Below, piece after piece: positions 1-64,000 of a stretch of DNA of 64,000 bases (position 1 is the stretch's first letter; every line of letters begins with the position of its first letter). The notes beneath the pieces were generated by a model that worked only from the letters and a program-made list of their open reading frames with translations, made no database searches and had not been told where the DNA came from. The translations under genes were made by a program, and so were the position numbers. This DNA is from Streptomyces sp. WM6386 (lineage in GTDB: Bacteria > Actinomycetota > Actinomycetes > Streptomycetales > Streptomycetaceae), in assembly GCF_000972385.1 (NCBI RefSeq), contig NZ_JXTE01000048.1, forward strand, positions 1 to 64,000. Reading direction: 5' to 3'.

Positions 1-31
1 CCCCCTGCCCCCTGCCCCCTGCCCCCTGCCC
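1..31. repeat. 7-bp tandem repeat (CCCCCTG), four copies
   Basis: The window opens with four perfect head-to-tail copies of CCCCCTG followed by CCC. The array may continue to the left outside the window. It is a simple-sequence tract in an intergenic region and no coding role is visible. Confidence 0.9.
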
Positions 32-351
32 ACATTTCGGGCGACAGTGCGTACGGGATCCGCACGCCCGCACGCTTCTCCAGGCGCGGTCACCCCAACC
101 GGCGAACACAGGGACACACGTTCGCCTCCTGATCTTCGAGTAGGTTTCTGGTCGAAGACCTCTGACCTGCCGCGACGGGGATCACTGCTCGAATGGCACG
201 CTTGCGCAGGTGCTCGAGGTGGCCTTCATCTCAGACGTCCGGTGGCGTTGGTCTCAGAACTCATCGCCCTGCCTGCTGTTCCTCGGGCCCCCCATTACTC
301 TACGGATGAGTAACCGTCCCCCCTTTTGAGCAGGCAGGGAGCCACCCCCCG
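32..351. other. Intergenic region upstream of pccB
   Basis: About 320 bases separate the tandem repeat from the carboxylase start. Small open frames here have no credible start, ribosome-binding site or recognisable product. An AGGGAG sequence about 10-15 bases before position 352 is the likely ribosome-binding site for pccB. The pccB promoter is presumably here, but no convincing -10/-35 pair could be assigned. Confidence 0.5.
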
Positions 352-1947
352 ATGTCCGAGCCGGAAGAGATCGACATCCACACCACCGCGGGCAAGCTCG
401 CGGATCTCCAGCGCCGTTTCGAGGAAGCGACGCACGCCGGCTCCGCACGCGCCGTCGAAAAACAGCATGCCAAGGGCAAGTTGACGGCCCGTGAGCGCAT
501 TGAGCTGCTGCTCGACGAGGACTCCTTCGTGGAGTTGGACGAGTTCGCCCGGCACCGCTCCACCAACTTCGGCCTGGAGAACAACCGCCCGTACGGCGAC
601 GGAGTCGTCACCGGGTACGGAACCGTCGACGGGCGTCCCGTCGCCGTGTTCTCGCAGGACTTCACCGTCTTCGGCGGCGCCCTGGGCGAGGTCTACGGCC
701 AGAAGATCGTCAAGGTCATGGACTTCGCGCTGAAGACCGGCTGTCCGGTCATCGGCATCAACGACTCGGGTGGCGCGCGGATCCAGGAGGGTGTCGCCTC
801 GCTCGGTGCGTACGGCGAGATCTTCCGCCGCAACACCCACGCGTCAGGGGTCATCCCGCAGATCAGCCTGGTCGTCGGTCCGTGCGCGGGTGGCGCCGTG
901 TACTCCCCCGCCATCACCGACTTCACGGTGATGGTCGACCAGACCTCGCACATGTTCATCACCGGGCCTGACGTCATCAAGACGGTCACCGGCGAGGACG
1001 TCGGCTTCGAGGAGCTGGGCGGCGCCCGCACCCACAACTCGGTGTCCGGCGTGGCGCATCACATGGCCGGTGACGAGAAGGACGCCATCGAGTACGTCAA
1101 GCAGCTGCTGTCGTACCTGCCGTCCAACAACCTCTCCGAGGCACCGGTCTTCCCGGAGGAGGCGGACCTCGCCCTCACCGACGAGGACCGCGAGCTGGAC
1201 CGCATCGTGCCGGACAGCGCGAACCAGCCGTACGACATGCACACGGTGATCGAACACGTCCTGGACGACGCCGAGTTCTTCGAGACGCAGGCCCTGTTCG
1301 CGCCGAACATCCTCACCGGCTTCGGCCGGGTCGAGGGCGCCCCGGTCGGCATCGTCGCCAACCAGCCGATGCAGTTCGCCGGTTGCCTCGACATCACGGC
1401 GAGCGAGAAGGCGGCGCGCTTCGTCCGCACCTGCGACGCCTTCAACATCCCGGTCATCACCTTCGTCGACGTGCCCGGTTTCCTCCCGGGCGTCGACCAG
1501 GAGCACGACGGCATCATCCGCCGCGGCGCCAAGCTGATCTACGCGTACGCGGAGGCCACGGTCCCGCTGATCACGGTGATCACCCGCAAGGCCTTCGGCG
1601 GCGCCTACGACGTCATGGGCTCCAAGCACCTGGGCGCCGACCTCAACCTCGCCTGGCCGACCGCCCAGATCGCCGTCATGGGCGCCCAGGGCGCGGTCAA
1701 CATCCTGCACCGGCGCACGATCGCCGAGGCGGAGGCGAACGGGGAGGATCTGGAGGTGGTCCGCGCCCGGCTGATCCGGGAGTACGAGGACACTCTCCTC
1801 AACCCCTACGTCGCGGCCGAGCGCGGCTATGTCGACTCGGTCATCATGCCGTCCGACACCCGCCGCCACATCGTCCGCGGCCTGCGCCAGCTGCGCACCA
1901 AGCGGGAGTCCCTGCCCCCGAAGAAGCACGGCAACATCCCCCTGTAA
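352..1947 (+). CDS. pccB: Propionyl-CoA carboxylase beta (carboxyltransferase) subunit
   Basis: This 531-residue protein is the carboxyltransferase subunit of an acyl-CoA carboxylase. It transfers CO2 from carboxybiotin to propionyl-CoA, giving methylmalonyl-CoA. Both crotonase-like halves are present. The N half carries the glycine-rich stretches around [11 protein letters not shown] and [11 protein letters not shown]. The C half carries [17 protein letters not shown]. The Asp in GGAYDVMG (residue about 420) sits where the specificity-determining Asp422 of S. coelicolor PccB is known, which favours propionyl-CoA over acetyl-CoA. The length is typical. The epsilon subunit starts nine bases after the stop, and the biotinylated alpha subunit is encoded at 5096. 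The product feeds polyketide precursor supply and odd-chain metabolism. Confidence 0.95.
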
Positions 1948-1956
1948 GGAGCCGCT

Positions 1957-2166
1957 GTGACGATCAGAGTCGTACGGGGCAACCCCACCCCCGAGGAGCT
2001 GGCCGCCGCTCTGGCGGTGGTCCGAGCCCGCGCCGCGGTGGCGGCCGCGACGCCGGACGGCACCCCCAAGCCGCGGGACGGGTGGTCGGACCCGTCCCGC
2101 ATCGCGGCCCACCGCCTGCCCCGGCCCGGGCCCACGACTTGGGCCCGTACTTACTGGCCAGGCTAG
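1957..2166 (+). CDS. accE: Acyl-CoA carboxylase epsilon subunit
   Basis: This small protein (69 residues) starts at GTG nine bases after the pccB stop and is surely co-transcribed. It begins TIRVVRGNPTPEELAAALAVV, the signature of actinobacterial acyl-CoA carboxylase epsilon subunits (PccE/AccE family). These bind the beta subunit and stabilise the alpha-beta holoenzyme. An Ala/Val helix is followed by a polar linker and a Trp-rich tail (DGWSDPSRIAAHR ... TWARTYWPG), as usual in the family. It has no catalytic role. Its position directly after pccB is conserved in Streptomyces. Confidence 0.9.
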   Translation: MTIRVVRGNPTPEELAAALAVVRARAAVAAATPDGTPKPRDGWSDPSRIAAHRLPRPGPTTWARTYWPG

Positions 2167-2171
2167 CTGGA

Positions 2172-2216
2172 GCGCCCGAAAGGGGCGCGGGGAACTGCGC
2201 GACCAGCCACAGCGGA
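2172..2216 (+). repeat. Dispersed Streptomyces-type palindromic element (copy 1)
   Basis: The element contains the small hairpin GCGCCC-GAAA-GGGGCGC (2172-2188) followed by GGGGAACTGCGCGACCAGCC. The same element recurs in degenerate form at about 7590-7646 and in reverse orientation at 17492-17525. It lies between the convergent ends of accE and the SGNH hydrolase gene and probably also helps terminate transcription. Confidence 0.8.
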
Positions 2217-2223
2217 CCCGCGG

Positions 2224-3342
2224 TCACCAGCGGCCTTGCAAGCGGAGCGCCGTCGCTTCGGCCATCACCTCGTATCCTTCGTCGTTCGGGTGCAGGTGAT
2301 CGCCGAAGTCGTAGGCGGGGTCGAGCCGGTCCGGGTCCTGCGGATCGGCCATCAGCCGTTGCAGGTCCACTACGGCGTCGTACTCCCCTGAGCGGCGAAT
2401 CCATGCGTTGACCTCGTGGCTCACCTTGGCTGCGTGTTCACCCCAGTGGTCGGACCCGCCGAAGGGCAGCAGGGTCGCACCCACCACGCTCAATCCGCGA
2501 CCCCTTGCCTGCCGTATCAACTCCCGGTATCCGGCGATGATCTCGTCGGCCTCCACCACCGGCGCCGGCTTGTACGTCGGCTGCTCGTCCGTCTCGCTGA
2601 ACCCGATGTCGTTGAGCCCGAGCAGCACGACCAGCGTGTCCGCACCCGGCCGGTCCAGGACGTCGCGCCGCAACCGGTGGACCCCCTTCTCCCCGTACCA
2701 CGCGGAGTCGTTGAGCAGCAGGTTCCCGCCGATCCCCGCGTTCAGGACGGGCCGCCCCGTGAGCCGGGCCAGCGTGTCCGACCAGCGTCGGTCCGCACCC
2801 GGTGTGGATCCGAAGCCGTCCGTGAGGGAGTCCCCGAACAGCGCGACCCCGTCCGTCCGTCCGGCGTCCGCCTCCACCGCGCTGAGGAAGTACCAGGACT
2901 CGCTCGCCGCGTCGAACCCCTCCCCGTCCCTGTCGTCCAGCAGGTCCCCCTCTCCTCGCCGGCTGGTCGTGAAGGCCTGTGCGTGGAAGGTCGCGGGCCC
3001 GGTCGCCGTATCGAAGTACAGCGTGACCGTCATCGACTCCCCCGCCGCGACGGGGAGTTGGACGGCGTCGCTGACGATCTCCCCGCGTGCGGGGATCTCG
3101 GCGTCCGGCCCGCCTGCGAAGGTGAGCCGCGTCGACGATCCCGCGCAGCCCGCGCTCGCGCCCGCGATCCGCACCGGCGAGGTGCCGTAGGCGTGGGACA
3201 GCCGCACCCGCACCCGGTCCCCGCCCCCGCTCAGCCGGACGACCTGACGCAGCGACTGCCGCCAGAAGCCCTCCTGGGACCAGTTGGGCGTGAAGCCCTC
3301 GCTCGGCAGCTGAGGTGACGCGGTCCAGACGGTGGTGAACAT
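2224..3342 (-). CDS. SGNH/GDSL-family hydrolase
   Basis: This 372-residue protein belongs to the SGNH/GDSL esterase superfamily. The C-terminal half has the block I nucleophile motif ALFGDSLTDG, the oxyanion Gly in NAGIGGN, the block III Asn in LLGLNDIG and the catalytic Asp/His pair in DHLHPNDEGY. The N-terminal ~150 residues form a beta-rich region (VRVRLSHAYG ... VTLYFDTATGP) like the accessory domain of actinobacterial SGNH proteins. There is no signal peptide, so it may be cytoplasmic or exported by another route. The substrate is unknown; an acyl or acetyl ester of a carbohydrate or lipid is plausible. It diverges from the mmpB-like gene, with two inverted repeats in the 130-base intergenic region. 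Confidence 0.88.
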   Translation of the reverse strand: MFTTVWTASPQLPSEGFTPNWSQEGFWRQSLRQVVRLSGGGDRVRVRLSHAYGTSPVRIAGASAGCAGSSTRLTFAGGPDAEIPARGEIVSDAVQLPVAAGESMTVTLYFDTATGPATFHAQAFTTSRRGEGDLLDDRDGEGFDAASESWYFLSAVEADAGRTDGVALFGDSLTDGFGSTPGADRRWSDTLARLTGRPVLNAGIGGNLLLNDSAWYGEKGVHRLRRDVLDRPGADTLVVLLGLNDIGFSETDEQPTYKPAPVVEADEIIAGYRELIRQARGRGLSVVGATLLPFGGSDHWGEHAAKVSHEVNAWIRRSGEYDAVVDLQRLMADPQDPDRLDPAYDFGDHLHPNDEGYEVMAEATALRLQGRW

Positions 3343-3369
3343 GGGGCACGCCCTTCCAAACGGGACCAG

Positions 3370-3403
3370 AGTTCCTTTAACAACAGTCAGACTAACGGAA
3401 CTC
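3370..3403. promoter_or_regulatory. Inverted repeat AGTTCC...GGAACT upstream of the SGNH hydrolase
   Basis: AGTTCC at 3370-3375 is mirrored by GGAACT at 3397-3402, with flanking G/C extending the arms to seven bases. The centre is about 45 bases upstream of the leftward hydrolase start. An operator or transcript hairpin is possible, but no regulator can be assigned. Confidence 0.35.
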
Positions 3404-3422
3404 CAGACCCTTTTGGTGAATT

Positions 3423-3438
3423 TGAGTACGCGTACTCA
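3423..3438. promoter_or_regulatory. Perfect 16-bp palindrome TGAGTACGCGTACTCA
   Basis: A perfect dyad lies in the divergent region between the hydrolase gene (start 3342) and the mmpB-like gene (start 3474). Its centre is about 44 bases upstream of the latter. The arm length and the place in a promoter region suggest a dimeric repressor site. No cognate regulator is encoded next to it. Confidence 0.55.
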
Positions 3439-3473
3439 GGCGTCGCCCCAGGCCTGCCCCGCACCCTGGAGGC

Positions 3474-3602
3474 ATGCTGTGGTCCGACCCCGAGAACGAG
3501 CCGCCCAAGGAACTGCGCGACATGCAGGACATGCTGCGGAGACTGGGACTCTTCCTGGCGTTGGCCATGGTGCTCGCGATGATCGTGCTCGGCGTCGGCT
3601 GA
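3474..3602 (+). CDS. mmpB: Small single-pass membrane protein, MmpB-like
   Basis: This 42-residue protein starts at ATG 3474, with a GGAGG-type ribosome-binding site at 3466-3472. It has a charged, amphipathic N terminus ([19 protein letters not shown]) followed by one hydrophobic segment, [15 protein letters not shown], running to the C terminus. The sequence and position, between the carboxylase genes and maf, match the small morphogenic membrane protein annotated as MmpB in Streptomyces genomes. This is from memory and was not searched. The gene ends 22 bases before maf, so the two may share a transcript. Confidence 0.75.
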
Positions 3603-3624
3603 CGGACGCCGATACCCTGACCGC

Positions 3625-4245
3625 ATGACTGATCAGCCGCGCCGCCGACTCGTTCTCGCCTCGCAGTCCCCCGCCCGGCTCAACCTGCTGAGGCAGGCCG
3701 GACTGACCCCCGAGGTGCTGGTGAGCGGGGTCGACGAGGACGCCGTCACCGCCCCCACCCCCGCCGATCTGGCACTCGCCCTGGCCGAGGCGAAGGCCTC
3801 CGTCGTCTCGGCGAAGCCCGAGGTCAAGGGCGCGCTGGTGATCGGCTGCGACTCGGTGCTCGACCTGGACGGCGAGGCGCTCGGCAAGCCCGCCGACCAG
3901 GAGGAGGCCACCGCCCGCTGGAAGGCCATGCGCGGCCGCGCGGGCACGCTGCAGACCGGGCACTGCATCTACGACACCCTCACCGGACGCTATGTCTCCG
4001 GCGTCGCCTCGACCGTCGTCCGCTTCGGCGAGCCGACCGACGAGGAGATCGCCGCGTACGTCGCCTCCGGCGAACCCCTCTACGTCGCCGGGGCGTTCAC
4101 CCTGGACGGCCGCTCGGCGCCGTTCATCGAGGGCATCGACGGCGACCACGGCAACGTGATCGGCATCAGCCTGCCCCTCGTTCGCAAGCTGCTGGCCCGA
4201 CTGGGCGTTGGCATCACGGAGTTGTGGGCGCCGGCGCAGGCCTGA
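3625..4245 (+). CDS. maf: Maf family nucleotide pyrophosphatase
   Basis: This 206-residue protein is a Maf-like nucleoside triphosphate pyrophosphatase. It hydrolyses non-canonical or modified NTPs to NMPs (house-cleaning), and the family is also linked to septum control. The N-terminal motif [17 protein letters not shown] is the classic substrate-binding signature. Further family motifs are [30 protein letters not shown] and [30 protein letters not shown]. The length is normal. Its 3' end overlaps the convergent membrane-protein gene by 32 bases. Confidence 0.93.
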
Positions 4246-4732
4246 CCGGGCTGGCGTCGTCCCCCTCGGGGGTCTCCGGGCCCGCCCTGGGGCCCTCCGG
4301 GTCGCCCTTGGGGGCGTCCGGCTTCGCGTCGGCGGGCTCCTGGGGACGGTCGTACGTCATCAGGAGCAGCACTATGAGGCCGAGCACGACCACCATGAAC
4401 ACGAACTCGGGCCAGCCCAGCAGCCCCCACGCGAACGCGCCCAGCAGCGCGTGCACCACGGCCGCGCTGATCAGCAGGACACGGCCGAGGCCGGCCGGCT
4501 GACGGTTCCGCAACGCCACGAGCAGCGCGACCACGCCGCACAGCGCGAAGTAGAGACCGAAGACGATGCCGCCGATCTTCGACGACAGCGACATCACGTC
4601 CGGGTCCAGTCCCGCCAGGGACATGTCCTGCCGGTCCACGACGACACCCATGAACCACTGCACCGCCGCGATACCGAGCGCCTCGACGAAGAGCACGACC
4701 GCCACGACCCACGCCACCGGTCTACGCACCAC
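4214..4732 (-). CDS. Four-helix membrane protein of unknown function
   Basis: I do not recognise a named family for this 172-residue protein. It has four hydrophobic segments, at about residues 6-30, 50-72, 85-106 and 108-125. They are followed by a Pro/Glu/Asp-rich cytoplasmic-type tail ([17 protein letters not shown] ...). It is probably a small integral membrane protein. The gene is convergent with maf and overlaps its last 32 bases, so the acidic tail is encoded partly by the complement of maf. It stands alone as a leftward transcription unit. Confidence 0.75.
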
Positions 4733-5095
4733 CGGCCCCCACCCACTCTCAAGCCGAGCTCTGGTTACCTCACGTACGTTCGATACACGCGAACGCTACT
4801 AACGGGTAAACCGCGGGACAAGGGTTCTACGAAGGGCAAAGAATCATTGGGCCATTCGTAGGGACTCCACAAAGAAAGCGAGTGGTCCGCAGCACGCTCT
4901 CACAGAGACCTTGACCACAGAGGAGGGCTAGGGTTTCCCGGAGGAGTCCTGCGTACCGAGGTGCGACAAGGGATTTCGCGGGTCGAGCGAGCCTCGAATC
5001 ACGCTCCGTGTGGGCAAGCTCACCAGTGGGGACGGGTCGAAGTGTCGTGTCGGCAGTCCCTAAACTCGGCTTGTTTCAAGGAGGGAGCCTCAATC
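4733..5095. other. Intergenic region carrying the accA2 leader
   Basis: About 360 bases separate two divergent starts. No credible gene is present. An upstream in-frame extension of the carboxylase reaches 4961 but lacks family similarity. An AAGGAGGG sequence at 5079-5086, about ten bases before GTG 5096, is a strong ribosome-binding site and fixes the accA2 start. Promoters for both flanking genes must lie here; none was assigned confidently. Confidence 0.6.
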
Positions 5096-6868
5096 GTGCG
5101 CAAGGTGCTCATCGCCAACCGTGGCGAAATCGCTGTCCGCGTTGCCCGGGCCTGCCGGGATGCCGGCATCGCGAGCGTGGCCGTGTATGCCGACCCGGAC
5201 CGGGACGCTCTGCATGTCCGCGCCGCGGATGAGGCGTTCGCCCTGGGTGGTGACACCCCGGCGACGAGCTACCTGGACATCGAGAAGGTCCTGAACGCGG
5301 CGCGCGAGTCGGGTGCGGACGCCATCCATCCGGGCTACGGATTCCTGTCCGAGAACGCCGAGTTCGCGCAGGCGGTCCTGGACGCTGACCTGATCTGGAT
5401 TGGCCCGCCCCCGCAGGCCATCCGCGACCTGGGTGACAAGGTGGCCGCCCGGCACATCGCGCAGCGCGCGGGTGCCCCGCTGGTCGCCGGTACGCCGGAC
5501 CCGGTCTCCGGTGCGGAGGAGGTCGTGGCCTTCGCCGAGGAGCACGGTCTGCCGATCGCCATCAAGGCCGCCTTCGGTGGTGGCGGTCGCGGTCTGAAGG
5601 TCGCCCGCACCCTCGAAGAGGTGCCGGAGCTCTACGAGTCGGCGGTCCGTGAGGCCGTCGCCGCGTTCGGCCGCGGCGAGTGCTTCGTCGAGCGCTACCT
5701 GGACAAGCCGCGGCATGTGGAGACGCAGTGCCTGGCCGACTCCCACGGCAACGTGGTCGTCGTGTCGACGCGTGACTGCTCGCTGCAGCGCCGCCACCAG
5801 AAGCTGGTCGAGGAGGCCCCCGCGCCCTTCCTCTCCGAGGCCCAGGTCGCCGAGCTGTACGCCTCCTCGAAGGCCATCCTCAAGGAGGCCGGCTACGTCG
5901 GCGCCGGCACCGTGGAGTTCCTCGTCGGCGTGGACGGCACGATCTCCTTCCTGGAGGTCAACACCCGTCTCCAGGTGGAGCACCCGGTCACCGAGGAGGT
6001 CGCCGGCATCGACCTGGTGCGCGAGATGTTCCGCATCGCCGACGGCGAGGAGCTCGGCTACGGCGACCCGGAGCTGCGCGGCCACTCCTTCGAGTTCCGC
6101 ATCAACGGCGAGGACCCGGGCCGCAACTTCCTCCCGGCCCCCGGCACGGTCACCGTGTTCAACGGACCGTCCGGCCCGGGCGTCCGCCTCGACGCCGGCG
6201 TCGAGTCCGGCTCGGTCATCGGCCCGGCCTGGGACTCCCTGCTGGCCAAGCTGATCGTCACCGGGGCCACTCGTGAGCAGGCCCTGCAGCGTGCCGCGCG
6301 TGCCCTGGAGGAGTTCCAGGTGGAGGGCATGGCGACGGCCATCCCGTTCCACCGCGCGGTCGTCAAGGACCCGGCGTTCGCTCCGGAGCTGACCGGCAAC
6401 GAGGACCCCTTCACGGTCCACACCCGCTGGATCGAGACCGAGTTCGTCAACGAGATCAAGCCCTTCGCCGCCCCCGTCGACGTGGAGACGGACGAGGACC
6501 CGGGGCGCGAGACGGTCGTCGTCGAGGTCGGCGGCAAGCGCCTGGAGGTCTCCCTCCCCGTCTCGCTCGGCATGTCCCTGGCCCGCACCGGCCTCGCGGC
6601 GGGCGCCAAGCCCAAGCGCCGCGCGGCCAAGAAGTCCGGCCCCGTCGCCTCCGGCGACACCCTCGCCTCCCCGATGCAGGGCACGATCGTCAAGATCGCC
6701 GTCGAGGAGGGCCAGGAGGTCAAGGAAGGCGACCTGGTCGTCGTCCTGGAGGCCATGAAGATGGAGCAGCCGCTCAACGCGCACAAGTCCGGCACCATCA
6801 AGGGCCTGTCCGCTGAGGTCGGCGCCTCGCTCACCTCGGGTGCGGCGATCTGCGAGATCAAGGACTGA
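5096..6868 (+). CDS. accA2: Acyl-CoA carboxylase alpha subunit (biotin carboxylase plus BCCP)
   Basis: This 590-residue protein is the biotinylated alpha subunit of acetyl/propionyl-CoA carboxylase. It starts at GTG with the family N terminus [21 protein letters not shown]. The biotin carboxylase region (about 1-450) shows the ATP-grasp glycine loop [13 protein letters not shown], the motif HVETQCLAD and [18 protein letters not shown]. The C-terminal carrier domain has the biotinylation site EAMKMEQP. A Lys/Ala linker ([12 protein letters not shown]) joins them. It supplies carboxybiotin to the PccB-AccE complex encoded 3 kb upstream. It is followed by a strong terminator. Confidence 0.95.
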
Positions 6869-6900
6869 CACACCTTCCCCGGAAGGTCGTAGGACATCCC

Positions 6901-6947
6901 GGAGCGCCCGGCGGACTGACAGTCAGTCCGCCGGGCGCTCCTTTTTT
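6901..6947 (+). terminator. Rho-independent terminator of accA2
   Basis: A perfect 20-bp inverted repeat beginning GGAGCGCCCGG (6901-6920 and 6922-6941) is followed directly by six T residues (6942-6947), 33 bases after the accA2 stop. Confidence 0.93.
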
Positions 6948-6987
6948 CCGGCATCCTGGAGACACACCCGGGCAGGAGAGAGGGCAG

Positions 6988-7698
6988 GTGGGAGCCATGG
7001 GGAGCCAGGAGGCCACGGCGACACCCACGCCGACGCGTGCCATGCGCGCGGACGCCCGCCGCAACTACGACCGGCTCCTCGCCGAGGCCCGCGCCGCTTT
7101 CGCCGCCCACGGTGCCGAAGCGTCCCTGGAGGACGTGGCCCGCCGCGCAGGCGTGGGCATCGGCACCCTTTACCGCCACTTCCCCAACCGCAACGCCCTG
7201 TTGAGCGCGGTCTTCGAGGACGCGGTGAACGATCTGCTGGCTCGCGCGAGCGAACTGCGCCGGTCACCGGAACCCTGCGCGGCCCTGGTGACCTGGCTCC
7301 GCGAGATGATCACCCAGGCGAGCGAGTACCGGGGCCTGGCAAGGGCGTTGATGTCCGTCGGCCACGACGACACCTCGGCCCTGGCGCGGTGCAGCGACCC
7401 CATCCGGGAAGCGGGCGGCGCACTCCTGGCACGAGCACAGGATGCGGGGGCCGTTCGGCAGGACGTGGCGATCGGCGATCTGCTCCAACTCACCCACGCG
7501 ATCGCGCTGGCGGCGGAGGAGACGTCGAGCGACCCGGACCTGGCGGACAGATTGCTGATGTTGACACTGAGGGGACTCAAACCCACCCAGGGGCGCGGGG
7601 CTGCATCGATTTGCGGCTCCGCCGCGGGGCGCGACCAGCCACACACAACCGGCACTCGCGCAGCGACACCGTCCCCTACGGCGAACAGGCGAACCTGA
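6988..7698 (+). CDS. TetR-family transcriptional regulator
   Basis: This protein is up to 236 residues long, with possible starts at GTG 6988 or ATG 6997. The N-terminal helix-turn-helix is clear: RNYDRLLAEARAAFAAHGAEASLEDVARRAGVGIGTLYRHFPNRNALLSAVF. The C-terminal part is an alpha-helical ligand-binding domain of the TetR_C type common in Streptomyces. The last ~30 residues (GRGAASICGSAAGRDQPH ...) are low-complexity and encoded by a dispersed palindromic repeat, so they are probably not part of the fold. It is convergent with the DeoR gene, which ends three bases away. The ligand and targets are unknown. Confidence 0.88.
   Translation: MGAMGSQEATATPTPTRAMRADARRNYDRLLAEARAAFAAHGAEASLEDVARRAGVGIGTLYRHFPNRNALLSAVFEDAVNDLLARASELRRSPEPCAALVTWLREMITQASEYRGLARALMSVGHDDTSALARCSDPIREAGGALLARAQDAGAVRQDVAIGDLLQLTHAIALAAEETSSDPDLADRLLMLTLRGLKPTQGRGAASICGSAAGRDQPHTTGTRAATPSPTANRRT
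7590..7646 (+). repeat. Dispersed palindromic element (copy 2), inside the 3' end of the TetR gene
   Basis: AGGGGCGCGGGGCTGCATC is followed after a short GC-rich spacer by GCGGGGCGCGACCAGCCAC, which matches the element at 2172-2216. It supplies the coding sequence for the low-complexity C-terminal tail of the TetR regulator and lies at the convergent junction with the DeoR gene. Confidence 0.7.
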
Positions 7699-7700
7699 AC

Positions 7701-8657
7701 CTAGCGTCGCCGCATATCCGCAACCCGCGCCGCCCGCTGCTCCGCCCCCGCCGCCGGCTCACTCAGAACCGACGTCGCCCGAAGCCCCGCCCCGGCGGAG
7801 CCGGCCGGCACCCGGCGAGGCCCTGGGAGGGACACGTCCCGGCGAGGTTGGCGCGGGGGGACCGAATCACTCCCCGAGCCCCCGGCGACAGCGATCTGAA
7901 CACCCTGGTCGGCCAGCGCCTGCAACTCCGTGGCCGCACGATCGTCGTGTGCCGGGGGCTCGTCGGTCACCAGCCGGGTGATCACATCCGTGGGCACGGT
8001 CTGGAACATCGTGTCCGAACCGAGCTTGGTGTGATCGGCGAGGACGACGACCTCCGCGGCGGCCTGCACCAGCGCCCGGTCGACGGATGCCGACAGCATG
8101 TTGGACGTGGACAGTCCGCGCTCGGCGGTGAGTCCGCTCCCGGACAGGAAGGCCCGCGAGACCCGCAGCCCCTGGAGGGACTGCTCGGCGCCGGAGCCCA
8201 CCAGGGCGTAGTTGGAACCGCGCAGAGTGCCGCCGGTCATCACGACTTCCACCCGGTTGGCATGGGCCAACGCCTGAGCCACCAGCAGGGAGTTGGTGAC
8301 GACGGTCAGCCCGGGTACGCGAGCGAGCCGACGGGCCAGCTCCTGTGTCGTCGTACCCGCCCCGACCACGATCGCTTCGCCCTCTTCGACGAAGTTCGCG
8401 GCGAGGTCGGCAATAGCCGTCTTCTCGGCGGTCGCGAGATGTGATTTCTGCGGAAAGCCGGACTCCCGCGTGAACCCGCCCGGCAATACCGCACCGCCAT
8501 GTCGGCGGTCGAGGAGTCCTTCTGCCTCCAGTGCGCGCACGTCCCGCCGTACGGTCACTTCGGAGGTCTGGACGACGCGGGCGAGCTCACGGAGCGACAC
8601 GGCCCCGTTCGCTCGCACCATTTCGAGGATCAATTGGCGACGTTCTGCAGCGAACAC
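7701..8657 (-). CDS. DeoR-family transcriptional regulator
   Basis: This 318-residue protein starts at GTG 8657. The N-terminal DeoR winged helix is complete: FAAERRQLILEMVRANGAVSLRELARVVQTSEVTVRRDVRALEAEG. The DeoR sensor domain follows, with phosphosugar-binding motifs IVVGAGTTTQELARRL, VVTNSLLVAQAL, MTGGTLRGSN and VVLADHTKLG. The last ~70 residues are Pro/Arg/Ala-rich and atypical, possibly read-through. DeoR proteins sense phosphorylated sugars. Near PNP and deoC, which handle (deoxy)ribose phosphates, this is a plausible regulator of the CTACGCGCGTAG sites, but nothing here proves it. Confidence 0.88.
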   Translation of the reverse strand: MFAAERRQLILEMVRANGAVSLRELARVVQTSEVTVRRDVRALEAEGLLDRRHGGAVLPGGFTRESGFPQKSHLATAEKTAIADLAANFVEEGEAIVVGAGTTTQELARRLARVPGLTVVTNSLLVAQALAHANRVEVVMTGGTLRGSNYALVGSGAEQSLQGLRVSRAFLSGSGLTAERGLSTSNMLSASVDRALVQAAAEVVVLADHTKLGSDTMFQTVPTDVITRLVTDEPPAHDDRAATELQALADQGVQIAVAGGSGSDSVPPRQPRRDVSLPGPRRVPAGSAGAGLRATSVLSEPAAGAEQRAARVADMRRR

Positions 8658-8834
8658 GAAACTGACAGTAACCCCAACGACCGTCTGCTTTCAGCAGTAT
8701 GCGCCGAATAACAGAAGTTGTTCGCACAGAAGGGTCGCAAGTGGTATAGGGCCTACGCCCCCCGACTATGCCGTACGAATGGTCGACAACTCCCTGTGAC
8801 CAGCGGGGAGTGGGTTTCGGCCGCCAGGGCCTGT

Positions 8835-10274
8835 CTAGCTCTCGGCCGTCTCCTTACGGGTGTGGAGCTGGCGTGCCACCTCGGCGATCGAGCCCGAAAG
8901 AGACGGGTACACGGTGAAGGCGTTCGCGATCTGCTCGACGGTCAGGTTGTTGTCGACCGCGATCGAGATCGGATGGATCAGTTCCGAGGCGCGCGGCGAC
9001 ACGACCACACCGCCGACGACGATGCCCGTGCCGGGACGGCAGAAGATCTTGACGAAGCCGTCGCGGATGCCCTGCATCTTGGCGCGCGGGTTGCGCAGCA
9101 GCGGGAGCTTGACGACGCGGGCGTCGATCTTGCCCCCGTCCACGTCCGCCTGCGTGTAGCCGACCGTGGCGATCTCGGGGTCGGTGAAGACGTTGGAGGA
9201 GACCGTCTTGAGGTTGAGGGGGGCCACCGCGTCGCCGAGGAAGTGGTACATGGCGATACGGCCCTGCATGGCGGCCACGGACGCGAGGGCGAAGACACCG
9301 GTCACGTCACCGGCGGCGTACACACCGGGGGCAGTCGTCCTGGACACCTTGTCGGTCCAGATGTGCCCCGACTCTCGCACCTTGACGCCTGCCTCCTCCA
9401 GACCGAGGCCCGCGCTGTTGGGGATGGCGCCGACGGCCATGAGGCAGTGGGAGCCGGTGATGACGCGGCCGTCGGAGAGGGTGACCTCGACCCGGTCGCC
9501 GACCCGCTTGGCGGCGGCGGCGCGGGAGCGGGCCATGACGTTCATGCCGCGGCGCCGGAAGACGTCCTCCAGCACGGCGGCTGCGTCCGGGTCCTCGCCG
9601 GGGAGGACCCGGTCACGGGACGAGACGAGGGTGACCTTGGACCCGAGGGCCTGGTAGGCACCCGCGAACTCGGCGCCCGTCACACCCGAACCGACCACGA
9701 TGAGCTCTTCCGGCAGCTCGGTGAGGTCGTACACCTGCGTCCAGTTGAAGATGCGCTCGCCGTCGGGCTGGGCGTCGGGCACCTCGCGGGGGTGGCCGCC
9801 GGTCGCGAGGAGGACGGCGTCGGCGGTGAGGGTCTCCTCGGTGCCGTCGGCGGCGGTGACGACGACCTTGCGGGACCCGTCGAGGGACTGCATGCCGTCC
9901 AGCCGGCCGCGGCCGCGCAGCACGCGGGCGCCGGCGCGGGTGACGGAGGCGGTGATGTCGTGGGACTGCGCGAGCGCGAGCCGCTTCACACGACGGTTGA
10001 CCTTCCCGAGGTCCACGCCGACCACACGGGCGGCCTGCTCCAGGGGTGGGGTGTCGTCGGCGACGATGATGCCGAGCTCTTCGTACGACGAGTCGAAGGT
10101 GGTCATCACCTCGGCCGTGGCGATAAGAGTCTTCGACGGCACGCAGTCGGTCAGCACCGACGCTCCGCCCAGACCGTCGCAGTCGACGACGGTCACCTCC
10201 GCGCCGAGCTGCGCTGCTACCAGCGCCGCTTCGTATCCGCCGGGTCCGCCACCGATGATCACGATCCGAGTCAC
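8835..10274 (-). CDS. lpdA: LpdA-type NAD(P)H-quinone dehydrogenase (lipoamide dehydrogenase-like flavoprotein)
   Basis: This 479-residue FAD/NAD-linked flavoprotein has the N-terminal FAD motif IVIIGGGPGGYEAALVAAQLGAEV. It also has an NAD-binding motif, IVVGSGVTGAEFAGAYQALGS, and the C-terminal dimerisation domain. In true lipoamide dehydrogenases the redox disulfide reads CxNxGCxPSK. Here the stretch is GGASVLTDCVPSK, so the first cysteine is replaced and only one remains. That matches LpdA (Rv3303c-type) proteins, known as NAD(P)H:quinone reductases rather than lipoamide dehydrogenases. The C-terminal active-site His-Glu pair of lipoamide dehydrogenases is also not evident (HPISIAVDNNLT). 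The protein is probably soluble and acts in quinone detoxification or redox balance. Confidence 0.88.
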   Translation of the reverse strand: MTRIVIIGGGPGGYEAALVAAQLGAEVTVVDCDGLGGASVLTDCVPSKTLIATAEVMTTFDSSYEELGIIVADDTPPLEQAARVVGVDLGKVNRRVKRLALAQSHDITASVTRAGARVLRGRGRLDGMQSLDGSRKVVVTAADGTEETLTADAVLLATGGHPREVPDAQPDGERIFNWTQVYDLTELPEELIVVGSGVTGAEFAGAYQALGSKVTLVSSRDRVLPGEDPDAAAVLEDVFRRRGMNVMARSRAAAAKRVGDRVEVTLSDGRVITGSHCLMAVGAIPNSAGLGLEEAGVKVRESGHIWTDKVSRTTAPGVYAAGDVTGVFALASVAAMQGRIAMYHFLGDAVAPLNLKTVSSNVFTDPEIATVGYTQADVDGGKIDARVVKLPLLRNPRAKMQGIRDGFVKIFCRPGTGIVVGGVVVSPRASELIHPISIAVDNNLTVEQIANAFTVYPSLSGSIAEVARQLHTRKETAES

Positions 10275-10389
10275 GTACGTAATTGTCCCGCACTCTCCAA
10301 GGTGCTACTGCCCGGGGGCCACGGGACGGGCCATCTTGTTACCTACGGGACAGGCGGGTCGGCCGTTTCGACTGCCGTACCCTCTCCCC

Positions 10390-10827
10390 ATGTCGCTCTA
10401 CGCCGCGTACGCCGGCAACCTCGACGCGCGGCTGATGACGCGCCGCGCACCGCACTCGCCGATGCGCGCGACCGGCTGGCTGAACGGATGGCGGCTGACC
10501 TTCGGCGGCGAGCAGATGGGCTGGGAGGGCGCGCTCGCGACGCTCGTCGAGGACCCCGAGTCGCAGGTCTTCGTCGCGTTGTACGACATCGCGCCGCCGG
10601 ACGAGGACTCGATGGACCGCTGGGAGGGTGTCGGCCTCGGCATCTACCGCCGGATGCGGGTGCGGGTGCACACCCTGGAGACCGAGGAGTCGGCGTGGCT
10701 GTACGTCCTCGACGCGTACGAGGGGGGCCTGCCGTCGGCGCGCTACCTCGGCGAGATCGCGGACGCGGCGGAATCGGCGGGGGCGCCGCACGACTATGTG
10801 ATGGAACTCCGCAAGCGCCCCTGCTAG
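10390..10827 (+). CDS. Gamma-glutamylcyclotransferase-fold protein
   Basis: This 145-residue protein starts at ATG 10390 (SLYAAYAGNLDARLMTRRAPHSPM). The start resembles the GGCT-like fold motif YFAYGSNL, but YGSNL reads YAGNL here. The predicted acid appears in the region ALYDIAPPDEDSMDRWEGVG, and YVLDAYEGGLPSARYLGEI closes the barrel. The family cyclises gamma-glutamyl amino acids or peptides to 5-oxoproline, or acts on related isopeptides. The substrate cannot be read from sequence. It stands alone between lpdA (divergent) and PNP. Confidence 0.8.
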   Translation: MSLYAAYAGNLDARLMTRRAPHSPMRATGWLNGWRLTFGGEQMGWEGALATLVEDPESQVFVALYDIAPPDEDSMDRWEGVGLGIYRRMRVRVHTLETEESAWLYVLDAYEGGLPSARYLGEIADAAESAGAPHDYVMELRKRPC

Positions 10828-10901
10828 CTCGCGCGCCCCGTCTTCGCCGGACTTCGTTGGAAACGACAAGACAACGATCGTCAACCCGTTCGCTCTGTCA
10901 T

Positions 10902-10913
10902 CTACGCGCGTAG
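10902..10913. promoter_or_regulatory. Nucleoside-regulon palindrome CTACGCGCGTAG (PNP copy)
   Basis: A perfect 12-bp palindrome ends 25 bases before the PNP start and abuts its ribosome-binding site (AGGAAGGAAG). Identical copies stand before deoC (17581) and add (46800). The PNP and add copies share the longer string ATCTACGCGCGTAGGA. The location overlaps the expected transcription start, which suits a repressor operator. Confidence 0.82.
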
Positions 10914-10938
10914 GAAGGAAGAGGCTACGCTCATCCGC

Positions 10939-11763
10939 GTGAACGCATCTCTTCTTCCGGACGACATCCAGGGCGACCCGCACGCCGCCGCCGACGCCGC
11001 CGCCGCGCGCCTGCGCGAACTGACCGGCGCCGAGACCCACGACGTCGCCCTCGTGATGGGCTCCGGCTGGGCTCCGGCCGTGGACGCGCTCGGCGTTCCC
11101 GACGCCGAGTTCCAGGTCACCGAGCTGCCCGGGTTCCCGCCGCCGGCGGTCGAGGGCCACGGCGGCAAGATCCGCTCGTACAAGATCGGCGAGAAGCGGG
11201 CCCTGGTCTTCCTGGGCCGCACGCACTACTACGAGGGGCGTGGTGTGGCCGCCGTCGCGCACGGCGTCCGTACGGCCGTGGCGGCCGGCTGCAAGACGAT
11301 CGTGCTGACCAACGGCTGCGGTGGGCTGCGCGAGGGCATGCGTCCCGGGCAGCCGGTGCTGATCAGCGACCACATCAACCTCACGGCGACGTCTCCCATC
11401 ATCGGCGCGAACTTCGTGGACCTGACGGATCTGTACTCCCCCCGGCTGCGTGCGCTGTGCAAGGAGATCGACCCCACGCTGGAGGAGGGTGTCTACGCCC
11501 AGTTCCCCGGCCCGCACTACGAGACGCCGGCCGAGATTCGGATGGCCCGTGTCATCGGTGCGGACCTGGTGGGTATGTCGACGGTCCTCGAGGCCATCGC
11601 CGCGCGCGAGGCGGGGGCGGAGGTGCTGGGTATCTCCCTGGTGACCAACCTCGCCGCGGGGATGACGGGCGAGCCGCTGAACCACGAGGAGGTCCTCCAG
11701 GCGGGCCGTGACTCGGCGACTCAGATGGGCGCGCTGCTGGGCCAGGTGCTGAGCCGGCTGTAG
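10939..11763 (+). CDS. Purine nucleoside phosphorylase
   Basis: This 274-residue protein starts at GTG 10939. It is a trimeric-type (PNP/MTAP family) purine nucleoside phosphorylase. Recognisable blocks are [17 protein letters not shown] (phosphate loop), [59 protein letters not shown] and the specificity loop [19 protein letters not shown]. It phosphorolyses (deoxy)inosine and guanosine to base plus (deoxy)ribose-1-phosphate. The reaction joins adenosine deaminase, DeoC, DeoA and Cdd, all encoded in this window. The palindrome immediately upstream is shared with deoC and add. Confidence 0.93.
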
Positions 11764-11779
11764 CCGACGGGGACTTTCC

Positions 11780-11967
11780 TCGCCCCCGCCGCCCTTACCC
11801 GTCCCGTCCCTGGGGGCTGCGCCCCCAGACCCCCACGACCGGCGTCAGTGAATCCAGCCCCTCCGGCGTTTGGGGAGCGGGGGTCCAGGGGGCAGCGCCC
11901 CCTGGGAGCGGGGTCGAAGGGGCGGCAGCCCCTGGGGATGGGAACGGGTAAGGGCGGCGGGGGCGAA
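11780..11967. repeat. Inverted pair of a second dispersed GC-rich element
   Basis: The left arm (about 11780-11835) contains GCCGCCCTTACCCGTCCC and GGGGGCTGCGCCCCC. The right arm (about 11909-11967) is its inverse, with GGGATGGGAACGGGTAAGG and GGCGGCAGCCCC. Together they form a large imperfect palindrome between PNP and the phosphohexomutase gene. A single copy of the same element lies at about 56994-57085. It probably folds into a large hairpin at the end of the PNP transcript. Confidence 0.85.
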
Positions 11968-12025
11968 AACCCACCCCACGCGCGCCCCCACTCACCCGCA
12001 CACCGACACGAGAGGTTGACCCGAC

Positions 12026-13657
12026 GTGCACGACGATCTCATCGCACGAGCCACCGCATGGCTGGCCGAGGACCCCGACACGGAGACCCGTGACGAGCTC
12101 GCCAAGCTCATCGAGGCCGGAGACGTCACCGAACTCGCCGCGCGCTTCAGCGGCACCCTCCAGTTCGGCACGGCGGGCCTCAGGGGAGAGCTCGGCGCCG
12201 GACCGATGCGTATGAACCGCAGTGTGGTCATCCGCGCCGCCGCCGGTCTCGCCGCGTACCTCAAGGGGAAGGGCCGGACGGACGGCCTCGTCGTCGTCGG
12301 CTACGACGCCCGCCACAAGTCCGCCGACTTCGCCCGCGACACCGCGGCCGTGATGACCGGCGCCGGACTCAGGGCCGCCGTCCTCCCCCACCCCCTCCCC
12401 ACCCCCGTCCTGGCGTACGCCATAAGGCACCTCGGCGCGGTCGCCGGCGTGGAGGTCACCGCCAGCCACAACCCGCCCCGCGACAACGGCTACAAGGTCT
12501 ACCTCGGCGACGGTTCGCAGATCGTGCCCCCGGCCGACGCGGAGATCGCCGCCGAGATCGACGCCGTACGGTCCCTGGGCGACGTCCCGCGCCCGGACGC
12601 CGGCTGGGAGATCCTCGACGGCGCCGTCCTCGACGCCTACCTGGCCCGCACGGACGCCGTCCTGGCGGAAGGCTCCCCCCGTACCGCCCGCACCGTCTAC
12701 ACGGCGATGCACGGCGTCGGAAAGGACGTCCTCCTCGCCGCCTTCGCCCGCGCCGGCTTCCCGGAGCCGGTGCTCGTCGCCGAGCAGGCCGAGCCCGACC
12801 CGGACTTCCCGACCGTCGCCTTCCCCAACCCGGAAGAGCCCGGCGCGATGGACCTCGCCTTCGCCAGGGCCCGCGAGACGGACCCCGACCTGATCATCGC
12901 CAACGACCCGGACGCCGACCGCTGCGCCGTGGCCGTCAAGGAGAGCGGCGAGTGGCGGATGCTGCGCGGTGACGAGGTCGGCGCGCTCCTCGCCGCGCAC
13001 CTCGTCCGACGCGGCGCGCAGGGGACCTTCGCCGAGTCCATCGTCTCCTCCTCCCTCCTCGGCCGGATCGCCGAGAAGGCGAACCTCCCCTACGAGGAGA
13101 CCCTCACCGGCTTCAAGTGGATCGCCCGTGTCGAGGGCCTGCGCTACGGCTACGAGGAGGCCCTCGGCTACTGCGTCGACCCCGACGGCGTACGGGACAA
13201 GGACGGCATCACCGCCGCCCTCCTGATCACCGAGCTGGCGTCCGAGCTCAAGGAGCAGGGGCGCACGCTGCTCGATCTCCTCGACGACCTCGCCGTGGAG
13301 CACGGTCTGCACGCCACTGACCAGCTGGCGGTCCGCGTCGAGGACCTGTCGGTCATCGCCGACGCCATGCGGCGTCTGCGCGAGCAGCCGCCGACCGAGC
13401 TGGCCGGCCTGGCGATCACCAAGGCCGAGGACCTCACGAAGGGCACCGACAAGCTGCCGCCCACCGACGGTCTGCGGTACATCCTCGACGGCGCCCGCGT
13501 CATCGTCCGGCCCAGCGGCACCGAGCCCAAGCTCAAGTGCTACCTGGAGGTCGTCGTCCCGGTCGCCGCCCACGCCGATCTGCCCACGGCCCACGCGAAG
13601 GCGACGGACCTGCTGACGACGATCAAGCGGGACCTGTCGGCCGCGGCCGGCATCTGA
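12026..13657 (+). CDS. manB: Phosphohexomutase (phosphoglucomutase/phosphomannomutase family)
   Basis: This 543-residue protein starts at GTG 12026. It has the four-domain alpha-D-phosphohexomutase architecture. The catalytic phosphoserine loop is VTASHNPPRDNGYKVY, the Mg2+ loop is NDPDADRCAVAV, the sugar-binding loop is GYEEALGYCVDP and the C-terminal phosphate-binding loop is RPSGTEPKLKCY. The early GTAGLRGELGAGPMRMN motif marks the long subfamily that also includes phosphopentomutases/PGM2-like enzymes. Given PNP just upstream, interconversion of (deoxy)ribose-1- and 5-phosphate is a reasonable alternative to glucose/mannose phosphate. The specificity is not decided by sequence alone. Confidence 0.88.
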   Translation: MHDDLIARATAWLAEDPDTETRDELAKLIEAGDVTELAARFSGTLQFGTAGLRGELGAGPMRMNRSVVIRAAAGLAAYLKGKGRTDGLVVVGYDARHKSADFARDTAAVMTGAGLRAAVLPHPLPTPVLAYAIRHLGAVAGVEVTASHNPPRDNGYKVYLGDGSQIVPPADAEIAAEIDAVRSLGDVPRPDAGWEILDGAVLDAYLARTDAVLAEGSPRTARTVYTAMHGVGKDVLLAAFARAGFPEPVLVAEQAEPDPDFPTVAFPNPEEPGAMDLAFARARETDPDLIIANDPDADRCAVAVKESGEWRMLRGDEVGALLAAHLVRRGAQGTFAESIVSSSLLGRIAEKANLPYEETLTGFKWIARVEGLRYGYEEALGYCVDPDGVRDKDGITAALLITELASELKEQGRTLLDLLDDLAVEHGLHATDQLAVRVEDLSVIADAMRRLREQPPTELAGLAITKAEDLTKGTDKLPPTDGLRYILDGARVIVRPSGTEPKLKCYLEVVVPVAAHADLPTAHAKATDLLTTIKRDLSAAAGI

Positions 13658-13660
13658 CCC

Positions 13661-13702
13661 ACCCGTTGGGCTGCCCTCACCGACGGGGGCATCCCAACGG
13701 GT
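13661..13702. terminator. Hairpin terminator after the phosphohexomutase gene
   Basis: ACCCGTTGGG (13661-13670) and CCCAACGGGT (13693-13702) are perfect complements, with an inner TGCCC/GGGCA stem. The hairpin starts four bases after the stop codon. There is no T-run, as is common for Streptomyces terminators. Confidence 0.85.
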
Positions 13703-13800
13703 GATTTCACCGCGCCGGTTGTCGCGCGCTCCACGCCTCGGCGCCCACCCCGGGAAACGGTTGACGGGTATCCCGTCCGCCGAGCCCCGGAGCCGCCCCC

Positions 13801-14982
13801 GTGTCCTCGACCGCCCCCGAAACCGCCCCGGGCGGCAGCGTCCCGGGCAGCCGGCGACCCGAGACCACGCCCCGCCCGCGCCCCGCCGTGCACGCCCTGC
13901 GCCGCGCGGCCCCGGCCCTCGGCGCCTTCGTCGCCGTACGGCTCGCGGGCCTGCTGTTCCTCGCGCTGTGGGCCCATCACCAGGACCACGGTCTGTGGCC
14001 GATCCTGGCGCGGCAGTGGGACGCGAAGTGGTACCTCGGCATCGCCGACCACGGCTACGCCCGGGAGGTCGGCACCGAGGGAAGCAACCTGGCGTTCTTC
14101 CCGCTCTACCCGGTCCTGCTCAAGGCGGTCGCGGCCGTCACCCCGGGCACCCGTGCCACCACCGGTCTGTGCCTCGCCGTCGCCGCGTCCTTCGTCGCGG
14201 CCTGGGGGGTGTTCGCGGTGGGCGACCGGCTGTACGGCTGCCGGGTCGGGTTCCTGGCCACCGTGCTGTGGGCCGCGTTCCCGGTCGGCCTGGTGCAGTG
14301 GATGGGCTACACCGAGTCCCTGTTCACCGCGTGCGCGGCCTGGTCGCTGTACGCGGTGCTCTCCCGCCGCTGGCTGTGGGCGGGCACGCTGGCCGTGCTC
14401 GCGGGTCTGACCCGGCCGACCGGTGTCGCGCTGGCGGCCGCGGTCACCGTGACGGCCCTGCTGTCCCTGCGCCGCGGCTTCTCCGTGCGCGCGCTCACGG
14501 CCGCTCTCCTGGCCCCGCTCGGCTGGTGCGGGTACCTCGCCTGGGTGGGGCTGCGGGTGGGCCGCTGGGACGGCTATTTCGCCGAACAGCGGGTGTGGAG
14601 CAACGAGATGGACGGGGGCCGGCGGACCCTGCGGGAGATCCGCCAACTGCTGGTGCGGGACTCGACGCCGCATCTGTTCCTGGTGCTGGTGACGCTGGTG
14701 CTGATCGCCTCGGTGGCGCTGTTCGCGCTGTCGGCGCGCGACCGCCAGCCGCTGTCCCTGCTGGTCTTCACGGGCGTGACGCTGCTCATCGTCCTGACCA
14801 GCGGCGGCGTCTACTTCCCGCGCGCCCGCTACCTCCTGCCGGCCTTCCCGCTCCTGCTGCCGCTGGCCCTGCGGCTCTCCCACGCCGCCCGTCGCCACCG
14901 CGTCCTCGTGCTGACCGCGGCGGTGGCGGGCTCGGTGTACTGGGGCGCGTACATGGCCCTGGTGTGGCCGGGGGCGCCGTGA
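13801..14982 (+). CDS. Mannosyltransferase-like polytopic membrane glycosyltransferase
   Basis: This 393-residue protein starts at GTG 13801. After a Pro/Arg-rich N terminus come about ten hydrophobic segments. The motif RQWDAKWYLGIADHGYA, with acidic residues between the first two helices, is typical of GT-C glycosyltransferases related to eukaryotic PIG-V mannosyltransferase. The motif YTESLFTACAAWSLYAVL supports the same family. Such proteins transfer sugars from polyprenyl-phosphate donors on the outer face of the membrane. The acceptor is unknown. It is a single-gene unit convergent with the next membrane-protein gene. Confidence 0.8.
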   Translation: MSSTAPETAPGGSVPGSRRPETTPRPRPAVHALRRAAPALGAFVAVRLAGLLFLALWAHHQDHGLWPILARQWDAKWYLGIADHGYAREVGTEGSNLAFFPLYPVLLKAVAAVTPGTRATTGLCLAVAASFVAAWGVFAVGDRLYGCRVGFLATVLWAAFPVGLVQWMGYTESLFTACAAWSLYAVLSRRWLWAGTLAVLAGLTRPTGVALAAAVTVTALLSLRRGFSVRALTAALLAPLGWCGYLAWVGLRVGRWDGYFAEQRVWSNEMDGGRRTLREIRQLLVRDSTPHLFLVLVTLVLIASVALFALSARDRQPLSLLVFTGVTLLIVLTSGGVYFPRARYLLPAFPLLLPLALRLSHAARRHRVLVLTAAVAGSVYWGAYMALVWPGAP

Positions 14983-15015
14983 CACCCCGCGGCGGCGGCC
15001 GGAGCGGCCCGCCCG

Positions 15016-16680
15016 TTACGGCAGCAGCACCAGGGCCGCCGTGAAGAGCGCCGCCTGGACGAGGGCGAGCGGCCACAGCGGGCGGCCCCGCTCCCGTTCG
15101 GTCGCCGAGACGGTCGGCCGCAGCGCGGGGTCCTCCCACATCGCGGTGATCTCGGCGGCGGTGCGTTCGTAGGGGTGGATCCAGCCCCGCCGCAGCTCCA
15201 GCTTCGGCCAGCGGACGCCCTGCATCGTCCAGGTGGGGAAGCCGGCACCGCGGCTGTCGATCTTCAGCTCGGCGCCCTTGCAGCGGACGACGCGGATGTC
15301 GTCCCAGGCGATGTGGCGGACGCGGCGGAGCCCGTTGAACCAGAGGCCCTCGCGGTCGGCGGTGACGGTCCAGCCGAGCCGCTCGGACAGCAGCAGGGCG
15401 CCGCCCAGGGCCACGCTGCCGACGAGGACGTAGCGCCAGAACCAGCCGGACTCGTCCAGGGCGATCGGGACGAACCACAGGATCACCACCACGGCGATGA
15501 TCCGGTCCGTCCACCCCGCGCGCCACCGTCGCACGGTTCCCGGGCCGGGCTGGGCGACGGCCGCCTCTGCGGCCTGCCGGCCCAGTTCCCGGTACGCCGC
15601 CTTACGGGTTCCCGCCCGCTTCTCGCCCACGACGCGGCCGCGTCCGAACCGGTCCGACAACGGCCGTACGGGCCCTTGCGACCGCTCGATCAGCGGCGGC
15701 TCACCGGGCTCCTCGTCGGCGCTGACGAGGAGGAGCTCGGCGCCGTCGTACGGCGTGCCGTACAGGACGGCCTCGCGCAGGGGGCCGGGCTCCTCGTCGT
15801 CGATCCGGTCGAGGGCCTCCCGCATCTCCGCCTCGGCCGCCTCCTCGTCGAAGCCGTCGTCGTCCGCTTCCTCGAAGAAGGGCTCGTCCTCGTCGTCCGG
15901 CTCCGACACCGAGACGGTGAACAGGGGGCGCAGCGCGCCCAGGTCGTCGGCCGCGTAGACCTCGGTGTCCACGTCGGCGTTCTCCCGTACGAGCACGCGC
16001 AGGACGGGGGCGGGTGCGCCGCGCAGGACGGCGGCGCGGCGGCGGCCGAGGAGGCCGGAGAGGACGGCGGTGAGGCCGAGCCCGATCACGTAGAGGCCGG
16101 TCGCCGCATGCACGTGGCCGTCTCCGAGCCCGAACGCCGTGAGCCACGCGGCACCGGCCGCCGTCACGGACAGCCCGAACCAGGCGAGGAGCTTGCCCCG
16201 CCGGAACGTCTTGCCCTCGTCCGGCGGAACGGCCGTCGCCCCGCCGGCCGCCGCCAGGGCCGCCGCCCGCTGTCGTCCGCGCGCGACGAGCCGGAGCATG
16301 GCGAGCGCCCAGGCCAGCAGCAGGAACGCGAGCACGGGCAGGGTCACCGGCCACGGCAGTGGCTGCTGGGCGGGGACCAGGAAGAACAGAACCGGCACCG
16401 AGACCCGTACGACCTCGGGCCGTACCGCGAGCCAGATCGCGTGGAGCGCGACGACGGCCGCGGCCCACGGGCTCAGGTCGGTGGCCGGCGCCAGGGCGCC
16501 GGAGCCGAGCAGACCGGCCAGCGCCACCCCGACGAGCACGCCCGTGTCGAGCCGCACCGGCACCCACCGGGCGGGCAGGGCCTGTGTCCACCGCCGTGTC
16601 TGTTCCCCGTCCCAGGGGAGGCAGCCGTCGGGTATCGCGGAGGCGGGCAGCGGCAGGGGCCGCTGGAGGTTCGTGCTCAT
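15016..16680 (-). CDS. Membrane protein with C-terminal PH-like domain
   Basis: This 554-residue protein has an N-terminal set of hydrophobic segments: residues about 47-68, 74-90, 95-110, 118-135 and two more near 175-215. Then comes an acidic linker (EPDDEDEPFFEEADDDGFDEEAAEAEM). A pair of helices near 400-430 follows. The C-terminal module VTADREGLWFNGLRRVRHIAWDDIRVVRCKGAELKIDSRG looks like a bacterial PH domain (bPH type). The function is unknown. The neighbouring leftward gene at 16796 encodes a second, smaller PH-domain membrane protein, so the two may act together. Confidence 0.78.
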   Translation of the reverse strand: MSTNLQRPLPLPASAIPDGCLPWDGEQTRRWTQALPARWVPVRLDTGVLVGVALAGLLGSGALAPATDLSPWAAAVVALHAIWLAVRPEVVRVSVPVLFFLVPAQQPLPWPVTLPVLAFLLLAWALAMLRLVARGRQRAAALAAAGGATAVPPDEGKTFRRGKLLAWFGLSVTAAGAAWLTAFGLGDGHVHAATGLYVIGLGLTAVLSGLLGRRRAAVLRGAPAPVLRVLVRENADVDTEVYAADDLGALRPLFTVSVSEPDDEDEPFFEEADDDGFDEEAAEAEMREALDRIDDEEPGPLREAVLYGTPYDGAELLLVSADEEPGEPPLIERSQGPVRPLSDRFGRGRVVGEKRAGTRKAAYRELGRQAAEAAVAQPGPGTVRRWRAGWTDRIIAVVVILWFVPIALDESGWFWRYVLVGSVALGGALLLSERLGWTVTADREGLWFNGLRRVRHIAWDDIRVVRCKGAELKIDSRGAGFPTWTMQGVRWPKLELRRGWIHPYERTAAEITAMWEDPALRPTVSATERERGRPLWPLALVQAALFTAALVLLP

Positions 16681-16795
16681 CGTCTTCCAGACACTCGGAC
16701 CACAGGTGTGGTTGCGGTCCTCGGGTCCTTGTTCGGGGCGGCACGCCGAGGTGAGGCCACATCATCACCCCGGGACCTGTGGGAGGACAGGCGCC

Positions 16796-17419
16796 TCAGC
16801 CCGTTGCGATCAGGATCACCAGCAGTACTGCCCCGGCGGCCACCGGCGCGAAGATCTCGTACGCCCAGCGCACGGTCACCTCACCCTGCGCGCTCTCCGC
16901 CGTCCCCCGCGTCTCCATGAACTCGCGCAGTTCGTCCATGATCTTGTCGGTCTCGGCCCGGGCCGGCCCGGCGTCGGGGGCGGGCGCGGCCCCACCGCCG
17001 CCGAAGCCGAGCCGCAGCCCGGCGCCGCCGCCGCGCTCGGCGCGCGCGTCCTTGCGCGCCGCCCTCTTGCGGGCGCGCAGCGACACCGGGACGGCCCACA
17101 GCTGGAACTTGTCGCCGGACTCGACGACGACCTCATTGGAGTAACCGGACCGCAGCGCTGCGGCCTGCCCCCAGGGCAGCACGATCACCCGGAACGGGTT
17201 GCGGATGCGCAGGCGGTCCTCGTTGGCGTAGACGGCGGGGCGGACGGTGAAGGCGACGATCAGCGGGACCGCGAGGATCATCGAGGCGAGCGCCAGCCAG
17301 GGGGTGCGGTCCTCGCCCTGGACCAGGGCGTCGATGCCGAGCCAGAGGACGATGGCGAGCAGCAGGGCGCCTCCGGCGATGCCTGCGGGTGAGCGGTAGA
17401 TGCGGTCCTTGGTCGTCAT
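16796..17419 (-). CDS. PH-domain-containing membrane protein
   Basis: This 207-residue protein has two N-terminal hydrophobic helices (residues about 12-30 and 40-58). A bacterial PH domain follows (YANEDRLRIRNPFRVIVLPWGQAAALRSGYSNEVVVESGDKFQLWAVPVSLRARK). Then come a Gly/Ala/Arg linker and a C-terminal hydrophobic anchor (FAPVAAGAVLLVILIA). This is the layout of the bPH_6 group in actinobacteria. The function is not known. It lies 115 bases upstream of the related gene ending at 15016, so the two may be co-transcribed. Confidence 0.8.
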   Translation of the reverse strand: MTTKDRIYRSPAGIAGGALLLAIVLWLGIDALVQGEDRTPWLALASMILAVPLIVAFTVRPAVYANEDRLRIRNPFRVIVLPWGQAAALRSGYSNEVVVESGDKFQLWAVPVSLRARKRAARKDARAERGGGAGLRLGFGGGGAAPAPDAGPARAETDKIMDELREFMETRGTAESAQGEVTVRWAYEIFAPVAAGAVLLVILIATG

Positions 17420-17491
17420 GCGGCGATTGTGCCTCAGTGGTCCGCGTCCTCGCCCTGGGGGACCTTGTGCGTTCGCGGGTGCGGGTGGTCC

Positions 17492-17525
17492 GTGGCTGGT
17501 CGCGCGGTTCCCCGCGCCCCTTCAG
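17492..17525 (-). repeat. Dispersed palindromic element (copy 3), reverse orientation
   Basis: GTGGCTGGTCGCGCGGTTC followed by CCCGCGCCCCTTC is the reverse complement of the element at 2172-2216, with one or two changes. It lies between the divergent PH-protein and deoC genes. Confidence 0.8.
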
Positions 17526-17580
17526 GTGGGACCGGATGCCGCTCGTTCGCAGGAACCGTTTCTTCCGGGGTGTACAGCCG

Positions 17581-17592
17581 CTACGCGCGTAG
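17581..17592. promoter_or_regulatory. Nucleoside-regulon palindrome CTACGCGCGTAG (deoC copy)
   Basis: This is the same perfect 12-bp palindrome as before PNP and add. It ends 13 bases before GTG 17606 (19 before ATG 17612), so it would cover the transcription start or leader of deoC. Confidence 0.82.
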
Positions 17593-17605
17593 ATATGCTC
17601 GGCTG

Positions 17606-18571
17606 GTGACCATGCCCACCACTGCATCTCCCGCACACCCGCTTACGGATGTCACCGCGTCCGACAGCACGCTGCGTCGCTTCCTCCACGGGCTGCCCGG
17701 CGTCGACGCGGTCGGCCTGGAGGCGCGCGCCGCCTCTCTCGGCACCCGTTCCATCAAGACGACCGCCAAGGCGTTCGCCATCGACCTCGCCATCTCGATG
17801 GTCGACCTGACGACGCTGGAAGGCGCGGACACCCCGGGCAAGGTCCGGGCGCTCGGCGCCAAGGCGGTCCGTCCCGACCCGACCGACCGTACGACCCCCG
17901 CGACCGCGGCCGTCTGTGTCTATCCCGACATGGTGACCGCCGCGAAGGAGGCCGTCGCCGGCTCCTCCGTGAAGGTCGCCTCGGTCGCCACCGCCTTCCC
18001 GGCGGGCCGCGCCGCGCTCGCGGTGAAGCTCGCCGACGTGCGCGACGCCGTGGCCGCGGGCGCGGACGAGATCGACATGGTCATCGACCGCGGGGCGTTC
18101 CTCGCGGGCCACTATCTGAAGGTGTACGACGAGATCACCGCCGTGAAGGAGGCCTGCGGGACCAGCGCCCGTCTGAAGGTCATCTTCGAGACCGGCGAGC
18201 TCTCGACGTACGACAACATCCGGCGCGCGAGCTGGCTCGGCATGCTGGCCGGCGCCGACTTCATCAAGACGTCGACCGGCAAGGTGGCGGTGAACGCGAC
18301 CCCCGCGAACACCCTGCTCATGCTGGAGGCCGTGCGCGACTTCCGGGCCCAGACCGGCGTCCAGATCGGTGTGAAGCCGGCCGGTGGCATCCGCACCACC
18401 AAGGACGCCATCAAGTTCCTGGTCCTGGTCAACGAGACCGCGGGCGAGGACTGGCTGGACAACCACTGGTTCCGCTTCGGCGCCTCCTCGCTCCTGAACG
18501 ACCTGCTGATGCAGCGTCAGAAGCTGGCCACCGGCCGTTACTCCGGCCCCGACTACGTGACGGTGGACTGA
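17606..18571 (+). CDS. deoC: Deoxyribose-phosphate aldolase
   Basis: This is a class I aldolase of 321 residues from GTG 17606 (319 from ATG 17612). It cleaves 2-deoxyribose-5-phosphate to glyceraldehyde-3-phosphate and acetaldehyde. The Schiff-base lysine lies in ADFIKTSTGKVAVNAT and the second active-site lysine in GVKPAGGIRTTKDAIKF. The conserved acid is in AGADEIDMVIDRGAFL. It is longer than the ~220-residue bacterial short form and matches the long DeoC group. The aldehyde dehydrogenase gene starts five bases downstream and could oxidise the acetaldehyde. The shared palindrome upstream ties it to the nucleoside regulon. Confidence 0.93.
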   Translation: MTMPTTASPAHPLTDVTASDSTLRRFLHGLPGVDAVGLEARAASLGTRSIKTTAKAFAIDLAISMVDLTTLEGADTPGKVRALGAKAVRPDPTDRTTPATAAVCVYPDMVTAAKEAVAGSSVKVASVATAFPAGRAALAVKLADVRDAVAAGADEIDMVIDRGAFLAGHYLKVYDEITAVKEACGTSARLKVIFETGELSTYDNIRRASWLGMLAGADFIKTSTGKVAVNATPANTLLMLEAVRDFRAQTGVQIGVKPAGGIRTTKDAIKFLVLVNETAGEDWLDNHWFRFGASSLLNDLLMQRQKLATGRYSGPDYVTVD

Positions 18572-18576
18572 TCCAC

Positions 18577-20013
18577 ATGGCAACTGCATTCGAGTACGCA
18601 CCGGCACCCGAGTCCCGCTCGGTCGTCGACATCGCGCCCTCCTACGGGCTCTTCATCGACGGCGAGTTCGTGGAGGCGGCGGACGGCAAGGTCTTCAAGA
18701 CCGTCTCCCCCGCCACCGAGGAGGTCCTCTCCGAGATCGCCCAGGCGGGCGAGGCGGACGTCGACCGCGCGGTGCGGGCCGCCCGCAAGGCCTTCGAGAA
18801 GTGGTCGGCACTGCCCGGCTCCGAGCGCGCCAAGTACCTGTTCCGTATCGCCCGGATCATCCAGGAGCGCAGCCGCGAACTGGCGGTCCTGGAGACCCTG
18901 GACAACGGAAAGCCCATCAAGGAGACCCGCGACGCCGACCTCCCCCTGGTCGCCGCGCACTTCTTCTACTACGCGGGCTGGGCGGACAAGCTCGACCACG
19001 CGGGCTTCGGATCGAACCCGCGTCCGCTGGGTGTCGCCGGTCAGGTCATCCCGTGGAACTTCCCGCTGCTGATGCTGGCGTGGAAGATCGCCCCGGCGCT
19101 CGCGACCGGCAACACGGTGGTCCTGAAGCCCGCCGAGACGACCCCCCTCTCGGCCCTGTTCTTCGCGGACATCTGCCGCCAGGCCGGTCTGCCCAAGGGT
19201 GTCGTCAACATCCTTCCCGGCTACGGCGACGCGGGCGCGGCCCTCGTCGCGCACCCCGATGTGAACAAGGTGGCCTTCACCGGTTCGACCGCGGTCGGCA
19301 AGGCGATCGCGCGCCAGGTCGCGGGCACGGACAAGAAGGTCACCCTCGAACTGGGCGGCAAGGGCGCCAACATCGTCTTCGACGACGCCCCGATCGACCA
19401 GGCCGTCGAGGGCATCGTCACCGGCATCTTCTTCAACCAGGGCCAGGTCTGCTGCGCGGGCTCCCGGCTGCTGGTCCAGGAGTCGATCCAGGACGAGCTG
19501 CTGGATTCGCTCAAGCGCAGGCTCTCCACCCTCCGACTCGGCGACCCGCTGGACAAGAACACCGACATCGGCGCGATCAACTCCGAGGAGCAGCTCTCCC
19601 GGATCACCTCGCTCGTCGAGGCGGGCGAGGCGGAGGGCGCCGAGCGCTGGTCCCCGGCCTGTGAACTCCCGTCCTCCGGCTACTGGTTCGCCCCGACGCT
19701 CTTCACGAACGTCACCCAGGCGCACACCATCGCCCGCGACGAGATCTTCGGCCCGGTCCTTTCGGTCCTGAGCTTCCGTACGCCGGACGAGGCCGTCGCC
19801 AAGGCCAACAACAGCCAGTACGGCCTGTCGGCGGGCATCTGGACGGAGAAGGGTTCGCGGATCCTCGCCGTCGCGGGCAAGCTGCGCGCGGGCGTGATCT
19901 GGTCCAACACGTTCAACAAGTTCGACCCGACCTCGCCGTTCGGCGGTTACAAGGAGTCGGGCTTCGGCCGCGAGGGCGGTCGCCACGGCCTGGAGGCGTA
20001 CCTCGATGTCTGA
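18577..20013 (+). CDS. Aldehyde dehydrogenase
   Basis: This 478-residue NAD(P)+-dependent aldehyde dehydrogenase is complete. It shows the cofactor motif VIPWNFPLLML, the catalytic Glu in LELGGKGANIVF and the nucleophile Cys in FFNQGQVCCAGSR. The C-terminal motif DEIFGPVLSV and the substrate/oligomer region FNKFDPTSPFGGYKESGFGREGG follow. It starts five bases after deoC, so the likely substrate is acetaldehyde from deoxyribose phosphate cleavage. Its end overlaps the next ALDH-like gene by eight bases (ATGTCTGA), implying translational coupling. Confidence 0.93.
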   Translation: MATAFEYAPAPESRSVVDIAPSYGLFIDGEFVEAADGKVFKTVSPATEEVLSEIAQAGEADVDRAVRAARKAFEKWSALPGSERAKYLFRIARIIQERSRELAVLETLDNGKPIKETRDADLPLVAAHFFYYAGWADKLDHAGFGSNPRPLGVAGQVIPWNFPLLMLAWKIAPALATGNTVVLKPAETTPLSALFFADICRQAGLPKGVVNILPGYGDAGAALVAHPDVNKVAFTGSTAVGKAIARQVAGTDKKVTLELGGKGANIVFDDAPIDQAVEGIVTGIFFNQGQVCCAGSRLLVQESIQDELLDSLKRRLSTLRLGDPLDKNTDIGAINSEEQLSRITSLVEAGEAEGAERWSPACELPSSGYWFAPTLFTNVTQAHTIARDEIFGPVLSVLSFRTPDEAVAKANNSQYGLSAGIWTEKGSRILAVAGKLRAGVIWSNTFNKFDPTSPFGGYKESGFGREGGRHGLEAYLDV

Positions 20014-20917
20014 GAAGAACGAGAAGACGGACCGTTTTGATCGGCTGTCGGTCTTCAAGACCTACAAGCTGTACGTCGGCGGGAAGTTCCCGCGTTCCGA
20101 GAGCGGCCGGGTGTACGAGGTGAGCGACGCGAAGGGCAACTGGCTGGCGAACGTGCCGCTTTCGTCCCGTAAGGACGCCCGTGACGCGGTGGTCGCCGCG
20201 CGCAAGGCGTTCGGCGGATGGTCGGGCGCGACGGCCTACAACCGGGGTCAGATCCTGTACCGCGTCGCGGAGATGCTGGAGGGCCGCCGCGAGCAGTTCG
20301 TGCGCGAAGTGGCCGATGTGGAGGGGCTGTCGAAGTCGAAGGCCGCGGCTCAGGTGGACGCCACCATCGACCGCTGGGTCTGGTACGCGGGCTGGACCGA
20401 CAAGATCGCCCAGGTGGTCGGTGGCGGCAACCCGGTGGCGGGTCCGTTCTTCAACCTCTCCACCCCGGAGCCGACCGGCGTGGTCACGGTCCTGGCCCCG
20501 CAGGAGTCGTCCTTCCTGGGCCTGGTCTCGGTCGTCGCCCCGGTGATCGCGACCGGGAACACGGCGATCGTGATCGCGTCCGAGGAGGCCCCGCTGCCCG
20601 CCCTGTCCCTGGGCGAGGTGCTGGCCACCTCCGACCTGCCCGGCGGTGTCGTCAACATCCTGTCCGGCCGTACGGCGGAGATCGCGGCGCCACTGGCCGC
20701 GCACCAGGACGTCAACGCGATCGATCTGGCGGGCGCCGATGACGTACTCGCCAAGGAGCTGGAGATCGCGGCCGCGGACAACCTGAAGCGGGTTCTTCGT
20801 CCACAGGCTGTGGATTATTCGGCGACTCCGGGGATCGACCGTATGACGGCGTTCCTGGAGACGAAGACCGTCTGGCACCCGACGGGTTCACTGGGCGCGT
20901 CCGGCTCGTCCTACTGA
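20006..20917 (+). CDS. Truncated aldehyde dehydrogenase-like protein lacking the catalytic half
   Basis: This 303-residue protein aligns with the N-terminal and cofactor-binding part of aldehyde dehydrogenases (KLYVGGKFPRSESGRVYEV, VTVLAPQESSFLGLVSVVAPVIATGNTAIV, GGVVNILSG). It ends without the catalytic Glu (ELGGK) and Cys (GQxC) segments and closes with ETKTVWHPTGSLGASGSSY. It is coupled by an 8-base overlap to the full-length ALDH. A regulatory or structural partner in a hetero-oligomer is a reasonable inference. An eroding paralogue is the alternative, but the frame is intact. Confidence 0.85.
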   Translation: MSEKNEKTDRFDRLSVFKTYKLYVGGKFPRSESGRVYEVSDAKGNWLANVPLSSRKDARDAVVAARKAFGGWSGATAYNRGQILYRVAEMLEGRREQFVREVADVEGLSKSKAAAQVDATIDRWVWYAGWTDKIAQVVGGGNPVAGPFFNLSTPEPTGVVTVLAPQESSFLGLVSVVAPVIATGNTAIVIASEEAPLPALSLGEVLATSDLPGGVVNILSGRTAEIAAPLAAHQDVNAIDLAGADDVLAKELEIAAADNLKRVLRPQAVDYSATPGIDRMTAFLETKTVWHPTGSLGASGSSY

Positions 20918-20932
20918 CGGCCACCACAGACC

Positions 20933-20976
20933 GGAGAGCCGCGCCTTCCCACCGTCCTGGGAAGACGCGGCTCTCT
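20933..20976. terminator. Bidirectional hairpin terminator after the ALDH pair
   Basis: GAGAGCCGCG-c-CTTCCCA (20934-20951) pairs with TGGGAAG-a-CGCGGCTCTC (20958-20975), with one mismatch and a six-base loop. It lies between two convergent genes. Confidence 0.9.
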
Positions 20977-20984
20977 GCGTACCG

Positions 20985-21392
20985 TCAGCGGTTGTTGAGG
21001 AGCCCCGCGGCCTGGCCGACCACCGGGATGCTGCCGATGGACTGGGCCTGCGCCACCGGGCCGGTCAGCGCCTGGGTGGCCAGGGGCTGGAAGTCGGCGA
21101 GCTGGGTGCCGAGGCCGTTGTCGAGGGGGTCGACGCCGGTGCCGGCGAGGGGGTTGGGCTTGAGGCCGCTGATCGGGCCGGTGACGTAGCCGACCGTGCC
21201 GGCCAGGCCCTGGAGGCCGGCCTGCGGGTCGATGTTGCCCAGCGAGGTGGGGCGGGTGCGCATCACGTCGAGGACCGGGTCGGTGTCCGCGGAGGCCGTC
21301 GCCGCGCCTGCGCCCAGGGCCACGCCCGCGGTCGCGAGGGCGGCCAGCGCGCGCTGGGCGGTGGGGGTGGAGGGGGACGCGTGTCGGGCCAT
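20985..21392 (-). CDS. Small secreted protein of unknown function
   Basis: This 135-residue protein starts at ATG 21392, with a GAAGG-type ribosome-binding site upstream. It opens with a signal peptide: ARHASPSTPTAQRALAAL, then a hydrophobic Ala/Gly core ending GAATASADTDP, probably cleaved after ASA. The mature part is Gly/Leu/Pro-rich with no cysteines (GLQGLAGTVGYVTGPISG ... SIPVVGQAAGLLNN). Its composition resembles another small secreted protein at 45122-45481. No enzymatic motif is visible. It borders the left side of the biosynthetic cluster and is transcribed away from it. Confidence 0.75.
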   Translation of the reverse strand: MARHASPSTPTAQRALAALATAGVALGAGAATASADTDPVLDVMRTRPTSLGNIDPQAGLQGLAGTVGYVTGPISGLKPNPLAGTGVDPLDNGLGTQLADFQPLATQALTGPVAQAQSIGSIPVVGQAAGLLNNR

Positions 21393-21524
21393 TGCTGCTG
21401 CCGCCTTCGTCTTGCGCAAGGTAATCGGGTCGACACGAAGGGTAGTTGAGGTTCGGCGCACACTCCACCGCCGACCCGCAGACTTCAAAGGCATCCCCAT
21501 AGGCGTGACAAGTAGCGGTCATTT

Positions 21525-21550
21525 AATGCCGGAATCCGATTTGCGGCATT
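21525..21550. promoter_or_regulatory. Inverted repeat AATGCCG-n12-CGGCATT in the divergent promoter region
   Basis: AATGCCG (21525-21531) and CGGCATT (21544-21550) form a 7-bp dyad. It lies between the leftward secreted-protein gene (start 21392) and the rightward LuxR gene (start 21686). It is a candidate operator of either promoter. Confidence 0.4.
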
Positions 21551-21602
21551 CGAACTATCGACTGAATAACGCCGCTTGACGTACCCTCAAGATCACTTCA
21601 AA

Positions 21603-21621
21603 GCGGGGGCAACACCCCCGC
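21603..21621. promoter_or_regulatory. Short hairpin GCGGGGG-CAACA-CCCCCGC in the LuxR leader
   Basis: A perfect 7-bp G/C stem with a 5-base loop lies 65 bases before the LuxR start. It could be a leader structure or an operator. No T-run follows. Confidence 0.45.
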
Positions 21622-21685
21622 CGCGGTGCGTGAGTCAGATGACCAGCCTTTCGATCAAGGATGGAATTTGAGACCCGGGGGGGCC

Positions 21686-22420
21686 ATGTCCATACACATA
21701 GCCGATGTCCAGCAGCACACGCGCGCCATCGAAACCTATTCGGGTCCCGATGATTTCGAACTGGTGCACCCGGTACACGCCGACGCCGTCTGCGGAGTTC
21801 TTCGCAGCGCGTTCGCCGAAGCACCGCACACTCGGGGCTTCACGCAGCTGACCGGACGCTTCGCCGTCGAGACGATGCATCACCCGCTCTCCGATTTCTC
21901 GCGCCTGATCCGCACCGAGATCCTCACCCGCGGACACAGCCTGCGACTGCTGGCGGACCGCGGCGTCATGACCGATCCGCGCTCCCGCGCGCTGCCGGGC
22001 GGCGCCAGGGCGCGCCAGGTGCAACTGCGCGTCACCGACGCCCCGTTGCCCGACCTGGCCCTGCTGGGTACCGAGCTCGGCCTGGTGCGCACCGTGGCGC
22101 CGGACGGCCGGCTGCAGATCCTGCTCGCCCGCCGGGAGGCCACCGCCGCCCTGCTCCAGTTCCAGCAGGTGCTGTGGGGCCACGCCGAGGGCCTGACCTC
22201 GGCGCGCGACGTCCGTGAGCTGCAACTGGACGAGATCCAGCGCCAGGTGTTGCAGATGCTCGGCTCCGGCATGAAGGACGACACGGCGGCCCGGCAGATG
22301 AACGTGTCCGTGCGCACCTACCGCCGCCATGTGGCCGCCATCCTCAAGTCCCTTGACGTCAGCACCCGTTTCGAGGCGGGGATCAGGGCCGCGGAGTACG
22401 GGCTGGTGTCCGCGCCCTGA
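21686..22420 (+). CDS. LuxR-family transcriptional regulator (probable cluster-specific)
   Basis: This 244-residue protein starts at ATG 21686, with a GGGGGG stretch just upstream. The C-terminal helix-turn-helix is of GerE/LuxR type: LDEIQRQVLQMLGSGMKDDTAARQMNVSVRTYRRHVAAILKSLDVSTRFEAGIRAAEYGLV. The N-terminal ~170 residues have no clear receiver motif. They include a stretch (HSLRLLADRGVMTDPRSR ... QILLARREATAALLQFQQVLWGHAEGL) like the helical sensor part of Streptomyces cluster regulators, similar in layout to helix-turn-helix regulators of the TrmB/LuxR type. It is the first gene of the rightward cluster, 186 bases before the carrier protein. It is the best candidate to bind GGCAGSTWGYTGCC. 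Confidence 0.85.
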   Translation: MSIHIADVQQHTRAIETYSGPDDFELVHPVHADAVCGVLRSAFAEAPHTRGFTQLTGRFAVETMHHPLSDFSRLIRTEILTRGHSLRLLADRGVMTDPRSRALPGGARARQVQLRVTDAPLPDLALLGTELGLVRTVAPDGRLQILLARREATAALLQFQQVLWGHAEGLTSARDVRELQLDEIQRQVLQMLGSGMKDDTAARQMNVSVRTYRRHVAAILKSLDVSTRFEAGIRAAEYGLVSAP

Positions 22421-22454
22421 CAGCCGCACCCGGGTCCGCGCCAGGGCCCCGGGT

Positions 22455-22498
22455 GGCAGGTTGCTGCCGACTTTGGCGCCCGGAACCTGTTGCTGCCG
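22455..22498. promoter_or_regulatory. Candidate cluster operator GGCAGGTTGCTGCC plus downstream half-repeat
   Basis: GGCAGGTTGCTGCC (22455-22468) is a near-palindrome. The 9-base string TTGCTGCCG recurs at 22490-22498, so 22461 and 22490 form a direct repeat 29 bases apart. A variant of the same 14-mer, GGCAGCTAGTTGCC, lies at 38943-38956 upstream of the leftward operon. The site lies between the LuxR gene and the first biosynthetic gene. Confidence 0.6.
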
Positions 22499-22606
22499 CG
22501 GCGCGCGGACTTCTAGGTTGATCAGGAAACCAGCACCCCCACCAGGTAATTGACCCCCGTTCTTCCGTGCCCACGCACGGCATCACGGGCAGAAACGGAT
22601 GACGGA

Positions 22607-22870
22607 ATGTCCATTGCTTCGGTCACCCATGCCGATGTCGAGGCCGCCGTACTCGCCGTGACGGCAGAGGCCCTGAATGTCCCCGAAGTGCATCTCGACG
22701 ACAATCTTCTGGAACTGGGCGTCGACTCCCTGGTCGCCACCCGGATAGTGGCGGCACTGCGCACCCGCTTCGGCGCGGACATCCCCTTGCTCAACATCTT
22801 CGAATACCCGGAATTGCGCGAATTCGCCATATCGGTCCTGGACGCGATCCAGGACGCACCCCAGGAATGA
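22607..22870 (+). CDS. Stand-alone acyl/peptidyl carrier protein
   Basis: This 87-residue carrier protein starts at ATG 22607. The 4'-phosphopantetheine attachment serine (about residue 41) lies in LELGVDSLVATRIVAAL. The remainder is the usual four-helix bundle (VEAAVLAVTAEALNVPEVHLDDNLL ... IPLLNIFEYPELREFAISVLDAI). The gene stops four bases before the mutase start. Its position beside the mutase and CCR suggests it may carry the dicarboxylic acyl unit, although an aminoacyl role is equally possible. It is typical of type II NRPS/PKS carrier proteins. Confidence 0.9.
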   Translation: MSIASVTHADVEAAVLAVTAEALNVPEVHLDDNLLELGVDSLVATRIVAALRTRFGADIPLLNIFEYPELREFAISVLDAIQDAPQE

Positions 22871-22873
22871 TTC

Positions 22874-24322
22874 ATGGGCATACCGGGCGAGTTCCCCTAC
22901 GACGCCGGACTGCACCCGGGCGGGTACACGACCCGGCTGTGGACCATGCGGCAGCTCGCGGGCCTCTACAGCGCCGAGAGCACCAACAGCCGTTTCCGAT
23001 ACCTGCTGGAGATGGGTGAGACGGGCCTGTCGCTCGCCTTCGACCTGCCGACCCAGCTCGGCCTGGACCCCGACGCCCCCGCCGCCGACGGCGAGGTGGG
23101 ACGCACCGGGGTCTCCGTCGCCACGGTGGACGACCTGAAGACCGTGTTCAAGGAGATCCCGCTCGACCGGGTCTCGGTCTCGTTCACCATCAACGCCACC
23201 GCCCCGATGCTGCTCGCGATGTGGATCGTGGCCGCCGAGGAGTCGGACGTGGACCCCGCCGCCCTGCGCGGCACCCTCCAGAACGAGATGCTCAAGGAGT
23301 TCCTCGCCCGCAAGGCGTACGTGTACGACCTCGACACCAGCGTGCGCTACGCCCTCGACGTCGTCGAGTACTGCATGGAGCACCTGCCCGGCGTCAACCC
23401 CATCTCGGTCTCCGGCGGGCATGCCCGGGAGGCCGGGGCGGACGCCGCGCTGGAGGTCGCCTGTGCGCTGGCGAGCGTGGACGCCTATCTCGCCGGGATG
23501 GTCGAGCGCGGGCACTGTGCGGAGCACGTCGCGTCCCGGTTCAGCTTCATCTTCGGCACCGACATGGAGGTGCTGAAGGAGGCCGCCAAGCTGCGGGTCG
23601 CCCGCCGCCGGTACGCGGAGCGGATGCGGGACCGCTGGGGCGTGACCTCGCCCCGGGCGATGCGGCTGCGCGCACAGGTCAACACCTTCGGCTCGGCCCT
23701 CGCCTACCAGGAACCCCTCAACAACATCGTCCGGGCCACCCTGCAGGCGGTCGCCGCCGTCCTCGGCGGCACCCAGTCGCTGCATGTGTGCAGCTTCGAC
23801 GAGGCCGTGCAGACACCCGGCCCGCTCGGCGCCCGGATCGCCCTGCGCACCCAGCAGATCATCGCCCACGAGACGGACCTGGCCCGCTACGCCGACCCGC
23901 TCGGCGGCTCCCACGTCATCGAGGGCCTCGTCGACGAGCTGGGCAAGGAGGTCGACGACTGGCTGGAGCGCATCGAGGCGCGCGGCGGTGTGGCCGCCTG
24001 TATCCGCAGCGGCTGGCTGGAGGGCCAGATCGAGGAGCTCGCCTACCGCGACCCCGGGCCCACCGTGGGAGTGCTGGAGACCTCGCCCTCGGAGTCCGAG
24101 CGCCAACTGCTCCGGACCGAGGCCCACACCACGACCGGTGGCCGGCGTGACATCGAACGCCCGGACTGCGAACCGGAGTTGACCCGGCTGCGGGACGACG
24201 CCCGGGCCGGCCGCAACGTCCTGCCGGCCCTGATCGAGGCGGTCCGGCGGCGGGCCACCATCGGGCAGCTCTGTACCGCCATGCGACCGGCCGACGACCC
24301 CTCGGCACCGTCCCTTTCCTGA
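22874..24322 (+). CDS. Acyl-CoA mutase large (catalytic) subunit, without B12-binding domain
   Basis: This 482-residue protein is the TIM-barrel subunit of the methylmalonyl-/ethylmalonyl-/isobutyryl-CoA mutase family. Family motifs are RLWTMRQLAG, GLSLAFDLPTQLGLD, QNEMLKEFLARKAYVY, SVSGGHAREAGAD and AYQEPLNNIVRATLQA. The Arg in EFLAR aligns with Arg207 and the Tyr in GGYTT with Tyr89 of methylmalonyl-CoA mutase. Both hold the substrate carboxylate, so a dicarboxylyl-CoA such as ethylmalonyl-CoA is inferred. The usual YH of SGYH is GH here. The cobalamin domain (DxHxxG) is absent and no small subunit is encoded nearby. Coupled with CCR, conversion of ethylmalonyl-CoA to methylsuccinyl-CoA is plausible. 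Confidence 0.88.
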   Translation: MGIPGEFPYDAGLHPGGYTTRLWTMRQLAGLYSAESTNSRFRYLLEMGETGLSLAFDLPTQLGLDPDAPAADGEVGRTGVSVATVDDLKTVFKEIPLDRVSVSFTINATAPMLLAMWIVAAEESDVDPAALRGTLQNEMLKEFLARKAYVYDLDTSVRYALDVVEYCMEHLPGVNPISVSGGHAREAGADAALEVACALASVDAYLAGMVERGHCAEHVASRFSFIFGTDMEVLKEAAKLRVARRRYAERMRDRWGVTSPRAMRLRAQVNTFGSALAYQEPLNNIVRATLQAVAAVLGGTQSLHVCSFDEAVQTPGPLGARIALRTQQIIAHETDLARYADPLGGSHVIEGLVDELGKEVDDWLERIEARGGVAACIRSGWLEGQIEELAYRDPGPTVGVLETSPSESERQLLRTEAHTTTGGRRDIERPDCEPELTRLRDDARAGRNVLPALIEAVRRRATIGQLCTAMRPADDPSAPSLS

Positions 24323-24351
24323 CACTCCCCCACCCCAGCGGAGTCGCACTG

Positions 24352-25695
24352 ATGTCTCAACTGATCGAGGCGGTCCGGCACGGCGCGGACCCGGACGAAC
24401 TACTGGCCTGCCCCGTGCCGGAGTCCTATCGCGCGGTCTTCCTGCGCCGCGAGGACGAGGACCTGTTCAAGGGGATCGACAGCCGCGACAAGGACGTACG
24501 ACGCACCCTGCACCTCGGCGAGGTGCCCATGCCGGAGCTGGCGCCGGACGAGGTGCTGGTCGCGGTGATGGCGTCCGCCGTCAACTACAACACCGTCTGG
24601 TCCGCGCTGTACGAGCCGATGTCGACCTTCGGGTTCCTGGCCCGGTTCGCCCGCGAGGGCCACTGGGAGGCGCGGCACGACCGCGACTACCAGGTCGTCG
24701 GGTCCGACGCGGCCGGTTTGGTGGTCCGGGTGGGCAGTGCCGTACGGCACTGGACCCCCGGTGACCGGGTGGTGGTGAACCCGCCGTACATCGACGAGCA
24801 GGATCCCGTCGCCCAGCGGGACGGGATGCTGACCACGGGCATGCTCGCCTGGGGGTTCGAGACCAACTTCGGCGCGTTCGGCGACTTCGCCGTGGCCCGC
24901 GCCTCGCAGCTCGTGCCGATGCCGCCACATCTGTCGTGGGAGGAGGCCGCCTGCAACACGCTGTGCCTCGGCACCTCCTACCGCATGCTGATCGGTGACC
25001 ACGGCGCCCGGATCAGGGCCGGGGACATCGTGCTGGTCTGGGGCGCGGCGGGCGGGCTCGGCAGCTACGCCGTGCAGCTGGTGCGGCAGGCCGGCGGGAT
25101 CGCCGTCGGGGTCGTCGGCTCGCGGGACAAGGCCGATCTGGTGGACCGGCTGGGCTGCCATGTCGTCGTCGACCGCAACGAGGTGGGGCTCGGCGACGAC
25201 GAGGACGACGCCTCCGCGTGGCGGGCGCTGGGCTCGGTCATCCGCAAGGAGCTCGGCGAGGACCCGCATGTCGCCTTCGAGCACGTCGGCAGGTCCACCT
25301 TCGAGACCTCGGTGAACGTGGTGCGGCGCGGCGGTGTGGTGGTGACCTGCGGGTCCAGCAGCGGATACCGGCACGTCTACGACAACCGCTATCTGTGGAT
25401 GAAACTCAAGCGGGTCATCGGCAGCCACGGCGCCAACATCGACGAGGCGTGGGAGGCGAACCGGCTGCTGCGCCTCGGCATGGTCATGCCCGCCCTCTCC
25501 CGGGTCTTCCCGCTGGCCCAGGCCGCGGAGGCCACCCGCTCGGTACAGCTCAACGCCCACGAGGGCAAGGTGGGCCTGCTGAACCTGGCGACCGCGGAGG
25601 GCCAGGGCGTCCAGGACCCGGGACTGCGGGAGCGCATCGGCGAGCCCCGACTGCGACTCTTCCGCGACCACGCCGGACAGGCGGCCCGCCCGTGA
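24352..25695 (+). CDS. ccr: Crotonyl-CoA carboxylase/reductase
   Basis: This 447-residue medium-chain reductase reductively carboxylates crotonyl-CoA (or a longer enoyl-CoA) to ethylmalonyl-CoA, using NADPH and CO2. The CCR hallmarks are present: the Asn in VNYNTVW, the Phe-Glu pair in GFETNFGAFGDFA and the His in IGSHGAN. All four correspond to known CO2-binding residues, so carboxylation and not just reduction is expected. The cofactor loop is VWGAAGGLGSYAVQLV. The length is normal. It lies 29 bases after the mutase gene, and its stop overlaps the start of a micro-ORF (GTGA). The C-terminal tail RLRLFRDHAGQ is duplicated downstream. Confidence 0.93.
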   Translation: MSQLIEAVRHGADPDELLACPVPESYRAVFLRREDEDLFKGIDSRDKDVRRTLHLGEVPMPELAPDEVLVAVMASAVNYNTVWSALYEPMSTFGFLARFAREGHWEARHDRDYQVVGSDAAGLVVRVGSAVRHWTPGDRVVVNPPYIDEQDPVAQRDGMLTTGMLAWGFETNFGAFGDFAVARASQLVPMPPHLSWEEAACNTLCLGTSYRMLIGDHGARIRAGDIVLVWGAAGGLGSYAVQLVRQAGGIAVGVVGSRDKADLVDRLGCHVVVDRNEVGLGDDEDDASAWRALGSVIRKELGEDPHVAFEHVGRSTFETSVNVVRRGGVVVTCGSSSGYRHVYDNRYLWMKLKRVIGSHGANIDEAWEANRLLRLGMVMPALSRVFPLAQAAEATRSVQLNAHEGKVGLLNLATAEGQGVQDPGLRERIGEPRLRLFRDHAGQAARP

Positions 25696-25835
25696 CCACC
25701 CCGTACGCCCGCAGCGCCCCCGAAACCTTCCGCCACCGGCCGACCGGGACGCCGGGAGCAGTCACCGTCGCCGCCGCGGACGGGGATCGGCCGCGGCCCT
25801 TCCACGACCACACCGAGCAGGTGGGGAACAGATGA
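25692..25835 (+). CDS. Chimeric micro-ORF 1 (duplicated A-domain start plus CCR tail)
   Basis: This 47-residue frame starts at GTG, sharing GTGA with the CCR stop. It begins TTPYARSAPETFRHRPTGTPGAV, which resembles the first residues of the adenylation protein at 25969. It ends RPRPFHDHTEQVGNR, which resembles the CCR C terminus. It ends in ATGA overlapping the next micro-ORF. It is best explained as a by-product of tandem duplication. The preserved frame and coupling mean it may still be translated and keep ribosomes moving towards the A-domain gene. No function is known. Confidence 0.55.
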   Translation: MTTPYARSAPETFRHRPTGTPGAVTVAAADGDRPRPFHDHTEQVGNR

Positions 25836-25972
25836 CCACCCCTCACGACAGCGCCCCCACTGCCTTCCGCCATCGGCCGACCGGGACGCCGGGAGCGACC
25901 CCCGTCGCCGCCACGGACGAGAACCGGCCACGGCCCTTCCGCGACCACGCCCGGCAGGTGGGGCGGACATGA
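25832..25972 (+). CDS. Chimeric micro-ORF 2 (second copy)
   Basis: This 46-residue frame starts at ATG overlapping the stop of micro-ORF 1. It reads TTPHDSAPTAFRHRPTGTPGAT near the start and RPRPFRDHARQVGRT at the end. It is close to micro-ORF 1 along its length and to the A-domain N terminus at its beginning. Its stop overlaps the A-domain start codon (ATGA at 25969). Such micro-ORFs are easily missed. Their similarity to both neighbours indicates duplication, and a separate peptide function is speculative. Confidence 0.55.
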   Translation: MTTPHDSAPTAFRHRPTGTPGATPVAATDENRPRPFRDHARQVGRT

Positions 25973-27831
25973 CCACTCCGTACCTCAGCATCCCCGAGGC
26001 ATTCCGCCGTCAGGTCGCCCGGGCGCCGGGGGCGGTTGCCGTCGCCGGGGTGGGTGAGGAGCTGACCTACGGTGAGCTGGACCGTCGCTCGGACGCGTGG
26101 GCGGACGCGCTCGTCGCGCGCGGGGTGGTGCCCGGTGACCGGGTGCTGGTGTGCCTGGAGCGGTCGGTATCGCTGGTCGTCGGCCTGCTCGCGATCCTCA
26201 AGGCGTCGGCGGCGTATCTCCCGGTGGATCTCGGGGAGGCGCCGGCCCGGCTGGCGGGCATCGTCGCGGACGCGGAGGTCCGGCTGGCGCTGTGCGACGA
26301 GGTGGGGGCCGGCGTGCTGGCGGCGCATGAGGTGCCGGTGCTGCTGGTCGGCCGGTCCGGCGGGACAACGGCGGGTGCCACGACCGGTGCCGCGTTGCCG
26401 ACGCCCGCCGACAGGCCCATATCGCCCGCCGGACGGCCCGGCGCGGGCAGGACCGACGCCGAGGCACCCACCCCTCCCGGCACGACCGATACCGAGACAC
26501 CCTCGCCTCCCCGCGGGCCCGCGCGGCCCGCCGGACAGCCCTCCCAGGGCACGACCGACGCCGACGCACCCACCCATGCCGAGACGCCCTCGCCTCCCCG
26601 CAGGCCCGTGCCGCTCGCCGGACAGCCCTCCCAGGGCACGACCGACGCCGACGCACCCACCCCTCCCGGCACGACCCATGCCGAGACACCCTCGCCTCCC
26701 CGCGGGCCCGTGCCGCTCGACGGACAGCCCTCCGAGGGCGCCCCGCGGAGCGGGCCCGAAGACGTCGCCTGCGTCATGTACACCTCCGGCTCCACCGGCC
26801 GCCCGAAGGGCGTGCTCGTGCCGCACCGGGCCGTGCTGAACCTTGTTCACGAGCCGAACTACGTCACCCTGGACGGCCATGACCGGCTCCTGCAGCTCGC
26901 CCCGGTCGCCTTCGACGCGGCGACCTTCGAGATCTGGGGCGCGCTGCTGAACGGCGCCCGGCTGGAGGTGGCGCCGGCCGGGCCGCTCGGCGCGGAAGGG
27001 CTGGGCGGGCTGCTGCGGGAGCGGGGCATCACGGTTCTGTGGCTGACCGCGGCGCTGTTCCACCGTCAGATCGACTTCGACGCCGGGTCGTTGAGCTCGC
27101 TGCGCGTGCTGCTGGCGGGCGGTGACGTGCTGTCCGTGGAACATGTCCGACGGCTCCGCGCGGCCGCCCCGGGCCTGCGGGTCGTCAATGGCTACGGCCC
27201 GACCGAGGCCACCACCTTCTCGCTGTGCCACCGGATCGCGCCGGACGAGGAGTTCCCCCGCTCGGTCCCCATCGGCGTCCCCGTCCAGGGCACCGAGGCC
27301 CAACTGCGGGACGACTCCGGGGCGGTCGTGCCCGAGGGCGCCGAGGGCGAACTGTGGATCGCGGGGGCGGGCGTGGGCCTCGGCTACTGGCGCCGCCCCG
27401 ACCTCACCGCCGAGCGGTTCGTCACCGATGCCGACGGCCGCACCTGGTACCGCACCGGCGACCTGGCCCGCCGACGATCCGACGGCGTCCACGAGTTCCT
27501 CGGCCGGATCGACGGCCAGGTCAAGCTGCTCGGCCACCGCGTGGAACCCGGCGAGATCGAGAACCTGCTCGCGGGGTGCCCGCCCATCGGCCAGGCCGCG
27601 GTGGGCGTACGCACCAACCTCGTGGGCGACCCCAAGCTGGTCGCCTGGGTCACCCTCACCGGCCCGCTGGACCGCCGCGCACTGCGCGCCCGACTCCGGC
27701 GCGAACTGCCCGAGTACATGGTGCCGACGCTCTTCGCGGCCGTCGACGCGCTGCCCGTGACCGCCAACGGCAAGGTCGACCGCAACGCCCTGCCGGCCCC
27801 CGACTGGCGACGTAAGGAGAACTATGTCTGA
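25969..27831 (+). CDS. Stand-alone NRPS adenylation domain, valine-like code, with repeat linker
   Basis: This 620-residue protein activates an amino acid with ATP and loads it on a carrier protein in trans. Core motifs are LTYGELD (A1), LLAILKASAAYLPVDL (A2), YTSGSTGRPKG (A3, about 271), NGYGPTEATT (A5), GELWIAG (A6), YRTGDLA (A7), FLGRIDGQVKLLGHRVEPGEIE (A8) and TANGKVDR (A10). Specificity residues read from PheA positions are D-A-F-W-L-G-G-T-F, one conservative change from the known valine code DAFWIGGTF. Residues about 124-263, between A2 and A3, are a Pro/Thr-rich insertion built from in-frame tandem repeats. That makes it longer than usual stand-alone A domains. The stop overlaps the next carrier gene (ATGTCTGA). 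Confidence 0.9.
   Translation: MTTPYLSIPEAFRRQVARAPGAVAVAGVGEELTYGELDRRSDAWADALVARGVVPGDRVLVCLERSVSLVVGLLAILKASAAYLPVDLGEAPARLAGIVADAEVRLALCDEVGAGVLAAHEVPVLLVGRSGGTTAGATTGAALPTPADRPISPAGRPGAGRTDAEAPTPPGTTDTETPSPPRGPARPAGQPSQGTTDADAPTHAETPSPPRRPVPLAGQPSQGTTDADAPTPPGTTHAETPSPPRGPVPLDGQPSEGAPRSGPEDVACVMYTSGSTGRPKGVLVPHRAVLNLVHEPNYVTLDGHDRLLQLAPVAFDAATFEIWGALLNGARLEVAPAGPLGAEGLGGLLRERGITVLWLTAALFHRQIDFDAGSLSSLRVLLAGGDVLSVEHVRRLRAAAPGLRVVNGYGPTEATTFSLCHRIAPDEEFPRSVPIGVPVQGTEAQLRDDSGAVVPEGAEGELWIAGAGVGLGYWRRPDLTAERFVTDADGRTWYRTGDLARRRSDGVHEFLGRIDGQVKLLGHRVEPGEIENLLAGCPPIGQAAVGVRTNLVGDPKLVAWVTLTGPLDRRALRARLRRELPEYMVPTLFAAVDALPVTANGKVDRNALPAPDWRRKENYV
26460..26745 (+). repeat. In-frame tandem repeat inside the A-domain gene
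   Basis: About three copies of an 87- to 102-base unit begin at GAGAC near 26494, 26581 and 26683. The units encode variants of ETPSPPRGPVPLAGQ followed by PSQGTTDADAPT. Both periods are multiples of three, so copy-number changes keep the frame. The tract is C-rich and codes for a flexible linker. Confidence 0.88.
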
Positions 27832-28072
27832 GGTGCGCGACCGGCTCGCGGACACCGTCACCGCGGTCTGGACCGAGGTGCTCGGCATCGACGGGATCGG
27901 GCCCGACGACGACTTCTTCGACCTGGGCGGCGACTCCCTGGTCGCCACCCGGCTCACCGCCCTGCTGGAACAGCGGCTCGGCGTCGCGATCGACGTACTG
28001 ACGGTGTTCGACCACCCCACGATCGGGGAGCTCGTCACGGAACTGGAGAAGGCACATGGCGACCGGCTCTGA
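27824..28072 (+). CDS. Stand-alone peptidyl carrier protein
   Basis: This 82-residue carrier protein has the phosphopantetheine serine at about residue 38 in DDDFFDLGGDSLVATRLTALL. This is the canonical PCP motif. It overlaps the end of the A-domain gene by eight bases and the start of the MFS gene by 17 bases, implying tight coupled translation. It is the likely partner of the valine-type adenylation protein. The tethered amino acid could then be a substrate for the AurF-like oxygenase or be passed to the condensation domain of the 29524 protein. Confidence 0.92.
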   Translation: MSEVRDRLADTVTAVWTEVLGIDGIGPDDDFFDLGGDSLVATRLTALLEQRLGVAIDVLTVFDHPTIGELVTELEKAHGDRL

Positions 28073-29333
28073 CTCCGCCGAGAGCGGAGCGCCGGCGATC
28101 GCTCCGAACAAGCGGAACGTACGGCTGTGGCTGGCCGGGACATCCGTCTCGCTGTTCGGCGATGCCGCGCTGTGGATCGCGCTCGGCATCTGGATGAAGG
28201 ACCTGACGGATTCCAACGGTGCGGCCGGACTGGCCTTCGCCGCCTATGTGCTGCCCCGCCTCGGCGCCCCCTTCCTCGGTCTGGTCGTGGACCGCTACCG
28301 GCGCCGGCCACTGATCGCGCTGATCAACTTCGCGCTGGCCGGCTGGGTGTGCCTGGCCTTCCTGGTCCACGACAAGGACCAGGCGTGGCTGCTGTACCTG
28401 GTGCTGTTCGGCATCGGTCTGGGCGTCGGCATGCACAACGCGGCGGGCAGCGCGCTGCTCACCCGCCTGGTGCCGGCCGAGGAACTGGGCCCCACCAACG
28501 CGCTGATGCGCACGCTCCAGGAGGGCGGCATGCTCGTCGCGCCCGCCGTCGGCGCGGCGCTGTACACCTGGGTCGGGCCGCGTGCCGTGGCCGGGCTGGA
28601 AGTCGTGACGTTCCTGGCGTGCGCCCTGTGCGTGCTGGCGGTGAAGGTCGAGGAGCCCGAGCCGCAGCGGCCGGACGGCAAGCTGGCCCAGGAACTCCTG
28701 GCCGGGGTGCGGCACTTGGCACGCACCCCGCAGCTGCGCGCGGTCTCCGTGGCCATGGGGCTCGGCCTGCTGGGCTTCGGTTTCATCGAGACGCTGATCT
28801 ACGCCGTCGCCGACGAGGGTCTGCATCGCAGCGCGTCGTTCGTCGGGGTGCTCACCGTCGTCAAGGGCGTCGGCTCGGTGCTGGGCGGCCTCGCCGGGGT
28901 GCGGGTGCTCAAGCGGATGGGGCCGGGCCGGGAGGCGATGCTGACCGTGTTCGGGCTCGGCACGATGGGCCTGGGCTGCGCCCTGCTCGTCCTGCCCGGC
29001 GTGGTGGCGGCGCTGGCGGGTGTGTTCGTGATCGGCCTGGGCATTCCCGGCGCGGTCGTCGGCCTGTACACCTCCGTGCAGCGCAACTCCCCCGACCGGC
29101 TCCAGGGCCGGGTCGCCTCGGCGGCGAGCATGCTCGCGACCGCGCCCCAGGTGCTGGCCGTGTTCACCAGCGCCGCGCTGGTGGCGAGCGTCGACTTCCG
29201 GGTGCTGCTGGGCGTGATGACCGTCCTGGTCCTGGGCGGCTCGGGCTACCTCGCCCTGCGGATGCGCGGCTTCCCCGCCGTGCCGCGGCCCACCACCGCG
29301 CAGCCGCACTCCGCGCCCGCCGCCGCGGAGTGA
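28056..29333 (+). CDS. MFS transporter, probable product exporter
   Basis: This 425-residue major facilitator has about twelve hydrophobic segments. It includes the loop 2-3 type motif GLVVDRYRRRPLIALIN and the symmetric central region after VKVEEPEPQRPDGKLAQELLAGVRHL, which joins two six-helix halves. It belongs to the MFS group often annotated as drug efflux (MFS_3-like). The gene overlaps the upstream carrier gene by 17 bases. Inside a biosynthetic operon, export of the product or self-resistance is the natural inference. The Ala/Pro-rich C terminus is not part of the fold. Confidence 0.87.
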   Translation: MATGSDSAESGAPAIAPNKRNVRLWLAGTSVSLFGDAALWIALGIWMKDLTDSNGAAGLAFAAYVLPRLGAPFLGLVVDRYRRRPLIALINFALAGWVCLAFLVHDKDQAWLLYLVLFGIGLGVGMHNAAGSALLTRLVPAEELGPTNALMRTLQEGGMLVAPAVGAALYTWVGPRAVAGLEVVTFLACALCVLAVKVEEPEPQRPDGKLAQELLAGVRHLARTPQLRAVSVAMGLGLLGFGFIETLIYAVADEGLHRSASFVGVLTVVKGVGSVLGGLAGVRVLKRMGPGREAMLTVFGLGTMGLGCALLVLPGVVAALAGVFVIGLGIPGAVVGLYTSVQRNSPDRLQGRVASAASMLATAPQVLAVFTSAALVASVDFRVLLGVMTVLVLGGSGYLALRMRGFPAVPRPTTAQPHSAPAAAE

Positions 29334-29523
29334 CGTACCGCCGCGCCAGGCCCTGTTCGGTGGCCGCCGGGGTCCGGCCGGGGGTCACGCGGCCACCGTG
29401 AACGGCACGCCCCGGCGGCCGACCCGAGCGAAGCCGGGTGACGACGACGCGCCGGACCCCGACGCCCGCGTGACCCCCGGCCGGACCCAGCGGCCGGACC
29501 CGCACTTTCCGAAGGAGATCCTC

Positions 29524-32355
29524 ATGACCGGCGCCCCCGTGGTGCTGCCTCTGACACCCCAGCAGCGAGGCGTGTACTTCCTGCACTGTCTGGCCCCGGA
29601 CAGTGCGGTGTACAACGTGCCGATCGTGCTGCGGGTGCGCGGCGGTCTGGACCGCGAGCGGCTCCAGCGCGCGGTGGACGTGCTGGTGACCCGGCATCAG
29701 GCGCTGCGGCTGACGGTGCGGGAGAGCGACGGGCAGGTGCTCCAGCTGATCCACCCCGCGGAGGTGGCGCCCCGGGTCGAGGTGAACTGGACCTCGCTGC
29801 CGGGCGCGGACCTGACCCGGGCGGCCGCGGAGGTCGTGCGGTACGCGGGCCGGCCCTTCGACGTGGTGAGCGGTCCCCTGATGCGGGTGGACGTGGTGGA
29901 GCTCGGTGGCGAGGAGCACGCGGTGTCGCTGTGCTTCCACCACCTGATCATCGACGAGATCGCGGCGACCGCGCTGGCCGGCGAACTGCACCGGCTCTAC
30001 GAGGACCCCGCCGCCCTCCCCGGTACGGGCCCCGAGCACCAGTACGCCGAGTTCTGCGCCGGACTGCTGGCCGAGCCCGATCCGAAGGGCCTCGACTTCT
30101 GGCGGGAGCGGCTGGCCGGGATGCCGGTGCTGCCGCTGCCCGAGGAGCATGTCCCCGAGGACCACGGCCTGTTCACCGGCGACCGGGTCGGCTTCACCGT
30201 GCCCGAGGCCGTCTCGGCGCGCGTCGCCGAGGTGAGCCGCGCCCACCGGGTCTCGGAGTTCATGGTGTTCCACGCCGCGCTGCTGGTGCTGCTGCACCGG
30301 TGGACCGGCGCCGAGGACATCGCCGTGGGTACGCCGATGAGCGGCCGGGTCGACGAGCGGTTCGCCGAGACCGTGGGCTTCTTCCAGAACACGGTCGTGC
30401 TGCGCGGCACGGTCGACCCCGGGCAGAGCTTCGCGGCGCTGCTCAAGACGTCCCGGCGGACCGTGCTGGAGGCTCTGCAACGCCAGCACGTGCCCTTCGA
30501 GACGGTCGTGGACGCGGTCCGGCCGTCCCGGGAGTCCACCCGCAACCCGCTGTTCCAGGTGGCGCTGGTCTTCAACCGGCGCAAGGTCGAGCAGGACTGG
30601 AGCCTGCCGGGCCTGACGGTGGAGCCGCTGCCGTTCCCGTGGCCGACCTCGCACTTCGATCTGGCGCTGACCCTGCTGCACGAGTACGGGGTGCTCAAGG
30701 GCGACTTCGCCTACAGCGCGCAGCGGTTCTCCCGGGCCACGGCCGAACGGCTGACCGCGGTGTTCCTGCGGCTGCTCGGCGGGCTGCTGGCGGACCCGGA
30801 CGCGCCGGTCGGCGACGTCGACCTGATGGACGCCGAGGAGCGGGCGCGGGTGCGGGAGCTGAGCACCGCGAGCGGCCGGCAGGTGCTGGACGGACGGGGG
30901 CGGCCGCTGCCGCTCGCCTTCCACGGCGCCGTGCACACCGCGGACCCGGCGGGCGGGCGGCCGGTGCCGACCGGGGAGCGCGGCCGGTTCGCCGCGGACG
31001 GCCGGTTCGAGCTGTGGCGCGACCCCGTCGAGGCGGCCCTGGAGGCTCATCCGGGTGTGCTGGCCGCCGCCGTGGTGCGGCTGCCCGCCACCGAGGACGG
31101 GAGCGGCGAGCAGCTCGTCGCCTGTGCCGTGCCGCGCCCGGGCGTCGAACCGCCCGCGCCGCGCGAGCTGTCGGCCCATCTGCAGGCCCGGGTGCCGGCG
31201 CATCTGCTGCCGCAGCGGGTCGTCGTACGGGAGAAGATCCCCACCGGGGCGGACGGCCGCCCTGACCCGGCCGCGCTGGCCGCCGTGCCCGAACCGGCCG
31301 AGGGGACGCCGGAGGAGGCCGCGGACGACGCTCCGCGCGATGCCGTGGAACGGCGGCTGGTGGAGCTGTTCGAGGAGCTCCTCGGCGTGCCGGGACTCGG
31401 CCGCTACGACAACTTCTTCGACTACGGCGGCCAGTCGCTGCTGGCGGTCCGGCTCGTCGCACGGGTCGCCGAGGAGCTCGGCCGTCCGCTCGGCGTCGGC
31501 GTCTTCATGAACAACCCGACCGTGGCCGCCCTGGCCCGGGCCCTCGCCGAGGACGGCACCGCCGGCCCCGCCGGTCTGGTGCGCCTGCGCACTCCCGCGG
31601 GCGACCCCTCGGACGTGGCGGTGGCCCTGATCCACCCGGTCGGCGGCACCCTCATGTGCTACGCGCCCCTGGTCGCCCTCCTGCCCGGGCACACCGAGGT
31701 GGTCGGCCTGGAGCGGGTCGCGGGCGCCCACCCCGACGACCCCACCTACGCGGACCTCGTCGACCGGTACGCCACCACCCTGGCCGACGCCCTGCCCGGC
31801 CGCCGGATCGCCCTGCTGGGCTGGTCGCTCGGCGGCGTCCTGGCCCACTCGGTCGCCGACCGGCTCACCGGACTCGGCCACGACGTCGCCCTGGTGGCGC
31901 TCCTGGACTCCCTCGCCCAGCGCACCGTCGAGGACGCCGAGCGCATGTCCGCCACCTCCGCGGAACTGCTCGCGCTCGCCGGTTCGGTGCTCCGGGACGG
32001 CACCGGTGTCCTCGGGGCCACCGCCGGACAACGGCTGCTCATGCGGCGCTTCGGCGTCGACCTGGACCTGCTGCGCGACACACCCGCGGACCAGGCCGCC
32101 CGCATGCTGGAGGACTGGGCCCGGCTGCTCGGCCTGGTGGCCGAGTGCGCCCCGGCGAAGACCACCGCGCCCCTCCAGCTCTTCCTGTGCGCGGACAACC
32201 CGGCCGGCTACCCGGAGGCGCTGGCCGCGAGCTGGGAGGGCCTCGGCGGGGCGCTGGAGCTGTGCCGGGTGCCCGGGACGCACATCGAGGTGCTCGCGTC
32301 CCCCGCGGTGGAGCAGGTCGCGGCGGCGTTCACCGAGCGAACAGGACGGTCATGA
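29524..32355 (+). CDS. NRPS protein: condensation - degenerate A subdomain - PCP - thioesterase
   Basis: This 943-residue protein starts at ATG 29524 after a GAAGGAG ribosome-binding site. The condensation domain (about 8-430) has the catalytic HHLIIDE at 139-145, with Glu replacing the usual Gly. It is followed by VGTPMSGR and FFQNTVVLR. Residues about 490-590 look like only the C-terminal subdomain of an adenylation domain (VEAALEAHPGVLAAAVVRLP). The A10 lysine region reads TGADGRPD, so A1-A7 and the catalytic Lys are missing. The PCP has DYGGQSLLAVRL (Ser about 638). The C-terminal thioesterase has GWSLGG (Ser about 768) and His in GTHIEVL. It probably condenses and releases the product, loaded in trans. 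Confidence 0.9.
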   Translation: MTGAPVVLPLTPQQRGVYFLHCLAPDSAVYNVPIVLRVRGGLDRERLQRAVDVLVTRHQALRLTVRESDGQVLQLIHPAEVAPRVEVNWTSLPGADLTRAAAEVVRYAGRPFDVVSGPLMRVDVVELGGEEHAVSLCFHHLIIDEIAATALAGELHRLYEDPAALPGTGPEHQYAEFCAGLLAEPDPKGLDFWRERLAGMPVLPLPEEHVPEDHGLFTGDRVGFTVPEAVSARVAEVSRAHRVSEFMVFHAALLVLLHRWTGAEDIAVGTPMSGRVDERFAETVGFFQNTVVLRGTVDPGQSFAALLKTSRRTVLEALQRQHVPFETVVDAVRPSRESTRNPLFQVALVFNRRKVEQDWSLPGLTVEPLPFPWPTSHFDLALTLLHEYGVLKGDFAYSAQRFSRATAERLTAVFLRLLGGLLADPDAPVGDVDLMDAEERARVRELSTASGRQVLDGRGRPLPLAFHGAVHTADPAGGRPVPTGERGRFAADGRFELWRDPVEAALEAHPGVLAAAVVRLPATEDGSGEQLVACAVPRPGVEPPAPRELSAHLQARVPAHLLPQRVVVREKIPTGADGRPDPAALAAVPEPAEGTPEEAADDAPRDAVERRLVELFEELLGVPGLGRYDNFFDYGGQSLLAVRLVARVAEELGRPLGVGVFMNNPTVAALARALAEDGTAGPAGLVRLRTPAGDPSDVAVALIHPVGGTLMCYAPLVALLPGHTEVVGLERVAGAHPDDPTYADLVDRYATTLADALPGRRIALLGWSLGGVLAHSVADRLTGLGHDVALVALLDSLAQRTVEDAERMSATSAELLALAGSVLRDGTGVLGATAGQRLLMRRFGVDLDLLRDTPADQAARMLEDWARLLGLVAECAPAKTTAPLQLFLCADNPAGYPEALAASWEGLGGALELCRVPGTHIEVLASPAVEQVAAAFTERTGRS

Positions 32356-33278
32356 CGGAGCCCCGCGTCGCCGCCGACTGGTACGAGAGCGCCGGCGTGC
32401 GCGGCGGCCCGCGCCGGATGCTGCGGGAGGATCGCGAGGCCGGGCTGAAGGTGTTCCCCGAGCATCTGGTCCCGCATCTGCACCACGAGGGACTGGCCGG
32501 CCTGGGCGCGGACACCCGGCAGGCGCTGCTGACCCAGCACTTCTACCAGTACATGCTGTTCACCTCGCATCTGGAGACCAAGGTGGTCAACCGGGGGGCG
32601 GCGATGGTGGCGCACGGCGAGACCGACGTCGACCTCGGGCCCGGTGCCCGCCTGGACGCGTTCAAGATCTACAGCGACGAGGCCTATCACGCCCTGTTCA
32701 GCCTGGACGTGGTGCAACAGGTGGAGAAGACCACGGCGGTGCCGGTGCTGCCGTACGACTTCGCGCCGCGCATGGCCCGCCTGGACCGTACGGGCCACGA
32801 ATTCCTGCCGGACCACGGCTCGCTGGCCCACATCCTCCAGGTCGTCGCCTTCGAGACCGTGGTGACACGGATGCTGGCGCGGATCCCCCGCGACGAGACG
32901 GTGTTCCGGGTGGTGCGCGAGGTCGTGGGCGACCACGTCCGCGACGAGGTGCACCACCACGCCTACTTCACCCGCTACTTCAAGGAACTGTGGGCGAGCC
33001 TGTCCCCGGCGACGCGCGTGAAGGTGGCCTGCGCCATGCCGCACTTCGTCGACGACTGTCTGCGCCCCGACCTCGACCCGGTGCGGTCGGCCCTGCACAC
33101 GGCCGGGGTGAGCGCCGACCTGGCCGAGGAGGTGCTGCGCGACTGCTATCGCGAGGAGGTCCTCGCGGCCGGCGTACGGGACGCGGGCCGGCACACGCTG
33201 GGGCTGTGCGAGTCGGTGGGCGCGTTCGACATACCCGAGGCCCGCGAGCAGCTGCATCTGCTGGGGCTGACGGACTGA
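32352..33278 (+). CDS. AurF-like diiron N-oxygenase
   Basis: This 308-residue helical diiron oxygenase has the full ligand pattern of the AurF (p-aminobenzoate N-oxygenase) family. The ligands are Glu75 in HLETKVV, Glu110/His113 in DEAYHALF, Glu168 in AFETVVT, and His195, Glu199 and His202 in GDHVRDEVHHHAYF. Relatives oxidise amines to hydroxylamine, nitroso or nitro groups (AurF, CmlI) or act on valine-derived substrates (PvfB/HamC type). It starts in an ATGA overlap with the NRPS gene and ends the rightward operon. With a valine-type A domain upstream, N-oxidation of a valine-derived amine is the leading hypothesis. Hydroxylation or desaturation is possible. Confidence 0.87.
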   Translation: MTEPRVAADWYESAGVRGGPRRMLREDREAGLKVFPEHLVPHLHHEGLAGLGADTRQALLTQHFYQYMLFTSHLETKVVNRGAAMVAHGETDVDLGPGARLDAFKIYSDEAYHALFSLDVVQQVEKTTAVPVLPYDFAPRMARLDRTGHEFLPDHGSLAHILQVVAFETVVTRMLARIPRDETVFRVVREVVGDHVRDEVHHHAYFTRYFKELWASLSPATRVKVACAMPHFVDDCLRPDLDPVRSALHTAGVSADLAEEVLRDCYREEVLAAGVRDAGRHTLGLCESVGAFDIPEAREQLHLLGLTD

Positions 33279-33283
33279 CGGGT

Positions 33284-33310
33284 CCCGGGCGGCGGCGCGG
33301 GCCGCCCGGG
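33284..33310. terminator. Bidirectional hairpin between the two cluster operons
   Basis: CCCGGGCGGC (33284-33293) and GCCGCCCGGG (33301-33310) are perfect complements with a 7-base loop. They lie between the convergent oxygenase and C-domain genes. Confidence 0.85.
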
Positions 33311-33343
33311 GCCCATTTCCTCTCGTACGTCATGGCCGGTACG

Positions 33344-35407
33344 TCACTTCTCCAGCGCCGCCGCGAGCGCGACACCGTCGACCCGCCCGGACGCCAGCCG
33401 GGGCAGCCGGTCGAGAACGTGCACGGTGGGCGGCGGCCAGCCCGCGGGCCAGGCGCGGCGCACGGCACGGCGCCACACACGGGGGTCGGGGTCCGTGCCC
33501 GCGGTCGGCACCACGGCGGCCCGGACCCGCAGCGCCCCGCCGTCACCGGTCACGACCGCGGCTTCCCGGACCCCGGGCAGCGCGGCGAGCACCGTCTCGG
33601 CCTCGGCACGGTCCAGGGTGCGCCCGACCCACTGCCGCACCTGGTCCGCGGTGCCCAGCAGCCGGACCCGGCCGTCCGCGTCGATCCAGGCACGGAACCC
33701 ACCGGGACGCGGGTCGTCGCCGACGCCCAGCAGCCCCGCGATCCCCCGGGGCAGGGTGCGCCCCTCGGGGTCGGCCACCCGCAGCGGGCGGCCGGGCGCC
33801 GGGTCGGTGAGCCAGATGCCGTACGGGTCCTGCGCCCGCCAGTCGCACACGCCGAGCCGCCCGAGGGCGGGGTCGACGACGTCCAGCAGGACCCGGCCGC
33901 CCGCACTTCGGTAAGCGGCGACCGCGGGCGTCGGCAGGAACTGCTCGACGGGACAGTGCACGAGCGGGGTGGCCGTCGGGCCGGTCGCCGCGGCGGCGGC
34001 GAGTTCTGGGAACGACCCGCGCGCGGTGGGCGGCAGGGTGTCGGTGTCCCCGTCCGGCACGGGGTCCTCGGCGGGACGTACATGGGGTTCGGCGAAGGTG
34101 TGCAGCGAGGCGTCGGGCCGCTCCGTGAGGGCGCCGAGCAGACGGGTGAAGTCGGCCGTGAGGCGCCGCGCGCCGGCCTGGTCGAGGGCGGTCGGGGTGA
34201 AGTCGAGCCGTCCGTAGGCGGCGTCGCCCTCGCGGCGCAGTTGCAGGATGAGGTCGAAGGACCGCGTCGAGTTGGGCGCGAAGAAGTCCCAGTCGAACTC
34301 CAGACCCGCCACCTCGCCCAGGTCGCGCGCGACCGACGGATAGGACACGCCGATCCGGTCGAAGGCGCCCTGACCGACGTCCACGCCGTGACGTCGGCGC
34401 AGTTCGCGCAGGACCCAGCTGAACGGGACCCGGCGATGGCGGTGGACAAGGCCGAGCGCCTCCCCCGCGGCCGCCAGCAGGTCCCGGAACGTCGTCTCGG
34501 GTGTCACCTCCATCAGACACGGCACGACATTGACCTGGAGGCCGATGTGGTCCCGGGTCTCGGGCACGCTGGTGTCCACCGGGATGCCCAGGACGAAACG
34601 GCGGTTGCCGTACCCGTGCAGGACCGCCGCGGCACAGGCCACCAGGCCGGTGAAGAAGCTGACGCCCGTCCGCCGGGTGAGCTCGCGCAGCCGGGCGCAG
34701 TGCGCGGCGGGCAGGTCGAAACGGGGCGTCGGCCGCACCGTGGCGTCCTCGTCGGTGCCGGCGGAGCGGGGCAGGACCAGACCGGGCAGGTCGAGCAGAC
34801 CGGCGGTCAGCCAGTACCGGACGACGTCGTCCAGCTCCTCGTCGATCGCCGGGTGCTCGGGCAGGGCGTGATTCTCGCGCGAGGGCCGGGGGCCGGTGGC
34901 GAGGGCGCGCAGGAACTGGCGGGCGAAGACGAACTTGGAGCGCCCGTCGAAGGCGATGTGGTGGACGCCGACGACCAGGGTGTGCCGGTCGGGTCCGTGC
35001 GTCAGCAGGGAGAAGGTGATCGGCGAGCGGGTGGTCAGGTCCCAGGGCCCGACCCGGTGCGCCCGGTACCAGTCCCGGGCCACGGATAGCTCCTGCCCCG
35101 CTGCGGCGGCGAGCTCCAACTCCTCGAACTGGAGCACATCCGGCGCCGGACGGATCGCCATCCGCGCCTCGCCGCCCTCGGTGACCAGCCCCCGGAGCTG
35201 CGGATGATCCTCACACACGTCCAGGCACGCCGCCCGCACCCGCTCCGCGCTCACCCCACCCCTGATGAGCACCGACAGAAACCCACCGTTGATGGACCGC
35301 GGATGCAACTGCTGCTCCAGCCACATCGCCTCCTGCGCGGGAGACAACCGCACGAGCACCGGCGCATCGACCGACCGCCCGTCCGCCACCCCCGCCGTCT
35401 CAGCCAC
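33344..35407 (-). CDS. NRPS protein: condensation domain fused to degenerate A subdomain
   Basis: This 687-residue protein starts at GTG 35407, overlapping the stop of the upstream A-domain gene by eight bases. An ATG at 35431 is the alternative start. The condensation domain opens with VRLSPAQEAMWLEQQLHPRS and has the intact catalytic motif HHIAFDG. It is followed by GIPVDTSVPETRDHIGLQVNVVP. The last ~200 residues contain only a partial adenylation fold (ADPEGRTLPRG ... WIDADGRVRLLGTADQVRQWVGRTLDRAEAETVLAALPGVREAAVV). The A10-like string is SGRVDG, so the lysine is lost. There is no carrier domain. It must act on trans-loaded carriers and may join the second adenylation protein's residue. 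Confidence 0.87.
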   Translation of the reverse strand: MAETAGVADGRSVDAPVLVRLSPAQEAMWLEQQLHPRSINGGFLSVLIRGGVSAERVRAACLDVCEDHPQLRGLVTEGGEARMAIRPAPDVLQFEELELAAAAGQELSVARDWYRAHRVGPWDLTTRSPITFSLLTHGPDRHTLVVGVHHIAFDGRSKFVFARQFLRALATGPRPSRENHALPEHPAIDEELDDVVRYWLTAGLLDLPGLVLPRSAGTDEDATVRPTPRFDLPAAHCARLRELTRRTGVSFFTGLVACAAAVLHGYGNRRFVLGIPVDTSVPETRDHIGLQVNVVPCLMEVTPETTFRDLLAAAGEALGLVHRHRRVPFSWVLRELRRRHGVDVGQGAFDRIGVSYPSVARDLGEVAGLEFDWDFFAPNSTRSFDLILQLRREGDAAYGRLDFTPTALDQAGARRLTADFTRLLGALTERPDASLHTFAEPHVRPAEDPVPDGDTDTLPPTARGSFPELAAAAATGPTATPLVHCPVEQFLPTPAVAAYRSAGGRVLLDVVDPALGRLGVCDWRAQDPYGIWLTDPAPGRPLRVADPEGRTLPRGIAGLLGVGDDPRPGGFRAWIDADGRVRLLGTADQVRQWVGRTLDRAEAETVLAALPGVREAAVVTGDGGALRVRAAVVPTAGTDPDPRVWRRAVRRAWPAGWPPPTVHVLDRLPRLASGRVDGVALAAALEK

Positions 35408-37025
35408 GCGTTCCCCCCGCCCCCACCGCATCCGGCAGTTCGCGGCGGGCGAGCTTGCCGTTGGCCGTCAGGGGGAGTTCCGGTACGAGGACGAAGCGGG
35501 CCGGGATCATGTAGTCGGGCAGGGCGGCCGCACAGGCTGTGCGCAACGCGCCGACGTCGGGGGCCCGGTCCTCGCCGGCCGGGACGACGTAGGCCTGCAG
35601 CGCGGTCGTGCGGTCCGTGCCGAGGCCGACGACGGCGACCCGGCGCACCCCGGGGACCCGGCTCAGCACGGCCTCGACCTCACCCGGCTCCACGCGGTAC
35701 CCGCGGACCTTGAGCTGGTCGTCGATACGGCCGACGAAGTGCAGCAGGCCGTCCTCCAGGCGCACCAGATCGCCGGTGCGGTAGCCGCGCCGGGTGCCGC
35801 CGTCGACGTGCGGCAGCTCCTGGAACCGTTCCTCGGTCAGCCGCTCGTCGCCGAGGTACCCCGTGGCCAGGCAGCGGCCGGTGACGACGAGTTCGGCCTC
35901 CTCGCCCTCGGCGAAGGGGCCGAGGACCCCGTCCCGCAGCCGCAGCAGCCCGGCACCGGCCACGCAGCCGCCGAGCGGCGGATGCGCGGGCCACCGGGCC
36001 GGGTCCTGGGGCAGCCGGTACTCGGTGACGACATGCGTCTCGCTGGGCCCGTACTGGTTGACCAGGGTCGCGTCCAGGCCCGCGAACAGCGCCCGCACCT
36101 CGTCGTTGACGACGAGCCGCTCGCCCGCGACGACGACCTCCCGCAGCGCGGACAGCCGATGCCCGGTCACCGGCACCGCGACGGCCAGCGCGTGCAGGGA
36201 CGCCACCGGCAGGAAGGCGCGGGCGATGTCGTACCGCTCCAGCACGCCGGCGAGCAGGAACGGGTCGCGGCGGGTGATGTCGTCGACCACGACCAGCGGC
36301 GCGCCCGCGACCCAGGCCGCCACCAGCTCCTGGAACCCGACGTCGAACCCGACGGACGCGGCATGCAGCGTGCGCGGCACCTCGCCCCGCTCCCACCCGT
36401 CCAGATGCCAGCCGGCCAGCCCCTCGAGAACCACCGGCGGAACCGCCACACACTTGGGCGTCCCCGTGGAACCGGAGGTGGCGACGACGTAGGCGACAGG
36501 ACCGCTCCGATCGACCGCGGACCCCCCGCTCGCGCCCGAACCAGTCCGACCGAGCCCCTCGCCCGCCCCCGGCACCGAGCCCGCGCGACCGGGCCCCGCG
36601 TCCGTGCCCGAGCCCGGGCCGGCCCCCTCGGCCGCCCGTTGCGCGGTCACGGCCGACGTCCCGACCCCGAGCGTCGTCACATCCGGACCGAGGTCCATCG
36701 ATGCCGGGGCGTCGGTCAGGGCCAGTCGGACGTCCGCCGTGTCGATGATCCGGTCCAGGCGCTCGGCCGGCAGCCCCGGGTCCAGGGCGACGACCGCGGC
36801 CCCCGCCCGCCAGATGCCGAGCACGGCCGCGCACCGCCACCAGCCGCGCACCGCCAGCACCCCGACGTACGCGCCGGGCGCCACGCCCCGTTCGGCGAGC
36901 GCGGCCGCGATCCGGGCGGAGGCCGCGTCCAGCTGGGCGTATGTGTACTCGGTGTCCTCGTGCACCACCGCGACCCGGTCCGCGTACTTCTCGCACGCGG
37001 CGACCAGCAGCTCGGTGAGCGGCAT
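35400..37025 (-). CDS. Stand-alone NRPS adenylation domain, proline-like code
   Basis: This 541-residue adenylation protein has YTYAQLD (A1), ATSGSTGTPKC (A3), NQYGPSETH (A5), AELVVTG (A6), YRTGDLVRL (A7), FVGRIDDQLKVRGYRVEPGEVE (A8) and TANGKLARREL (A10, lysine present). Residues at PheA specificity positions read D-V-Q-F-V-A-Q-V-V, close to known proline codes (DVQFIAHVV-like), with Gln for His at 322. Proline or a related cyclic imino acid is tentative. A Gly/Ser/Ala-rich insertion (about 120-170) lies between A2 and A3, where the valine-type protein has its repeat linker. The start overlaps the asnB-type stop by one base (TGATG). Confidence 0.88.
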   Translation of the reverse strand: MPLTELLVAACEKYADRVAVVHEDTEYTYAQLDAASARIAAALAERGVAPGAYVGVLAVRGWWRCAAVLGIWRAGAAVVALDPGLPAERLDRIIDTADVRLALTDAPASMDLGPDVTTLGVGTSAVTAQRAAEGAGPGSGTDAGPGRAGSVPGAGEGLGRTGSGASGGSAVDRSGPVAYVVATSGSTGTPKCVAVPPVVLEGLAGWHLDGWERGEVPRTLHAASVGFDVGFQELVAAWVAGAPLVVVDDITRRDPFLLAGVLERYDIARAFLPVASLHALAVAVPVTGHRLSALREVVVAGERLVVNDEVRALFAGLDATLVNQYGPSETHVVTEYRLPQDPARWPAHPPLGGCVAGAGLLRLRDGVLGPFAEGEEAELVVTGRCLATGYLGDERLTEERFQELPHVDGGTRRGYRTGDLVRLEDGLLHFVGRIDDQLKVRGYRVEPGEVEAVLSRVPGVRRVAVVGLGTDRTTALQAYVVPAGEDRAPDVGALRTACAAALPDYMIPARFVLVPELPLTANGKLARRELPDAVGAGGTRG

Positions 37026-38863
37026 CAGAGCTCGACCCGTACGCCGGACTCGAACCAGTGGTCCAGCTGTACGGCCGCCTCGATGCTCATCCGGGTCACC
37101 CCTGCCCGTAGCCCGTAAGTGGGGTCGGTCAGCACGGACTCGACGCGCGCGGGGTCGAGCAGGTCGTTCACCCGGGCACCGGGCCGCTCGGTGATGTCCT
37201 TCAGCTGGGCGCGCAGCGCGGTGCGGTAGGCGGGGTCCTGGACCGTCGGGTACGGCGACTTCTTCCGCTGGAGGACCGCCTCCGGCAGCAGGTCACGGAC
37301 CGCGGCCCGCAGCAGGCTCTTCTCCCGCCCGTCGGCGACCTTCATCTCCCACGGCACGTTGTAGACGTACTCGGCGAGTTCGTGGTCGCAGAACGGCACC
37401 CGGCCCTCGATGGACGCGGCCATCCCGAGGCGGTCCTTGCGGTCGAGGATGACCCGCAGATAGCGGGTCATGTTGAGGTACGTGATCTCCCGCATCCGGC
37501 GTTCGTGCGCGGACTCCTCACCGCTCAGCGGAACCTCGGCGACGGCCTCCTCGTAGCGGGCCTGGGTGTACCCGGCGAAGTCGAGCTCGTGGTACAGCTC
37601 CCGGTCCAGGAGTCCGGACAGGAACTCCATCTGGTGCGAGGCGCCGAGCCAGGGGAAGGTCCTGGACTTCACGTAGAACGGGTCGTGGAACCACATGTAG
37701 CCGCCGAACAGCTCGTCCGAGCCGTCCCCGGTGAGGGTGACCGTGCAGAAGCGGCGGACCTCCTGGGAGAGCCGGTACAGCGACACGTACATGTCGAGTC
37801 CGGCGACGGGCCGCTCATGGGCGCGCACCACGGCCGCCTGGGCCTCGCGGTCGGCCAGGTGGTCCCGGTCGACGAGCAGCTCGCGGTGCTCACTGCCCAG
37901 ATGCGCGGCCATCTTGGCGACGTAGGGGGCGTCCGGGGAGTCGTGCACCTCGTCGGGGCGGAAGTTCTCCAGATGGTAGGCGAACTCCATGGAGAACGTC
38001 TGGAGCCGGTCGCCGCCGCCGAGGGAGCGGTTGACCAGGGCGCAGACCGCGCTGGAGTCCAGGCCGCCGGAGAGCATCGAGGAGATCGGCACGTCCGAGA
38101 TCACCTGGCGCCGGACGATGTCCTCCAGCATCTCGCGCACGGTCCGTTCCGTGGTGGCGAGGTCGTCGGTGTGCTCGCGCGGGGTGAAGTTCCAGTAGCG
38201 GGCGCGGCGGACGCCGGCGCGCGAGTAGCGGACGACCTCGCCCGGGATCACCTCCCGGGTGTGCCGGAACACCGACAGGCCCGGGGTGGGGGTGAAGGAC
38301 AGCGCCTCCAGCAGTCCGGTCCGGTCCACGACCGGCTCGACCAGGCCGGTGGCGAACAGCGCCTTGGGTTCGGAGCCGAAGGCGAAGCCGTCCGGGGTCT
38401 CGGCGTAGAAGAGTGGGTAGATGCCGAACCGGTCGCGGATCAGGACGAGTTCCTCGGTCCGTACGTCCCACACGGCGAAGGCGAACATGCCGCGCAGCCG
38501 TTCGGCGCAGGCCGGGCCCCACTCCTGGTAGGCGCGCAGCACCACCTCGGTGTCGCTGCGGTCGCGGAACTCATGGCCCCGGCCGCGCAGTTCCTCGCGC
38601 AGCTCGGCGAAGTTGAAGACCTCGCCGGTGTAGTTGAGCACGACGGTCTCGCGACCCGCCGCGTCGGTGGCGACGGCGGGCTGGTGTCCGCCCGACAGGT
38701 CGACCACGGCGAGCCTGCGGGGCACGAACAGGGCTCTCGGAGAGGACCACTCGCTGACTTCGTCCGGACCGCGCAGGGCGAGCGCGCCACGCATCGACTC
38801 GACCAGGTCGGAGCGGTGCGCGAGGTCCTGGGTGAAGGAGACAAGGCCGACTATGCCGCACAT
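37025..38863 (-). CDS. Asparagine synthetase-type glutamine-dependent amidotransferase
   Basis: This 612-residue AsnB-family enzyme starts at ATG 38863, giving the catalytic N-terminal Cys in MCGIVGLVSF. The glutaminase domain (1-~210) shows RGPDEVSEW, RRLAVVDLSGGHQP and NYTGEVFNFAELREEL. The synthetase domain has the P-loop SMLSGGLDSSAVCAL and TGDGSDELFGGYMW with DRKDRLGMAASIEGRVPFCDHELAEY. Both active sites look intact. It makes an amide from a carboxylate by adenylation and glutamine-derived ammonia. First gene of the leftward cluster operon, it may amidate a dicarboxylic building block or product rather than aspartate. Housekeeping asparagine synthesis cannot be excluded. Confidence 0.9.
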   Translation of the reverse strand: MCGIVGLVSFTQDLAHRSDLVESMRGALALRGPDEVSEWSSPRALFVPRRLAVVDLSGGHQPAVATDAAGRETVVLNYTGEVFNFAELREELRGRGHEFRDRSDTEVVLRAYQEWGPACAERLRGMFAFAVWDVRTEELVLIRDRFGIYPLFYAETPDGFAFGSEPKALFATGLVEPVVDRTGLLEALSFTPTPGLSVFRHTREVIPGEVVRYSRAGVRRARYWNFTPREHTDDLATTERTVREMLEDIVRRQVISDVPISSMLSGGLDSSAVCALVNRSLGGGDRLQTFSMEFAYHLENFRPDEVHDSPDAPYVAKMAAHLGSEHRELLVDRDHLADREAQAAVVRAHERPVAGLDMYVSLYRLSQEVRRFCTVTLTGDGSDELFGGYMWFHDPFYVKSRTFPWLGASHQMEFLSGLLDRELYHELDFAGYTQARYEEAVAEVPLSGEESAHERRMREITYLNMTRYLRVILDRKDRLGMAASIEGRVPFCDHELAEYVYNVPWEMKVADGREKSLLRAAVRDLLPEAVLQRKKSPYPTVQDPAYRTALRAQLKDITERPGARVNDLLDPARVESVLTDPTYGLRAGVTRMSIEAAVQLDHWFESGVRVEL

Positions 38864-38942
38864 GGAAAGAACGCTCCCAGCGTCGCGTGCAGGGTGACGA
38901 AGGCGAGGATCACGCGCGACGCACCCGTGCGTCACCCCGGTT

Positions 38943-38956
38943 GGCAGCTAGTTGCC
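38943..38956. promoter_or_regulatory. Candidate cluster operator GGCAGCTAGTTGCC
   Basis: This near-palindromic 14-mer differs at only three positions from GGCAGGTTGCTGCC (22455-22468), both fitting GGCAGSTWGYTGCC. It lies 80 bases upstream of the leftward asnB-type start, in the divergent region shared with the uridine kinase-like gene. Confidence 0.6.
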
Positions 38957-39117
38957 AGGTCTGGTGTTGTGGCTTCCCGGGCCGCGCGCCGCGTGCGAAC
39001 CGGCGACTCGCCCAGGGTGACCGCGGCGGCACCGACGGTGCTCGGCATGTGACGCGCACTGCAAAGCCGGTCCGCGGGGTCGATGAACAGCAGGTGAATG
39101 CCGCACACTGGTGTCCC

Positions 39118-39756
39118 GTGAGTTCCCCTTCGTCCATACCGACGCGAGTCGTGCTGCTCTGCGGCCCCTCCGGCTCCGGCAAGTCCCTTCTCGCGGCCCG
39201 TTCCGGTCTTCCGGTCCTCAGGCTCGACGACTTCTACAAGGAGGGCGACGACCCGACTCTGCCGCTGGTGGCGGGGAGCTCCGACATCGACTGGGACCAC
39301 CCGGAGTCCTGGGACGCGGACGTGGCCGTCGCGGCGATCGTCGAGCTGTGCGGCACGGGTCGTACGGACGTCCCCCAGTACGACCTCTCGCTGAGCGCCC
39401 GTACCGGCGCGGAGACCGTCGACATCGGCCGGACCCCGCTGTTCATCGCGGAGGGCATCTTCGCCGCGGAGATCGTCACACGCTGCCAGGAGCTCGGCGT
39501 GCTGGCCGACGCGCTGTGTCTGAGCCGCGGTCCCGTGCAGACGTTCCGGCGCCGGTTCCTGCGGGACCTCAAGGAGGGCCGCAAGTCGGTGCCGTTCCTG
39601 CTGCGCCGCGGCTGGCGGCTGATGCGCCAGGAACGCACGATCGTCTCCCGTCAGACCGCACTCGGCGCCCACGCCTGCGACAAGCACGAGGCGCTGGGCC
39701 GACTGGCCGCGGCCGCGGCGGGCCGCCGTCCGGCAGCTTCGACGCCGGCGGGCTGA
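39118..39756 (+). CDS. Uridine kinase-like P-loop protein
   Basis: This 212-residue P-loop kinase starts at GTG 39118. The Walker A motif is LLCGPSGSGKSLLAARSG. Next come the acceptor-like LDDFYKEGDDP and DIDWDHPESWD, both characteristic of uridine kinases/phosphoribulokinase-like enzymes. PLFIAEGIFAAEIV holds the Walker B-type region and TFRRRFLRDLKEGRKSVPFLLRRGW the Arg-rich lid. It probably phosphorylates uridine/cytidine with ATP or GTP, fitting the nearby nucleoside salvage genes. It marks the right border of the biosynthetic cluster and diverges from its leftward operon. Confidence 0.85.
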   Translation: MSSPSSIPTRVVLLCGPSGSGKSLLAARSGLPVLRLDDFYKEGDDPTLPLVAGSSDIDWDHPESWDADVAVAAIVELCGTGRTDVPQYDLSLSARTGAETVDIGRTPLFIAEGIFAAEIVTRCQELGVLADALCLSRGPVQTFRRRFLRDLKEGRKSVPFLLRRGWRLMRQERTIVSRQTALGAHACDKHEALGRLAAAAAGRRPAASTPAG

Positions 39757-39787
39757 ACGTCTTCGGCGCCTTCCGCGTCGTAGGGCC

Positions 39788-40111
39788 ATGACGATCACAC
39801 GTGGAACCCTGCTCGTGGCGGCCGCGCTGCTGGCCGCCACCGGATGCACGGGCGGTGAGGCCTCGGCCTCCTGCTCGGGCCTGGTGACCTACGACAGCCG
39901 TGACTATCTGCCCACCGAGAAGTCCGTCTTCACCGTCGGCGAGCGGCTGGGCACCGCCACCATCGCGGAGTGCGACGACACCCCGAACGACTCCGGGGAC
40001 GGCATCCCCGAGAGCAGGACCGGCGCGTACCGCATCGAGGGGGTCGATCCCGCCGTGGGCATCGCCGTCGGTGACAGCGCCGCCGAGGCGGCTCCCATGG
40101 CGGCCGGCTGA
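39788..40111 (+). CDS. Small putative lipoprotein
   Basis: This 107-residue protein has a lipoprotein signal peptide, TITRGTLLVAAALLAATGC, with the lipobox AATG-C. The mature region has two further cysteines (ASC, AEC) and acidic, Gly-rich sequence (DDTPNDSGDGIPESRTGAYRIEGVDPAVGIAVGD). No family is recognised. It follows the uridine kinase-like gene by 31 bases and may be co-transcribed. It is probably anchored on the outer face of the membrane. Confidence 0.78.
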   Translation: MTITRGTLLVAAALLAATGCTGGEASASCSGLVTYDSRDYLPTEKSVFTVGERLGTATIAECDDTPNDSGDGIPESRTGAYRIEGVDPAVGIAVGDSAAEAAPMAAG

Positions 40112-40118
40112 CCACACA

Positions 40119-40167
40119 CCAAAGCGGAACTGGACGGACCCCCCGGCCCTCCAGTCCCGCTCTTTGG
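40119..40167. terminator. Bidirectional hairpin between the lipoprotein gene and sigQ
   Basis: CCAAAGCGGAACTGGA (40119-40134) is matched by TCCAGTCCCGCTCTTTGG (40150-40167) with two irregular positions. It lies between convergent genes. Confidence 0.8.
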
Positions 40168-40285
40168 TGCTTCCCCCGTGGTGGTGCTTCCCCCGATTTC
40201 CCCCCGGTACTGCTCCCCCGTGTTACCGCACCACCGCGCTACCGCTCCCCCGCGGTGCTCCCCCGTGGTGGTGCTCCCCCGACCC
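40162..40285. repeat. C-rich degenerate direct repeats (TCCCCCG core) downstream of sigQ
   Basis: At least seven copies of a YTCCCCCG core, several inside the longer string CTTCCCCCGTGGTGGTGC, occur in 120 bases just after the sigQ stop. Three more copies lie in the sigQ 5' coding region (about 40821-40870). The spacing is irregular and the function unknown. Confidence 0.6.
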
Positions 40286-41029
40286 TCAGGCGACAAGCTC
40301 CCCGAAGGCGTCCTCCTCGTCACGGCCGAAGCTGAGGACCTCGTCCTCGCGCAGCCGGCGCAGCGACCGCCAGATGCTGGACTTCACCGTGCCGACACTG
40401 ATGTCGAGGATGTCCGCGATCTCCGGGTCGGTGCGGCCCTCGTAGTAACGAAGGACCAGCATCGTCCGCTGGAGTTCGGGCAGCCGGGCCAGCGCCTGCC
40501 ACAGGACCGCACGCAGCTCGGTGCCGCGCATCGCGTCCGTGTCGCCGGGCGTCTCCGGCAGTTCCTCGGTCGGGTACTCGTTCAGCTTGCGGCGGCGCCA
40601 CGCGCTGATGTGCAGATTCGTCATCGTCCGTCGCAGGTATCCCCCGACGGCCGCCTTGTCACTGATCCGGTCCCAGGCCTTGTACGTCGAGAACAGCGCG
40701 CTCTGCAGCAGGTCCTCGGCCTCGAAGCGGTCACCGGTCAGGTGGTAGGCGGTTGCGTACAGGGAGGCGCGGCGCTCCTGGACGTAGGCGGTGAACTCCG
40801 CCTCCGACAGCGAACGACGCTCCCCCGAGTCCTCCCTGTACGCGCTTCCCCCGTGTGCTTCCCCCGTGAAACCGTCAACCACCGTCATGTACGCGGTGTG
40901 CTGACGCCCAGCGCCGCGAGCGCACCCCCGCCCGCTCACGGCGCCGGACTTCTCGGAACCCCGGCCCCCGTTCACGTCGTGCAGACGCGTGATCACTGCG
41001 CTGGTGCTGTTGCTGTGCAGCGTGTTCAT
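40286..41029 (-). CDS. sigQ: ECF RNA polymerase sigma factor SigQ (SigE family)
   Basis: This sigma factor of up to 247 residues starts at ATG 41029; ATG 40888 would give 200. Region 2 reads FTAYVQERRASLYATAYHLTGDRFEAEDLLQSALFSTYKAWDRI. Region 4 reads RLPELQRTMLVLRYYEGRTDPEIADILDISVGTVKSSIWRSLRRLRED. The N terminus before region 2 is long, Gly/Ser/Arg-rich and low-complexity. Its divergent placement next to a response regulator and sensor kinase identifies it as SigQ of the AfsQ system, from memory of S. coelicolor. A perfect AfsQ1-type site lies 107 bases upstream, so direct activation by AfsQ1 is expected. The role is control of antibiotic production and nutrient stress. Confidence 0.88.
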   Translation of the reverse strand: MNTLHSNSTSAVITRLHDVNGGRGSEKSGAVSGRGCARGAGRQHTAYMTVVDGFTGEAHGGSAYREDSGERRSLSEAEFTAYVQERRASLYATAYHLTGDRFEAEDLLQSALFSTYKAWDRISDKAAVGGYLRRTMTNLHISAWRRRKLNEYPTEELPETPGDTDAMRGTELRAVLWQALARLPELQRTMLVLRYYEGRTDPEIADILDISVGTVKSSIWRSLRRLREDEVLSFGRDEEDAFGELVA

Positions 41030-41135
41030 CTCGCGCCCCCCGTCGTGGACTTCCGGTGTTCTGCTTTCCAGGCTGTGCTTCCTTGCCTGTGCCGAGAAGC
41101 TTGCCTTCGCACCTTCATGACCGTGTCCGCCGACT

Positions 41136-41151
41136 GTCACAGACCTGTCAC
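41136..41151. promoter_or_regulatory. AfsQ1-type binding site GTCAC-n6-GTCAC
   Basis: GTCACAGACCTGTCAC fits the published AfsQ1 consensus GTnAC-n6-GTnAC exactly. It lies in the divergent region, 107 bases from the sigQ start and 108 from afsQ1, suiting control of sigQ and autoregulation. A further single GTCAC half-site follows about 35 bases downstream. Confidence 0.85.
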
Positions 41152-41259
41152 AGGGGTCGGCCTCAGGGAAGACACGGCTTGGTCACAGAGAGCAGCGCTA
41201 CACGTACGTACCTGTACAGGTGTCGATACCGCACCCCGCCATGGGCCAGAATGAGCCCC

Positions 41260-41937
41260 GTGCCTTCCCTGTTGCTGATCGAGGACGACGACGCCATCCG
41301 CACGGCCCTGGAGCTGTCACTGACGCGCCAGGGTCACCGGGTTGCCACGGCTGCCACCGGCGAGGACGGCCTGAAGCTGCTGCGTGAGCAGCGGCCGGAC
41401 CTGATCGTGCTGGATGTGATGCTGCCCGGCATCGATGGTTTCGAGGTGTGCCGGCGCATCCGGCGCACGGACCAGCTGCCGATCATTCTGCTGACCGCGC
41501 GCAGCGACGACATCGACATCGTCGTCGGACTGGAGTCCGGCGCCGACGACTATGTCGTCAAACCGATCCAGGGGCGGGTGCTGGACGCCCGGATCCGGGC
41601 CGTGCTGCGGCGCGGGGAACGCGAGTCGACCGACGCGGCGAGCTTCGGCTCCCTGGTCATCGACCGCGCGGCGATGACCGTCACGAAGAACGGCGAGGAC
41701 CTCCAGCTCACGCCCACCGAGCTCAGGCTGCTCCTGGAGCTGAGCCGGCGGCCCGGCCAGGCCCTGTCGCGGCAGCAGTTGCTGCGGCTGGTCTGGGAGC
41801 ACGACTACCTCGGTGACTCGCGCCTGGTGGACGCCTGTGTCCAGCGGCTGCGCGCCAAGGTCGAGGACGTGCCGTCGTCCCCGACCCTGATCCGCACGGT
41901 CCGGGGTGTCGGCTACCGGCTGGACACGCCTCAGTGA
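41260..41937 (+). CDS. afsQ1: Two-component response regulator AfsQ1
   Basis: This 225-residue OmpR/PhoB-type regulator starts at GTG 41260 (PSLLLIEDDDAIRTALELSL); an ATG nine bases earlier is possible. The receiver domain has the acidic pair EDDD, the phosphoacceptor Asp52 in LIVLDVMLPG, Thr in LLTAR and Lys in DDYVVKPIQG. The C-terminal winged helix ends RLRAKVEDVPSSPTLIRTVRGVGYRL. Sequence and order with sigQ and the kinase match AfsQ1, which activates antibiotic biosynthesis and links it to nitrogen and phosphate status. Its stop overlaps the kinase start (GTGA). Confidence 0.93.
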   Translation: MPSLLLIEDDDAIRTALELSLTRQGHRVATAATGEDGLKLLREQRPDLIVLDVMLPGIDGFEVCRRIRRTDQLPIILLTARSDDIDIVVGLESGADDYVVKPIQGRVLDARIRAVLRRGERESTDAASFGSLVIDRAAMTVTKNGEDLQLTPTELRLLLELSRRPGQALSRQQLLRLVWEHDYLGDSRLVDACVQRLRAKVEDVPSSPTLIRTVRGVGYRLDTPQ

Positions 41938-43484
41938 CCCAAGCGCAAGGGGGGATCCGCGGCTGGGCCGCGGCTCGCAAGGGACATCTGACACGACTGC
42001 GCTTCACCAGTCTGCGGCTGCGGCTCGTCGTGGTCTTCGGACTCGTGGCGCTCACCGCCGCGGTGTCCGCGTCCGGGATCGCCTACTGGCTCAACCGCGA
42101 GGCGGTGCTCACCCGCACCCAGGACGCGGTGCTGCGCGACTTCCAGCAGGAGATGCAGAACCACGCGGGTCTGCTGCCCGAGCTCCCCGAGCAGTACGAA
42201 CTCCAGCGCACCGCGCAGGAGATGGCCAACAGCAGCCAGCGCTTCAGCGTGCTGCTCGTCGCGAAGGGCTCCGACGGCGAGGCGCTGTACGCCAACTCCG
42301 GTGCCCTGAACGGCTTCGCGGTCCAGGACGTCCCCACGTCGCTGCGGGCCGCGGTGAACGAGACGCAGGAGGTCGACTCCTCCAACAAGTACGCGTACCA
42401 CCTGTACTGGCAGCGGATCGTCGACGACGGCACCCCGTATCTCGTGGCCGGCACGAAGGTCATCAACGGCGGCACCACCGGCTACATGCTCAAGTCGCTG
42501 GAGCCGGAGGCGAAGGACCTCAACTCCCTTGCCTGGTCGCTCGGTATCGCCACCGGTCTCGCGCTGATCGGCTCGGCGCTGCTCGCGCAGGCCGCCGCCA
42601 CGACCGTACTGAAGCCGGTGCACCGGCTCGGGGTCGCCGCCCGCCGGCTCGGCGAGGGCAAGCTGGACACCCGGCTGAGGGTGTCCGGCACCGATGAACT
42701 CGCGGATCTGTCACGGACGTTCAACGACGCGGCCGAGGCCCTGGAGAAACGGGTCGACGACATGGCCGGGCGGGACGAGGCGTCCCGGCGGTTCGTCGCC
42801 GACATGAGCCATGAGCTGCGTACGCCGCTCACCGCGATCACCGCCGTGACGGAGATCCTGGAGGAGGAGCTGGAGGCGGAGTCGGGTTCGATGGACCCGA
42901 TGATCGAGCCTGCGGTCCGGCTGGTCGTCAGCGAGACGCGGCGCCTCAACGACCTCGTCGAGAACCTGATGGAGGTCACCCGCTTCGACGCGGGTACCGC
43001 CCGTCTCGTCCTGGACGACGTCGACGTCGCGGACCAGATCACCGCCTGCATCGACGCGCGGGCCTGGCTGGACGCGGTGGACCTGGACGCCGAACGCGGC
43101 ATCCACGCCCGGCTCGACCCGCGCCGCCTGGACGTGATCATGGCGAACCTCGTCGGCAACGCGCTCAAGCACGGCGGTTCGCCGGTGCGGGTGGCGGTGC
43201 GTGCGGCGGACGACTCGGTCGTCATCGAGGTGCGGGACCACGGGCCCGGCATCCCGGAGGACGTCCTGCCGCATGTCTTCGACCGGTTCTACAAGGCGAG
43301 CGCGTCGCGCCCCCGCTCCGAGGGCAGCGGACTCGGCCTCTCCATCGCCCTGGAGAACGCCCATATCCACGGCGGCGAGATCACCGCCGCGAACTCCCCC
43401 GAGGGCGGCGCGGTCTTCACGCTGCGACTGCCCAGGGACGGGTCGGAGCTGGCGCTGGAGGGCGAGGGGGAGAAGAACCCATGA
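41934..43484 (+). CDS. afsQ2: Sensor histidine kinase AfsQ2
   Basis: This 516-residue membrane kinase starts at GTG in a 4-base overlap with afsQ1. TM1 (LRLVVVFGLVALTAAVSASGIAYWL, about 28-52) and TM2 (about 200-225) flank an extracytoplasmic sensor domain. Then come HAMP (KPVHRLGVAARRLGEGKLDTRLRVSGTDELADLSRTFN), the H box FVADMSHELRTPLTA (His about 293), the N box VGNALKHGG and the G boxes DHGPGIP and GSGLGLSIA. It phosphorylates AfsQ1. The signal is unknown from sequence. Its end overlaps the lipoprotein gene by four bases. Confidence 0.93.
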   Translation: MTQAQGGIRGWAAARKGHLTRLRFTSLRLRLVVVFGLVALTAAVSASGIAYWLNREAVLTRTQDAVLRDFQQEMQNHAGLLPELPEQYELQRTAQEMANSSQRFSVLLVAKGSDGEALYANSGALNGFAVQDVPTSLRAAVNETQEVDSSNKYAYHLYWQRIVDDGTPYLVAGTKVINGGTTGYMLKSLEPEAKDLNSLAWSLGIATGLALIGSALLAQAAATTVLKPVHRLGVAARRLGEGKLDTRLRVSGTDELADLSRTFNDAAEALEKRVDDMAGRDEASRRFVADMSHELRTPLTAITAVTEILEEELEAESGSMDPMIEPAVRLVVSETRRLNDLVENLMEVTRFDAGTARLVLDDVDVADQITACIDARAWLDAVDLDAERGIHARLDPRRLDVIMANLVGNALKHGGSPVRVAVRAADDSVVIEVRDHGPGIPEDVLPHVFDRFYKASASRPRSEGSGLGLSIALENAHIHGGEITAANSPEGGAVFTLRLPRDGSELALEGEGEKNP

Positions 43485-44125
43485 GCGTGACGCGAGGGCG
43501 GGGGCGGCGGGCCATGAGCACCGTGACCGTACGACGGCTGCTGGCACTGCCCGTGCTGGCGGCGCTGGCCACCGGGTGCGGCATCCGGGCCACCGAGGTC
43601 CCGACGGACTTCGGGCCCGCGCCCTCACGGGTGCACTGCTCCGTCTCGGAGCCGGACATCTCCGCGCAGTCCTCGCGCGGCCTTGCGGTGCAGGTGTTCC
43701 TGCTGTGCGGTTCGTCGCTGGTGGCCGTCGACCGGACGGTGAGCGTCGAGGAGGGTACGGCGGACTCGCGGCGGCGGGTGCTGGTGGCGCAGGAGCTGCT
43801 CAACCAGCTGGCCGCGGCGCCGTCCGCCGGCGAGGCGGAGGCCGGGTACCGGACGACCGTGCGCGACGGCATGACGGTGACCGGGCCGCGTCGCGAGGAC
43901 CCCGAGGACACTCTCCGGCTGAGCTTCCCGCCGGATGCCCTCGCCAAGTCCTCCCTCGCCCAGATCGTCTGCACGTTCTCCGACTCCGCCGCCGCCGAGG
44001 GCGACGGCTCGGTCATCCTCGGCGGCCCGGACGGCGCCGCCCCGCGCCGCTACGAGTGCACCGACGAGGTCCGCGCCGAACCGAACAGCGCGAAACCGCC
44101 GTCGACGGAGGTCACGGACGGCTGA
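43481..44125 (+). CDS. AfsQ-operon lipoprotein
   Basis: This 214-residue protein begins in an ATGA overlap with afsQ2. After a basic start comes a second Met (STVTVRRLLALPVLAALATGC) with a lipobox ATG-C, so the mature protein is probably lipid-anchored. The extracytoplasmic part (RVHCSVSEPDISAQ ... FLLCGSSLVAVDRTV) contains the GerMN-like arrangement seen in several actinobacterial lipoproteins coupled to kinases, but the match is weak. As the third gene of the operon (AfsQ3-like) it may modulate signal sensing by AfsQ2. No direct evidence here shows how. Confidence 0.82.
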   Translation: MSVTRGRGRRAMSTVTVRRLLALPVLAALATGCGIRATEVPTDFGPAPSRVHCSVSEPDISAQSSRGLAVQVFLLCGSSLVAVDRTVSVEEGTADSRRRVLVAQELLNQLAAAPSAGEAEAGYRTTVRDGMTVTGPRREDPEDTLRLSFPPDALAKSSLAQIVCTFSDSAAAEGDGSVILGGPDGAAPRRYECTDEVRAEPNSAKPPSTEVTDG

Positions 44126-44196
44126 TGTACGGGTGTGGCGGACGCCTCACCCGTATGCCCGGAACCGATCCCGCCGCACCCCGCGTCTAGGGGGTC

Positions 44197-44748
44197 GTGC
44201 AGCGTCAAGGCTCCATCGGCAGCAGCGCCGTGATCCGCATGCGGGCGGCGGGGGGTTTCCTCCTCGTCGCGCATCTCGCGTTCGTGGCCTGGCTCACCCT
44301 GAGACCGCTGGACGTCCCGTGGATGACGCCACCGAATCTCACCCCGCTCGCCGGTATCCGGGCCGACCTGGCCCTCGGCTGGCCGCAGGCCGCCCGGCGG
44401 ATCGGTGAGGCGGTCGTGCTGCTGGCCCCCCTCGGGGTGCTGTTCCCGCTGGCGCACGGCAGGCTGTACGTCTCCCCGCTCGCGTCCCTGATCCGCACGG
44501 TCGCCGCGGGCGCCCTGATCTCCCTCGGCATCGAACTGCTGCAGACCGGCGTCCCCGGTCAGGTCGTCGACATCGACTCGGTGCTCCTGAACACCGTGGG
44601 CGTGGCCCTCGCGCACGCCGCCTTCATCCCCGCGGGCCGCGCCTGGTTCCGCCGCAGGTCCCGGTCCCCCAGGCGGGCGGCCGTCCTCGCGGAGGAGTCC
44701 TCTCAGGGTCGTACCCCGACGATTCCCAGGGTCGGCATCGCACCGTAG
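44197..44748 (+). CDS. VanZ-family membrane protein
   Basis: This 183-residue protein starts at GTG 44197. It has four hydrophobic segments (about 19-36, 67-86, 97-116 and 125-142). The VanZ-like core reads LRPLDVPWMTPPNLTPLAGI, RIGEAVVLLAPLGVLFPLAHG and ISLGIELLQTGVPGQVVDIDSVLLNTVGVALAHA. The motif E(x)Q ... D(x)DS(x)xxNT is characteristic of VanZ-like proteins. The biochemical role is uncertain; VanZ itself confers teicoplanin tolerance. It is a probable single-gene unit downstream of the AfsQ operon. Confidence 0.87.
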   Translation: MQRQGSIGSSAVIRMRAAGGFLLVAHLAFVAWLTLRPLDVPWMTPPNLTPLAGIRADLALGWPQAARRIGEAVVLLAPLGVLFPLAHGRLYVSPLASLIRTVAAGALISLGIELLQTGVPGQVVDIDSVLLNTVGVALAHAAFIPAGRAWFRRRSRSPRRAAVLAEESSQGRTPTIPRVGIAP

Positions 44749-44838
44749 AGCGACGCTTTGCCCCCTTCGTCTCCGTAGTGTCGAAGACAGACGAGGCAGC
44801 CGGAAAGGCAGCCCGACGACGCTCACGAAGGAGCCGCA

Positions 44839-45048
44839 ATGTCCCGCCTTGCCCGCCCCACCAACGGCCGCATGATCGGCGGAGTGTGTGCCGCGCTGGC
44901 ACGGCGCTTCGGCACCTCCGCCACCACGATGCGGGTGATCTTCGTGCTCTCGTGCCTGCTGCCCGGCCCGCAGTTCCTGCTCTACATCGCCCTGTGGATC
45001 CTGTTCCCCTCCGAGGGCAAGGTGAACAAGACGCAGGCGGCCTGGTAA
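44839..45048 (+). CDS. PspC-domain small membrane protein
   Basis: This 69-residue protein starts at ATG 44839, with a GAAGGAG site at about 44826-44832. It has the PspC signature SRLARPTNGRMIGGVCAALARRFGTSATTMRVIFVLSCLLPGPQFLLYIALWILFPSE: one amphipathic stretch and one long transmembrane helix. PspC-type proteins act in envelope-stress sensing and, in actinobacteria, are often stand-alone. It is followed by a strong terminator. Confidence 0.9.
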   Translation: MSRLARPTNGRMIGGVCAALARRFGTSATTMRVIFVLSCLLPGPQFLLYIALWILFPSEGKVNKTQAAW

Positions 45049-45068
45049 CCGGCCTTTCGCGCATACGC

Positions 45069-45106
45069 CGATGGGGCGCACCCCGTACCAGGGGTGCGCC
45101 CCATCG
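45069..45106. terminator. Strong bidirectional hairpin after the PspC gene
   Basis: CGATGGGGCGCACCCC (45069-45084) and its perfect complement GGGGTGCGCCCCATCG (45091-45106) flank a 6-base loop, with GTTTT shortly after. It separates convergent genes. Confidence 0.93.
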
Positions 45107-45121
45107 GGGCGTTTTGCGGGT

Positions 45122-45481
45122 TCAGCCGAGCGGGATCCCGTTCAGCGGCAGACCCTGGGTGGGCAGCCCGGTCTGGCCGACCGGCAGACCGCCGAGCAGA
45201 CCGGCGACCGGCTTGGTCGGGCCGTCGGCGAGCGCGCTCTGAGCGGCGGGCGTCACGGCGGCCAGACCCGCGGCGAGCGCCGGCTGCGCCTGCGACAGCG
45301 CGTCACCGGCACCCGGCAGCGCCTTGGCGACATTCTCCGCCGGGAGCGTCTTGGTGACGGTGTCCAGCGCCTGGGAGGCGTCCGGAACGGCCGGGGCGGC
45401 GTTCGCGGCACCCGCACCGACGGCGGCGAAGGCGGCACCGAGGGCGGCGACACCGAGGGTCTTGGCAGCAGACTGCTTCAT
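45122..45481 (-). CDS. Small secreted Ala/Leu/Pro-rich protein
   Basis: This 119-residue protein starts at ATG 45481, with GAGGA about 12 bases upstream. The signal peptide KQSAAKTLGVAALGAAFAAVGAGAANAAP should be cleaved after ANA. The mature protein is rich in Ala, Leu, Pro and Gly (VPDASQALDTVTKTLPAENVAKALPG ... GLLGGLPVGQTGLPTQG) and has no cysteine. Its composition and layout resemble the secreted protein at 20985-21392. It is probably a cell-surface or extracellular structural protein. No function is assigned. Confidence 0.78.
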   Translation of the reverse strand: MKQSAAKTLGVAALGAAFAAVGAGAANAAPAVPDASQALDTVTKTLPAENVAKALPGAGDALSQAQPALAAGLAAVTPAAQSALADGPTKPVAGLLGGLPVGQTGLPTQGLPLNGIPLG

Positions 45482-45619
45482 GAAAATGCGTCCTCGAATG
45501 GGATGGCGGTGATGTGAGCGGTCCACGACCGTAAACACGCATCGGCATCCGCCGCAAACATCGAAATGCGGACGGATTGTGAATACCCGTCCGCATTTCG
45601 ATTCCCGAGAGATTCCCGA

Positions 45620-46783
45620 TCAGCCCTCTTCGGCCACAGAACCGCTGGTGGAGGCGGTCTGCTGGAACAGCCATTCGGACTTCAGCTCGGCATAACCGGG
45701 CTTGACGACGTCATTGATCATGGCCAGTCGTTCATCGAAAGGAATGAACGCTGATTTCATCGCATTGACGGAGAACCACTGCATGTCGTCGAGCGTGTAG
45801 CCGAATGCTCCGACCAGATGCTCGAATTCCCGGCTCATGCTCGTACCGGACATCAGCCGGTTGTCGGTGTTCACGGTGGCCCGGAAGTGCAGTCGGCGCA
45901 GCAGCCCGATCGGGTGCTCGGCATAGGAGTCGGCGGCCCCGGTCTGGAGGTTGGAGCTCGGGCACAGCTCCAGCGGGATGCGCTTGTCCCGGACGTAGGA
46001 GGCGAGCCGGCCGAGCTTGACCGAGCCGTCCTGGTGGACCTGGATGTCGTCGATGATGCGCACCCCGTGGCCGAGCCGGTCGGCGCCGCACCACTGCAGG
46101 GCCTGCCAGATGGAGGGCAGCCCGAAGGCTTCGCCGGCGTGGATGGTGAAGTGGTTGTTCTCGCGCTTGAGGTACTCGAACGCGTCGAGGTGCCGGGTGG
46201 GCGGGTAGCCGGCCTCGGCGCCCGCGATGTCGAAGCCCACCACGCCCAGATCGCGGTAGCGGTTGGCGAGTTCGGCGATCTCCAGGGCGCGGGCGGCGTG
46301 CCGCATCGCGGTGAGCAGGGCGCCGACGCGGATGCGCCGGCCGTTCGCGCGGGCGGTCCGCTCCCCTTCCCGGAAGCCCTCGTTGACGGCCTCGACGACC
46401 TCTTCGAGGCTGAGCCCGCCTTCGAGGTGCTGCTCTGGGGCGTACCGCACCTCGGCGTAGACGACCCCGTCGGCGGCTAGGTCCTCGGCGCACTCGGCGG
46501 CGACCCGGACCAGGGCCTCGCGGGTCTGCATCACACCGACGGTGTGGGAGAAGGTCTCCAAGTACCGTTCCAGCGAGCCGGAGTCGGCGGCCTCGCGGAA
46601 CCAGATGCCGAGCTTGTCGGCGTCGTGCTCGGGGAGTTGGGCGTACCCGGTGTCCCGGGCGAGCTCGACGACGGTGCCGGGGCGCAGCCCGCCGTCGAGG
46701 TGATCGTGCAGCAGAACCTTGGGTGCCCGGCGGATCTGGTCCGAGCTCGGGGTGGTTCCCGTCCGGTCAGTCTGGCTCGTCAT
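45620..46783 (-). CDS. add: Adenosine deaminase
   Basis: This 387-residue zinc enzyme deaminates (deoxy)adenosine to (deoxy)inosine. Metal and substrate motifs are [13 protein letters not shown] (first His pair), [13 protein letters not shown] [10 protein letters not shown], the Arg/His region [24 protein letters not shown], and [21 protein letters not shown] holding the second catalytic Asp. The length fits Streptomyces Add. The start (ATG 46783) lies 16 bases downstream of a CTACGCGCGTAG palindrome identical to those before PNP and deoC. The product inosine feeds PNP. Confidence 0.95.
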
Positions 46784-46799
46784 TTCCGCACTCTAACTC

Positions 46800-46811
46800 C
46801 TACGCGCGTAG
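46800..46811. promoter_or_regulatory. Nucleoside-regulon palindrome CTACGCGCGTAG (add copy)
   Basis: The third identical copy of the perfect 12-bp palindrome stands 16 bases before the leftward add start. Read towards add it continues as ATCTACGCGCGTAGGA, the same 16 bases as before PNP. Confidence 0.85.
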
Positions 46812-46896
46812 ATCGCTCGGTGTACAACTCCGTCGATACGTAACGGTGACCGCCCCGACGGGTGGAGTACACGGACGCTTCTGACACTGTTCTGTC

Positions 46897-47658
46897 ATGG
46901 CACAGCAAGCGACGCCGGTTCGCACGGCCCGGCTGGGACGGGCACTCGGTCCGGAACCGACGGCGGTGAGCGGGGTGGTGCTGCTGCTCCCCGGCGGCGA
47001 GGAGAGCTCTGATCGCAGACCGTCCTCCATGATGGCGACCGCGTCCGTCCGCGCCCTCGGCCGCCGGCTGGCGCGCGCGGGCCGGGAGGACGGCCTGGCC
47101 ACCCATGTCGTCCACTACCGCTACCGCGGCTGGAACGGCACACAGGCACATCTCGCCCGGGACGCCGACTGGGCCACGGAGGAGGTCGTACGGCGCTACG
47201 GCGACGTCGCCGTGTGCCTGGCCGGCGTCGACATGGGCGCCCGGGCCGCGCTGCACGCGGGCGGCCACGAGGCCGTCAACTCCGTGCTGGCCATCGCCCC
47301 TTGGCTGCCCGAGGAGGACGTGGCGGCGCCCCCCGAACCGGTGAAGCAGCTCGCGGGCCGACGGGTGCTGGTGGTGCACGGCACGAACGACGCGCGCACG
47401 GATCCGGAGCTGTCGTTCCGACTCGCGGCGCGGGCGAAGAAGGCCAACCGGGACGTCTGCCGGTTCGAAGTCCACTCCGACGGGCACGCGTTGCGCCAGC
47501 ACCGGGACGAAGTCCACGCGCTGGCCGAGGACTTCGTCATGGGATCGCTGTTCGGCCGCGCGTTCTCACGCCCGGTCGAGGACGCCCTGGCCGCCCCGCC
47601 GCCGCTGGGGCTGCGGATGCCGCTGGCGGCGGGCTTCGGGCGGTCGCTGCGGCGGTAG
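46897..47658 (+). CDS. Alpha/beta hydrolase
   Basis: This 253-residue protein has an alpha/beta hydrolase fold related to dienelactone-hydrolase-like proteins. It contains GVVLLLPGGEE near the start, a nucleophile-elbow position CLAGVDMGARAAL (Asp where Ser is usual: G-V-D-M-G), an acid in VVHGTNDARTDPELSF and a His in VHSDGHALRQHRDEV. If the elbow is read correctly, the nucleophile serine is absent and the activity could be altered. The substrate is unknown. It diverges from add, with the palindrome in the shared 113-base region. Confidence 0.78.
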   Translation: MAQQATPVRTARLGRALGPEPTAVSGVVLLLPGGEESSDRRPSSMMATASVRALGRRLARAGREDGLATHVVHYRYRGWNGTQAHLARDADWATEEVVRRYGDVAVCLAGVDMGARAALHAGGHEAVNSVLAIAPWLPEEDVAAPPEPVKQLAGRRVLVVHGTNDARTDPELSFRLAARAKKANRDVCRFEVHSDGHALRQHRDEVHALAEDFVMGSLFGRAFSRPVEDALAAPPPLGLRMPLAAGFGRSLRR

Positions 47659-47746
47659 CCGACAGCACCGCCCGGCGGTGACCGACACCGTCACGCGCTG
47701 CACAGCGCCCTCACGCCTCTCTCATGACCCCCTTGCGACTCTTTAC

Positions 47747-47761
47747 TGAAAATGATTATCG
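47747..47761. promoter_or_regulatory. Zur-like box TGAAAATGATTATCG
   Basis: The 15-mer differs at two positions from the known Streptomyces Zur-type consensus TGAAAATGATTTTCA. It lies 50 bases upstream of the first gene of a metal ABC transporter operon, so repression by zinc-loaded Zur is expected. Confidence 0.8.
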
Positions 47762-47810
47762 TCTTTACGTGCCCATGGGGGCATGTCCATGACCTAAGGG
47801 GGGTCTTCTT

Positions 47811-48455
47811 TTGCGTACCCGCAACCGTCTGCTGACCGTCGCCGGCCTCGCCGCCGCCACGCTCGCCACCGCCGGTCTCAACTCCTCCGCGTTCGCCGCG
47901 ACGACGCTGTCGTCCGGCCATGTCGACGTCCTCGACGCCGACTGGGACGGCTCCGCGCTGAGCCTGCACGCCCATGACGAGGAGAACGACACCGAGTACG
48001 ACCCCGCGGACCTGACGCTGGCCGTCCCGACCGCCGCGAAGGTCACCAACCCGGGCTACACCTTCCTCGGTTCGGGCAGCCAGGTCTGGCTGCTGCCGGA
48101 CACCGAGGCCGAGGCGACCGCCGCCGGGGTGCTCTTCCCCGGCGTCTCCACCGAGCACCTGACCACGGGGGTCTTCGCCAACAATAACGTCACGTTCACC
48201 CTCGTCAGCGCCACCCGCAACGGCGCCTCGACCGAGGACTTCAGCGTCTACGCCGGCAGCGGCAGCCGCTGGTTCGACAGTGACACCGCCACCGGCAGCT
48301 TCAAGTCCAGAACCTTCGCCGTCGCCACCCACAACCACGCCAACTGGGCCTTCGAGGAGGCCGGCACCTACCAGCTGACGTTCCGGGTCTCCGGCACGGT
48401 CGGCGGTGTCGCCAAGACCGCCACCGGGACCTACACCGTCGTCGTCAGCTCATGA
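47811..48455 (+). CDS. Secreted repeat protein of the anchored-repeat metal transport system
   Basis: This 214-residue protein starts at TTG 47811 after AAGGGGGG. The signal peptide LLTVAGLAAATLATAGLNSSAFA is followed by one copy of a beta-rich wall repeat. The repeat begins SSGHVDVLDADWDGSALSLHAHDEEN and closes with THNHANWAFEEAGTYQLTFRVSGTVGG. The HxH-xx-W-x-F-xxx-GTY pattern recurs in the next three proteins and could bind zinc. There is no C-terminal anchor. It is the first gene of the Zur-box operon and overlaps the next gene by four bases. It belongs to the choice-of-anchor/actinobacterial surface-repeat group (TIGR03769-like) by my reading. Confidence 0.85.
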   Translation: MRTRNRLLTVAGLAAATLATAGLNSSAFAATTLSSGHVDVLDADWDGSALSLHAHDEENDTEYDPADLTLAVPTAAKVTNPGYTFLGSGSQVWLLPDTEAEATAAGVLFPGVSTEHLTTGVFANNNVTFTLVSATRNGASTEDFSVYAGSGSRWFDSDTATGSFKSRTFAVATHNHANWAFEEAGTYQLTFRVSGTVGGVAKTATGTYTVVVSS

Positions 48456-50089
48456 GGGAAGCCCTGACGCGCGGCGGGCGCGCCTTCACGGCGGCCGCTC
48501 TCACCACGACGGCAGCGGTGCTCCTGTGCGCGGCAGGGCTGGTCGTCGCCGGCGGCAGCGGGGACGCCCGCGCCGCCGGCGGTGCCGTCGTCCTGGACGA
48601 GGGCGAACTCGACTTCACGCCCCGGCAGGTGGACGGCAGGCCGCAGTTGCAGATCGACGACCGCGGAGGTGGCACCACCGTCGTACGCGAACCGTCCGAG
48701 GTCGTCCTGCACGTCGTACCGTCCGCCCTCCAGTACACGCCGGACCCGGTGGCCACGGCGCTGGGGTCCACGAACATGGACTCCTGGCAGCTGGGCGGCT
48801 GGGAGGCGGCGAACATCTTCGCGGCCGAGCCGGGCTGGAAGGGCACCGAGGCGGGCGGGGACACCCAGGTCGCGCTGTCCGGGTTCGAGGGGCCCGGGGT
48901 CTTCGGTCTGGCCACGTACACGCGGGAGATCGACAGTGCGAACGGCCCGGCGATCGCCCATCTCGGCAGCGCGGAGGGCGTACCGCGGTCCTTCACCCTG
49001 GCCGGGGACGCGGAACGGCTGCTGCCCATCTGGCAGTTCACCGCGGAAGGCGTCTACCGGCTCACCTTCACCGTGACCACGGGCGGCGCCACCGACACCG
49101 AGACCCTGGCCGTGGTGGTGGGCGACGACGCCGATCCGTCGACCGTGATGCCGGGCGACGGGACCACGTCGACACCGCCCGCCAGTCCCACTCCGACCCC
49201 CACCGCCACGACGCACGTCATCTCCGAGGGGCACGTCGACATGGCGGCCCGGAAGATCGACGGCGAGCTGGAGTTCCAGCTCAAGGAGGGCTCCGAACTC
49301 GACCACACATGGCACGAGCCGAGCGGGGTCGTCCTGCACGTACGGCCCGCCGCCAAGCGGAGGATCCCCGAGGGTTACGACTTCCTCGGCACCCCGGGCG
49401 ACGCGGTGTGGTGGCTGCCGTTGCAGCAGAACGCCGGGATCGTGTGGCCCGGCTGGAACACCGGGGAGTTCCCCAGGGCCGAGCTCGACGGCAAGGTCTC
49501 CTTCCGGCTGGACTCCGTCCAGGGGCCCGGAAACATCGCGATGTTCTACAGCGACTCCACAGGCACCCCGGTCGTCCCGCTCAACAGCGGCGACGGACTG
49601 CCCGACACCCACACCCTCGCCGGGGGCACACACGCCCACTTCGACTGGGCCTTCTCCGCCGAGGGCGTCTACCGCACCACCTTCACCGTCAGCGCCACGC
49701 TCGCCGACGGCACGCGGGTCGCCGACACGCAGACCCTCGCCTGGGTGGTCGGGGACGGCACCGATCCGTCGACGGTGACACCGGGGGCGGGGGACGAACC
49801 GACGGCCACGCCCACGACGACACCGACGGCCGGTGCGAGCGAGACCGCTTCGGCGACGCCCACGGCCACCGCTGCCGCTTCCGCGTCGGAATCGACATCG
49901 GTATCGGCTGCCGCTTCCGGGTCACCGGGTGCGGCGGCCTCCGGGGCGGCGGTGAGCGTCGAGGGCTCCTCCGGCTCGCTCGCCTCCACCGGTGCCCAGG
50001 TGTCGACGGTCGCGGGGATCGCGGTGGCCGCCCTGGTGATGGGTGGCGGTGCGGTGTTCCTCGTACGACGACGCCGTACGACCGACTGA
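48452..50089 (+). CDS. Sortase-anchored surface protein with two wall repeats
   Basis: This 545-residue protein begins in an ATGA overlap. It has a signal peptide (about 9-42) and two wall repeats, from LDEGELDFTPRQVDG and from ISEGHVDMAARKIDGELEF. They are joined by a Pro/Thr linker (TSTPPASPTPTPTATT). Repeat 1 closes LPIWQFTAEGVYRLTF, without the His pair; repeat 2 closes GTHAHFDWAFSAEGVYRTTF. A Ser/Ala/Thr-rich stalk precedes the sorting signal LASTGAQ, a hydrophobic helix and RRRRTTD. Covalent attachment to peptidoglycan by a sortase is expected. It resembles the ABC-transporter-associated surface proteins (TIGR03773-type) of actinobacteria. Confidence 0.87.
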   Translation: MREALTRGGRAFTAAALTTTAAVLLCAAGLVVAGGSGDARAAGGAVVLDEGELDFTPRQVDGRPQLQIDDRGGGTTVVREPSEVVLHVVPSALQYTPDPVATALGSTNMDSWQLGGWEAANIFAAEPGWKGTEAGGDTQVALSGFEGPGVFGLATYTREIDSANGPAIAHLGSAEGVPRSFTLAGDAERLLPIWQFTAEGVYRLTFTVTTGGATDTETLAVVVGDDADPSTVMPGDGTTSTPPASPTPTPTATTHVISEGHVDMAARKIDGELEFQLKEGSELDHTWHEPSGVVLHVRPAAKRRIPEGYDFLGTPGDAVWWLPLQQNAGIVWPGWNTGEFPRAELDGKVSFRLDSVQGPGNIAMFYSDSTGTPVVPLNSGDGLPDTHTLAGGTHAHFDWAFSAEGVYRTTFTVSATLADGTRVADTQTLAWVVGDGTDPSTVTPGAGDEPTATPTTTPTAGASETASATPTATAAASASESTSVSAAASGSPGAAASGAAVSVEGSSGSLASTGAQVSTVAGIAVAALVMGGGAVFLVRRRRTTD

Positions 50090-50103
50090 GAGGAGGGAGC
50101 CCC

Positions 50104-51627
50104 ATGCGGGGCCGTCCCACGCGTATCGCGGCCGTGCTGCTCACCGCCGCCTGTGTGCTGGCCGCCGGCTGCGGCCGGAGTGAATCCGGCGCGTCCGACG
50201 CCGAGTTGAAGGTCTCCACGACCACCGCGATCATCGCCGACCTGGTCCGGCAGGTCGGCGGTGACCGCACCGACGTGACATCGATCGTGCCGCACCACGG
50301 AGACCCGCACTCCTACGAGCCGAGTCCCGGGGACGCCGCGAAGGTCGCGCGGGCCGACCTCGTGTTCGGCAACGGGCTGCTGCTGGAGGAGCCCGGGATC
50401 ATGAAGATGGTCCACAGCAACGCCCGGAAGTCCGCGCCGAAGATCGAGATCGCCGAGAAGCTGGAGCAGTACGGCGGCAAGGTGATGAAGCTGGAGGAGG
50501 ACCTCGGGCTCGATGTGCTGTGGCTCGGCTGGGCGGTGGAGGGCGAGGTCGCCGGGGACGGCTCCCAAGTCCGTACGACCGCCACCGGGTTGGAGGGGCC
50601 GGGGGATCTGCGGGTCTACCTGACCGACACGCTCGGGCGCCCCAAGGTGTACGTCGACTCCGGTGACGGTTTCGACGACTCGGACTCCTTCACCCTGCCG
50701 CCCGAGGCGCACACGCACGTCAACTGGGCGTTCAGCGAGCCGGGAACGTATCGGCTGACGGTCGAGGGGCGGACCGAGACGCTCGACGGGACAACCGAGG
50801 AGTTCGGCAGCGGCACCTTCACCTTCGCCGTCGGCACCGACACCCCCGAGGGCGCCACCGTCCTCGACGGTGGACACGCCGACCTCGCACTCAACGCCGG
50901 GACCGGGAAGGTGTACGTCCGCGCCGACGACGAGAAGAGCGGCGAGCGGAAGAGGTTCGCGCCGGACGAGGTGGTGCTGAACGTGCCGGACCGGGCGCGC
51001 GAATCGGTGCCGGAGGAGAGCGCGTACTCCTTCCTCGGGGACGCCGGTGACCCCCTGTGGGTGCTGCCGCAGGCCGTGCTCGGCAAGCACGTGCACGGCG
51101 ATCTGGACCCGCACGCCTGGGAGGACGTCTCCAACGCGCAGGCGTATGTGCGGCGGATCCAGGCCGAGTTGGCGAAGGCTGACCCCGCCGGCGCGAAGAC
51201 GTACGCGAAGAACGCCTCCGCCTACCTGAAGCGGCTCGGCGCGCTGGACGAGGAGGTCGGGCGGACGCTCGCGACCGTCCCCGAACGGAACCGCAGGCTG
51301 ATCACCACCCATGACGCCTTCGGCTATCTCGCCAAGGCCTACGGCATGGAGGTCGCCGGTTTCGTCGTGCCGGTGCCCAACCAGGAGCCCAGCGCCGCCG
51401 AGGTGGAGAGGCTCGGCGACACCATCCGGGAGAAGCGGGTCCCGGCCGTGTTCGTGGAACCCAACCTCGCCGCGCGGGCGAACGTGCTGGAGCGGGTCGC
51501 CCAGGACGAGGGGGTCGACGTCTGCACGATCTACGGCGACTCGTTCGACGACAAGGTCCACGACTACGTATCGATGATGCGGCACAACGCGACGGAGCTC
51601 GCCGAGTGCCTCGGAGGGGAAGCCTGA
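50104..51627 (+). CDS. Metal-binding lipoprotein of ABC transporter with inserted wall-repeat domain
   Basis: This 507-residue protein starts at ATG 50104 after GAGGAGGGA. The lipobox is VLAAGC. It is a ZnuA/TroA-type (cluster 9) solute-binding protein split by an insertion. The first lobe has the metal ligands in IVPHHGDPHSYEPSPGD. Residues about 145-330 are wall-repeat sequence (WLGWAVEGEVAGDG ... AHTHVNWAFSEPGTYRLTV, then a second, truncated repeat). The fold then resumes at HVHGDLDPHAWEDVSNA (His ligand), RRLITTHDAFGYLAKAYG and TIYGDSF (Asp ligand). It binds Zn2+ or Mn2+ and delivers it to the permease encoded at 53734. The arrangement matches the anchored-repeat substrate-binding family (TIGR03772-like). 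Confidence 0.9.
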   Translation: MRGRPTRIAAVLLTAACVLAAGCGRSESGASDAELKVSTTTAIIADLVRQVGGDRTDVTSIVPHHGDPHSYEPSPGDAAKVARADLVFGNGLLLEEPGIMKMVHSNARKSAPKIEIAEKLEQYGGKVMKLEEDLGLDVLWLGWAVEGEVAGDGSQVRTTATGLEGPGDLRVYLTDTLGRPKVYVDSGDGFDDSDSFTLPPEAHTHVNWAFSEPGTYRLTVEGRTETLDGTTEEFGSGTFTFAVGTDTPEGATVLDGGHADLALNAGTGKVYVRADDEKSGERKRFAPDEVVLNVPDRARESVPEESAYSFLGDAGDPLWVLPQAVLGKHVHGDLDPHAWEDVSNAQAYVRRIQAELAKADPAGAKTYAKNASAYLKRLGALDEEVGRTLATVPERNRRLITTHDAFGYLAKAYGMEVAGFVVPVPNQEPSAAEVERLGDTIREKRVPAVFVEPNLAARANVLERVAQDEGVDVCTIYGDSFDDKVHDYVSMMRHNATELAECLGGEA

Positions 51628-53027
51628 TGAGGGGCAGTGAACGGGTCGCGGTCGCCGTGGTGCTGGCGGCCGCACTCGCGGGGGGCGGGGTCGCCGTCGC
51701 GGACGAGCCGCCGGGCGGGATCGGACGGATCGCTTACACCGATGGGGAGTTGACGCTCGATCCCGGGGACAGCGTCCATGTGGTCGAGGCGGACTCGGTC
51801 GCGCCGGGCTGGGACACGACGGGGGTGCCGCCGGGTGCCCTCGCCGGGGACACCGTGACCTGGGCGCTGACCGGGGTCGACGGGCCGGGTGAGGTCACGG
51901 TGTACGGAGATGACTCCGTGCTCTTCGACAGCGCGGACGACGTGCCGGACCGGGTCGAGGTGCCGGTGGGTGAACAGGCCCATGGGCGCTGGGGGTTCAG
52001 TGAGGAGGGGACTTACCGGCTCATCTTCGAGGCGTCGGGTACGGCGGTGGAGGACGGGCGGGAGCTGTCCGTCGGGACCGTGTACACGGTGGTCGTCGGG
52101 GGTGAGGGTGAACCGGTGAAGCCGACCGCTGCCCCCGCACCCGAGGTCCCGGCGCGCGCGCTCGCCGCTCCGGCGGAGATGCCGCGCACGGCCGCCACGT
52201 CGGATGTCGTCTCGACCCGGAAGGTCCTCGACGAGGGCCACATCGACTTCGCCGCCCGCGTTCTCGACGACAAGCTCCAGATCCACGTCAAGGACGGCAC
52301 GGTCTCCGGGAAGACCACCTGGCGCGAGCCGTCCTCCCTGGTCCTGCGGGTGAGACCGGCCGCGAAGAACACCCTGCCCGACAACGACGCCTTCGCCTTC
52401 CTGGGCAGACCCGGAGCCGATGTCTGGCTGCTCGACCAGGTGCAGCAGGAAGGGCTGCTGTGGCCCGGCTGGTCGACGGACCATGTCACGGCCGGGGCGA
52501 TGAAGGGCGGCGTGACGTTCACGCTGACCGACGTCGCGGGTCCGGGCGCGTACGCGCTGTACACGTACGACGCGATGTCCGGCGCCGAGGTGCTGTTCAA
52601 CAGCAAGGACGGCGTCCCGGACTCCTTCGAGGTCCCCGCGAACACGCATGCGCACGGCGGGTGGGCGTTCACGAAGGAGGGCACCTACCGGCTGACCTTC
52701 AGGATGAGCGGGAAACTCGCCGACGGGACGGCCGTGAGCGACACGGAGACCGTGGCGTTCGTGGTCGGGGACGGGAAGGCGGACGCGGTGAGCCCCGGCG
52801 GTGATTCCGGGGGTGATTCCTCCGATGCCGGGTCCTCGTCCTCGCTCCCGGAGTCGGAGTCGGAGTCGGAGTCGACCAAGGCTGGGGCAGATCAAGGCAC
52901 TTCATCCGGCTCCATGGCCGGCACCGGCGCCGGCGACACCACTTTCCTCGCCACCGCGGCCGTCGGCCTCGCGCTCGTCGGTGGGGGTGCGGTGTGGGGC
53001 GTACGGCGTCGGCGGCGGGGCGTGTGA
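51627..53027 (+). CDS. Second sortase-type surface protein with two wall repeats
   Basis: This 466-residue protein starts at ATG 51627, sharing one base with the previous stop (TGATG). It has a signal peptide (VAVAVVLAAALAGGGVAVADE). Repeat 1 ends EQAHGRWGFSEEGTYRLIF. A Pro/Ala linker leads to repeat 2 (LDEGHIDFAARVLDDKLQI ... NTHAHGGWAFTKEGTYRLTF). An acidic Ser/Glu/Asp stalk (SLPESESESEST) follows, then MAGTGAGD, a helix and RRRRRGV. MAGTG is a variant of the LAxTG sorting signal. It is probably displayed on the wall beside the transporter as a metal-scavenging partner. Confidence 0.85.
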   Translation: MRGSERVAVAVVLAAALAGGGVAVADEPPGGIGRIAYTDGELTLDPGDSVHVVEADSVAPGWDTTGVPPGALAGDTVTWALTGVDGPGEVTVYGDDSVLFDSADDVPDRVEVPVGEQAHGRWGFSEEGTYRLIFEASGTAVEDGRELSVGTVYTVVVGGEGEPVKPTAAPAPEVPARALAAPAEMPRTAATSDVVSTRKVLDEGHIDFAARVLDDKLQIHVKDGTVSGKTTWREPSSLVLRVRPAAKNTLPDNDAFAFLGRPGADVWLLDQVQQEGLLWPGWSTDHVTAGAMKGGVTFTLTDVAGPGAYALYTYDAMSGAEVLFNSKDGVPDSFEVPANTHAHGGWAFTKEGTYRLTFRMSGKLADGTAVSDTETVAFVVGDGKADAVSPGGDSGGDSSDAGSSSSLPESESESESTKAGADQGTSSGSMAGTGAGDTTFLATAAVGLALVGGGAVWGVRRRRRGV

Positions 53028-53737
53028 ACGGGGTGCTGCGGGTGGAGGCCGCGTCCGTCGTGCTCGGGGGGCGGCTCGCGCTGGAGGACGCCTCGCTCGC
53101 CGTGGAGACGGGTGAGCTGGTCGGACTGATCGGGCCCAACGGGGCGGGGAAGACGACTCTGTTGCGGGCGGCGCTCGGGCTCGTGCCGCTCGCCTCGGGG
53201 GCCGTGTCCGTGGCGTCCCGGCCCGGGTACGTGCCCCAACGGCACGAGTTCGCCTGGGACTTCCCGATCGATGTCGCGGGGGCCGTGCTGACCGGACGTA
53301 CCAGGGCGATCGGGTGGCTCAGACGGCCCCGGCAGGCCGACCGGGAGGCCGCCGACCGTGCCCTGGAGCTCACCGGGCTCACCGGCCTGGCCCGCCGCCC
53401 CATCGGCGAACTGTCCGGCGGGCAGCGCCAACGTGTCCTCGTGGCCAGGGCGTTGGCGGCGGAACCCCGGCTCCTGCTGCTCGACGAGCCGTTCACCGGC
53501 GTGGACGTCCCCACCCAGGAGCTCCTCAACCAGCTCTTCCGGCAGCTCGCCGCCGAGGGCCGGGCCCTGCTGATGACCACCCACGACCTGGCGGCCGCCG
53601 CCCGCACCTGCGACCGCGTGGTGCTGATCAACCGGACGGTCGTCGCCGAGGGCGGGCCCGAGCTGCTGGCCGAACCGGACCGGATGCTGCGGGCGTTCGG
53701 ACTCGACCGGGCCATGCCCACGGAGACGGTGACGTGA
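53024..53737 (+). CDS. Metal ABC transporter ATP-binding protein
   Basis: This 237-residue ATPase starts at GTG 53024, in a 4-base overlap with the previous stop. It has Walker A GPNGAGKTTLL, Q-loop VPQRHEF, signature LSGGQRQRVLVARAL, Walker B LLLLDEPFTGVD and H-loop TTHDL. It groups by sequence with the zinc/manganese (ZnuC/MntB) transporter ATPases. It energises uptake through the permease encoded by the next, overlapping gene. Confidence 0.93.
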   Translation: MNGVLRVEAASVVLGGRLALEDASLAVETGELVGLIGPNGAGKTTLLRAALGLVPLASGAVSVASRPGYVPQRHEFAWDFPIDVAGAVLTGRTRAIGWLRRPRQADREAADRALELTGLTGLARRPIGELSGGQRQRVLVARALAAEPRLLLLDEPFTGVDVPTQELLNQLFRQLAAEGRALLMTTHDLAAAARTCDRVVLINRTVVAEGGPELLAEPDRMLRAFGLDRAMPTETVT

Positions 53738-54633
53738 TCGACTTCCTGCTTGATCCCTGGGAACTGCCCTTCATGCAGCGGGCGTTCGCTGTCGCCGCCG
53801 TGGTGGGGCTGGTGTGCGGGGTGGTCGGGGTGTACGTGGTGCTGCGCGGGATGGCGTTCATCGGGGACGCGGTGGCGCACTCGGCGTTTCCCGGGGTGGC
53901 GCTGGCCTACACCTTCGAGGGGAATCTGCTCCTCGGCGGGGCGACGGCCGGGATCGTCACCTCGGTGCTCATCGCGTACGTGTCGCAGAACCGGCGGCTG
54001 AAGGAGGACACCGTCATCGGGGTCTTCTTCGCCTTCGCGTTCGGCCTCGGGATCGTGCTGGTGTCGACGCGGGACACCTGGACGACCGACCTGTCCTCGT
54101 TCCTGTTCGGGCAGGTGCTGGCGGTGTCGCCGCAGGACGTCTGGACGGTCGCCGGGATCGGGGCGGTGCTGGTGGCCGTCGTGCTCGCCCTGCGCAAGGA
54201 ACTCGTCGCGGTCAGCCTGGACCGGGAGACGGCACGGGCTGCCGGGCTGCCGGTGTTCCGGCTCGACCTGACGCTGTACGTGGTCGTGACCTCCACGATC
54301 GTGATGTCGCTGGAGGCCGTCGGCAACGTCCTCGTCCTCGCCCTCCTCATCACGCCCGCCGCGACCGCCCGGCTGCTGACCGAGCGGCTGTGGACCATGA
54401 CGCTGCTCGCGTCGGCGATCGGCTGCGTGGGGAGCCTGGCCGGGCTGTACGTCTCGTACACGTACGACCTGGCGGCCGGCGGCTCCATCGTCGTGGTCCT
54501 GACCGGGGTGTTCATGGTGACGTGGTGTCTGGCGCCCAAGCACGGGCTGCTCGCGCGTGCTTCGGCGAAGGCGGTGGTCGGTCCGGTCAGTCCGGGAGGA
54601 GACGGCCGCGCTGTGCGAGCAGGAACTTCTTGA
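53734..54633 (+). CDS. Metal ABC transporter permease (ABC-3 family)
   Basis: This 299-residue permease starts at GTG in a 4-base overlap with the ATPase gene. It has about eight hydrophobic segments and family motifs LRGMAFIGDAVAHSAFPGVALAYTFEG, DTVIGVFFAFAFGLGIVLVS and VSLEAVGNVLVLALLITPAATARLL, typical of ZnuB/TroC-type zinc/manganese permeases. It completes the operon 47811-54633. Its 3' end overlaps the convergent LysR gene by 47 bases. Confidence 0.93.
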   Translation: MIDFLLDPWELPFMQRAFAVAAVVGLVCGVVGVYVVLRGMAFIGDAVAHSAFPGVALAYTFEGNLLLGGATAGIVTSVLIAYVSQNRRLKEDTVIGVFFAFAFGLGIVLVSTRDTWTTDLSSFLFGQVLAVSPQDVWTVAGIGAVLVAVVLALRKELVAVSLDRETARAAGLPVFRLDLTLYVVVTSTIVMSLEAVGNVLVLALLITPAATARLLTERLWTMTLLASAIGCVGSLAGLYVSYTYDLAAGGSIVVVLTGVFMVTWCLAPKHGLLARASAKAVVGPVSPGGDGRAVRAGTS

Positions 54634-55492
54634 AGGCCGCGACCGGTGGTGTGTCCGGGTGGCCGTCGAGCCAGGCGACGCCGATCTCGCGCACCGCGCG
54701 CGGGGCGGTGACCGTCAGCTCGACGACACCGGGGCGGGCCACGGCGGGCGGCGGGAGGAGGGCGACCCCGAGACCGGCGGCGACCAGCCCCCGTAGTGTC
54801 TCGGCCTCCTCACCCTCGAAGGCGATCCGCGGCTTGAAACCGGCCTCCTGGCACAGGTCGTCGGTGATGCGGCGCATGCCGTAGTTGGGTTCCAGGGTCA
54901 CGAAGGTCTCGTCGGCGGCCTCGGCGAGGCGCACCCGCTTACGGGAGGCGAGGCGGTGGTCGGCGGGGACGACCAGGCGCAGCTTCTGCTCGTCGAGTCG
55001 GCGGCCGACCAGGTCCGGGGCGTCCGGGACCGGGGAGGTAAGACACAGGTCCAGCCCGCCCGCGCGCAGGCGCTCGAGCATCGCCTCGCCGTAGTTCTGG
55101 ACGAGACTGAAGCGGACACGGGGGTGGTCGGCGCGGAAGGCGCGGATCAGGCCGGGGACCGTCTCCGAGCCCATGGTGTGCAGAAAACCGAAGGCGACCT
55201 TGCCGGTGGCCGGGTCGGCGTCGGCGCGGACCTCCTCGGCGGCGCGGTCGATCTCGGCGAGGGCGCGTTCGACGTGGCCGAGGAAGGCGCGCCCTGCCGG
55301 GGTGAGGGAGACGGTGCGGCCGATGCGGGCGAACAGGTCGACGCCCAGGTCCTGTTCGAGGCGGACCATCGCGCGGGAGAGCGTGGACTGCGGGACGTTC
55401 ATCTCCTGGGCGGCCCGGGTGACGTGCTCGGTGCGGGCGACGCCGGCGAAGTACGCCAGCCGCGGGGCCAGCACCATCGACATCTCCGACAT
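54587..55492 (-). CDS. LysR-family transcriptional regulator
   Basis: This 301-residue protein starts at ATG 55492; an upstream ATG at 55549 would add 19 residues. The N-terminal LysR helix-turn-helix reads LAPRLAYFAGVARTEHVTRAAQEMNVPQSTLSRAMVRLEQDLGVDLFAR. The effector domain follows (GKVAFGFLHTMGSETVPGLIRAFRADHPRVRFSLVQ). It diverges from an MFS transporter gene, and the intergenic GTCCA-n5-TGGAC repeat could be its site. It probably controls the transporter in response to a small ligand. Confidence 0.9.
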   Translation of the reverse strand: MSEMSMVLAPRLAYFAGVARTEHVTRAAQEMNVPQSTLSRAMVRLEQDLGVDLFARIGRTVSLTPAGRAFLGHVERALAEIDRAAEEVRADADPATGKVAFGFLHTMGSETVPGLIRAFRADHPRVRFSLVQNYGEAMLERLRAGGLDLCLTSPVPDAPDLVGRRLDEQKLRLVVPADHRLASRKRVRLAEAADETFVTLEPNYGMRRITDDLCQEAGFKPRIAFEGEEAETLRGLVAAGLGVALLPPPAVARPGVVELTVTAPRAVREIGVAWLDGHPDTPPVAAFKKFLLAQRGRLLPD

Positions 55493-55566
55493 GTCTTCTG
55501 TGTCACTGGACGGTGACAGTCGAGGCTGTGAGCTGTGTTGATGCACCATGGGAACGATTATGGCAA

Positions 55567-55581
55567 GTCCATGCATTGGAC
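55567..55581. promoter_or_regulatory. Candidate LysR operator GTCCA-n5-TGGAC
   Basis: GTCCATGCATTGGAC is an interrupted dyad of the T-N11-A class typical of LysR regulators. It lies between the divergent LysR (start 55492) and MFS (start 55613) genes. Confidence 0.55.
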
Positions 55582-55612
55582 GCATGAACCGAGGTGTACG
55601 TAACTTCGAGGC

Positions 55613-56878
55613 ATGCCTGCCAGTACCGAGGCGCCCATGACCATGGGCGCCGTATCCGCTGTTCCTGCTCCCGACTCCCGTATGGCCCCGGGCGGCCCCG
55701 GCTACCGCCGGATGAGCTTCGCCCTCTTCCTCGCCGGGGTGGCGACCTTCGCCCTCCTGTACTCCACGCAGGCCCTTCTGCCGCTGATCTCCGGCGACTT
55801 CGGGGTGGCGGCGAGCGACGCGAGCTGGACGGTGGCGGCGGCGACGGGCGGACTGGCCCTGTTCGTCCTCCCGATGAGCGCACTGTCGGAGCGGTACGGA
55901 CGGCGCACGGTCATGACGGGCTCGCTGGCGGTCGCGGTGATCGTCGGTCTCCTGGTTCCGCTGGCTCCCTCGCTGCCGGTGCTGGTGGCGCTGCGGGCGT
56001 TGCAGGGTGCGGCGCTGGCCGGCCTTCCGGCTGCCGCGACGGCCTATCTGGCGGAGGAGGTCCGGCCGAAGGCGCTGGTCACGGCGATCGGACTGTTCGT
56101 CGCGGGCAACAGCGTCGGCGGGATGAGCGGCCGGGTCATCACCGGCTGGGTGGCGCAGGAGTGGGGCTGGCGGGTGGCCCTGGGCGTGATCGGTGCGATC
56201 GCGGTCGGGTGTGCGGTGGCGTTCCGGCTGCTGCTGCCGGCGCCGAAGCACTTCGTCGCCGGGTCGCTGAAGCCGCGGGTGCTGGTGCGGACGGTCCGTG
56301 CGCACCTGTCCAACCCGCTGATGTGCCGGCTGTACGCGATCGGCGCGCTGTTCATGACGGTGTTCGGCGGTGTGTACACGGTGATCGGGTACCGGCTGAC
56401 GCAGGCACCGTTCGATCTGCCGCAGGGCGTCGTCGGCTCGATCTTCCTGGTGTACCTGGTGGGCACGGTGTCGGCGTCCACGGCCGGGCGTCTGGTGGGG
56501 CGCCTCGGCCGGCGGGGTGCGCTGTACGCGGCGGGCGCGACGACGGCGGCGGGTCTGGTGCTGTCGCTGGCGGACTCCCTGGTGCTGGTCCTGCTGGGTC
56601 TGGTGCTGATCACGGGTGGCTTCTTCGCGGGCCACGCGTGCGCGTCCTCGGCGGTCAGCAAGACGGCGACCGAGGGGCGGGCGCAGGCCTCGGCGCTGTA
56701 CCAGTCGGCGTACTACATCGGCTCCAGTGCGGGCAGCACGGTCGGTGCGCTCGCCTTCCACGCGGCCGGCTGGGCCGGGACCGTCGGGGTCGGTCTGCTG
56801 GCGGTGCTCGGTGTCGTCACGATCACCGTCCTCGGAACGCGTGCGGCTCGGGCCCAGCAGCGGCTCCTGGTGGCCTGA
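55613..56878 (+). CDS. MFS transporter
   Basis: This 421-residue major facilitator starts at ATG 55613 with GAGG just upstream; ATG 55637 is possible. Twelve hydrophobic segments are discernible. The motif A region is LSERYGRRTVMTGSL and the second-half copy is RLVGRLGRRGALYAAG. It resembles the AraJ/YnfM-type drug or metabolite efflux proteins (FxxxFxxFALLYSTQALLPLISGDF near the start). It is regulated, by inference, by the divergent LysR protein. The substrate is unknown. Confidence 0.9.
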   Translation: MPASTEAPMTMGAVSAVPAPDSRMAPGGPGYRRMSFALFLAGVATFALLYSTQALLPLISGDFGVAASDASWTVAAATGGLALFVLPMSALSERYGRRTVMTGSLAVAVIVGLLVPLAPSLPVLVALRALQGAALAGLPAAATAYLAEEVRPKALVTAIGLFVAGNSVGGMSGRVITGWVAQEWGWRVALGVIGAIAVGCAVAFRLLLPAPKHFVAGSLKPRVLVRTVRAHLSNPLMCRLYAIGALFMTVFGGVYTVIGYRLTQAPFDLPQGVVGSIFLVYLVGTVSASTAGRLVGRLGRRGALYAAGATTAAGLVLSLADSLVLVLLGLVLITGGFFAGHACASSAVSKTATEGRAQASALYQSAYYIGSSAGSTVGALAFHAAGWAGTVGVGLLAVLGVVTITVLGTRAARAQQRLLVA

Positions 56879-56899
56879 GCCGTACGCCCCCTTGTTCTT

Positions 56900-56939
56900 C
56901 CCCCTGGTCGAGGTCGGTCGGCCAGGGGGACCGCCTTTT
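56900..56939 (+). terminator. Hairpin terminator after the MFS gene
   Basis: CCCCCTGG (56900-56907) pairs with CCAGGGGG (56932-56939) and is followed by CCGCCTTTT. Confidence 0.75.
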
Positions 56940-56993
56940 CTCGCCCCCGCTCCCGGCGATCTCAGCCCGTCTGGGGGTACCCCCTCTGGGGGA

Positions 56994-57085
56994 GTTTGAG
57001 GACAAGGCCCCTTCAGGGCCGAAGCGGGGGTCTGGGGGCGGCAGCCCCCAGGGATGGGAACGGGTAAGGGCGGCGGGGGCGAAGA
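56994..57085 (+). repeat. Dispersed GC-rich element, single copy
   Basis: AAGGCCCCTTCAGGGCC is followed by GGGGGCGGCAGCCCCC and GGGATGGGAACGGGTAAGG with GGCGGCGGGGGCGAA. This is the same sequence as the right arm of the inverted pair at 11780-11967. It fills most of the 320-base gap between the MFS and sigma-factor genes. No gene is seen in this gap. Confidence 0.85.
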
Positions 57086-57200
57086 AGCGTCTGAGCTGCA
57101 TGTTCCATCACTCGGCACGCCATTGTCAGACCCCTGCGATAGCTTCGAACGTGGTGGGCGCAAAGGCGCGACACAGAACGGCCACAGGGGTGGGTGGACG

Positions 57201-58223
57201 ATGACGGACAGCACGACGACAACGGACCTCGACGTCAGGCTGGAGAAGCACCGGGTCGAGCTGACCGGGTACTGCTACCGCATGCTCGGCTCGTCCTTCG
57301 AGGCGGAGGACGCGGTGCAGGACACGATGGTCCGCGCCTGGCGCAGCTACGACAAGTTCGAGGGCCGCTCCAGCCTCCGCTCCTGGCTGTACCGCATCGC
57401 GACCAACGTCTGCCTGGACATGCTGACGGCGGGCAACAAACGCGCGAGGCCCATGGACCTCACCGAGTCGACCCCGCTCGCCCAGGCCGCCCTCTCCCCC
57501 CGCCCGGACCACACCTGGCTGGAGCCGATGCCGGACGCCCGCATCCTGCCCACCGTCGAGGACCCGGCGGAGGCGGCCGTGGCCAAGGAATCCGTGCGGC
57601 TCGCCTTCATGGCCGCCCTGCAGCAACTCCCGCCCAAGCAGCGCGCGGTGCTGATCCTGCGCGAGGTGCTGGCCTGGAGGGCGAGTGAGGTCGCCGAACT
57701 GCTCGGCACCACGGTCGCATCGGTCAACAGCGCCCTTCAGCGGGCCCGCGCGACCCTCGCCGAGCGGGACGGGCACGGCGCGCAGGCGACGGTGTCCGAC
57801 CCGCTGAACGAGGAGCAGCAGAAGCTCCTGGACCGCTACATGGCGGCGTTCGAGGGGTACGACATGACGGCGCTGACGGCCCTGCTGCACGAGGACGCCA
57901 TCATGACGATGCCGCCGTTCGACCTGTGGCTGACGGGCCACGACGACATCACGGGCTTCATGACGACACTGGGCTCGGCCTGCGAGGGCTCACGCCTGGT
58001 GCCGGTGCAGGTCAACGGTCTGCCGGGGTTCGCCCAGTACAAGCCGGACCCCGATGCGGGCGGCTACACACCGTGGGCGGTGCAGGTCCTGGAGATCTCA
58101 GAGGGCCGGCTCACCGGGTTCCACTTCTTCCTCGACACCAAGAGGTGGTTCCCGCTGTTCGGGCTCCCCCTCCATCTCGACGCATCCGAAGCGGAGTCCG
58201 ACCAGGTCGAGAAGGGCGTGTAG
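57201..58223 (+). CDS. ECF sigma factor with C-terminal SnoaL-like domain
   Basis: This 340-residue protein starts at ATG 57201. Region 2 reads LTGYCYRMLGSSFEAEDAVQDTMVRAWRSYDKFEGRSSLRSWLYRIATNVCLDML. Region 4 reads LQQLPPKQRAVLILREVLAWRASEVAELLGTTVASVNSALQRARATL. The C-terminal ~120 residues (LLDRYMAAFEGYDMTALTALLHEDAIMTMPPFDLWLTG) are SnoaL/NTF2-like. This is the layout of the SigG/SigJ-like group (TIGR02960-type), in which the fused domain replaces an anti-sigma factor as regulator. The 3' end overlaps the convergent STAS gene by 126 bases. Confidence 0.92.
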   Translation: MTDSTTTTDLDVRLEKHRVELTGYCYRMLGSSFEAEDAVQDTMVRAWRSYDKFEGRSSLRSWLYRIATNVCLDMLTAGNKRARPMDLTESTPLAQAALSPRPDHTWLEPMPDARILPTVEDPAEAAVAKESVRLAFMAALQQLPPKQRAVLILREVLAWRASEVAELLGTTVASVNSALQRARATLAERDGHGAQATVSDPLNEEQQKLLDRYMAAFEGYDMTALTALLHEDAIMTMPPFDLWLTGHDDITGFMTTLGSACEGSRLVPVQVNGLPGFAQYKPDPDAGGYTPWAVQVLEISEGRLTGFHFFLDTKRWFPLFGLPLHLDASEAESDQVEKGV

Positions 58224-58493
58224 GGCCGGGTCGGGATCTCTGAGCCGGATCCGTCCGCCGGCCCGCCGGGCGGCGAGTTGGAGCCGAGCCAGCAGGTCGA
58301 CGGTTCCGAGCCCCGGCGGTCCGAGCCCGGCCACATCACAGACCACGACCCCGGCCCCGGTCGTGTCCAGCAGTGCCCGCACGTCGTCGCACAGCCCCGC
58401 CACCTCGTCCCGGGTGACGGGGCCGGCCAGTACGAGCACGGCGGGTGTCATGGCGTCCACGATCTGTAGACCGGGCGGGCGGGCGGAACTCAT
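58098..58493 (-). CDS. STAS-domain protein (anti-sigma factor antagonist-like)
   Basis: This 131-residue frame starts at ATG 58493. The STAS-like core reads PAVLVLAGPVTRDEVAGLCDDVRALLDTTGAGVVVCDVAGLGPPGLGTVDLLARLQLAARRAGGRIRLRDPDPALHALLDLVGL. The phosphoacceptor-type Ser/Thr-rich loop is GLGPPGLGTVDLL, without the usual DS pair, so phosphorylation control may be lost. The last ~40 residues are an acidic tail encoded antisense to the sigma-factor gene (126-base overlap). The partner is unknown. Because of the large overlap the true C terminus is uncertain. Confidence 0.7.
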   Translation of the reverse strand: MSSARPPGLQIVDAMTPAVLVLAGPVTRDEVAGLCDDVRALLDTTGAGVVVCDVAGLGPPGLGTVDLLARLQLAARRAGGRIRLRDPDPALHALLDLVGLRFGCVEMEGEPEQREPPLGVEEEVEPGEPAL

Positions 58494-58637
58494 CGTCGCT
58501 GCGAAGGTCCGTGCGGGAGTCCACCGACCGGGATCACATTGACCTGGGCATCCTCTTCCCCAGAGGGTTGGCTGTATGCCCCACGGATCAGCACCGCCCT
58601 GGATATCCCACGCTCTCCTCACCGACGAGGAGGTTCC

Positions 58638-59558
58638 GTGCAGGGGGTGCTGACCGGCTTCGCCGTCATCGCCGTGGTCATCGCGGTCGGGTATCTGATC
58701 GGGCGGCGCGGCTACCTCGGTGACAACGGGCGCGAGGTCCTGACCAAGCTCGCCTTCCACGTCGCCTCTCCGGCCCTGCTCTTCACCACACTCGCGCGGG
58801 CCGACCTGTCGACGGTCTTCTCCAGCCGCCTGGTCGTGACCGCGCTGAGCACGGCGGCGACGGCGGGCGTCTTCGTCGCGGTGGGTGTCGTACGCGGCTG
58901 GGGCGTGGGCCGTACGACGATCGGCGCGCTGTGCTCCAGCTACGTCAACTCCGGCAACCTCGGCATCCCGATCGCCGTGTACGTCCTGGGCGACGCCTCG
59001 CTGGTGGCGCCGGTGCTGCTGTTCCAGCTGCTCCTGGTGAGCCCGGTGGCGCTGACCGTCCTGGACCTGGCGGCGAGGGACGGCAAGGACCCCCTGTGGC
59101 TACGGCTCCTGACACCGCTGCGCAACCCGATCGCGGTGGGTTCACTGGCGGGGGTCGCGGTCTCGGCGACCGGACTGCGCATTCCGTCGGCGGTCATGGA
59201 CCCGGTGACGCTGATCGGCAACATGTCCGTCCCGGCGGTGCTGTTGGCGTTCGGCATCTCCCTGTGCGGCAGCACGATGCCGGGGCGAGGTCCGGACCGC
59301 CAACTGGTCCTGCTGTCAGTGGCGTTGAAGTCTGTGGGCCAGCCTGCGGCCGCCTGGGCGCTCGCGGTGGGGGTGTTCGGGCTGCGTGGCCACCAACTCC
59401 TCGACGTGGTGGTGACATCGGCGCTGCCCGCCGCGCAGAACCTGTACACGTACGCGTCCAGTTACCGGGTGGGCGAGCGGCTGGCGCGGGACTCGATCCT
59501 GGTGTCGACCGTGCTGTCGGTGCCGGTCCTGGTGGTGGTCGCGGCGCTGCTGGGCTGA
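58638..59558 (+). CDS. AEC-family (auxin efflux carrier-like) transporter
   Basis: This 306-residue protein starts at GTG 58638 after GAGGAGG. It has about ten hydrophobic segments arranged as two five-helix halves. Motifs are GFAVIAVVIAVGYLIGRRGYL, TKLAFHVASPALLFTTLARAD, SSYVNSGNLGIPIAVYVLGD and TLIGNMSVPAVLLAFGISLCG, typical of bacterial AEC permeases. Substrates of relatives include dicarboxylates and other organic anions; none can be assigned here. It is convergent with deoA. Confidence 0.88.
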   Translation: MQGVLTGFAVIAVVIAVGYLIGRRGYLGDNGREVLTKLAFHVASPALLFTTLARADLSTVFSSRLVVTALSTAATAGVFVAVGVVRGWGVGRTTIGALCSSYVNSGNLGIPIAVYVLGDASLVAPVLLFQLLLVSPVALTVLDLAARDGKDPLWLRLLTPLRNPIAVGSLAGVAVSATGLRIPSAVMDPVTLIGNMSVPAVLLAFGISLCGSTMPGRGPDRQLVLLSVALKSVGQPAAAWALAVGVFGLRGHQLLDVVVTSALPAAQNLYTYASSYRVGERLARDSILVSTVLSVPVLVVVAALLG

Positions 59559-59568
59559 CCGCGAGCAC

Positions 59569-59603
59569 GAAAAAAGGGGGGCCGACGCCCGAAGGCATCG
59601 GCC
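59569..59603 (-). terminator. Rho-independent terminator of deoA
   Basis: Read leftward, GGCCGATGCC-TTCG-GGCGTCGGCC forms a 10-bp stem with a UUCG-type tetraloop (59580-59603), followed by C residues and a run of six T residues (59569-59575). Confidence 0.92.
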
Positions 59604-59622
59604 TCTCTCCTGTCGCCTCACA

Positions 59623-60915
<1,293 letters not shown>

Positions 60916-60938
60916 GGCATTCCTTCCGTACAAGGCAG

Positions 60939-60978
60939 AAAAAGTGCGCGGCCCCCCTGATCGACTCAGAGGGGCCGC
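60939..60978 (-). terminator. Intercistronic terminator/attenuator between cdd and deoA
   Basis: Read leftward, GCGGCCCC (60971-60978) and GGGGCCGC (60948-60955) form an interrupted stem, followed by GCGCACTTTTTC. It should reduce read-through from the transporter-cdd operon into deoA. Confidence 0.75.
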
Positions 60979-60985
60979 ACGGGAG

Positions 60986-61390
60986 TTACTTGGTGGTGAG
61001 ATGGTCCGGGCCGAAGGCCTGCGGCAGCATCTCCGAGAGCGGCAGGATTCCCGCCGGGGTCTCCAGCAGGAGATCGGGGCCGCCGAACTCGTACAACAAC
61101 TGACGACAGCGGCCGCACGGGACGAGGACCTCGCCCCGGCCGTCGACGCACGTGAAGTGCGTCAGCCGGCCGCCGCCGGTGCGCTGCAACTCCGAGACCA
61201 GCCCGCACTCGGCGCACAGGCCGAGTCCGTAGGAGGCGTTCTCGACATTGCAGCCGGAGACCGTACGGCCGTCGTCGACGAGGGCCGCGACGCCGACCGG
61301 GTAGCCCGAGTAGGGGGCGTACGCGTGACTCATCGCCTCGCGCGCCACCTCCCGCAGGGTGTCCCAGTCGAAGTCGGCGGAGAGCGTCAC
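60986..61390 (-). CDS. cdd: Cytidine deaminase
   Basis: This 134-residue zinc enzyme deaminates (deoxy)cytidine to (deoxy)uridine. The zinc and catalytic motifs NVENASYGLGLCAECGLV (Cys-Ala-Glu) and VPCGRCRQLLYEFG are intact, as in the homotetrameric class. The start ATG at 61390 overlaps the end of the permease gene by four bases, so it belongs to the nucleoside uptake operon. Confidence 0.95.
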   Translation of the reverse strand: MTLSADFDWDTLREVAREAMSHAYAPYSGYPVGVAALVDDGRTVSGCNVENASYGLGLCAECGLVSELQRTGGGRLTHFTCVDGRGEVLVPCGRCRQLLYEFGGPDLLLETPAGILPLSEMLPQAFGPDHLTTK

Positions 61391-62646
61391 TTGCCCTGTC
61401 CCTTCCGGTACGGCAGTCCGTCCGCCTTCGGCATCCTCAGGCGCTGTGCGGACAGCGAGAGCACCAGCAGGGTGATGACGTACGGGCTGGCCGTCACGAC
61501 CTGGTTCGGGACCTCGTTCGTGGTGGTGTACCAGAGGAACATCAGGGCCGAGATCGCGGCGGTGATGGCGGCGGGGACGTACTTCTTCTTCCAGATGAGG
61601 TACGCGACGCCGAACACCAGCAGGATCGCCAGGAGCAGGATCAGCGCGTGGACGTTGGTCGTGCCGCCGCGCAGCTTGAGGCTGTCGGTGTAGCCGAACA
61701 GGCCCGCGCCGAGGGCGAGTCCGCCCGGCATCCAGTTGCCGAAGATCATCGCGGCGAGACCGATGTAGCCGCGCCCTGCCGTCTGGCCGTCGAGGTACAC
61801 GTTGGACGACACGATCGACAGGAAGGCACCGCCGAGGCCGGCGAAACCGCCGGAGATGATCACGGCGATGTACTTGTACTTGTAGACGTTGACACCGAGG
61901 GATTCGGCGGCGATCGGGTTCTCACCGCAGGAGCGCAGGCGCAGACCGAAGGACGTGCGCCACAGCACGTACCAGGTGGCGGGTACGAGGGCGACCGCCA
62001 CCACGGTGAGCGGCGACAGGTCGGTGATCAGGCCGCCGACCAGGCCGGCGATGTCGGAGACCAGGAACCAGTGCTTCTGGTTGAGGGTCTCCAGCCAGCT
62101 GGACAGGCCCGGGACGTCGAAGGTGCCCAGCGACTCGATCGGCGGGGACTGCTTGGAGGAGCCCTGCGCGGCCTCCTCGAAGGTGTACTTCGACAGATAA
62201 CGGGTGGTGCCCAGGGCCAGGATGTTCAGGGCCACACCGGAGACGATGTGGTTGACGTTGAACGTCACGGTGGCGATGGCGTGCAGCACGGCGCCGAGCG
62301 CGCCGCCGATGATGCCGACGATCACGCCGGTCCAGGGGCCCCACTGGTAGCCGGCCCAGGCGCCGAACCAGGTGCCGAGGATCATCATGCCCTCGAGGCC
62401 GATGTTGACGACGCCCGCGCGCTCGGCCCACAGACCGCCGAGGCCCGCGAGGCCGATCGGCACGGCGGAGCGCAGCGCGGTGGACATCTGGCCGGTCGAG
62501 GTGATGCCGTCCGCGCCGGTGATCAGGCGGACGACGGACGTCAGGATGAGAACGCCCGAGATGATCAGGAGGACGACAGGCAGCGAGAGACGGCGGCCGC
62601 CCTTTCCGGGCTTCGCCGGCGCCTTGGCGATGGTCGCGGTGCTCAT
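61387..62646 (-). CDS. Nucleoside ABC transporter permease (BmpA-system, second permease)
   Basis: This 419-residue polytopic permease has the BPD_transp_2-type features GLAGLGGLWAERAGVVNIGLEGMMILG and RSCGENPIAAESLGVNVYKYKYIAVIISGGFAGLGGAFLS. These are typical of the guanosine/nucleoside (NupQ-like, YufQ) permeases that work with a BMP-family lipoprotein. About ten transmembrane segments are visible. It starts at the stop codon of the first permease gene (one-base overlap) and is followed by cdd, consistent with nucleoside uptake. Confidence 0.92.
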   Translation of the reverse strand: MSTATIAKAPAKPGKGGRRLSLPVVLLIISGVLILTSVVRLITGADGITSTGQMSTALRSAVPIGLAGLGGLWAERAGVVNIGLEGMMILGTWFGAWAGYQWGPWTGVIVGIIGGALGAVLHAIATVTFNVNHIVSGVALNILALGTTRYLSKYTFEEAAQGSSKQSPPIESLGTFDVPGLSSWLETLNQKHWFLVSDIAGLVGGLITDLSPLTVVAVALVPATWYVLWRTSFGLRLRSCGENPIAAESLGVNVYKYKYIAVIISGGFAGLGGAFLSIVSSNVYLDGQTAGRGYIGLAAMIFGNWMPGGLALGAGLFGYTDSLKLRGGTTNVHALILLLAILLVFGVAYLIWKKKYVPAAITAAISALMFLWYTTTNEVPNQVVTASPYVITLLVLSLSAQRLRMPKADGLPYRKGQGK

Positions 62647-63764
62647 CAGACCGCCACCTCCTTCTTCGTGTTGGCGGCAGCCGCGGCGAGCTCCTCACCG
62701 ACGCGCTTCTGCTGGCGGCGCAGACCCCAGGTGCGGACGACCTCGTAGGAGATGACGACCGCGAAGACGATCAGGCCCTGCATGATCGTGGCGATCTCCT
62801 TCTCGTACGGCTCGGGAGTCGCGTAGTCGAGGGCGGGGGACGCCTTGTCGAGGAAGGCCCACAGCAGGGCGGCGAGTGCGATGCCGCCGGGGTTGTTGCG
62901 GCCGAGCAGGGCGATGCCGATGGCGGTGAAGCCGAGGCCGGCCGGGAAGCTGAGGCTGTAGGTGTGGGCGTCGCCGAGCAGCAGCGGCAGGCCCGAGATA
63001 CCGGCGACCGCGCCGGAGATCAGCATCGCGGTGAGCACCATGCGCTTGGCGTTGACGCCGGAGGCCGCGGCGGCGGACTCGGACTCACCGGTGGCCCGGA
63101 GGTCGAAGCCGAAGCGGGTGCGGTTGAGGACGGCCCAGTAGCCGATGCCCATGGCGATCGCGAGGAAGACCAGGCCGTAGATCTCGCCGACGTCCGAGCC
63201 GAGGTTGATGCCGGGCACCCAGCCGGAATCCTTCATCACGCCGGTCGTGACGTTGTCTCCGACCAGCACACCGAAGTTGTCGGTGAGGGTGAGGTAGCCG
63301 ATGAGGCTGGTGGCGATCGAGTTGAGCATGATCGTCGAGACGACCTCGCTGACGCCCCGGGTCACCTTCAGCAGGCCCGCGATACCGGCCCACATGGCGC
63401 CGGTGAGCGCGCCGACCAGGAGCAGCAGCGGGATCTGGAGGGCCGACGGCAGCGCCACGTGGGCGCCGACCACCGCGGTCATCATGGCGCCGAGGCGGTA
63501 CTGGCCGTCGACGCCGATGTTGAACAGGTTCATCCGGAAGCCGAGGGCGACCGCGAGGGCGGCGATGTAGTACATCGACGCCTGGTTGATGATCAGTACC
63601 TGTACGTCGGAGAATCCGGCCTGCTCCAGCATGAGCGTGTACGGCTCGATCGGGCTCTTGCCCGAGGCGAGCAGCACGATCGAGGTCAGCAGGATCGCCG
63701 CGACGAGCGCCAGGGCCGGTCCGGCCACGGCGAGGAGCAGTCGCTCCTTGTCGAACTTCTTCAT
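62646..63764 (-). CDS. Nucleoside ABC transporter permease (BmpA-system, first permease)
   Basis: This 372-residue permease (NupP/YufP-like) has about nine hydrophobic segments. Motifs are AVALGFRMNLFNIGVDGQYRLGAMMTAVVG, STIMLNSIATSLIGYL, FDLRATGESESAAAASGVNAKRMVLTAMLISGAVAGISG and FTAIGIALLGRNNPGGIALAALLWAFLD. It pairs with the 61387 permease. Its start overlaps the upstream ATPase gene by four bases. Confidence 0.92.
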   Translation of the reverse strand: MKKFDKERLLLAVAGPALALVAAILLTSIVLLASGKSPIEPYTLMLEQAGFSDVQVLIINQASMYYIAALAVALGFRMNLFNIGVDGQYRLGAMMTAVVGAHVALPSALQIPLLLLVGALTGAMWAGIAGLLKVTRGVSEVVSTIMLNSIATSLIGYLTLTDNFGVLVGDNVTTGVMKDSGWVPGINLGSDVGEIYGLVFLAIAMGIGYWAVLNRTRFGFDLRATGESESAAAASGVNAKRMVLTAMLISGAVAGISGLPLLLGDAHTYSLSFPAGLGFTAIGIALLGRNNPGGIALAALLWAFLDKASPALDYATPEPYEKEIATIMQGLIVFAVVISYEVVRTWGLRRQQKRVGEELAAAAANTKKEVAV

Positions 63765-64000
63765 CGGGCCTCGTCCTCCGGGGCGCTCTCGTCCTCGACG
63801 TGCTCAAGGTGTCCGGTGGCGGCACCCGTCATGGCGGAGCCGAGTTCCTCCGGGGTGACGGTGGCCGGGTCGGCGTCGGCGACCAGCCTGCCGTTGTAGA
63901 TCACGCGCAGGGTGTCCGACAGGCCGATGAGCTCGTCCAGGTCGGCGGAGATCAGCAGCACCGCCAGACCCTCGCGGCGGGCGTCGCGGATGCGGTCCCA
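63761..64000 (-). CDS. Nucleoside ABC transporter ATP-binding protein (C-terminal fragment, cut by window edge)
   Basis: Only the last 79 codons lie in the window. The sequence DRIRDARREGLAVLLISADLDELIGLSDTLRVIYNGRLVADADPATVTPEELGSAMTG matches the C-terminal domain of sugar/nucleoside-type tandem ATPases (YufO/NupO-like), with the degenerate H-loop ISADLDEL. The remainder of the gene, and probably the BMP lipoprotein, lie to the right. Confidence 0.88.
   Translation of the reverse strand, partial: WDRIRDARREGLAVLLISADLDELIGLSDTLRVIYNGRLVADADPATVTPEELGSAMTGAATGHLEHVEDESAPEDEAR

What the first reader, a model, noticed from the sequence alone, without database searches (positions are those of the whole stretch)
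21686..38863. Unrecognised dispersed NRPS cluster combining CCR, acyl-CoA mutase, AurF-like oxygenase and AsnB
The sequence shows two operons with two trans A domains (valine-like and proline-like codes), three carrier domains, two C domains, one TE, a CCR with CO2-binding residues, an acyl-CoA mutase, an AurF-type diiron enzyme and an AsnB-type amidotransferase. There is no ketosynthase. Known family chemistry suggests crotonyl-CoA to ethylmalonyl-CoA, then a methylsuccinyl-type unit, N-oxidation of a valine-derived amine, amide formation and TE release. I know no described cluster with this set. The product structure is inference.
Basis: partly seen in the sequence, partly recalled or inferred. 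Interest (0 to 1): 0.88.

Follow-up and report, generated by a model that had tools for sequence, protein, structure and literature searches.

The report
Propioxatin-type metallopeptidase inhibitor gene cluster
These Streptomyces genes look like the assembly line for a small zinc-grabbing peptide that blocks metal-dependent peptidases, a relative of actinonin and a good candidate for propioxatin, a natural product from 1986 whose genes I did not find described in the papers I could search.

Summary
The genes reported are present: two free-standing A domains (Val and Pro codes), three carriers, two C domains, one TE, CCR, acyl-CoA mutase, AurF-like oxygenase and AsnB. But the set is not undescribed: CCR + mutase + AsnB + AurF homologue + dispersed NRPS is the signature of the actinonin and matlystatin clusters (Nat Commun 2017, MIBiG BGC0001442/3), whose products carry an N-hydroxy-2-alkylsuccinamyl, metal-chelating warhead. 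The proposed chemistry needs correcting too: the CCR resembles the octenoyl-CoA enzyme CinF rather than crotonyl-CoA enzymes, and AurF/AsnB most likely build the hydroxamate rather than oxidise a valine amine. New is the architecture: in-module A domains eroded to stubs, Val and Pro loaded in trans, an extra carrier, and hydrolytic (TE) instead of reductive release. Warhead + Pro + Val + free acid is the composition of propioxatins A/B; my searches found no published cluster for them. Residue order (Pro-Val, propioxatin; or Val-Pro, an actinonin acid) and chain length are open. Relatives occur in S. canus, S. spiralis, Kitasatospora and, rearranged, Rhizocola. New variant of a known kind.

The parts
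21626..22420 (+). LuxR-type regulator (GerE helix-turn-helix at C-terminus), probable cluster regulator
   Evidence: PF00196 E=1.7e-05; 97% identical copy beside the cluster in S. canus; no match in the stretches read around the S. spiralis and G178 clusters
22607..22870 (+). discrete carrier protein 'ACP0' (Ser in LGVDSL), probable carrier of Pro or of the warhead
22874..24322 (+). adenosylcobalamin acyl-CoA mutase, large subunit, 2-hydroxyisobutyryl-CoA-mutase type
   Evidence: best PDB match 4r3u; 62-66% to lydiamycin, matlystatin and S. cacaoi mutases, 44% or less to the other mutases of the same genome
24352..25695 (+). enoyl-CoA carboxylase/reductase, CinF-like (medium-chain) type
25969..27831 (+). 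free-standing adenylation protein A1, Val code DAFWLGGTFK
26446..26700 (+). tandem-repeat Pro/Thr-rich insert inside A1, much shorter in S. canus and strain S3
27824..28072 (+). free-standing peptidyl carrier protein (GGDSL)
28056..29333 (+). MFS exporter
29398..32355 (+). C2-(A_C remnant)-PCP-TE terminal module protein; start more likely at 29524 by comparison with the 943-aa S. canus protein
31027..31245 (+). remnant of a lost A domain (A_C subdomain only)
   Evidence: PF13193, residues 544-616; fuller copies in relatives
32352..33278 (+). AurF-like diiron N-oxygenase
   Evidence: the seven metal-ligand positions are invariant in 27 aligned sequences
33280..33314 (+). terminator-like hairpin between the two convergent operons
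   Evidence: pattern match only
33344..35431 (-). C1-(A_C remnant) protein, the presumed warhead-accepting C domain; HHIAFDG motif intact
33386..33604 (-). remnant of a lost A domain (A_C subdomain only) in the C1 protein
   Evidence: PF13193, residues 610-682
35400..37025 (-). free-standing adenylation protein A2, Pro code DVQFVAQVVK
37025..38863 (-). AsnB-type glutamine-dependent amidotransferase (starts Met-Cys-Gly)

Best explanation
The cluster makes an N-hydroxy-2-alkylsuccinamyl dipeptide acid of the propioxatin type: warhead-Pro-Val-OH, a hydroxamate inhibitor of zinc metallopeptidases. Proposed steps: (1) the CCR reductively carboxylates a medium-chain 2-enoyl-CoA (C6 to C8) to an alkylmalonyl-CoA; (2) the mutase, with a cobalamin small subunit and an epimerase encoded elsewhere in the genome, rearranges it to 2-alkylsuccinyl-CoA; (3) AsnB amidates the free carboxylate and the AurF-like diiron enzyme N-hydroxylates the amide, or AurF makes a hydroxylated donor and AsnB transfers it; (4) A2 loads Pro on a discrete carrier (probably ACP0) and C1 joins it to the warhead; (5) A1 loads Val on the carrier of the terminal module, whose own A domain is lost, and C2 extends; (6) the TE hydrolyses the product to a free acid and the MFS protein exports it. 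Shown here: gene identities, catalytic residues, A codes, erosion of the A domains, conservation of the set. Inferred by homology: steps 1-3 and 6. Inferred from gene co-occurrence in a few clusters, and open: the order Pro-Val and which A serves which carrier.
For: Same core gene set as actinonin and matlystatin. The mutase is 62-66% identical to mutases of the lydiamycin and matlystatin producers and of S. cacaoi, but at most 44% to other mutases of its own genome. CCR is CinF-like. AurF ligands and AsnB Cys are intact. The Val code is identical in 5 of the 6 related A1 proteins read (L011-L014 and G178; L027 differs), and 12 of the 16 listed close relatives of A2 have the identical Pro code, the other 4 one or two changes. 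TE Ser (GWSLGG) and C-domain His are kept. Propioxatins A/B are alpha-propyl/alpha-isobutyl succinic hydroxamate-L-Pro-L-Val from Kitasatospora, and three Kitasatospora strains carry relatives of both the AurF and the C-PCP-TE proteins. Order: in the five clusters with A2 where I looked for carriers (window, S. canus, S. spiralis, strain S3, G178) ACP0 is present, the two related clusters without A2 (Rhizocola, Archangium MAG) lack it as far as read, and the one Kitasatospora cluster read has kept ACP0 but not the PCP beside A1 (A2 of strain S3). A2 belongs to a clade of free-standing A proteins, away from the in-module Pro A domain of the S. cacaoi actinonin-like cluster. A mutase small subunit (68% to the protein at the MatQ position) and an epimerase (68% to the S. 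cacaoi ActC-like protein) exist elsewhere in the genome.
Against: No product was measured. C1 groups, weakly (91/83), with the actinonin-like C1, whose proposed acceptor is Val, away from the group of clusters with Pip codes. A1 lies beside a carrier, and in the Archangium MAG the A1 homologue plus carrier would serve residue 1 because the terminal module keeps its own A domain. Both favour Val-Pro. No epimerase match lies on the window's contig; actinonin, matlystatin and lydiamycin have one in the cluster. Neighbours of free-standing A2 relatives showed no clear ACP0-like partner. The characterised or proposed CCR relatives use octenoyl-CoA (pentyl side chain), whereas propioxatins have propyl or isobutyl.
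Confidence: 0.6

Rival explanations
1. Same warhead pathway, but order Val then Pro: A1 and its neighbouring PCP supply residue 1, A2 loads the terminal module, TE releases an actinonin skeleton ending in a proline carboxylic acid instead of prolinol.
For: A1 and PCP genes overlap; C1 groups weakly with the actinonin-like C1; in the Archangium MAG the terminal module has its own A domain, so the A1 homologue would serve residue 1.
Against: In the one Kitasatospora cluster read, the PCP beside A1 is absent while ACP0 is kept. A2 and ACP0 co-occur. A2 is not kin of the in-module Pro domain of the actinonin-like cluster. The window C2 is not placed with the actinonin-like C2, though on weak branches. 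No such natural product is known to me (recall).
Confidence: 0.28
2. A hydroxamate inhibitor of the same class with another or further residue, or a longer or branched chain, not identical to any described compound.
For: Three carriers for two A domains; CinF-like CCR points to C8 while propioxatins need C6 or branched enoyl-CoA; no measurement of chain length.
Against: Only two C domains and two intact A domains, so two residues fit best.
Confidence: 0.1
3. One reading: ethylmalonyl-CoA to methylsuccinyl, with AurF oxidising a Val-derived amine.
For: CCR and mutase families in general also do the ethylmalonyl reactions.
Against: CCR is CinF-like; no decarboxylase family was hit by the window proteins scanned with Pfam (some small called ORFs were not scanned and some proteins hit no family); sister clusters assign AurF and AsnB to hydroxamate formation.
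Confidence: 0.02

Closest known systems
Actinonin cluster (act, BGC0001442, Streptomyces sp. ATCC 14903); read here through an act-like cluster in S. cacaoi NBRC 12748 (L057, L127, L128)
   Same: CCR, mutase large subunit, AsnB, AurF homologue, C1-A* protein, Val- and Pro-type residues, mutase small subunit outside the cluster
   Different: act has an in-cluster epimerase and a terminal reductase giving prolinol (the S. cacaoi protein is C-A-PCP-reductase); here a TE, Val and Pro loaded by two free-standing A proteins, extra carriers, and a C2 not placed with the act-like one
Matlystatin cluster (mat, BGC0001443, Actinomadura atramentaria DSM 43919; L125, L126)
   Same: CCR, mutase, AsnB, AurF homologue, C1-A*, free-standing Pro-like (Pip) A protein and discrete PCP
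   Different: mat has piperazic acid genes, a PKS module and an in-cluster mutase small subunit; I found none of these in the window
Lydiamycin cluster (lyd)
   Same: related mutase (62%) and a CCR
   Different: lyd lacks AsnB and N-oxygenase and makes a carboxylate warhead on a macrocyclic pentapeptide
Propioxatins A and B (Kitasatospora setae products)
   Same: predicted composition: alkylsuccinyl hydroxamate + Pro + Val + free acid (the free acid is recalled for propioxatin)
   Different: no cluster for them found in my searches; order and chain length here unproven

Membership tests
N-hydroxy-2-alkylsuccinamyl (HPS) hydroxamate clusters (actinonin/matlystatin) | CCR of the alkylmalonyl-forming type | tested here: met
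   TIGR01751 over cut-off; CinF-like
[quoted passage not shown]
   best PDB 4r3u; 62-66% to HPS mutases, at most 44% to others of its own genome
N-hydroxy-2-alkylsuccinamyl (HPS) hydroxamate clusters (actinonin/matlystatin) | AsnB-like amidotransferase with N-terminal Cys | tested here: met
   51-52% to the S. cacaoi, matlystatin and Micromonospora proteins
N-hydroxy-2-alkylsuccinamyl (HPS) hydroxamate clusters (actinonin/matlystatin) | AurF-type N-oxygenase with all diiron ligands | tested here: met
N-hydroxy-2-alkylsuccinamyl (HPS) hydroxamate clusters (actinonin/matlystatin) | ethylmalonyl-CoA-type epimerase available | tested here: inconclusive
   none on the window's contig; one TIGR03081 match over cut-off elsewhere in the genome (C848), 68% to the S. 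cacaoi ActC-like protein
N-hydroxy-2-alkylsuccinamyl (HPS) hydroxamate clusters (actinonin/matlystatin) | cobalamin small subunit available | tested here: met
   170-aa protein elsewhere in the genome, 68% to the protein at the MatQ position of A. atramentaria
Actinonin (as product) | terminal reductase domain releasing prolinol | tested here: not met
   TE instead
Propioxatin (as product) | Pro and Val as the two residues | tested here: met
   A-domain codes; prediction only
Propioxatin (as product) | hydrolytic release to a free acid | tested here: met
   type I TE with GWSLGG; prediction only
Propioxatin (as product) | order Pro then Val | tested here: inconclusive
   for; partly against
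Propioxatin (as product) | propyl or isobutyl side chain | not testable with these tools
   CCR pocket only suggests longer than crotonyl

The most novel reading that the evidence does not exclude
This is a third, separate lineage of the hydroxamate class. Its assembly line has lost both in-module A domains and runs wholly on free-standing loading proteins. A discrete prolyl unit (A2 + ACP0) was gained together, which turned an ancestral warhead-Val-X line into the propioxatin order. A bolder version: ACP0, encoded directly before the mutase and CCR, holds the alkylsuccinyl unit while AsnB and AurF build the hydroxamate on the carrier rather than on CoA.
Probability: 0.3. Interest if true: 0.65.

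Novelty: new variant of a known kind. Interest (0 to 1): 0.5.

Why it matters
Propioxatins are among the strongest known inhibitors of dipeptidyl peptidase III (Ki 5.6 and 13 nM, described in 1986). My searches of openly licensed papers found no gene cluster assigned to them (and the listed rows of 67). If the assignment holds, an orphan product gets its genes, the hydroxamate class gains a free-acid branch next to actinonin and matlystatin, and stepwise loss of A domains within an assembly line can be studied in living relatives.

Tried and rejected
Rejected: 'no described cluster'; ethylmalonyl route; two carriers only, which was my own first Pfam reading, corrected when the 22607-22870 carrier was found; my first pick of an antisense ORF (32208-33257) in place of the AurF gene; a peptide deformylase as self-resistance gene in the cluster (four in the genome, none on the window's contig).

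Led nowhere: the A code of the Archangium terminal module (DVNERGVICK) is not readable to me, so it does not settle the order. Codes behind C2 relatives (90 of the 120 listed proteins looked at) gave no consistent residue, partly because the automatic extraction failed for several long proteins. Neighbours of four loci with free-standing A2 relatives showed no ACP0-like partner that would fix the A2-ACP0 pairing: weak carrier matches at L159, L161 and L162 (E 2e-08 or worse), none at L160 apart from a carrier domain inside an A-PCP-TE protein; at L162 my ORF picker did not even pick the A2 relative. L024, the AurF hit in A. atramentaria, is a paralogue outside the matlystatin cluster; the cluster itself was reached by the mutase search. 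The C2 motif and identities at first seemed to favour the actinonin order, but the tree does not place C2 with the actinonin-like C2.

Limits: actinonin itself was compared only through an act-like cluster in S. cacaoi, recognised by gene content, a C-A(Pro)-PCP-reductase protein and a Thr-like code on its lone A protein as the paper states for ActH; KY906183 was not read. G178 is taken as Kitasatospora sp. MMS16-BH015 only because its contig length (8963858) equals that listed for P0021. In the C tree the unlabelled rows were C2-like hits, so C1 was not tested against unrelated C domains. The genome draws overlap.
Full report
What is there. The window is one stretch of a 9.2 Mb draft genome (G000, contig C423); close relatives of its genes lie in Streptomyces. 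Gene calls by codon-position GC and Pfam/NCBIfam scans give two convergent operons. Plus strand: LuxR regulator, discrete carrier ACP0, acyl-CoA mutase, CCR, A1, PCP, MFS exporter, C2-(A_C)-PCP-TE, AurF-like oxygenase. Minus strand: AsnB, A2, C1-(A_C). The operons are separated by 65 bases that hold a terminator-like hairpin, and several genes overlap.

Residue-level checks. Specificity codes, obtained by alignment to the window's A1 with code positions recalled from the GrsA scheme, are DAFWLGGTFK for A1 and DVQFVAQVVK for A2. I recall DAFWIGGTFK and DVQFIAHVVK as textbook Val and Pro codes. The same pipeline gives DVQFVAHVVK for the Pro module of an actinonin-like cluster in S. cacaoi, DVQFNAHMVK for the matlystatin Pip domain, and DFWNIGMVFK for the S. 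cacaoi lone A protein, in line with the published note that ActH is predicted to activate Thr. A repeat in a larger alignment gave the same nine letters except the last one of the S. cacaoi lone A protein. In the AurF-like protein E75, E110, H113, E168, H195, E199 and H202 are invariant in 27 aligned sequences (26 of the 44 search hits plus the window) and align with the AurF structure 3chh (that these are the metal ligands is recalled). AsnB begins Met-Cys-Gly. C1 keeps HHIAFDG, C2 has HHLIIDE, and the TE has GWSLGG.

What it is. The combination of CCR, mutase, AsnB and AurF homologue with dispersed NRPS genes is the published signature of actinonin and matlystatin biosynthesis (PMC5719088; outline, the sections on the two clusters, the model and data availability read). 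There an enoyl-CoA is proposed to be carboxylated by the CCR, epimerised, rearranged by the mutase to 2-pentylsuccinyl-CoA, amidated by AsnB and N-hydroxylated by the AurF homologue. Lydiamycin uses the same first half (PMC12130866; outline, two sections and passages read). The window mutase is 62.4% identical to the lydiamycin one, against 42.7% for the next plasmid hit, and 65-69% to the matching genes in A. atramentaria, S. cacaoi, Micromonospora sp. C31 and an Archangium MAG. The other mutases of its own genome are 44% or less. In genomes drawn by the tool a mutase of this class (E below 1e-150) was found in 3 of 394 of the family, 1 of 391 of the order and 1 of 396 of the phylum, own genome included each time and the draws overlapping. 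So it is rare.

What differs from actinonin and matlystatin. (a) Release is by a TE; the actinonin-like protein of S. cacaoi is C-A-PCP-reductase. The product should therefore be a free acid. (b) Both residues are loaded by free-standing A proteins. The terminal module shows a series of decay: a full A domain in the Archangium MAG (L027), a partial one in P0071, only the C-terminal subdomain in the window, a C-terminal stub below Pfam's cut-off in Kitasatospora P0068 and P0070, and none detected in Kitasatospora P0074 and Rhizocola. (c) A third carrier. (d) No epimerase or mutase small subunit on the window's contig. The genome has a small subunit 68% identical to the protein at the MatQ position and an epimerase 68% identical to the S. 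cacaoi ActC-like protein. The actinonin producer also keeps its small subunit elsewhere. (e) A tree of 42 C domains places all nine C1 domains of this class in one group (100/100). It puts the window-type C2 domains in their own group of eight (100/100), not with the actinonin/matlystatin C2 domains, but the branches that keep the two apart are weak (87/60 and 84/87). The window type looks like a separate lineage of the class; its own C2 group is firm, its distance from the other C2 domains less so.

Relatives. The AurF-guided scan kept 79 loci. All 79 match the AurF query; 7 of 79 also match the mutase or CCR (L011-L014, L027, L039, L057), and 54 of 79 match nothing else of the cluster. L012 (S. 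canus V4I20) holds the set in the same order, L013 (S. spiralis JCM 3302) the same without the LuxR gene, and L011 (Streptomyces sp. S3(2020)) holds it up to a contig end. L014 (Rhizocola hellebori) and L027 (Archangium MAG) hold rearranged versions. A Kitasatospora genome (G178) holds the set except the PCP beside A1 and the LuxR gene, with other genes between AurF and C1. Protein searches also list relatives of AurF and of C-PCP-TE in Kitasatospora sp. McL0602 and NPDC002227.

Product. [quoted passage not shown] a reference title records propioxatin A from Actinosynnema sp. SI-23 (PMC7570522, passages read). The window cluster predicts that composition. Searches for 'propioxatin' (6 papers), for at least three of four terms with K. 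setae and gene cluster (7 papers), for actinonin with gene cluster terms (6 papers) and for related names (301 papers, 40 listed) showed no paper that assigns it a cluster, judged from listings and the papers opened; only openly licensed papers are held.

Order of residues. For Pro-Val: ACP0 is present in the five clusters with A2 where I looked (window, S. canus, S. spiralis, strain S3, G178) and absent from the two related clusters without A2 (Rhizocola, Archangium MAG), as far as their loci reach. G178 lacks the PCP next to A1 but has ACP0. Rhizocola shows only the Val A protein in the stretches read, so A1 there probably serves the TE module. A2 sits in a clade of free-standing A proteins (16 rows, SH-aLRT 100), not with the actinonin-like Pro domain; the matlystatin-type Pip domains fall in the same wider set of 21 rows (97). 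For Val-Pro: C1 groups weakly with the actinonin-like C1 (91/83), A1 lies beside a PCP, and the Archangium MAG arrangement implies A1 for residue 1. Relatives of A2 elsewhere did not show an ACP0-like partner. These are few clusters, and the gene-content argument is suggestive only. I put about 0.6 on Pro-Val and 0.3 on Val-Pro.

Side chain. The CCR scores 555 bits with CinF (4a0s) and 453 or less with crotonyl-CoA enzymes. At CinF Ala163 and Gly362 the window enzyme has Ala and Gly; the crotonyl enzyme shown (6owe) has Ile and Phe. That these positions set chain length is recalled, not read (searches did not supply it).

Verdict. A real, intact-looking cluster of a known class, with a distinct architecture and a plausible assignment to an orphan natural product. 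New variant of a known kind. Class membership is about 0.9 likely; Pro + Val + free acid about 0.75; the full propioxatin-order statement about 0.6.

Noticed in passing
L014 (Rhizocola hellebori), 1918-13617: Related cluster with CCR (73%), Val A protein, PCP, MFS, AsnB, C2-PCP-TE, AurF, C1 and a P450, but no mutase of the class (best in the genome 41%) and no Pro A protein in the stretches read. It may make an alkylmalonyl rather than alkylsuccinyl hydroxamate.
   Followed up: partly
L027 (MAG named Archangium sp.), 3859-18808: Related cluster in a genome labelled Myxococcota, with an intact A domain in the terminal module of unreadable code. It could be horizontal transfer or mis-binning.
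   Followed up: no
window 26446-26700 and about 36547-36610: Tandem-repeat Pro/Thr-rich and Gly/Ser-rich inserts inside both free-standing A proteins between their core motifs; the A1 insert is much shorter in S. canus and strain S3.
   Followed up: partly
window 25659-26034: A 137-base unit repeated 2.7 times (75% matches) spans the end of the CCR gene, the 273-base gap and the start of A1, as if the gap arose by local duplication.
   Followed up: no
P0073 and P0075: Proteins with a C2-like domain followed by a second C domain, A and PCP. P0075 lies on a contig of the same length (26131) as an AurF relative (P0038), suggesting a longer peptide variant.
   Followed up: partly
window 20006-20917: Second aldehyde dehydrogenase next to the cluster matches only profile positions 5-232 of 461, so it looks truncated. 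S. spiralis also has an aldehyde dehydrogenase ORF just before its cluster (L013:23-1054), which may mark a shared insertion site.
   Followed up: no
   Followed up: no
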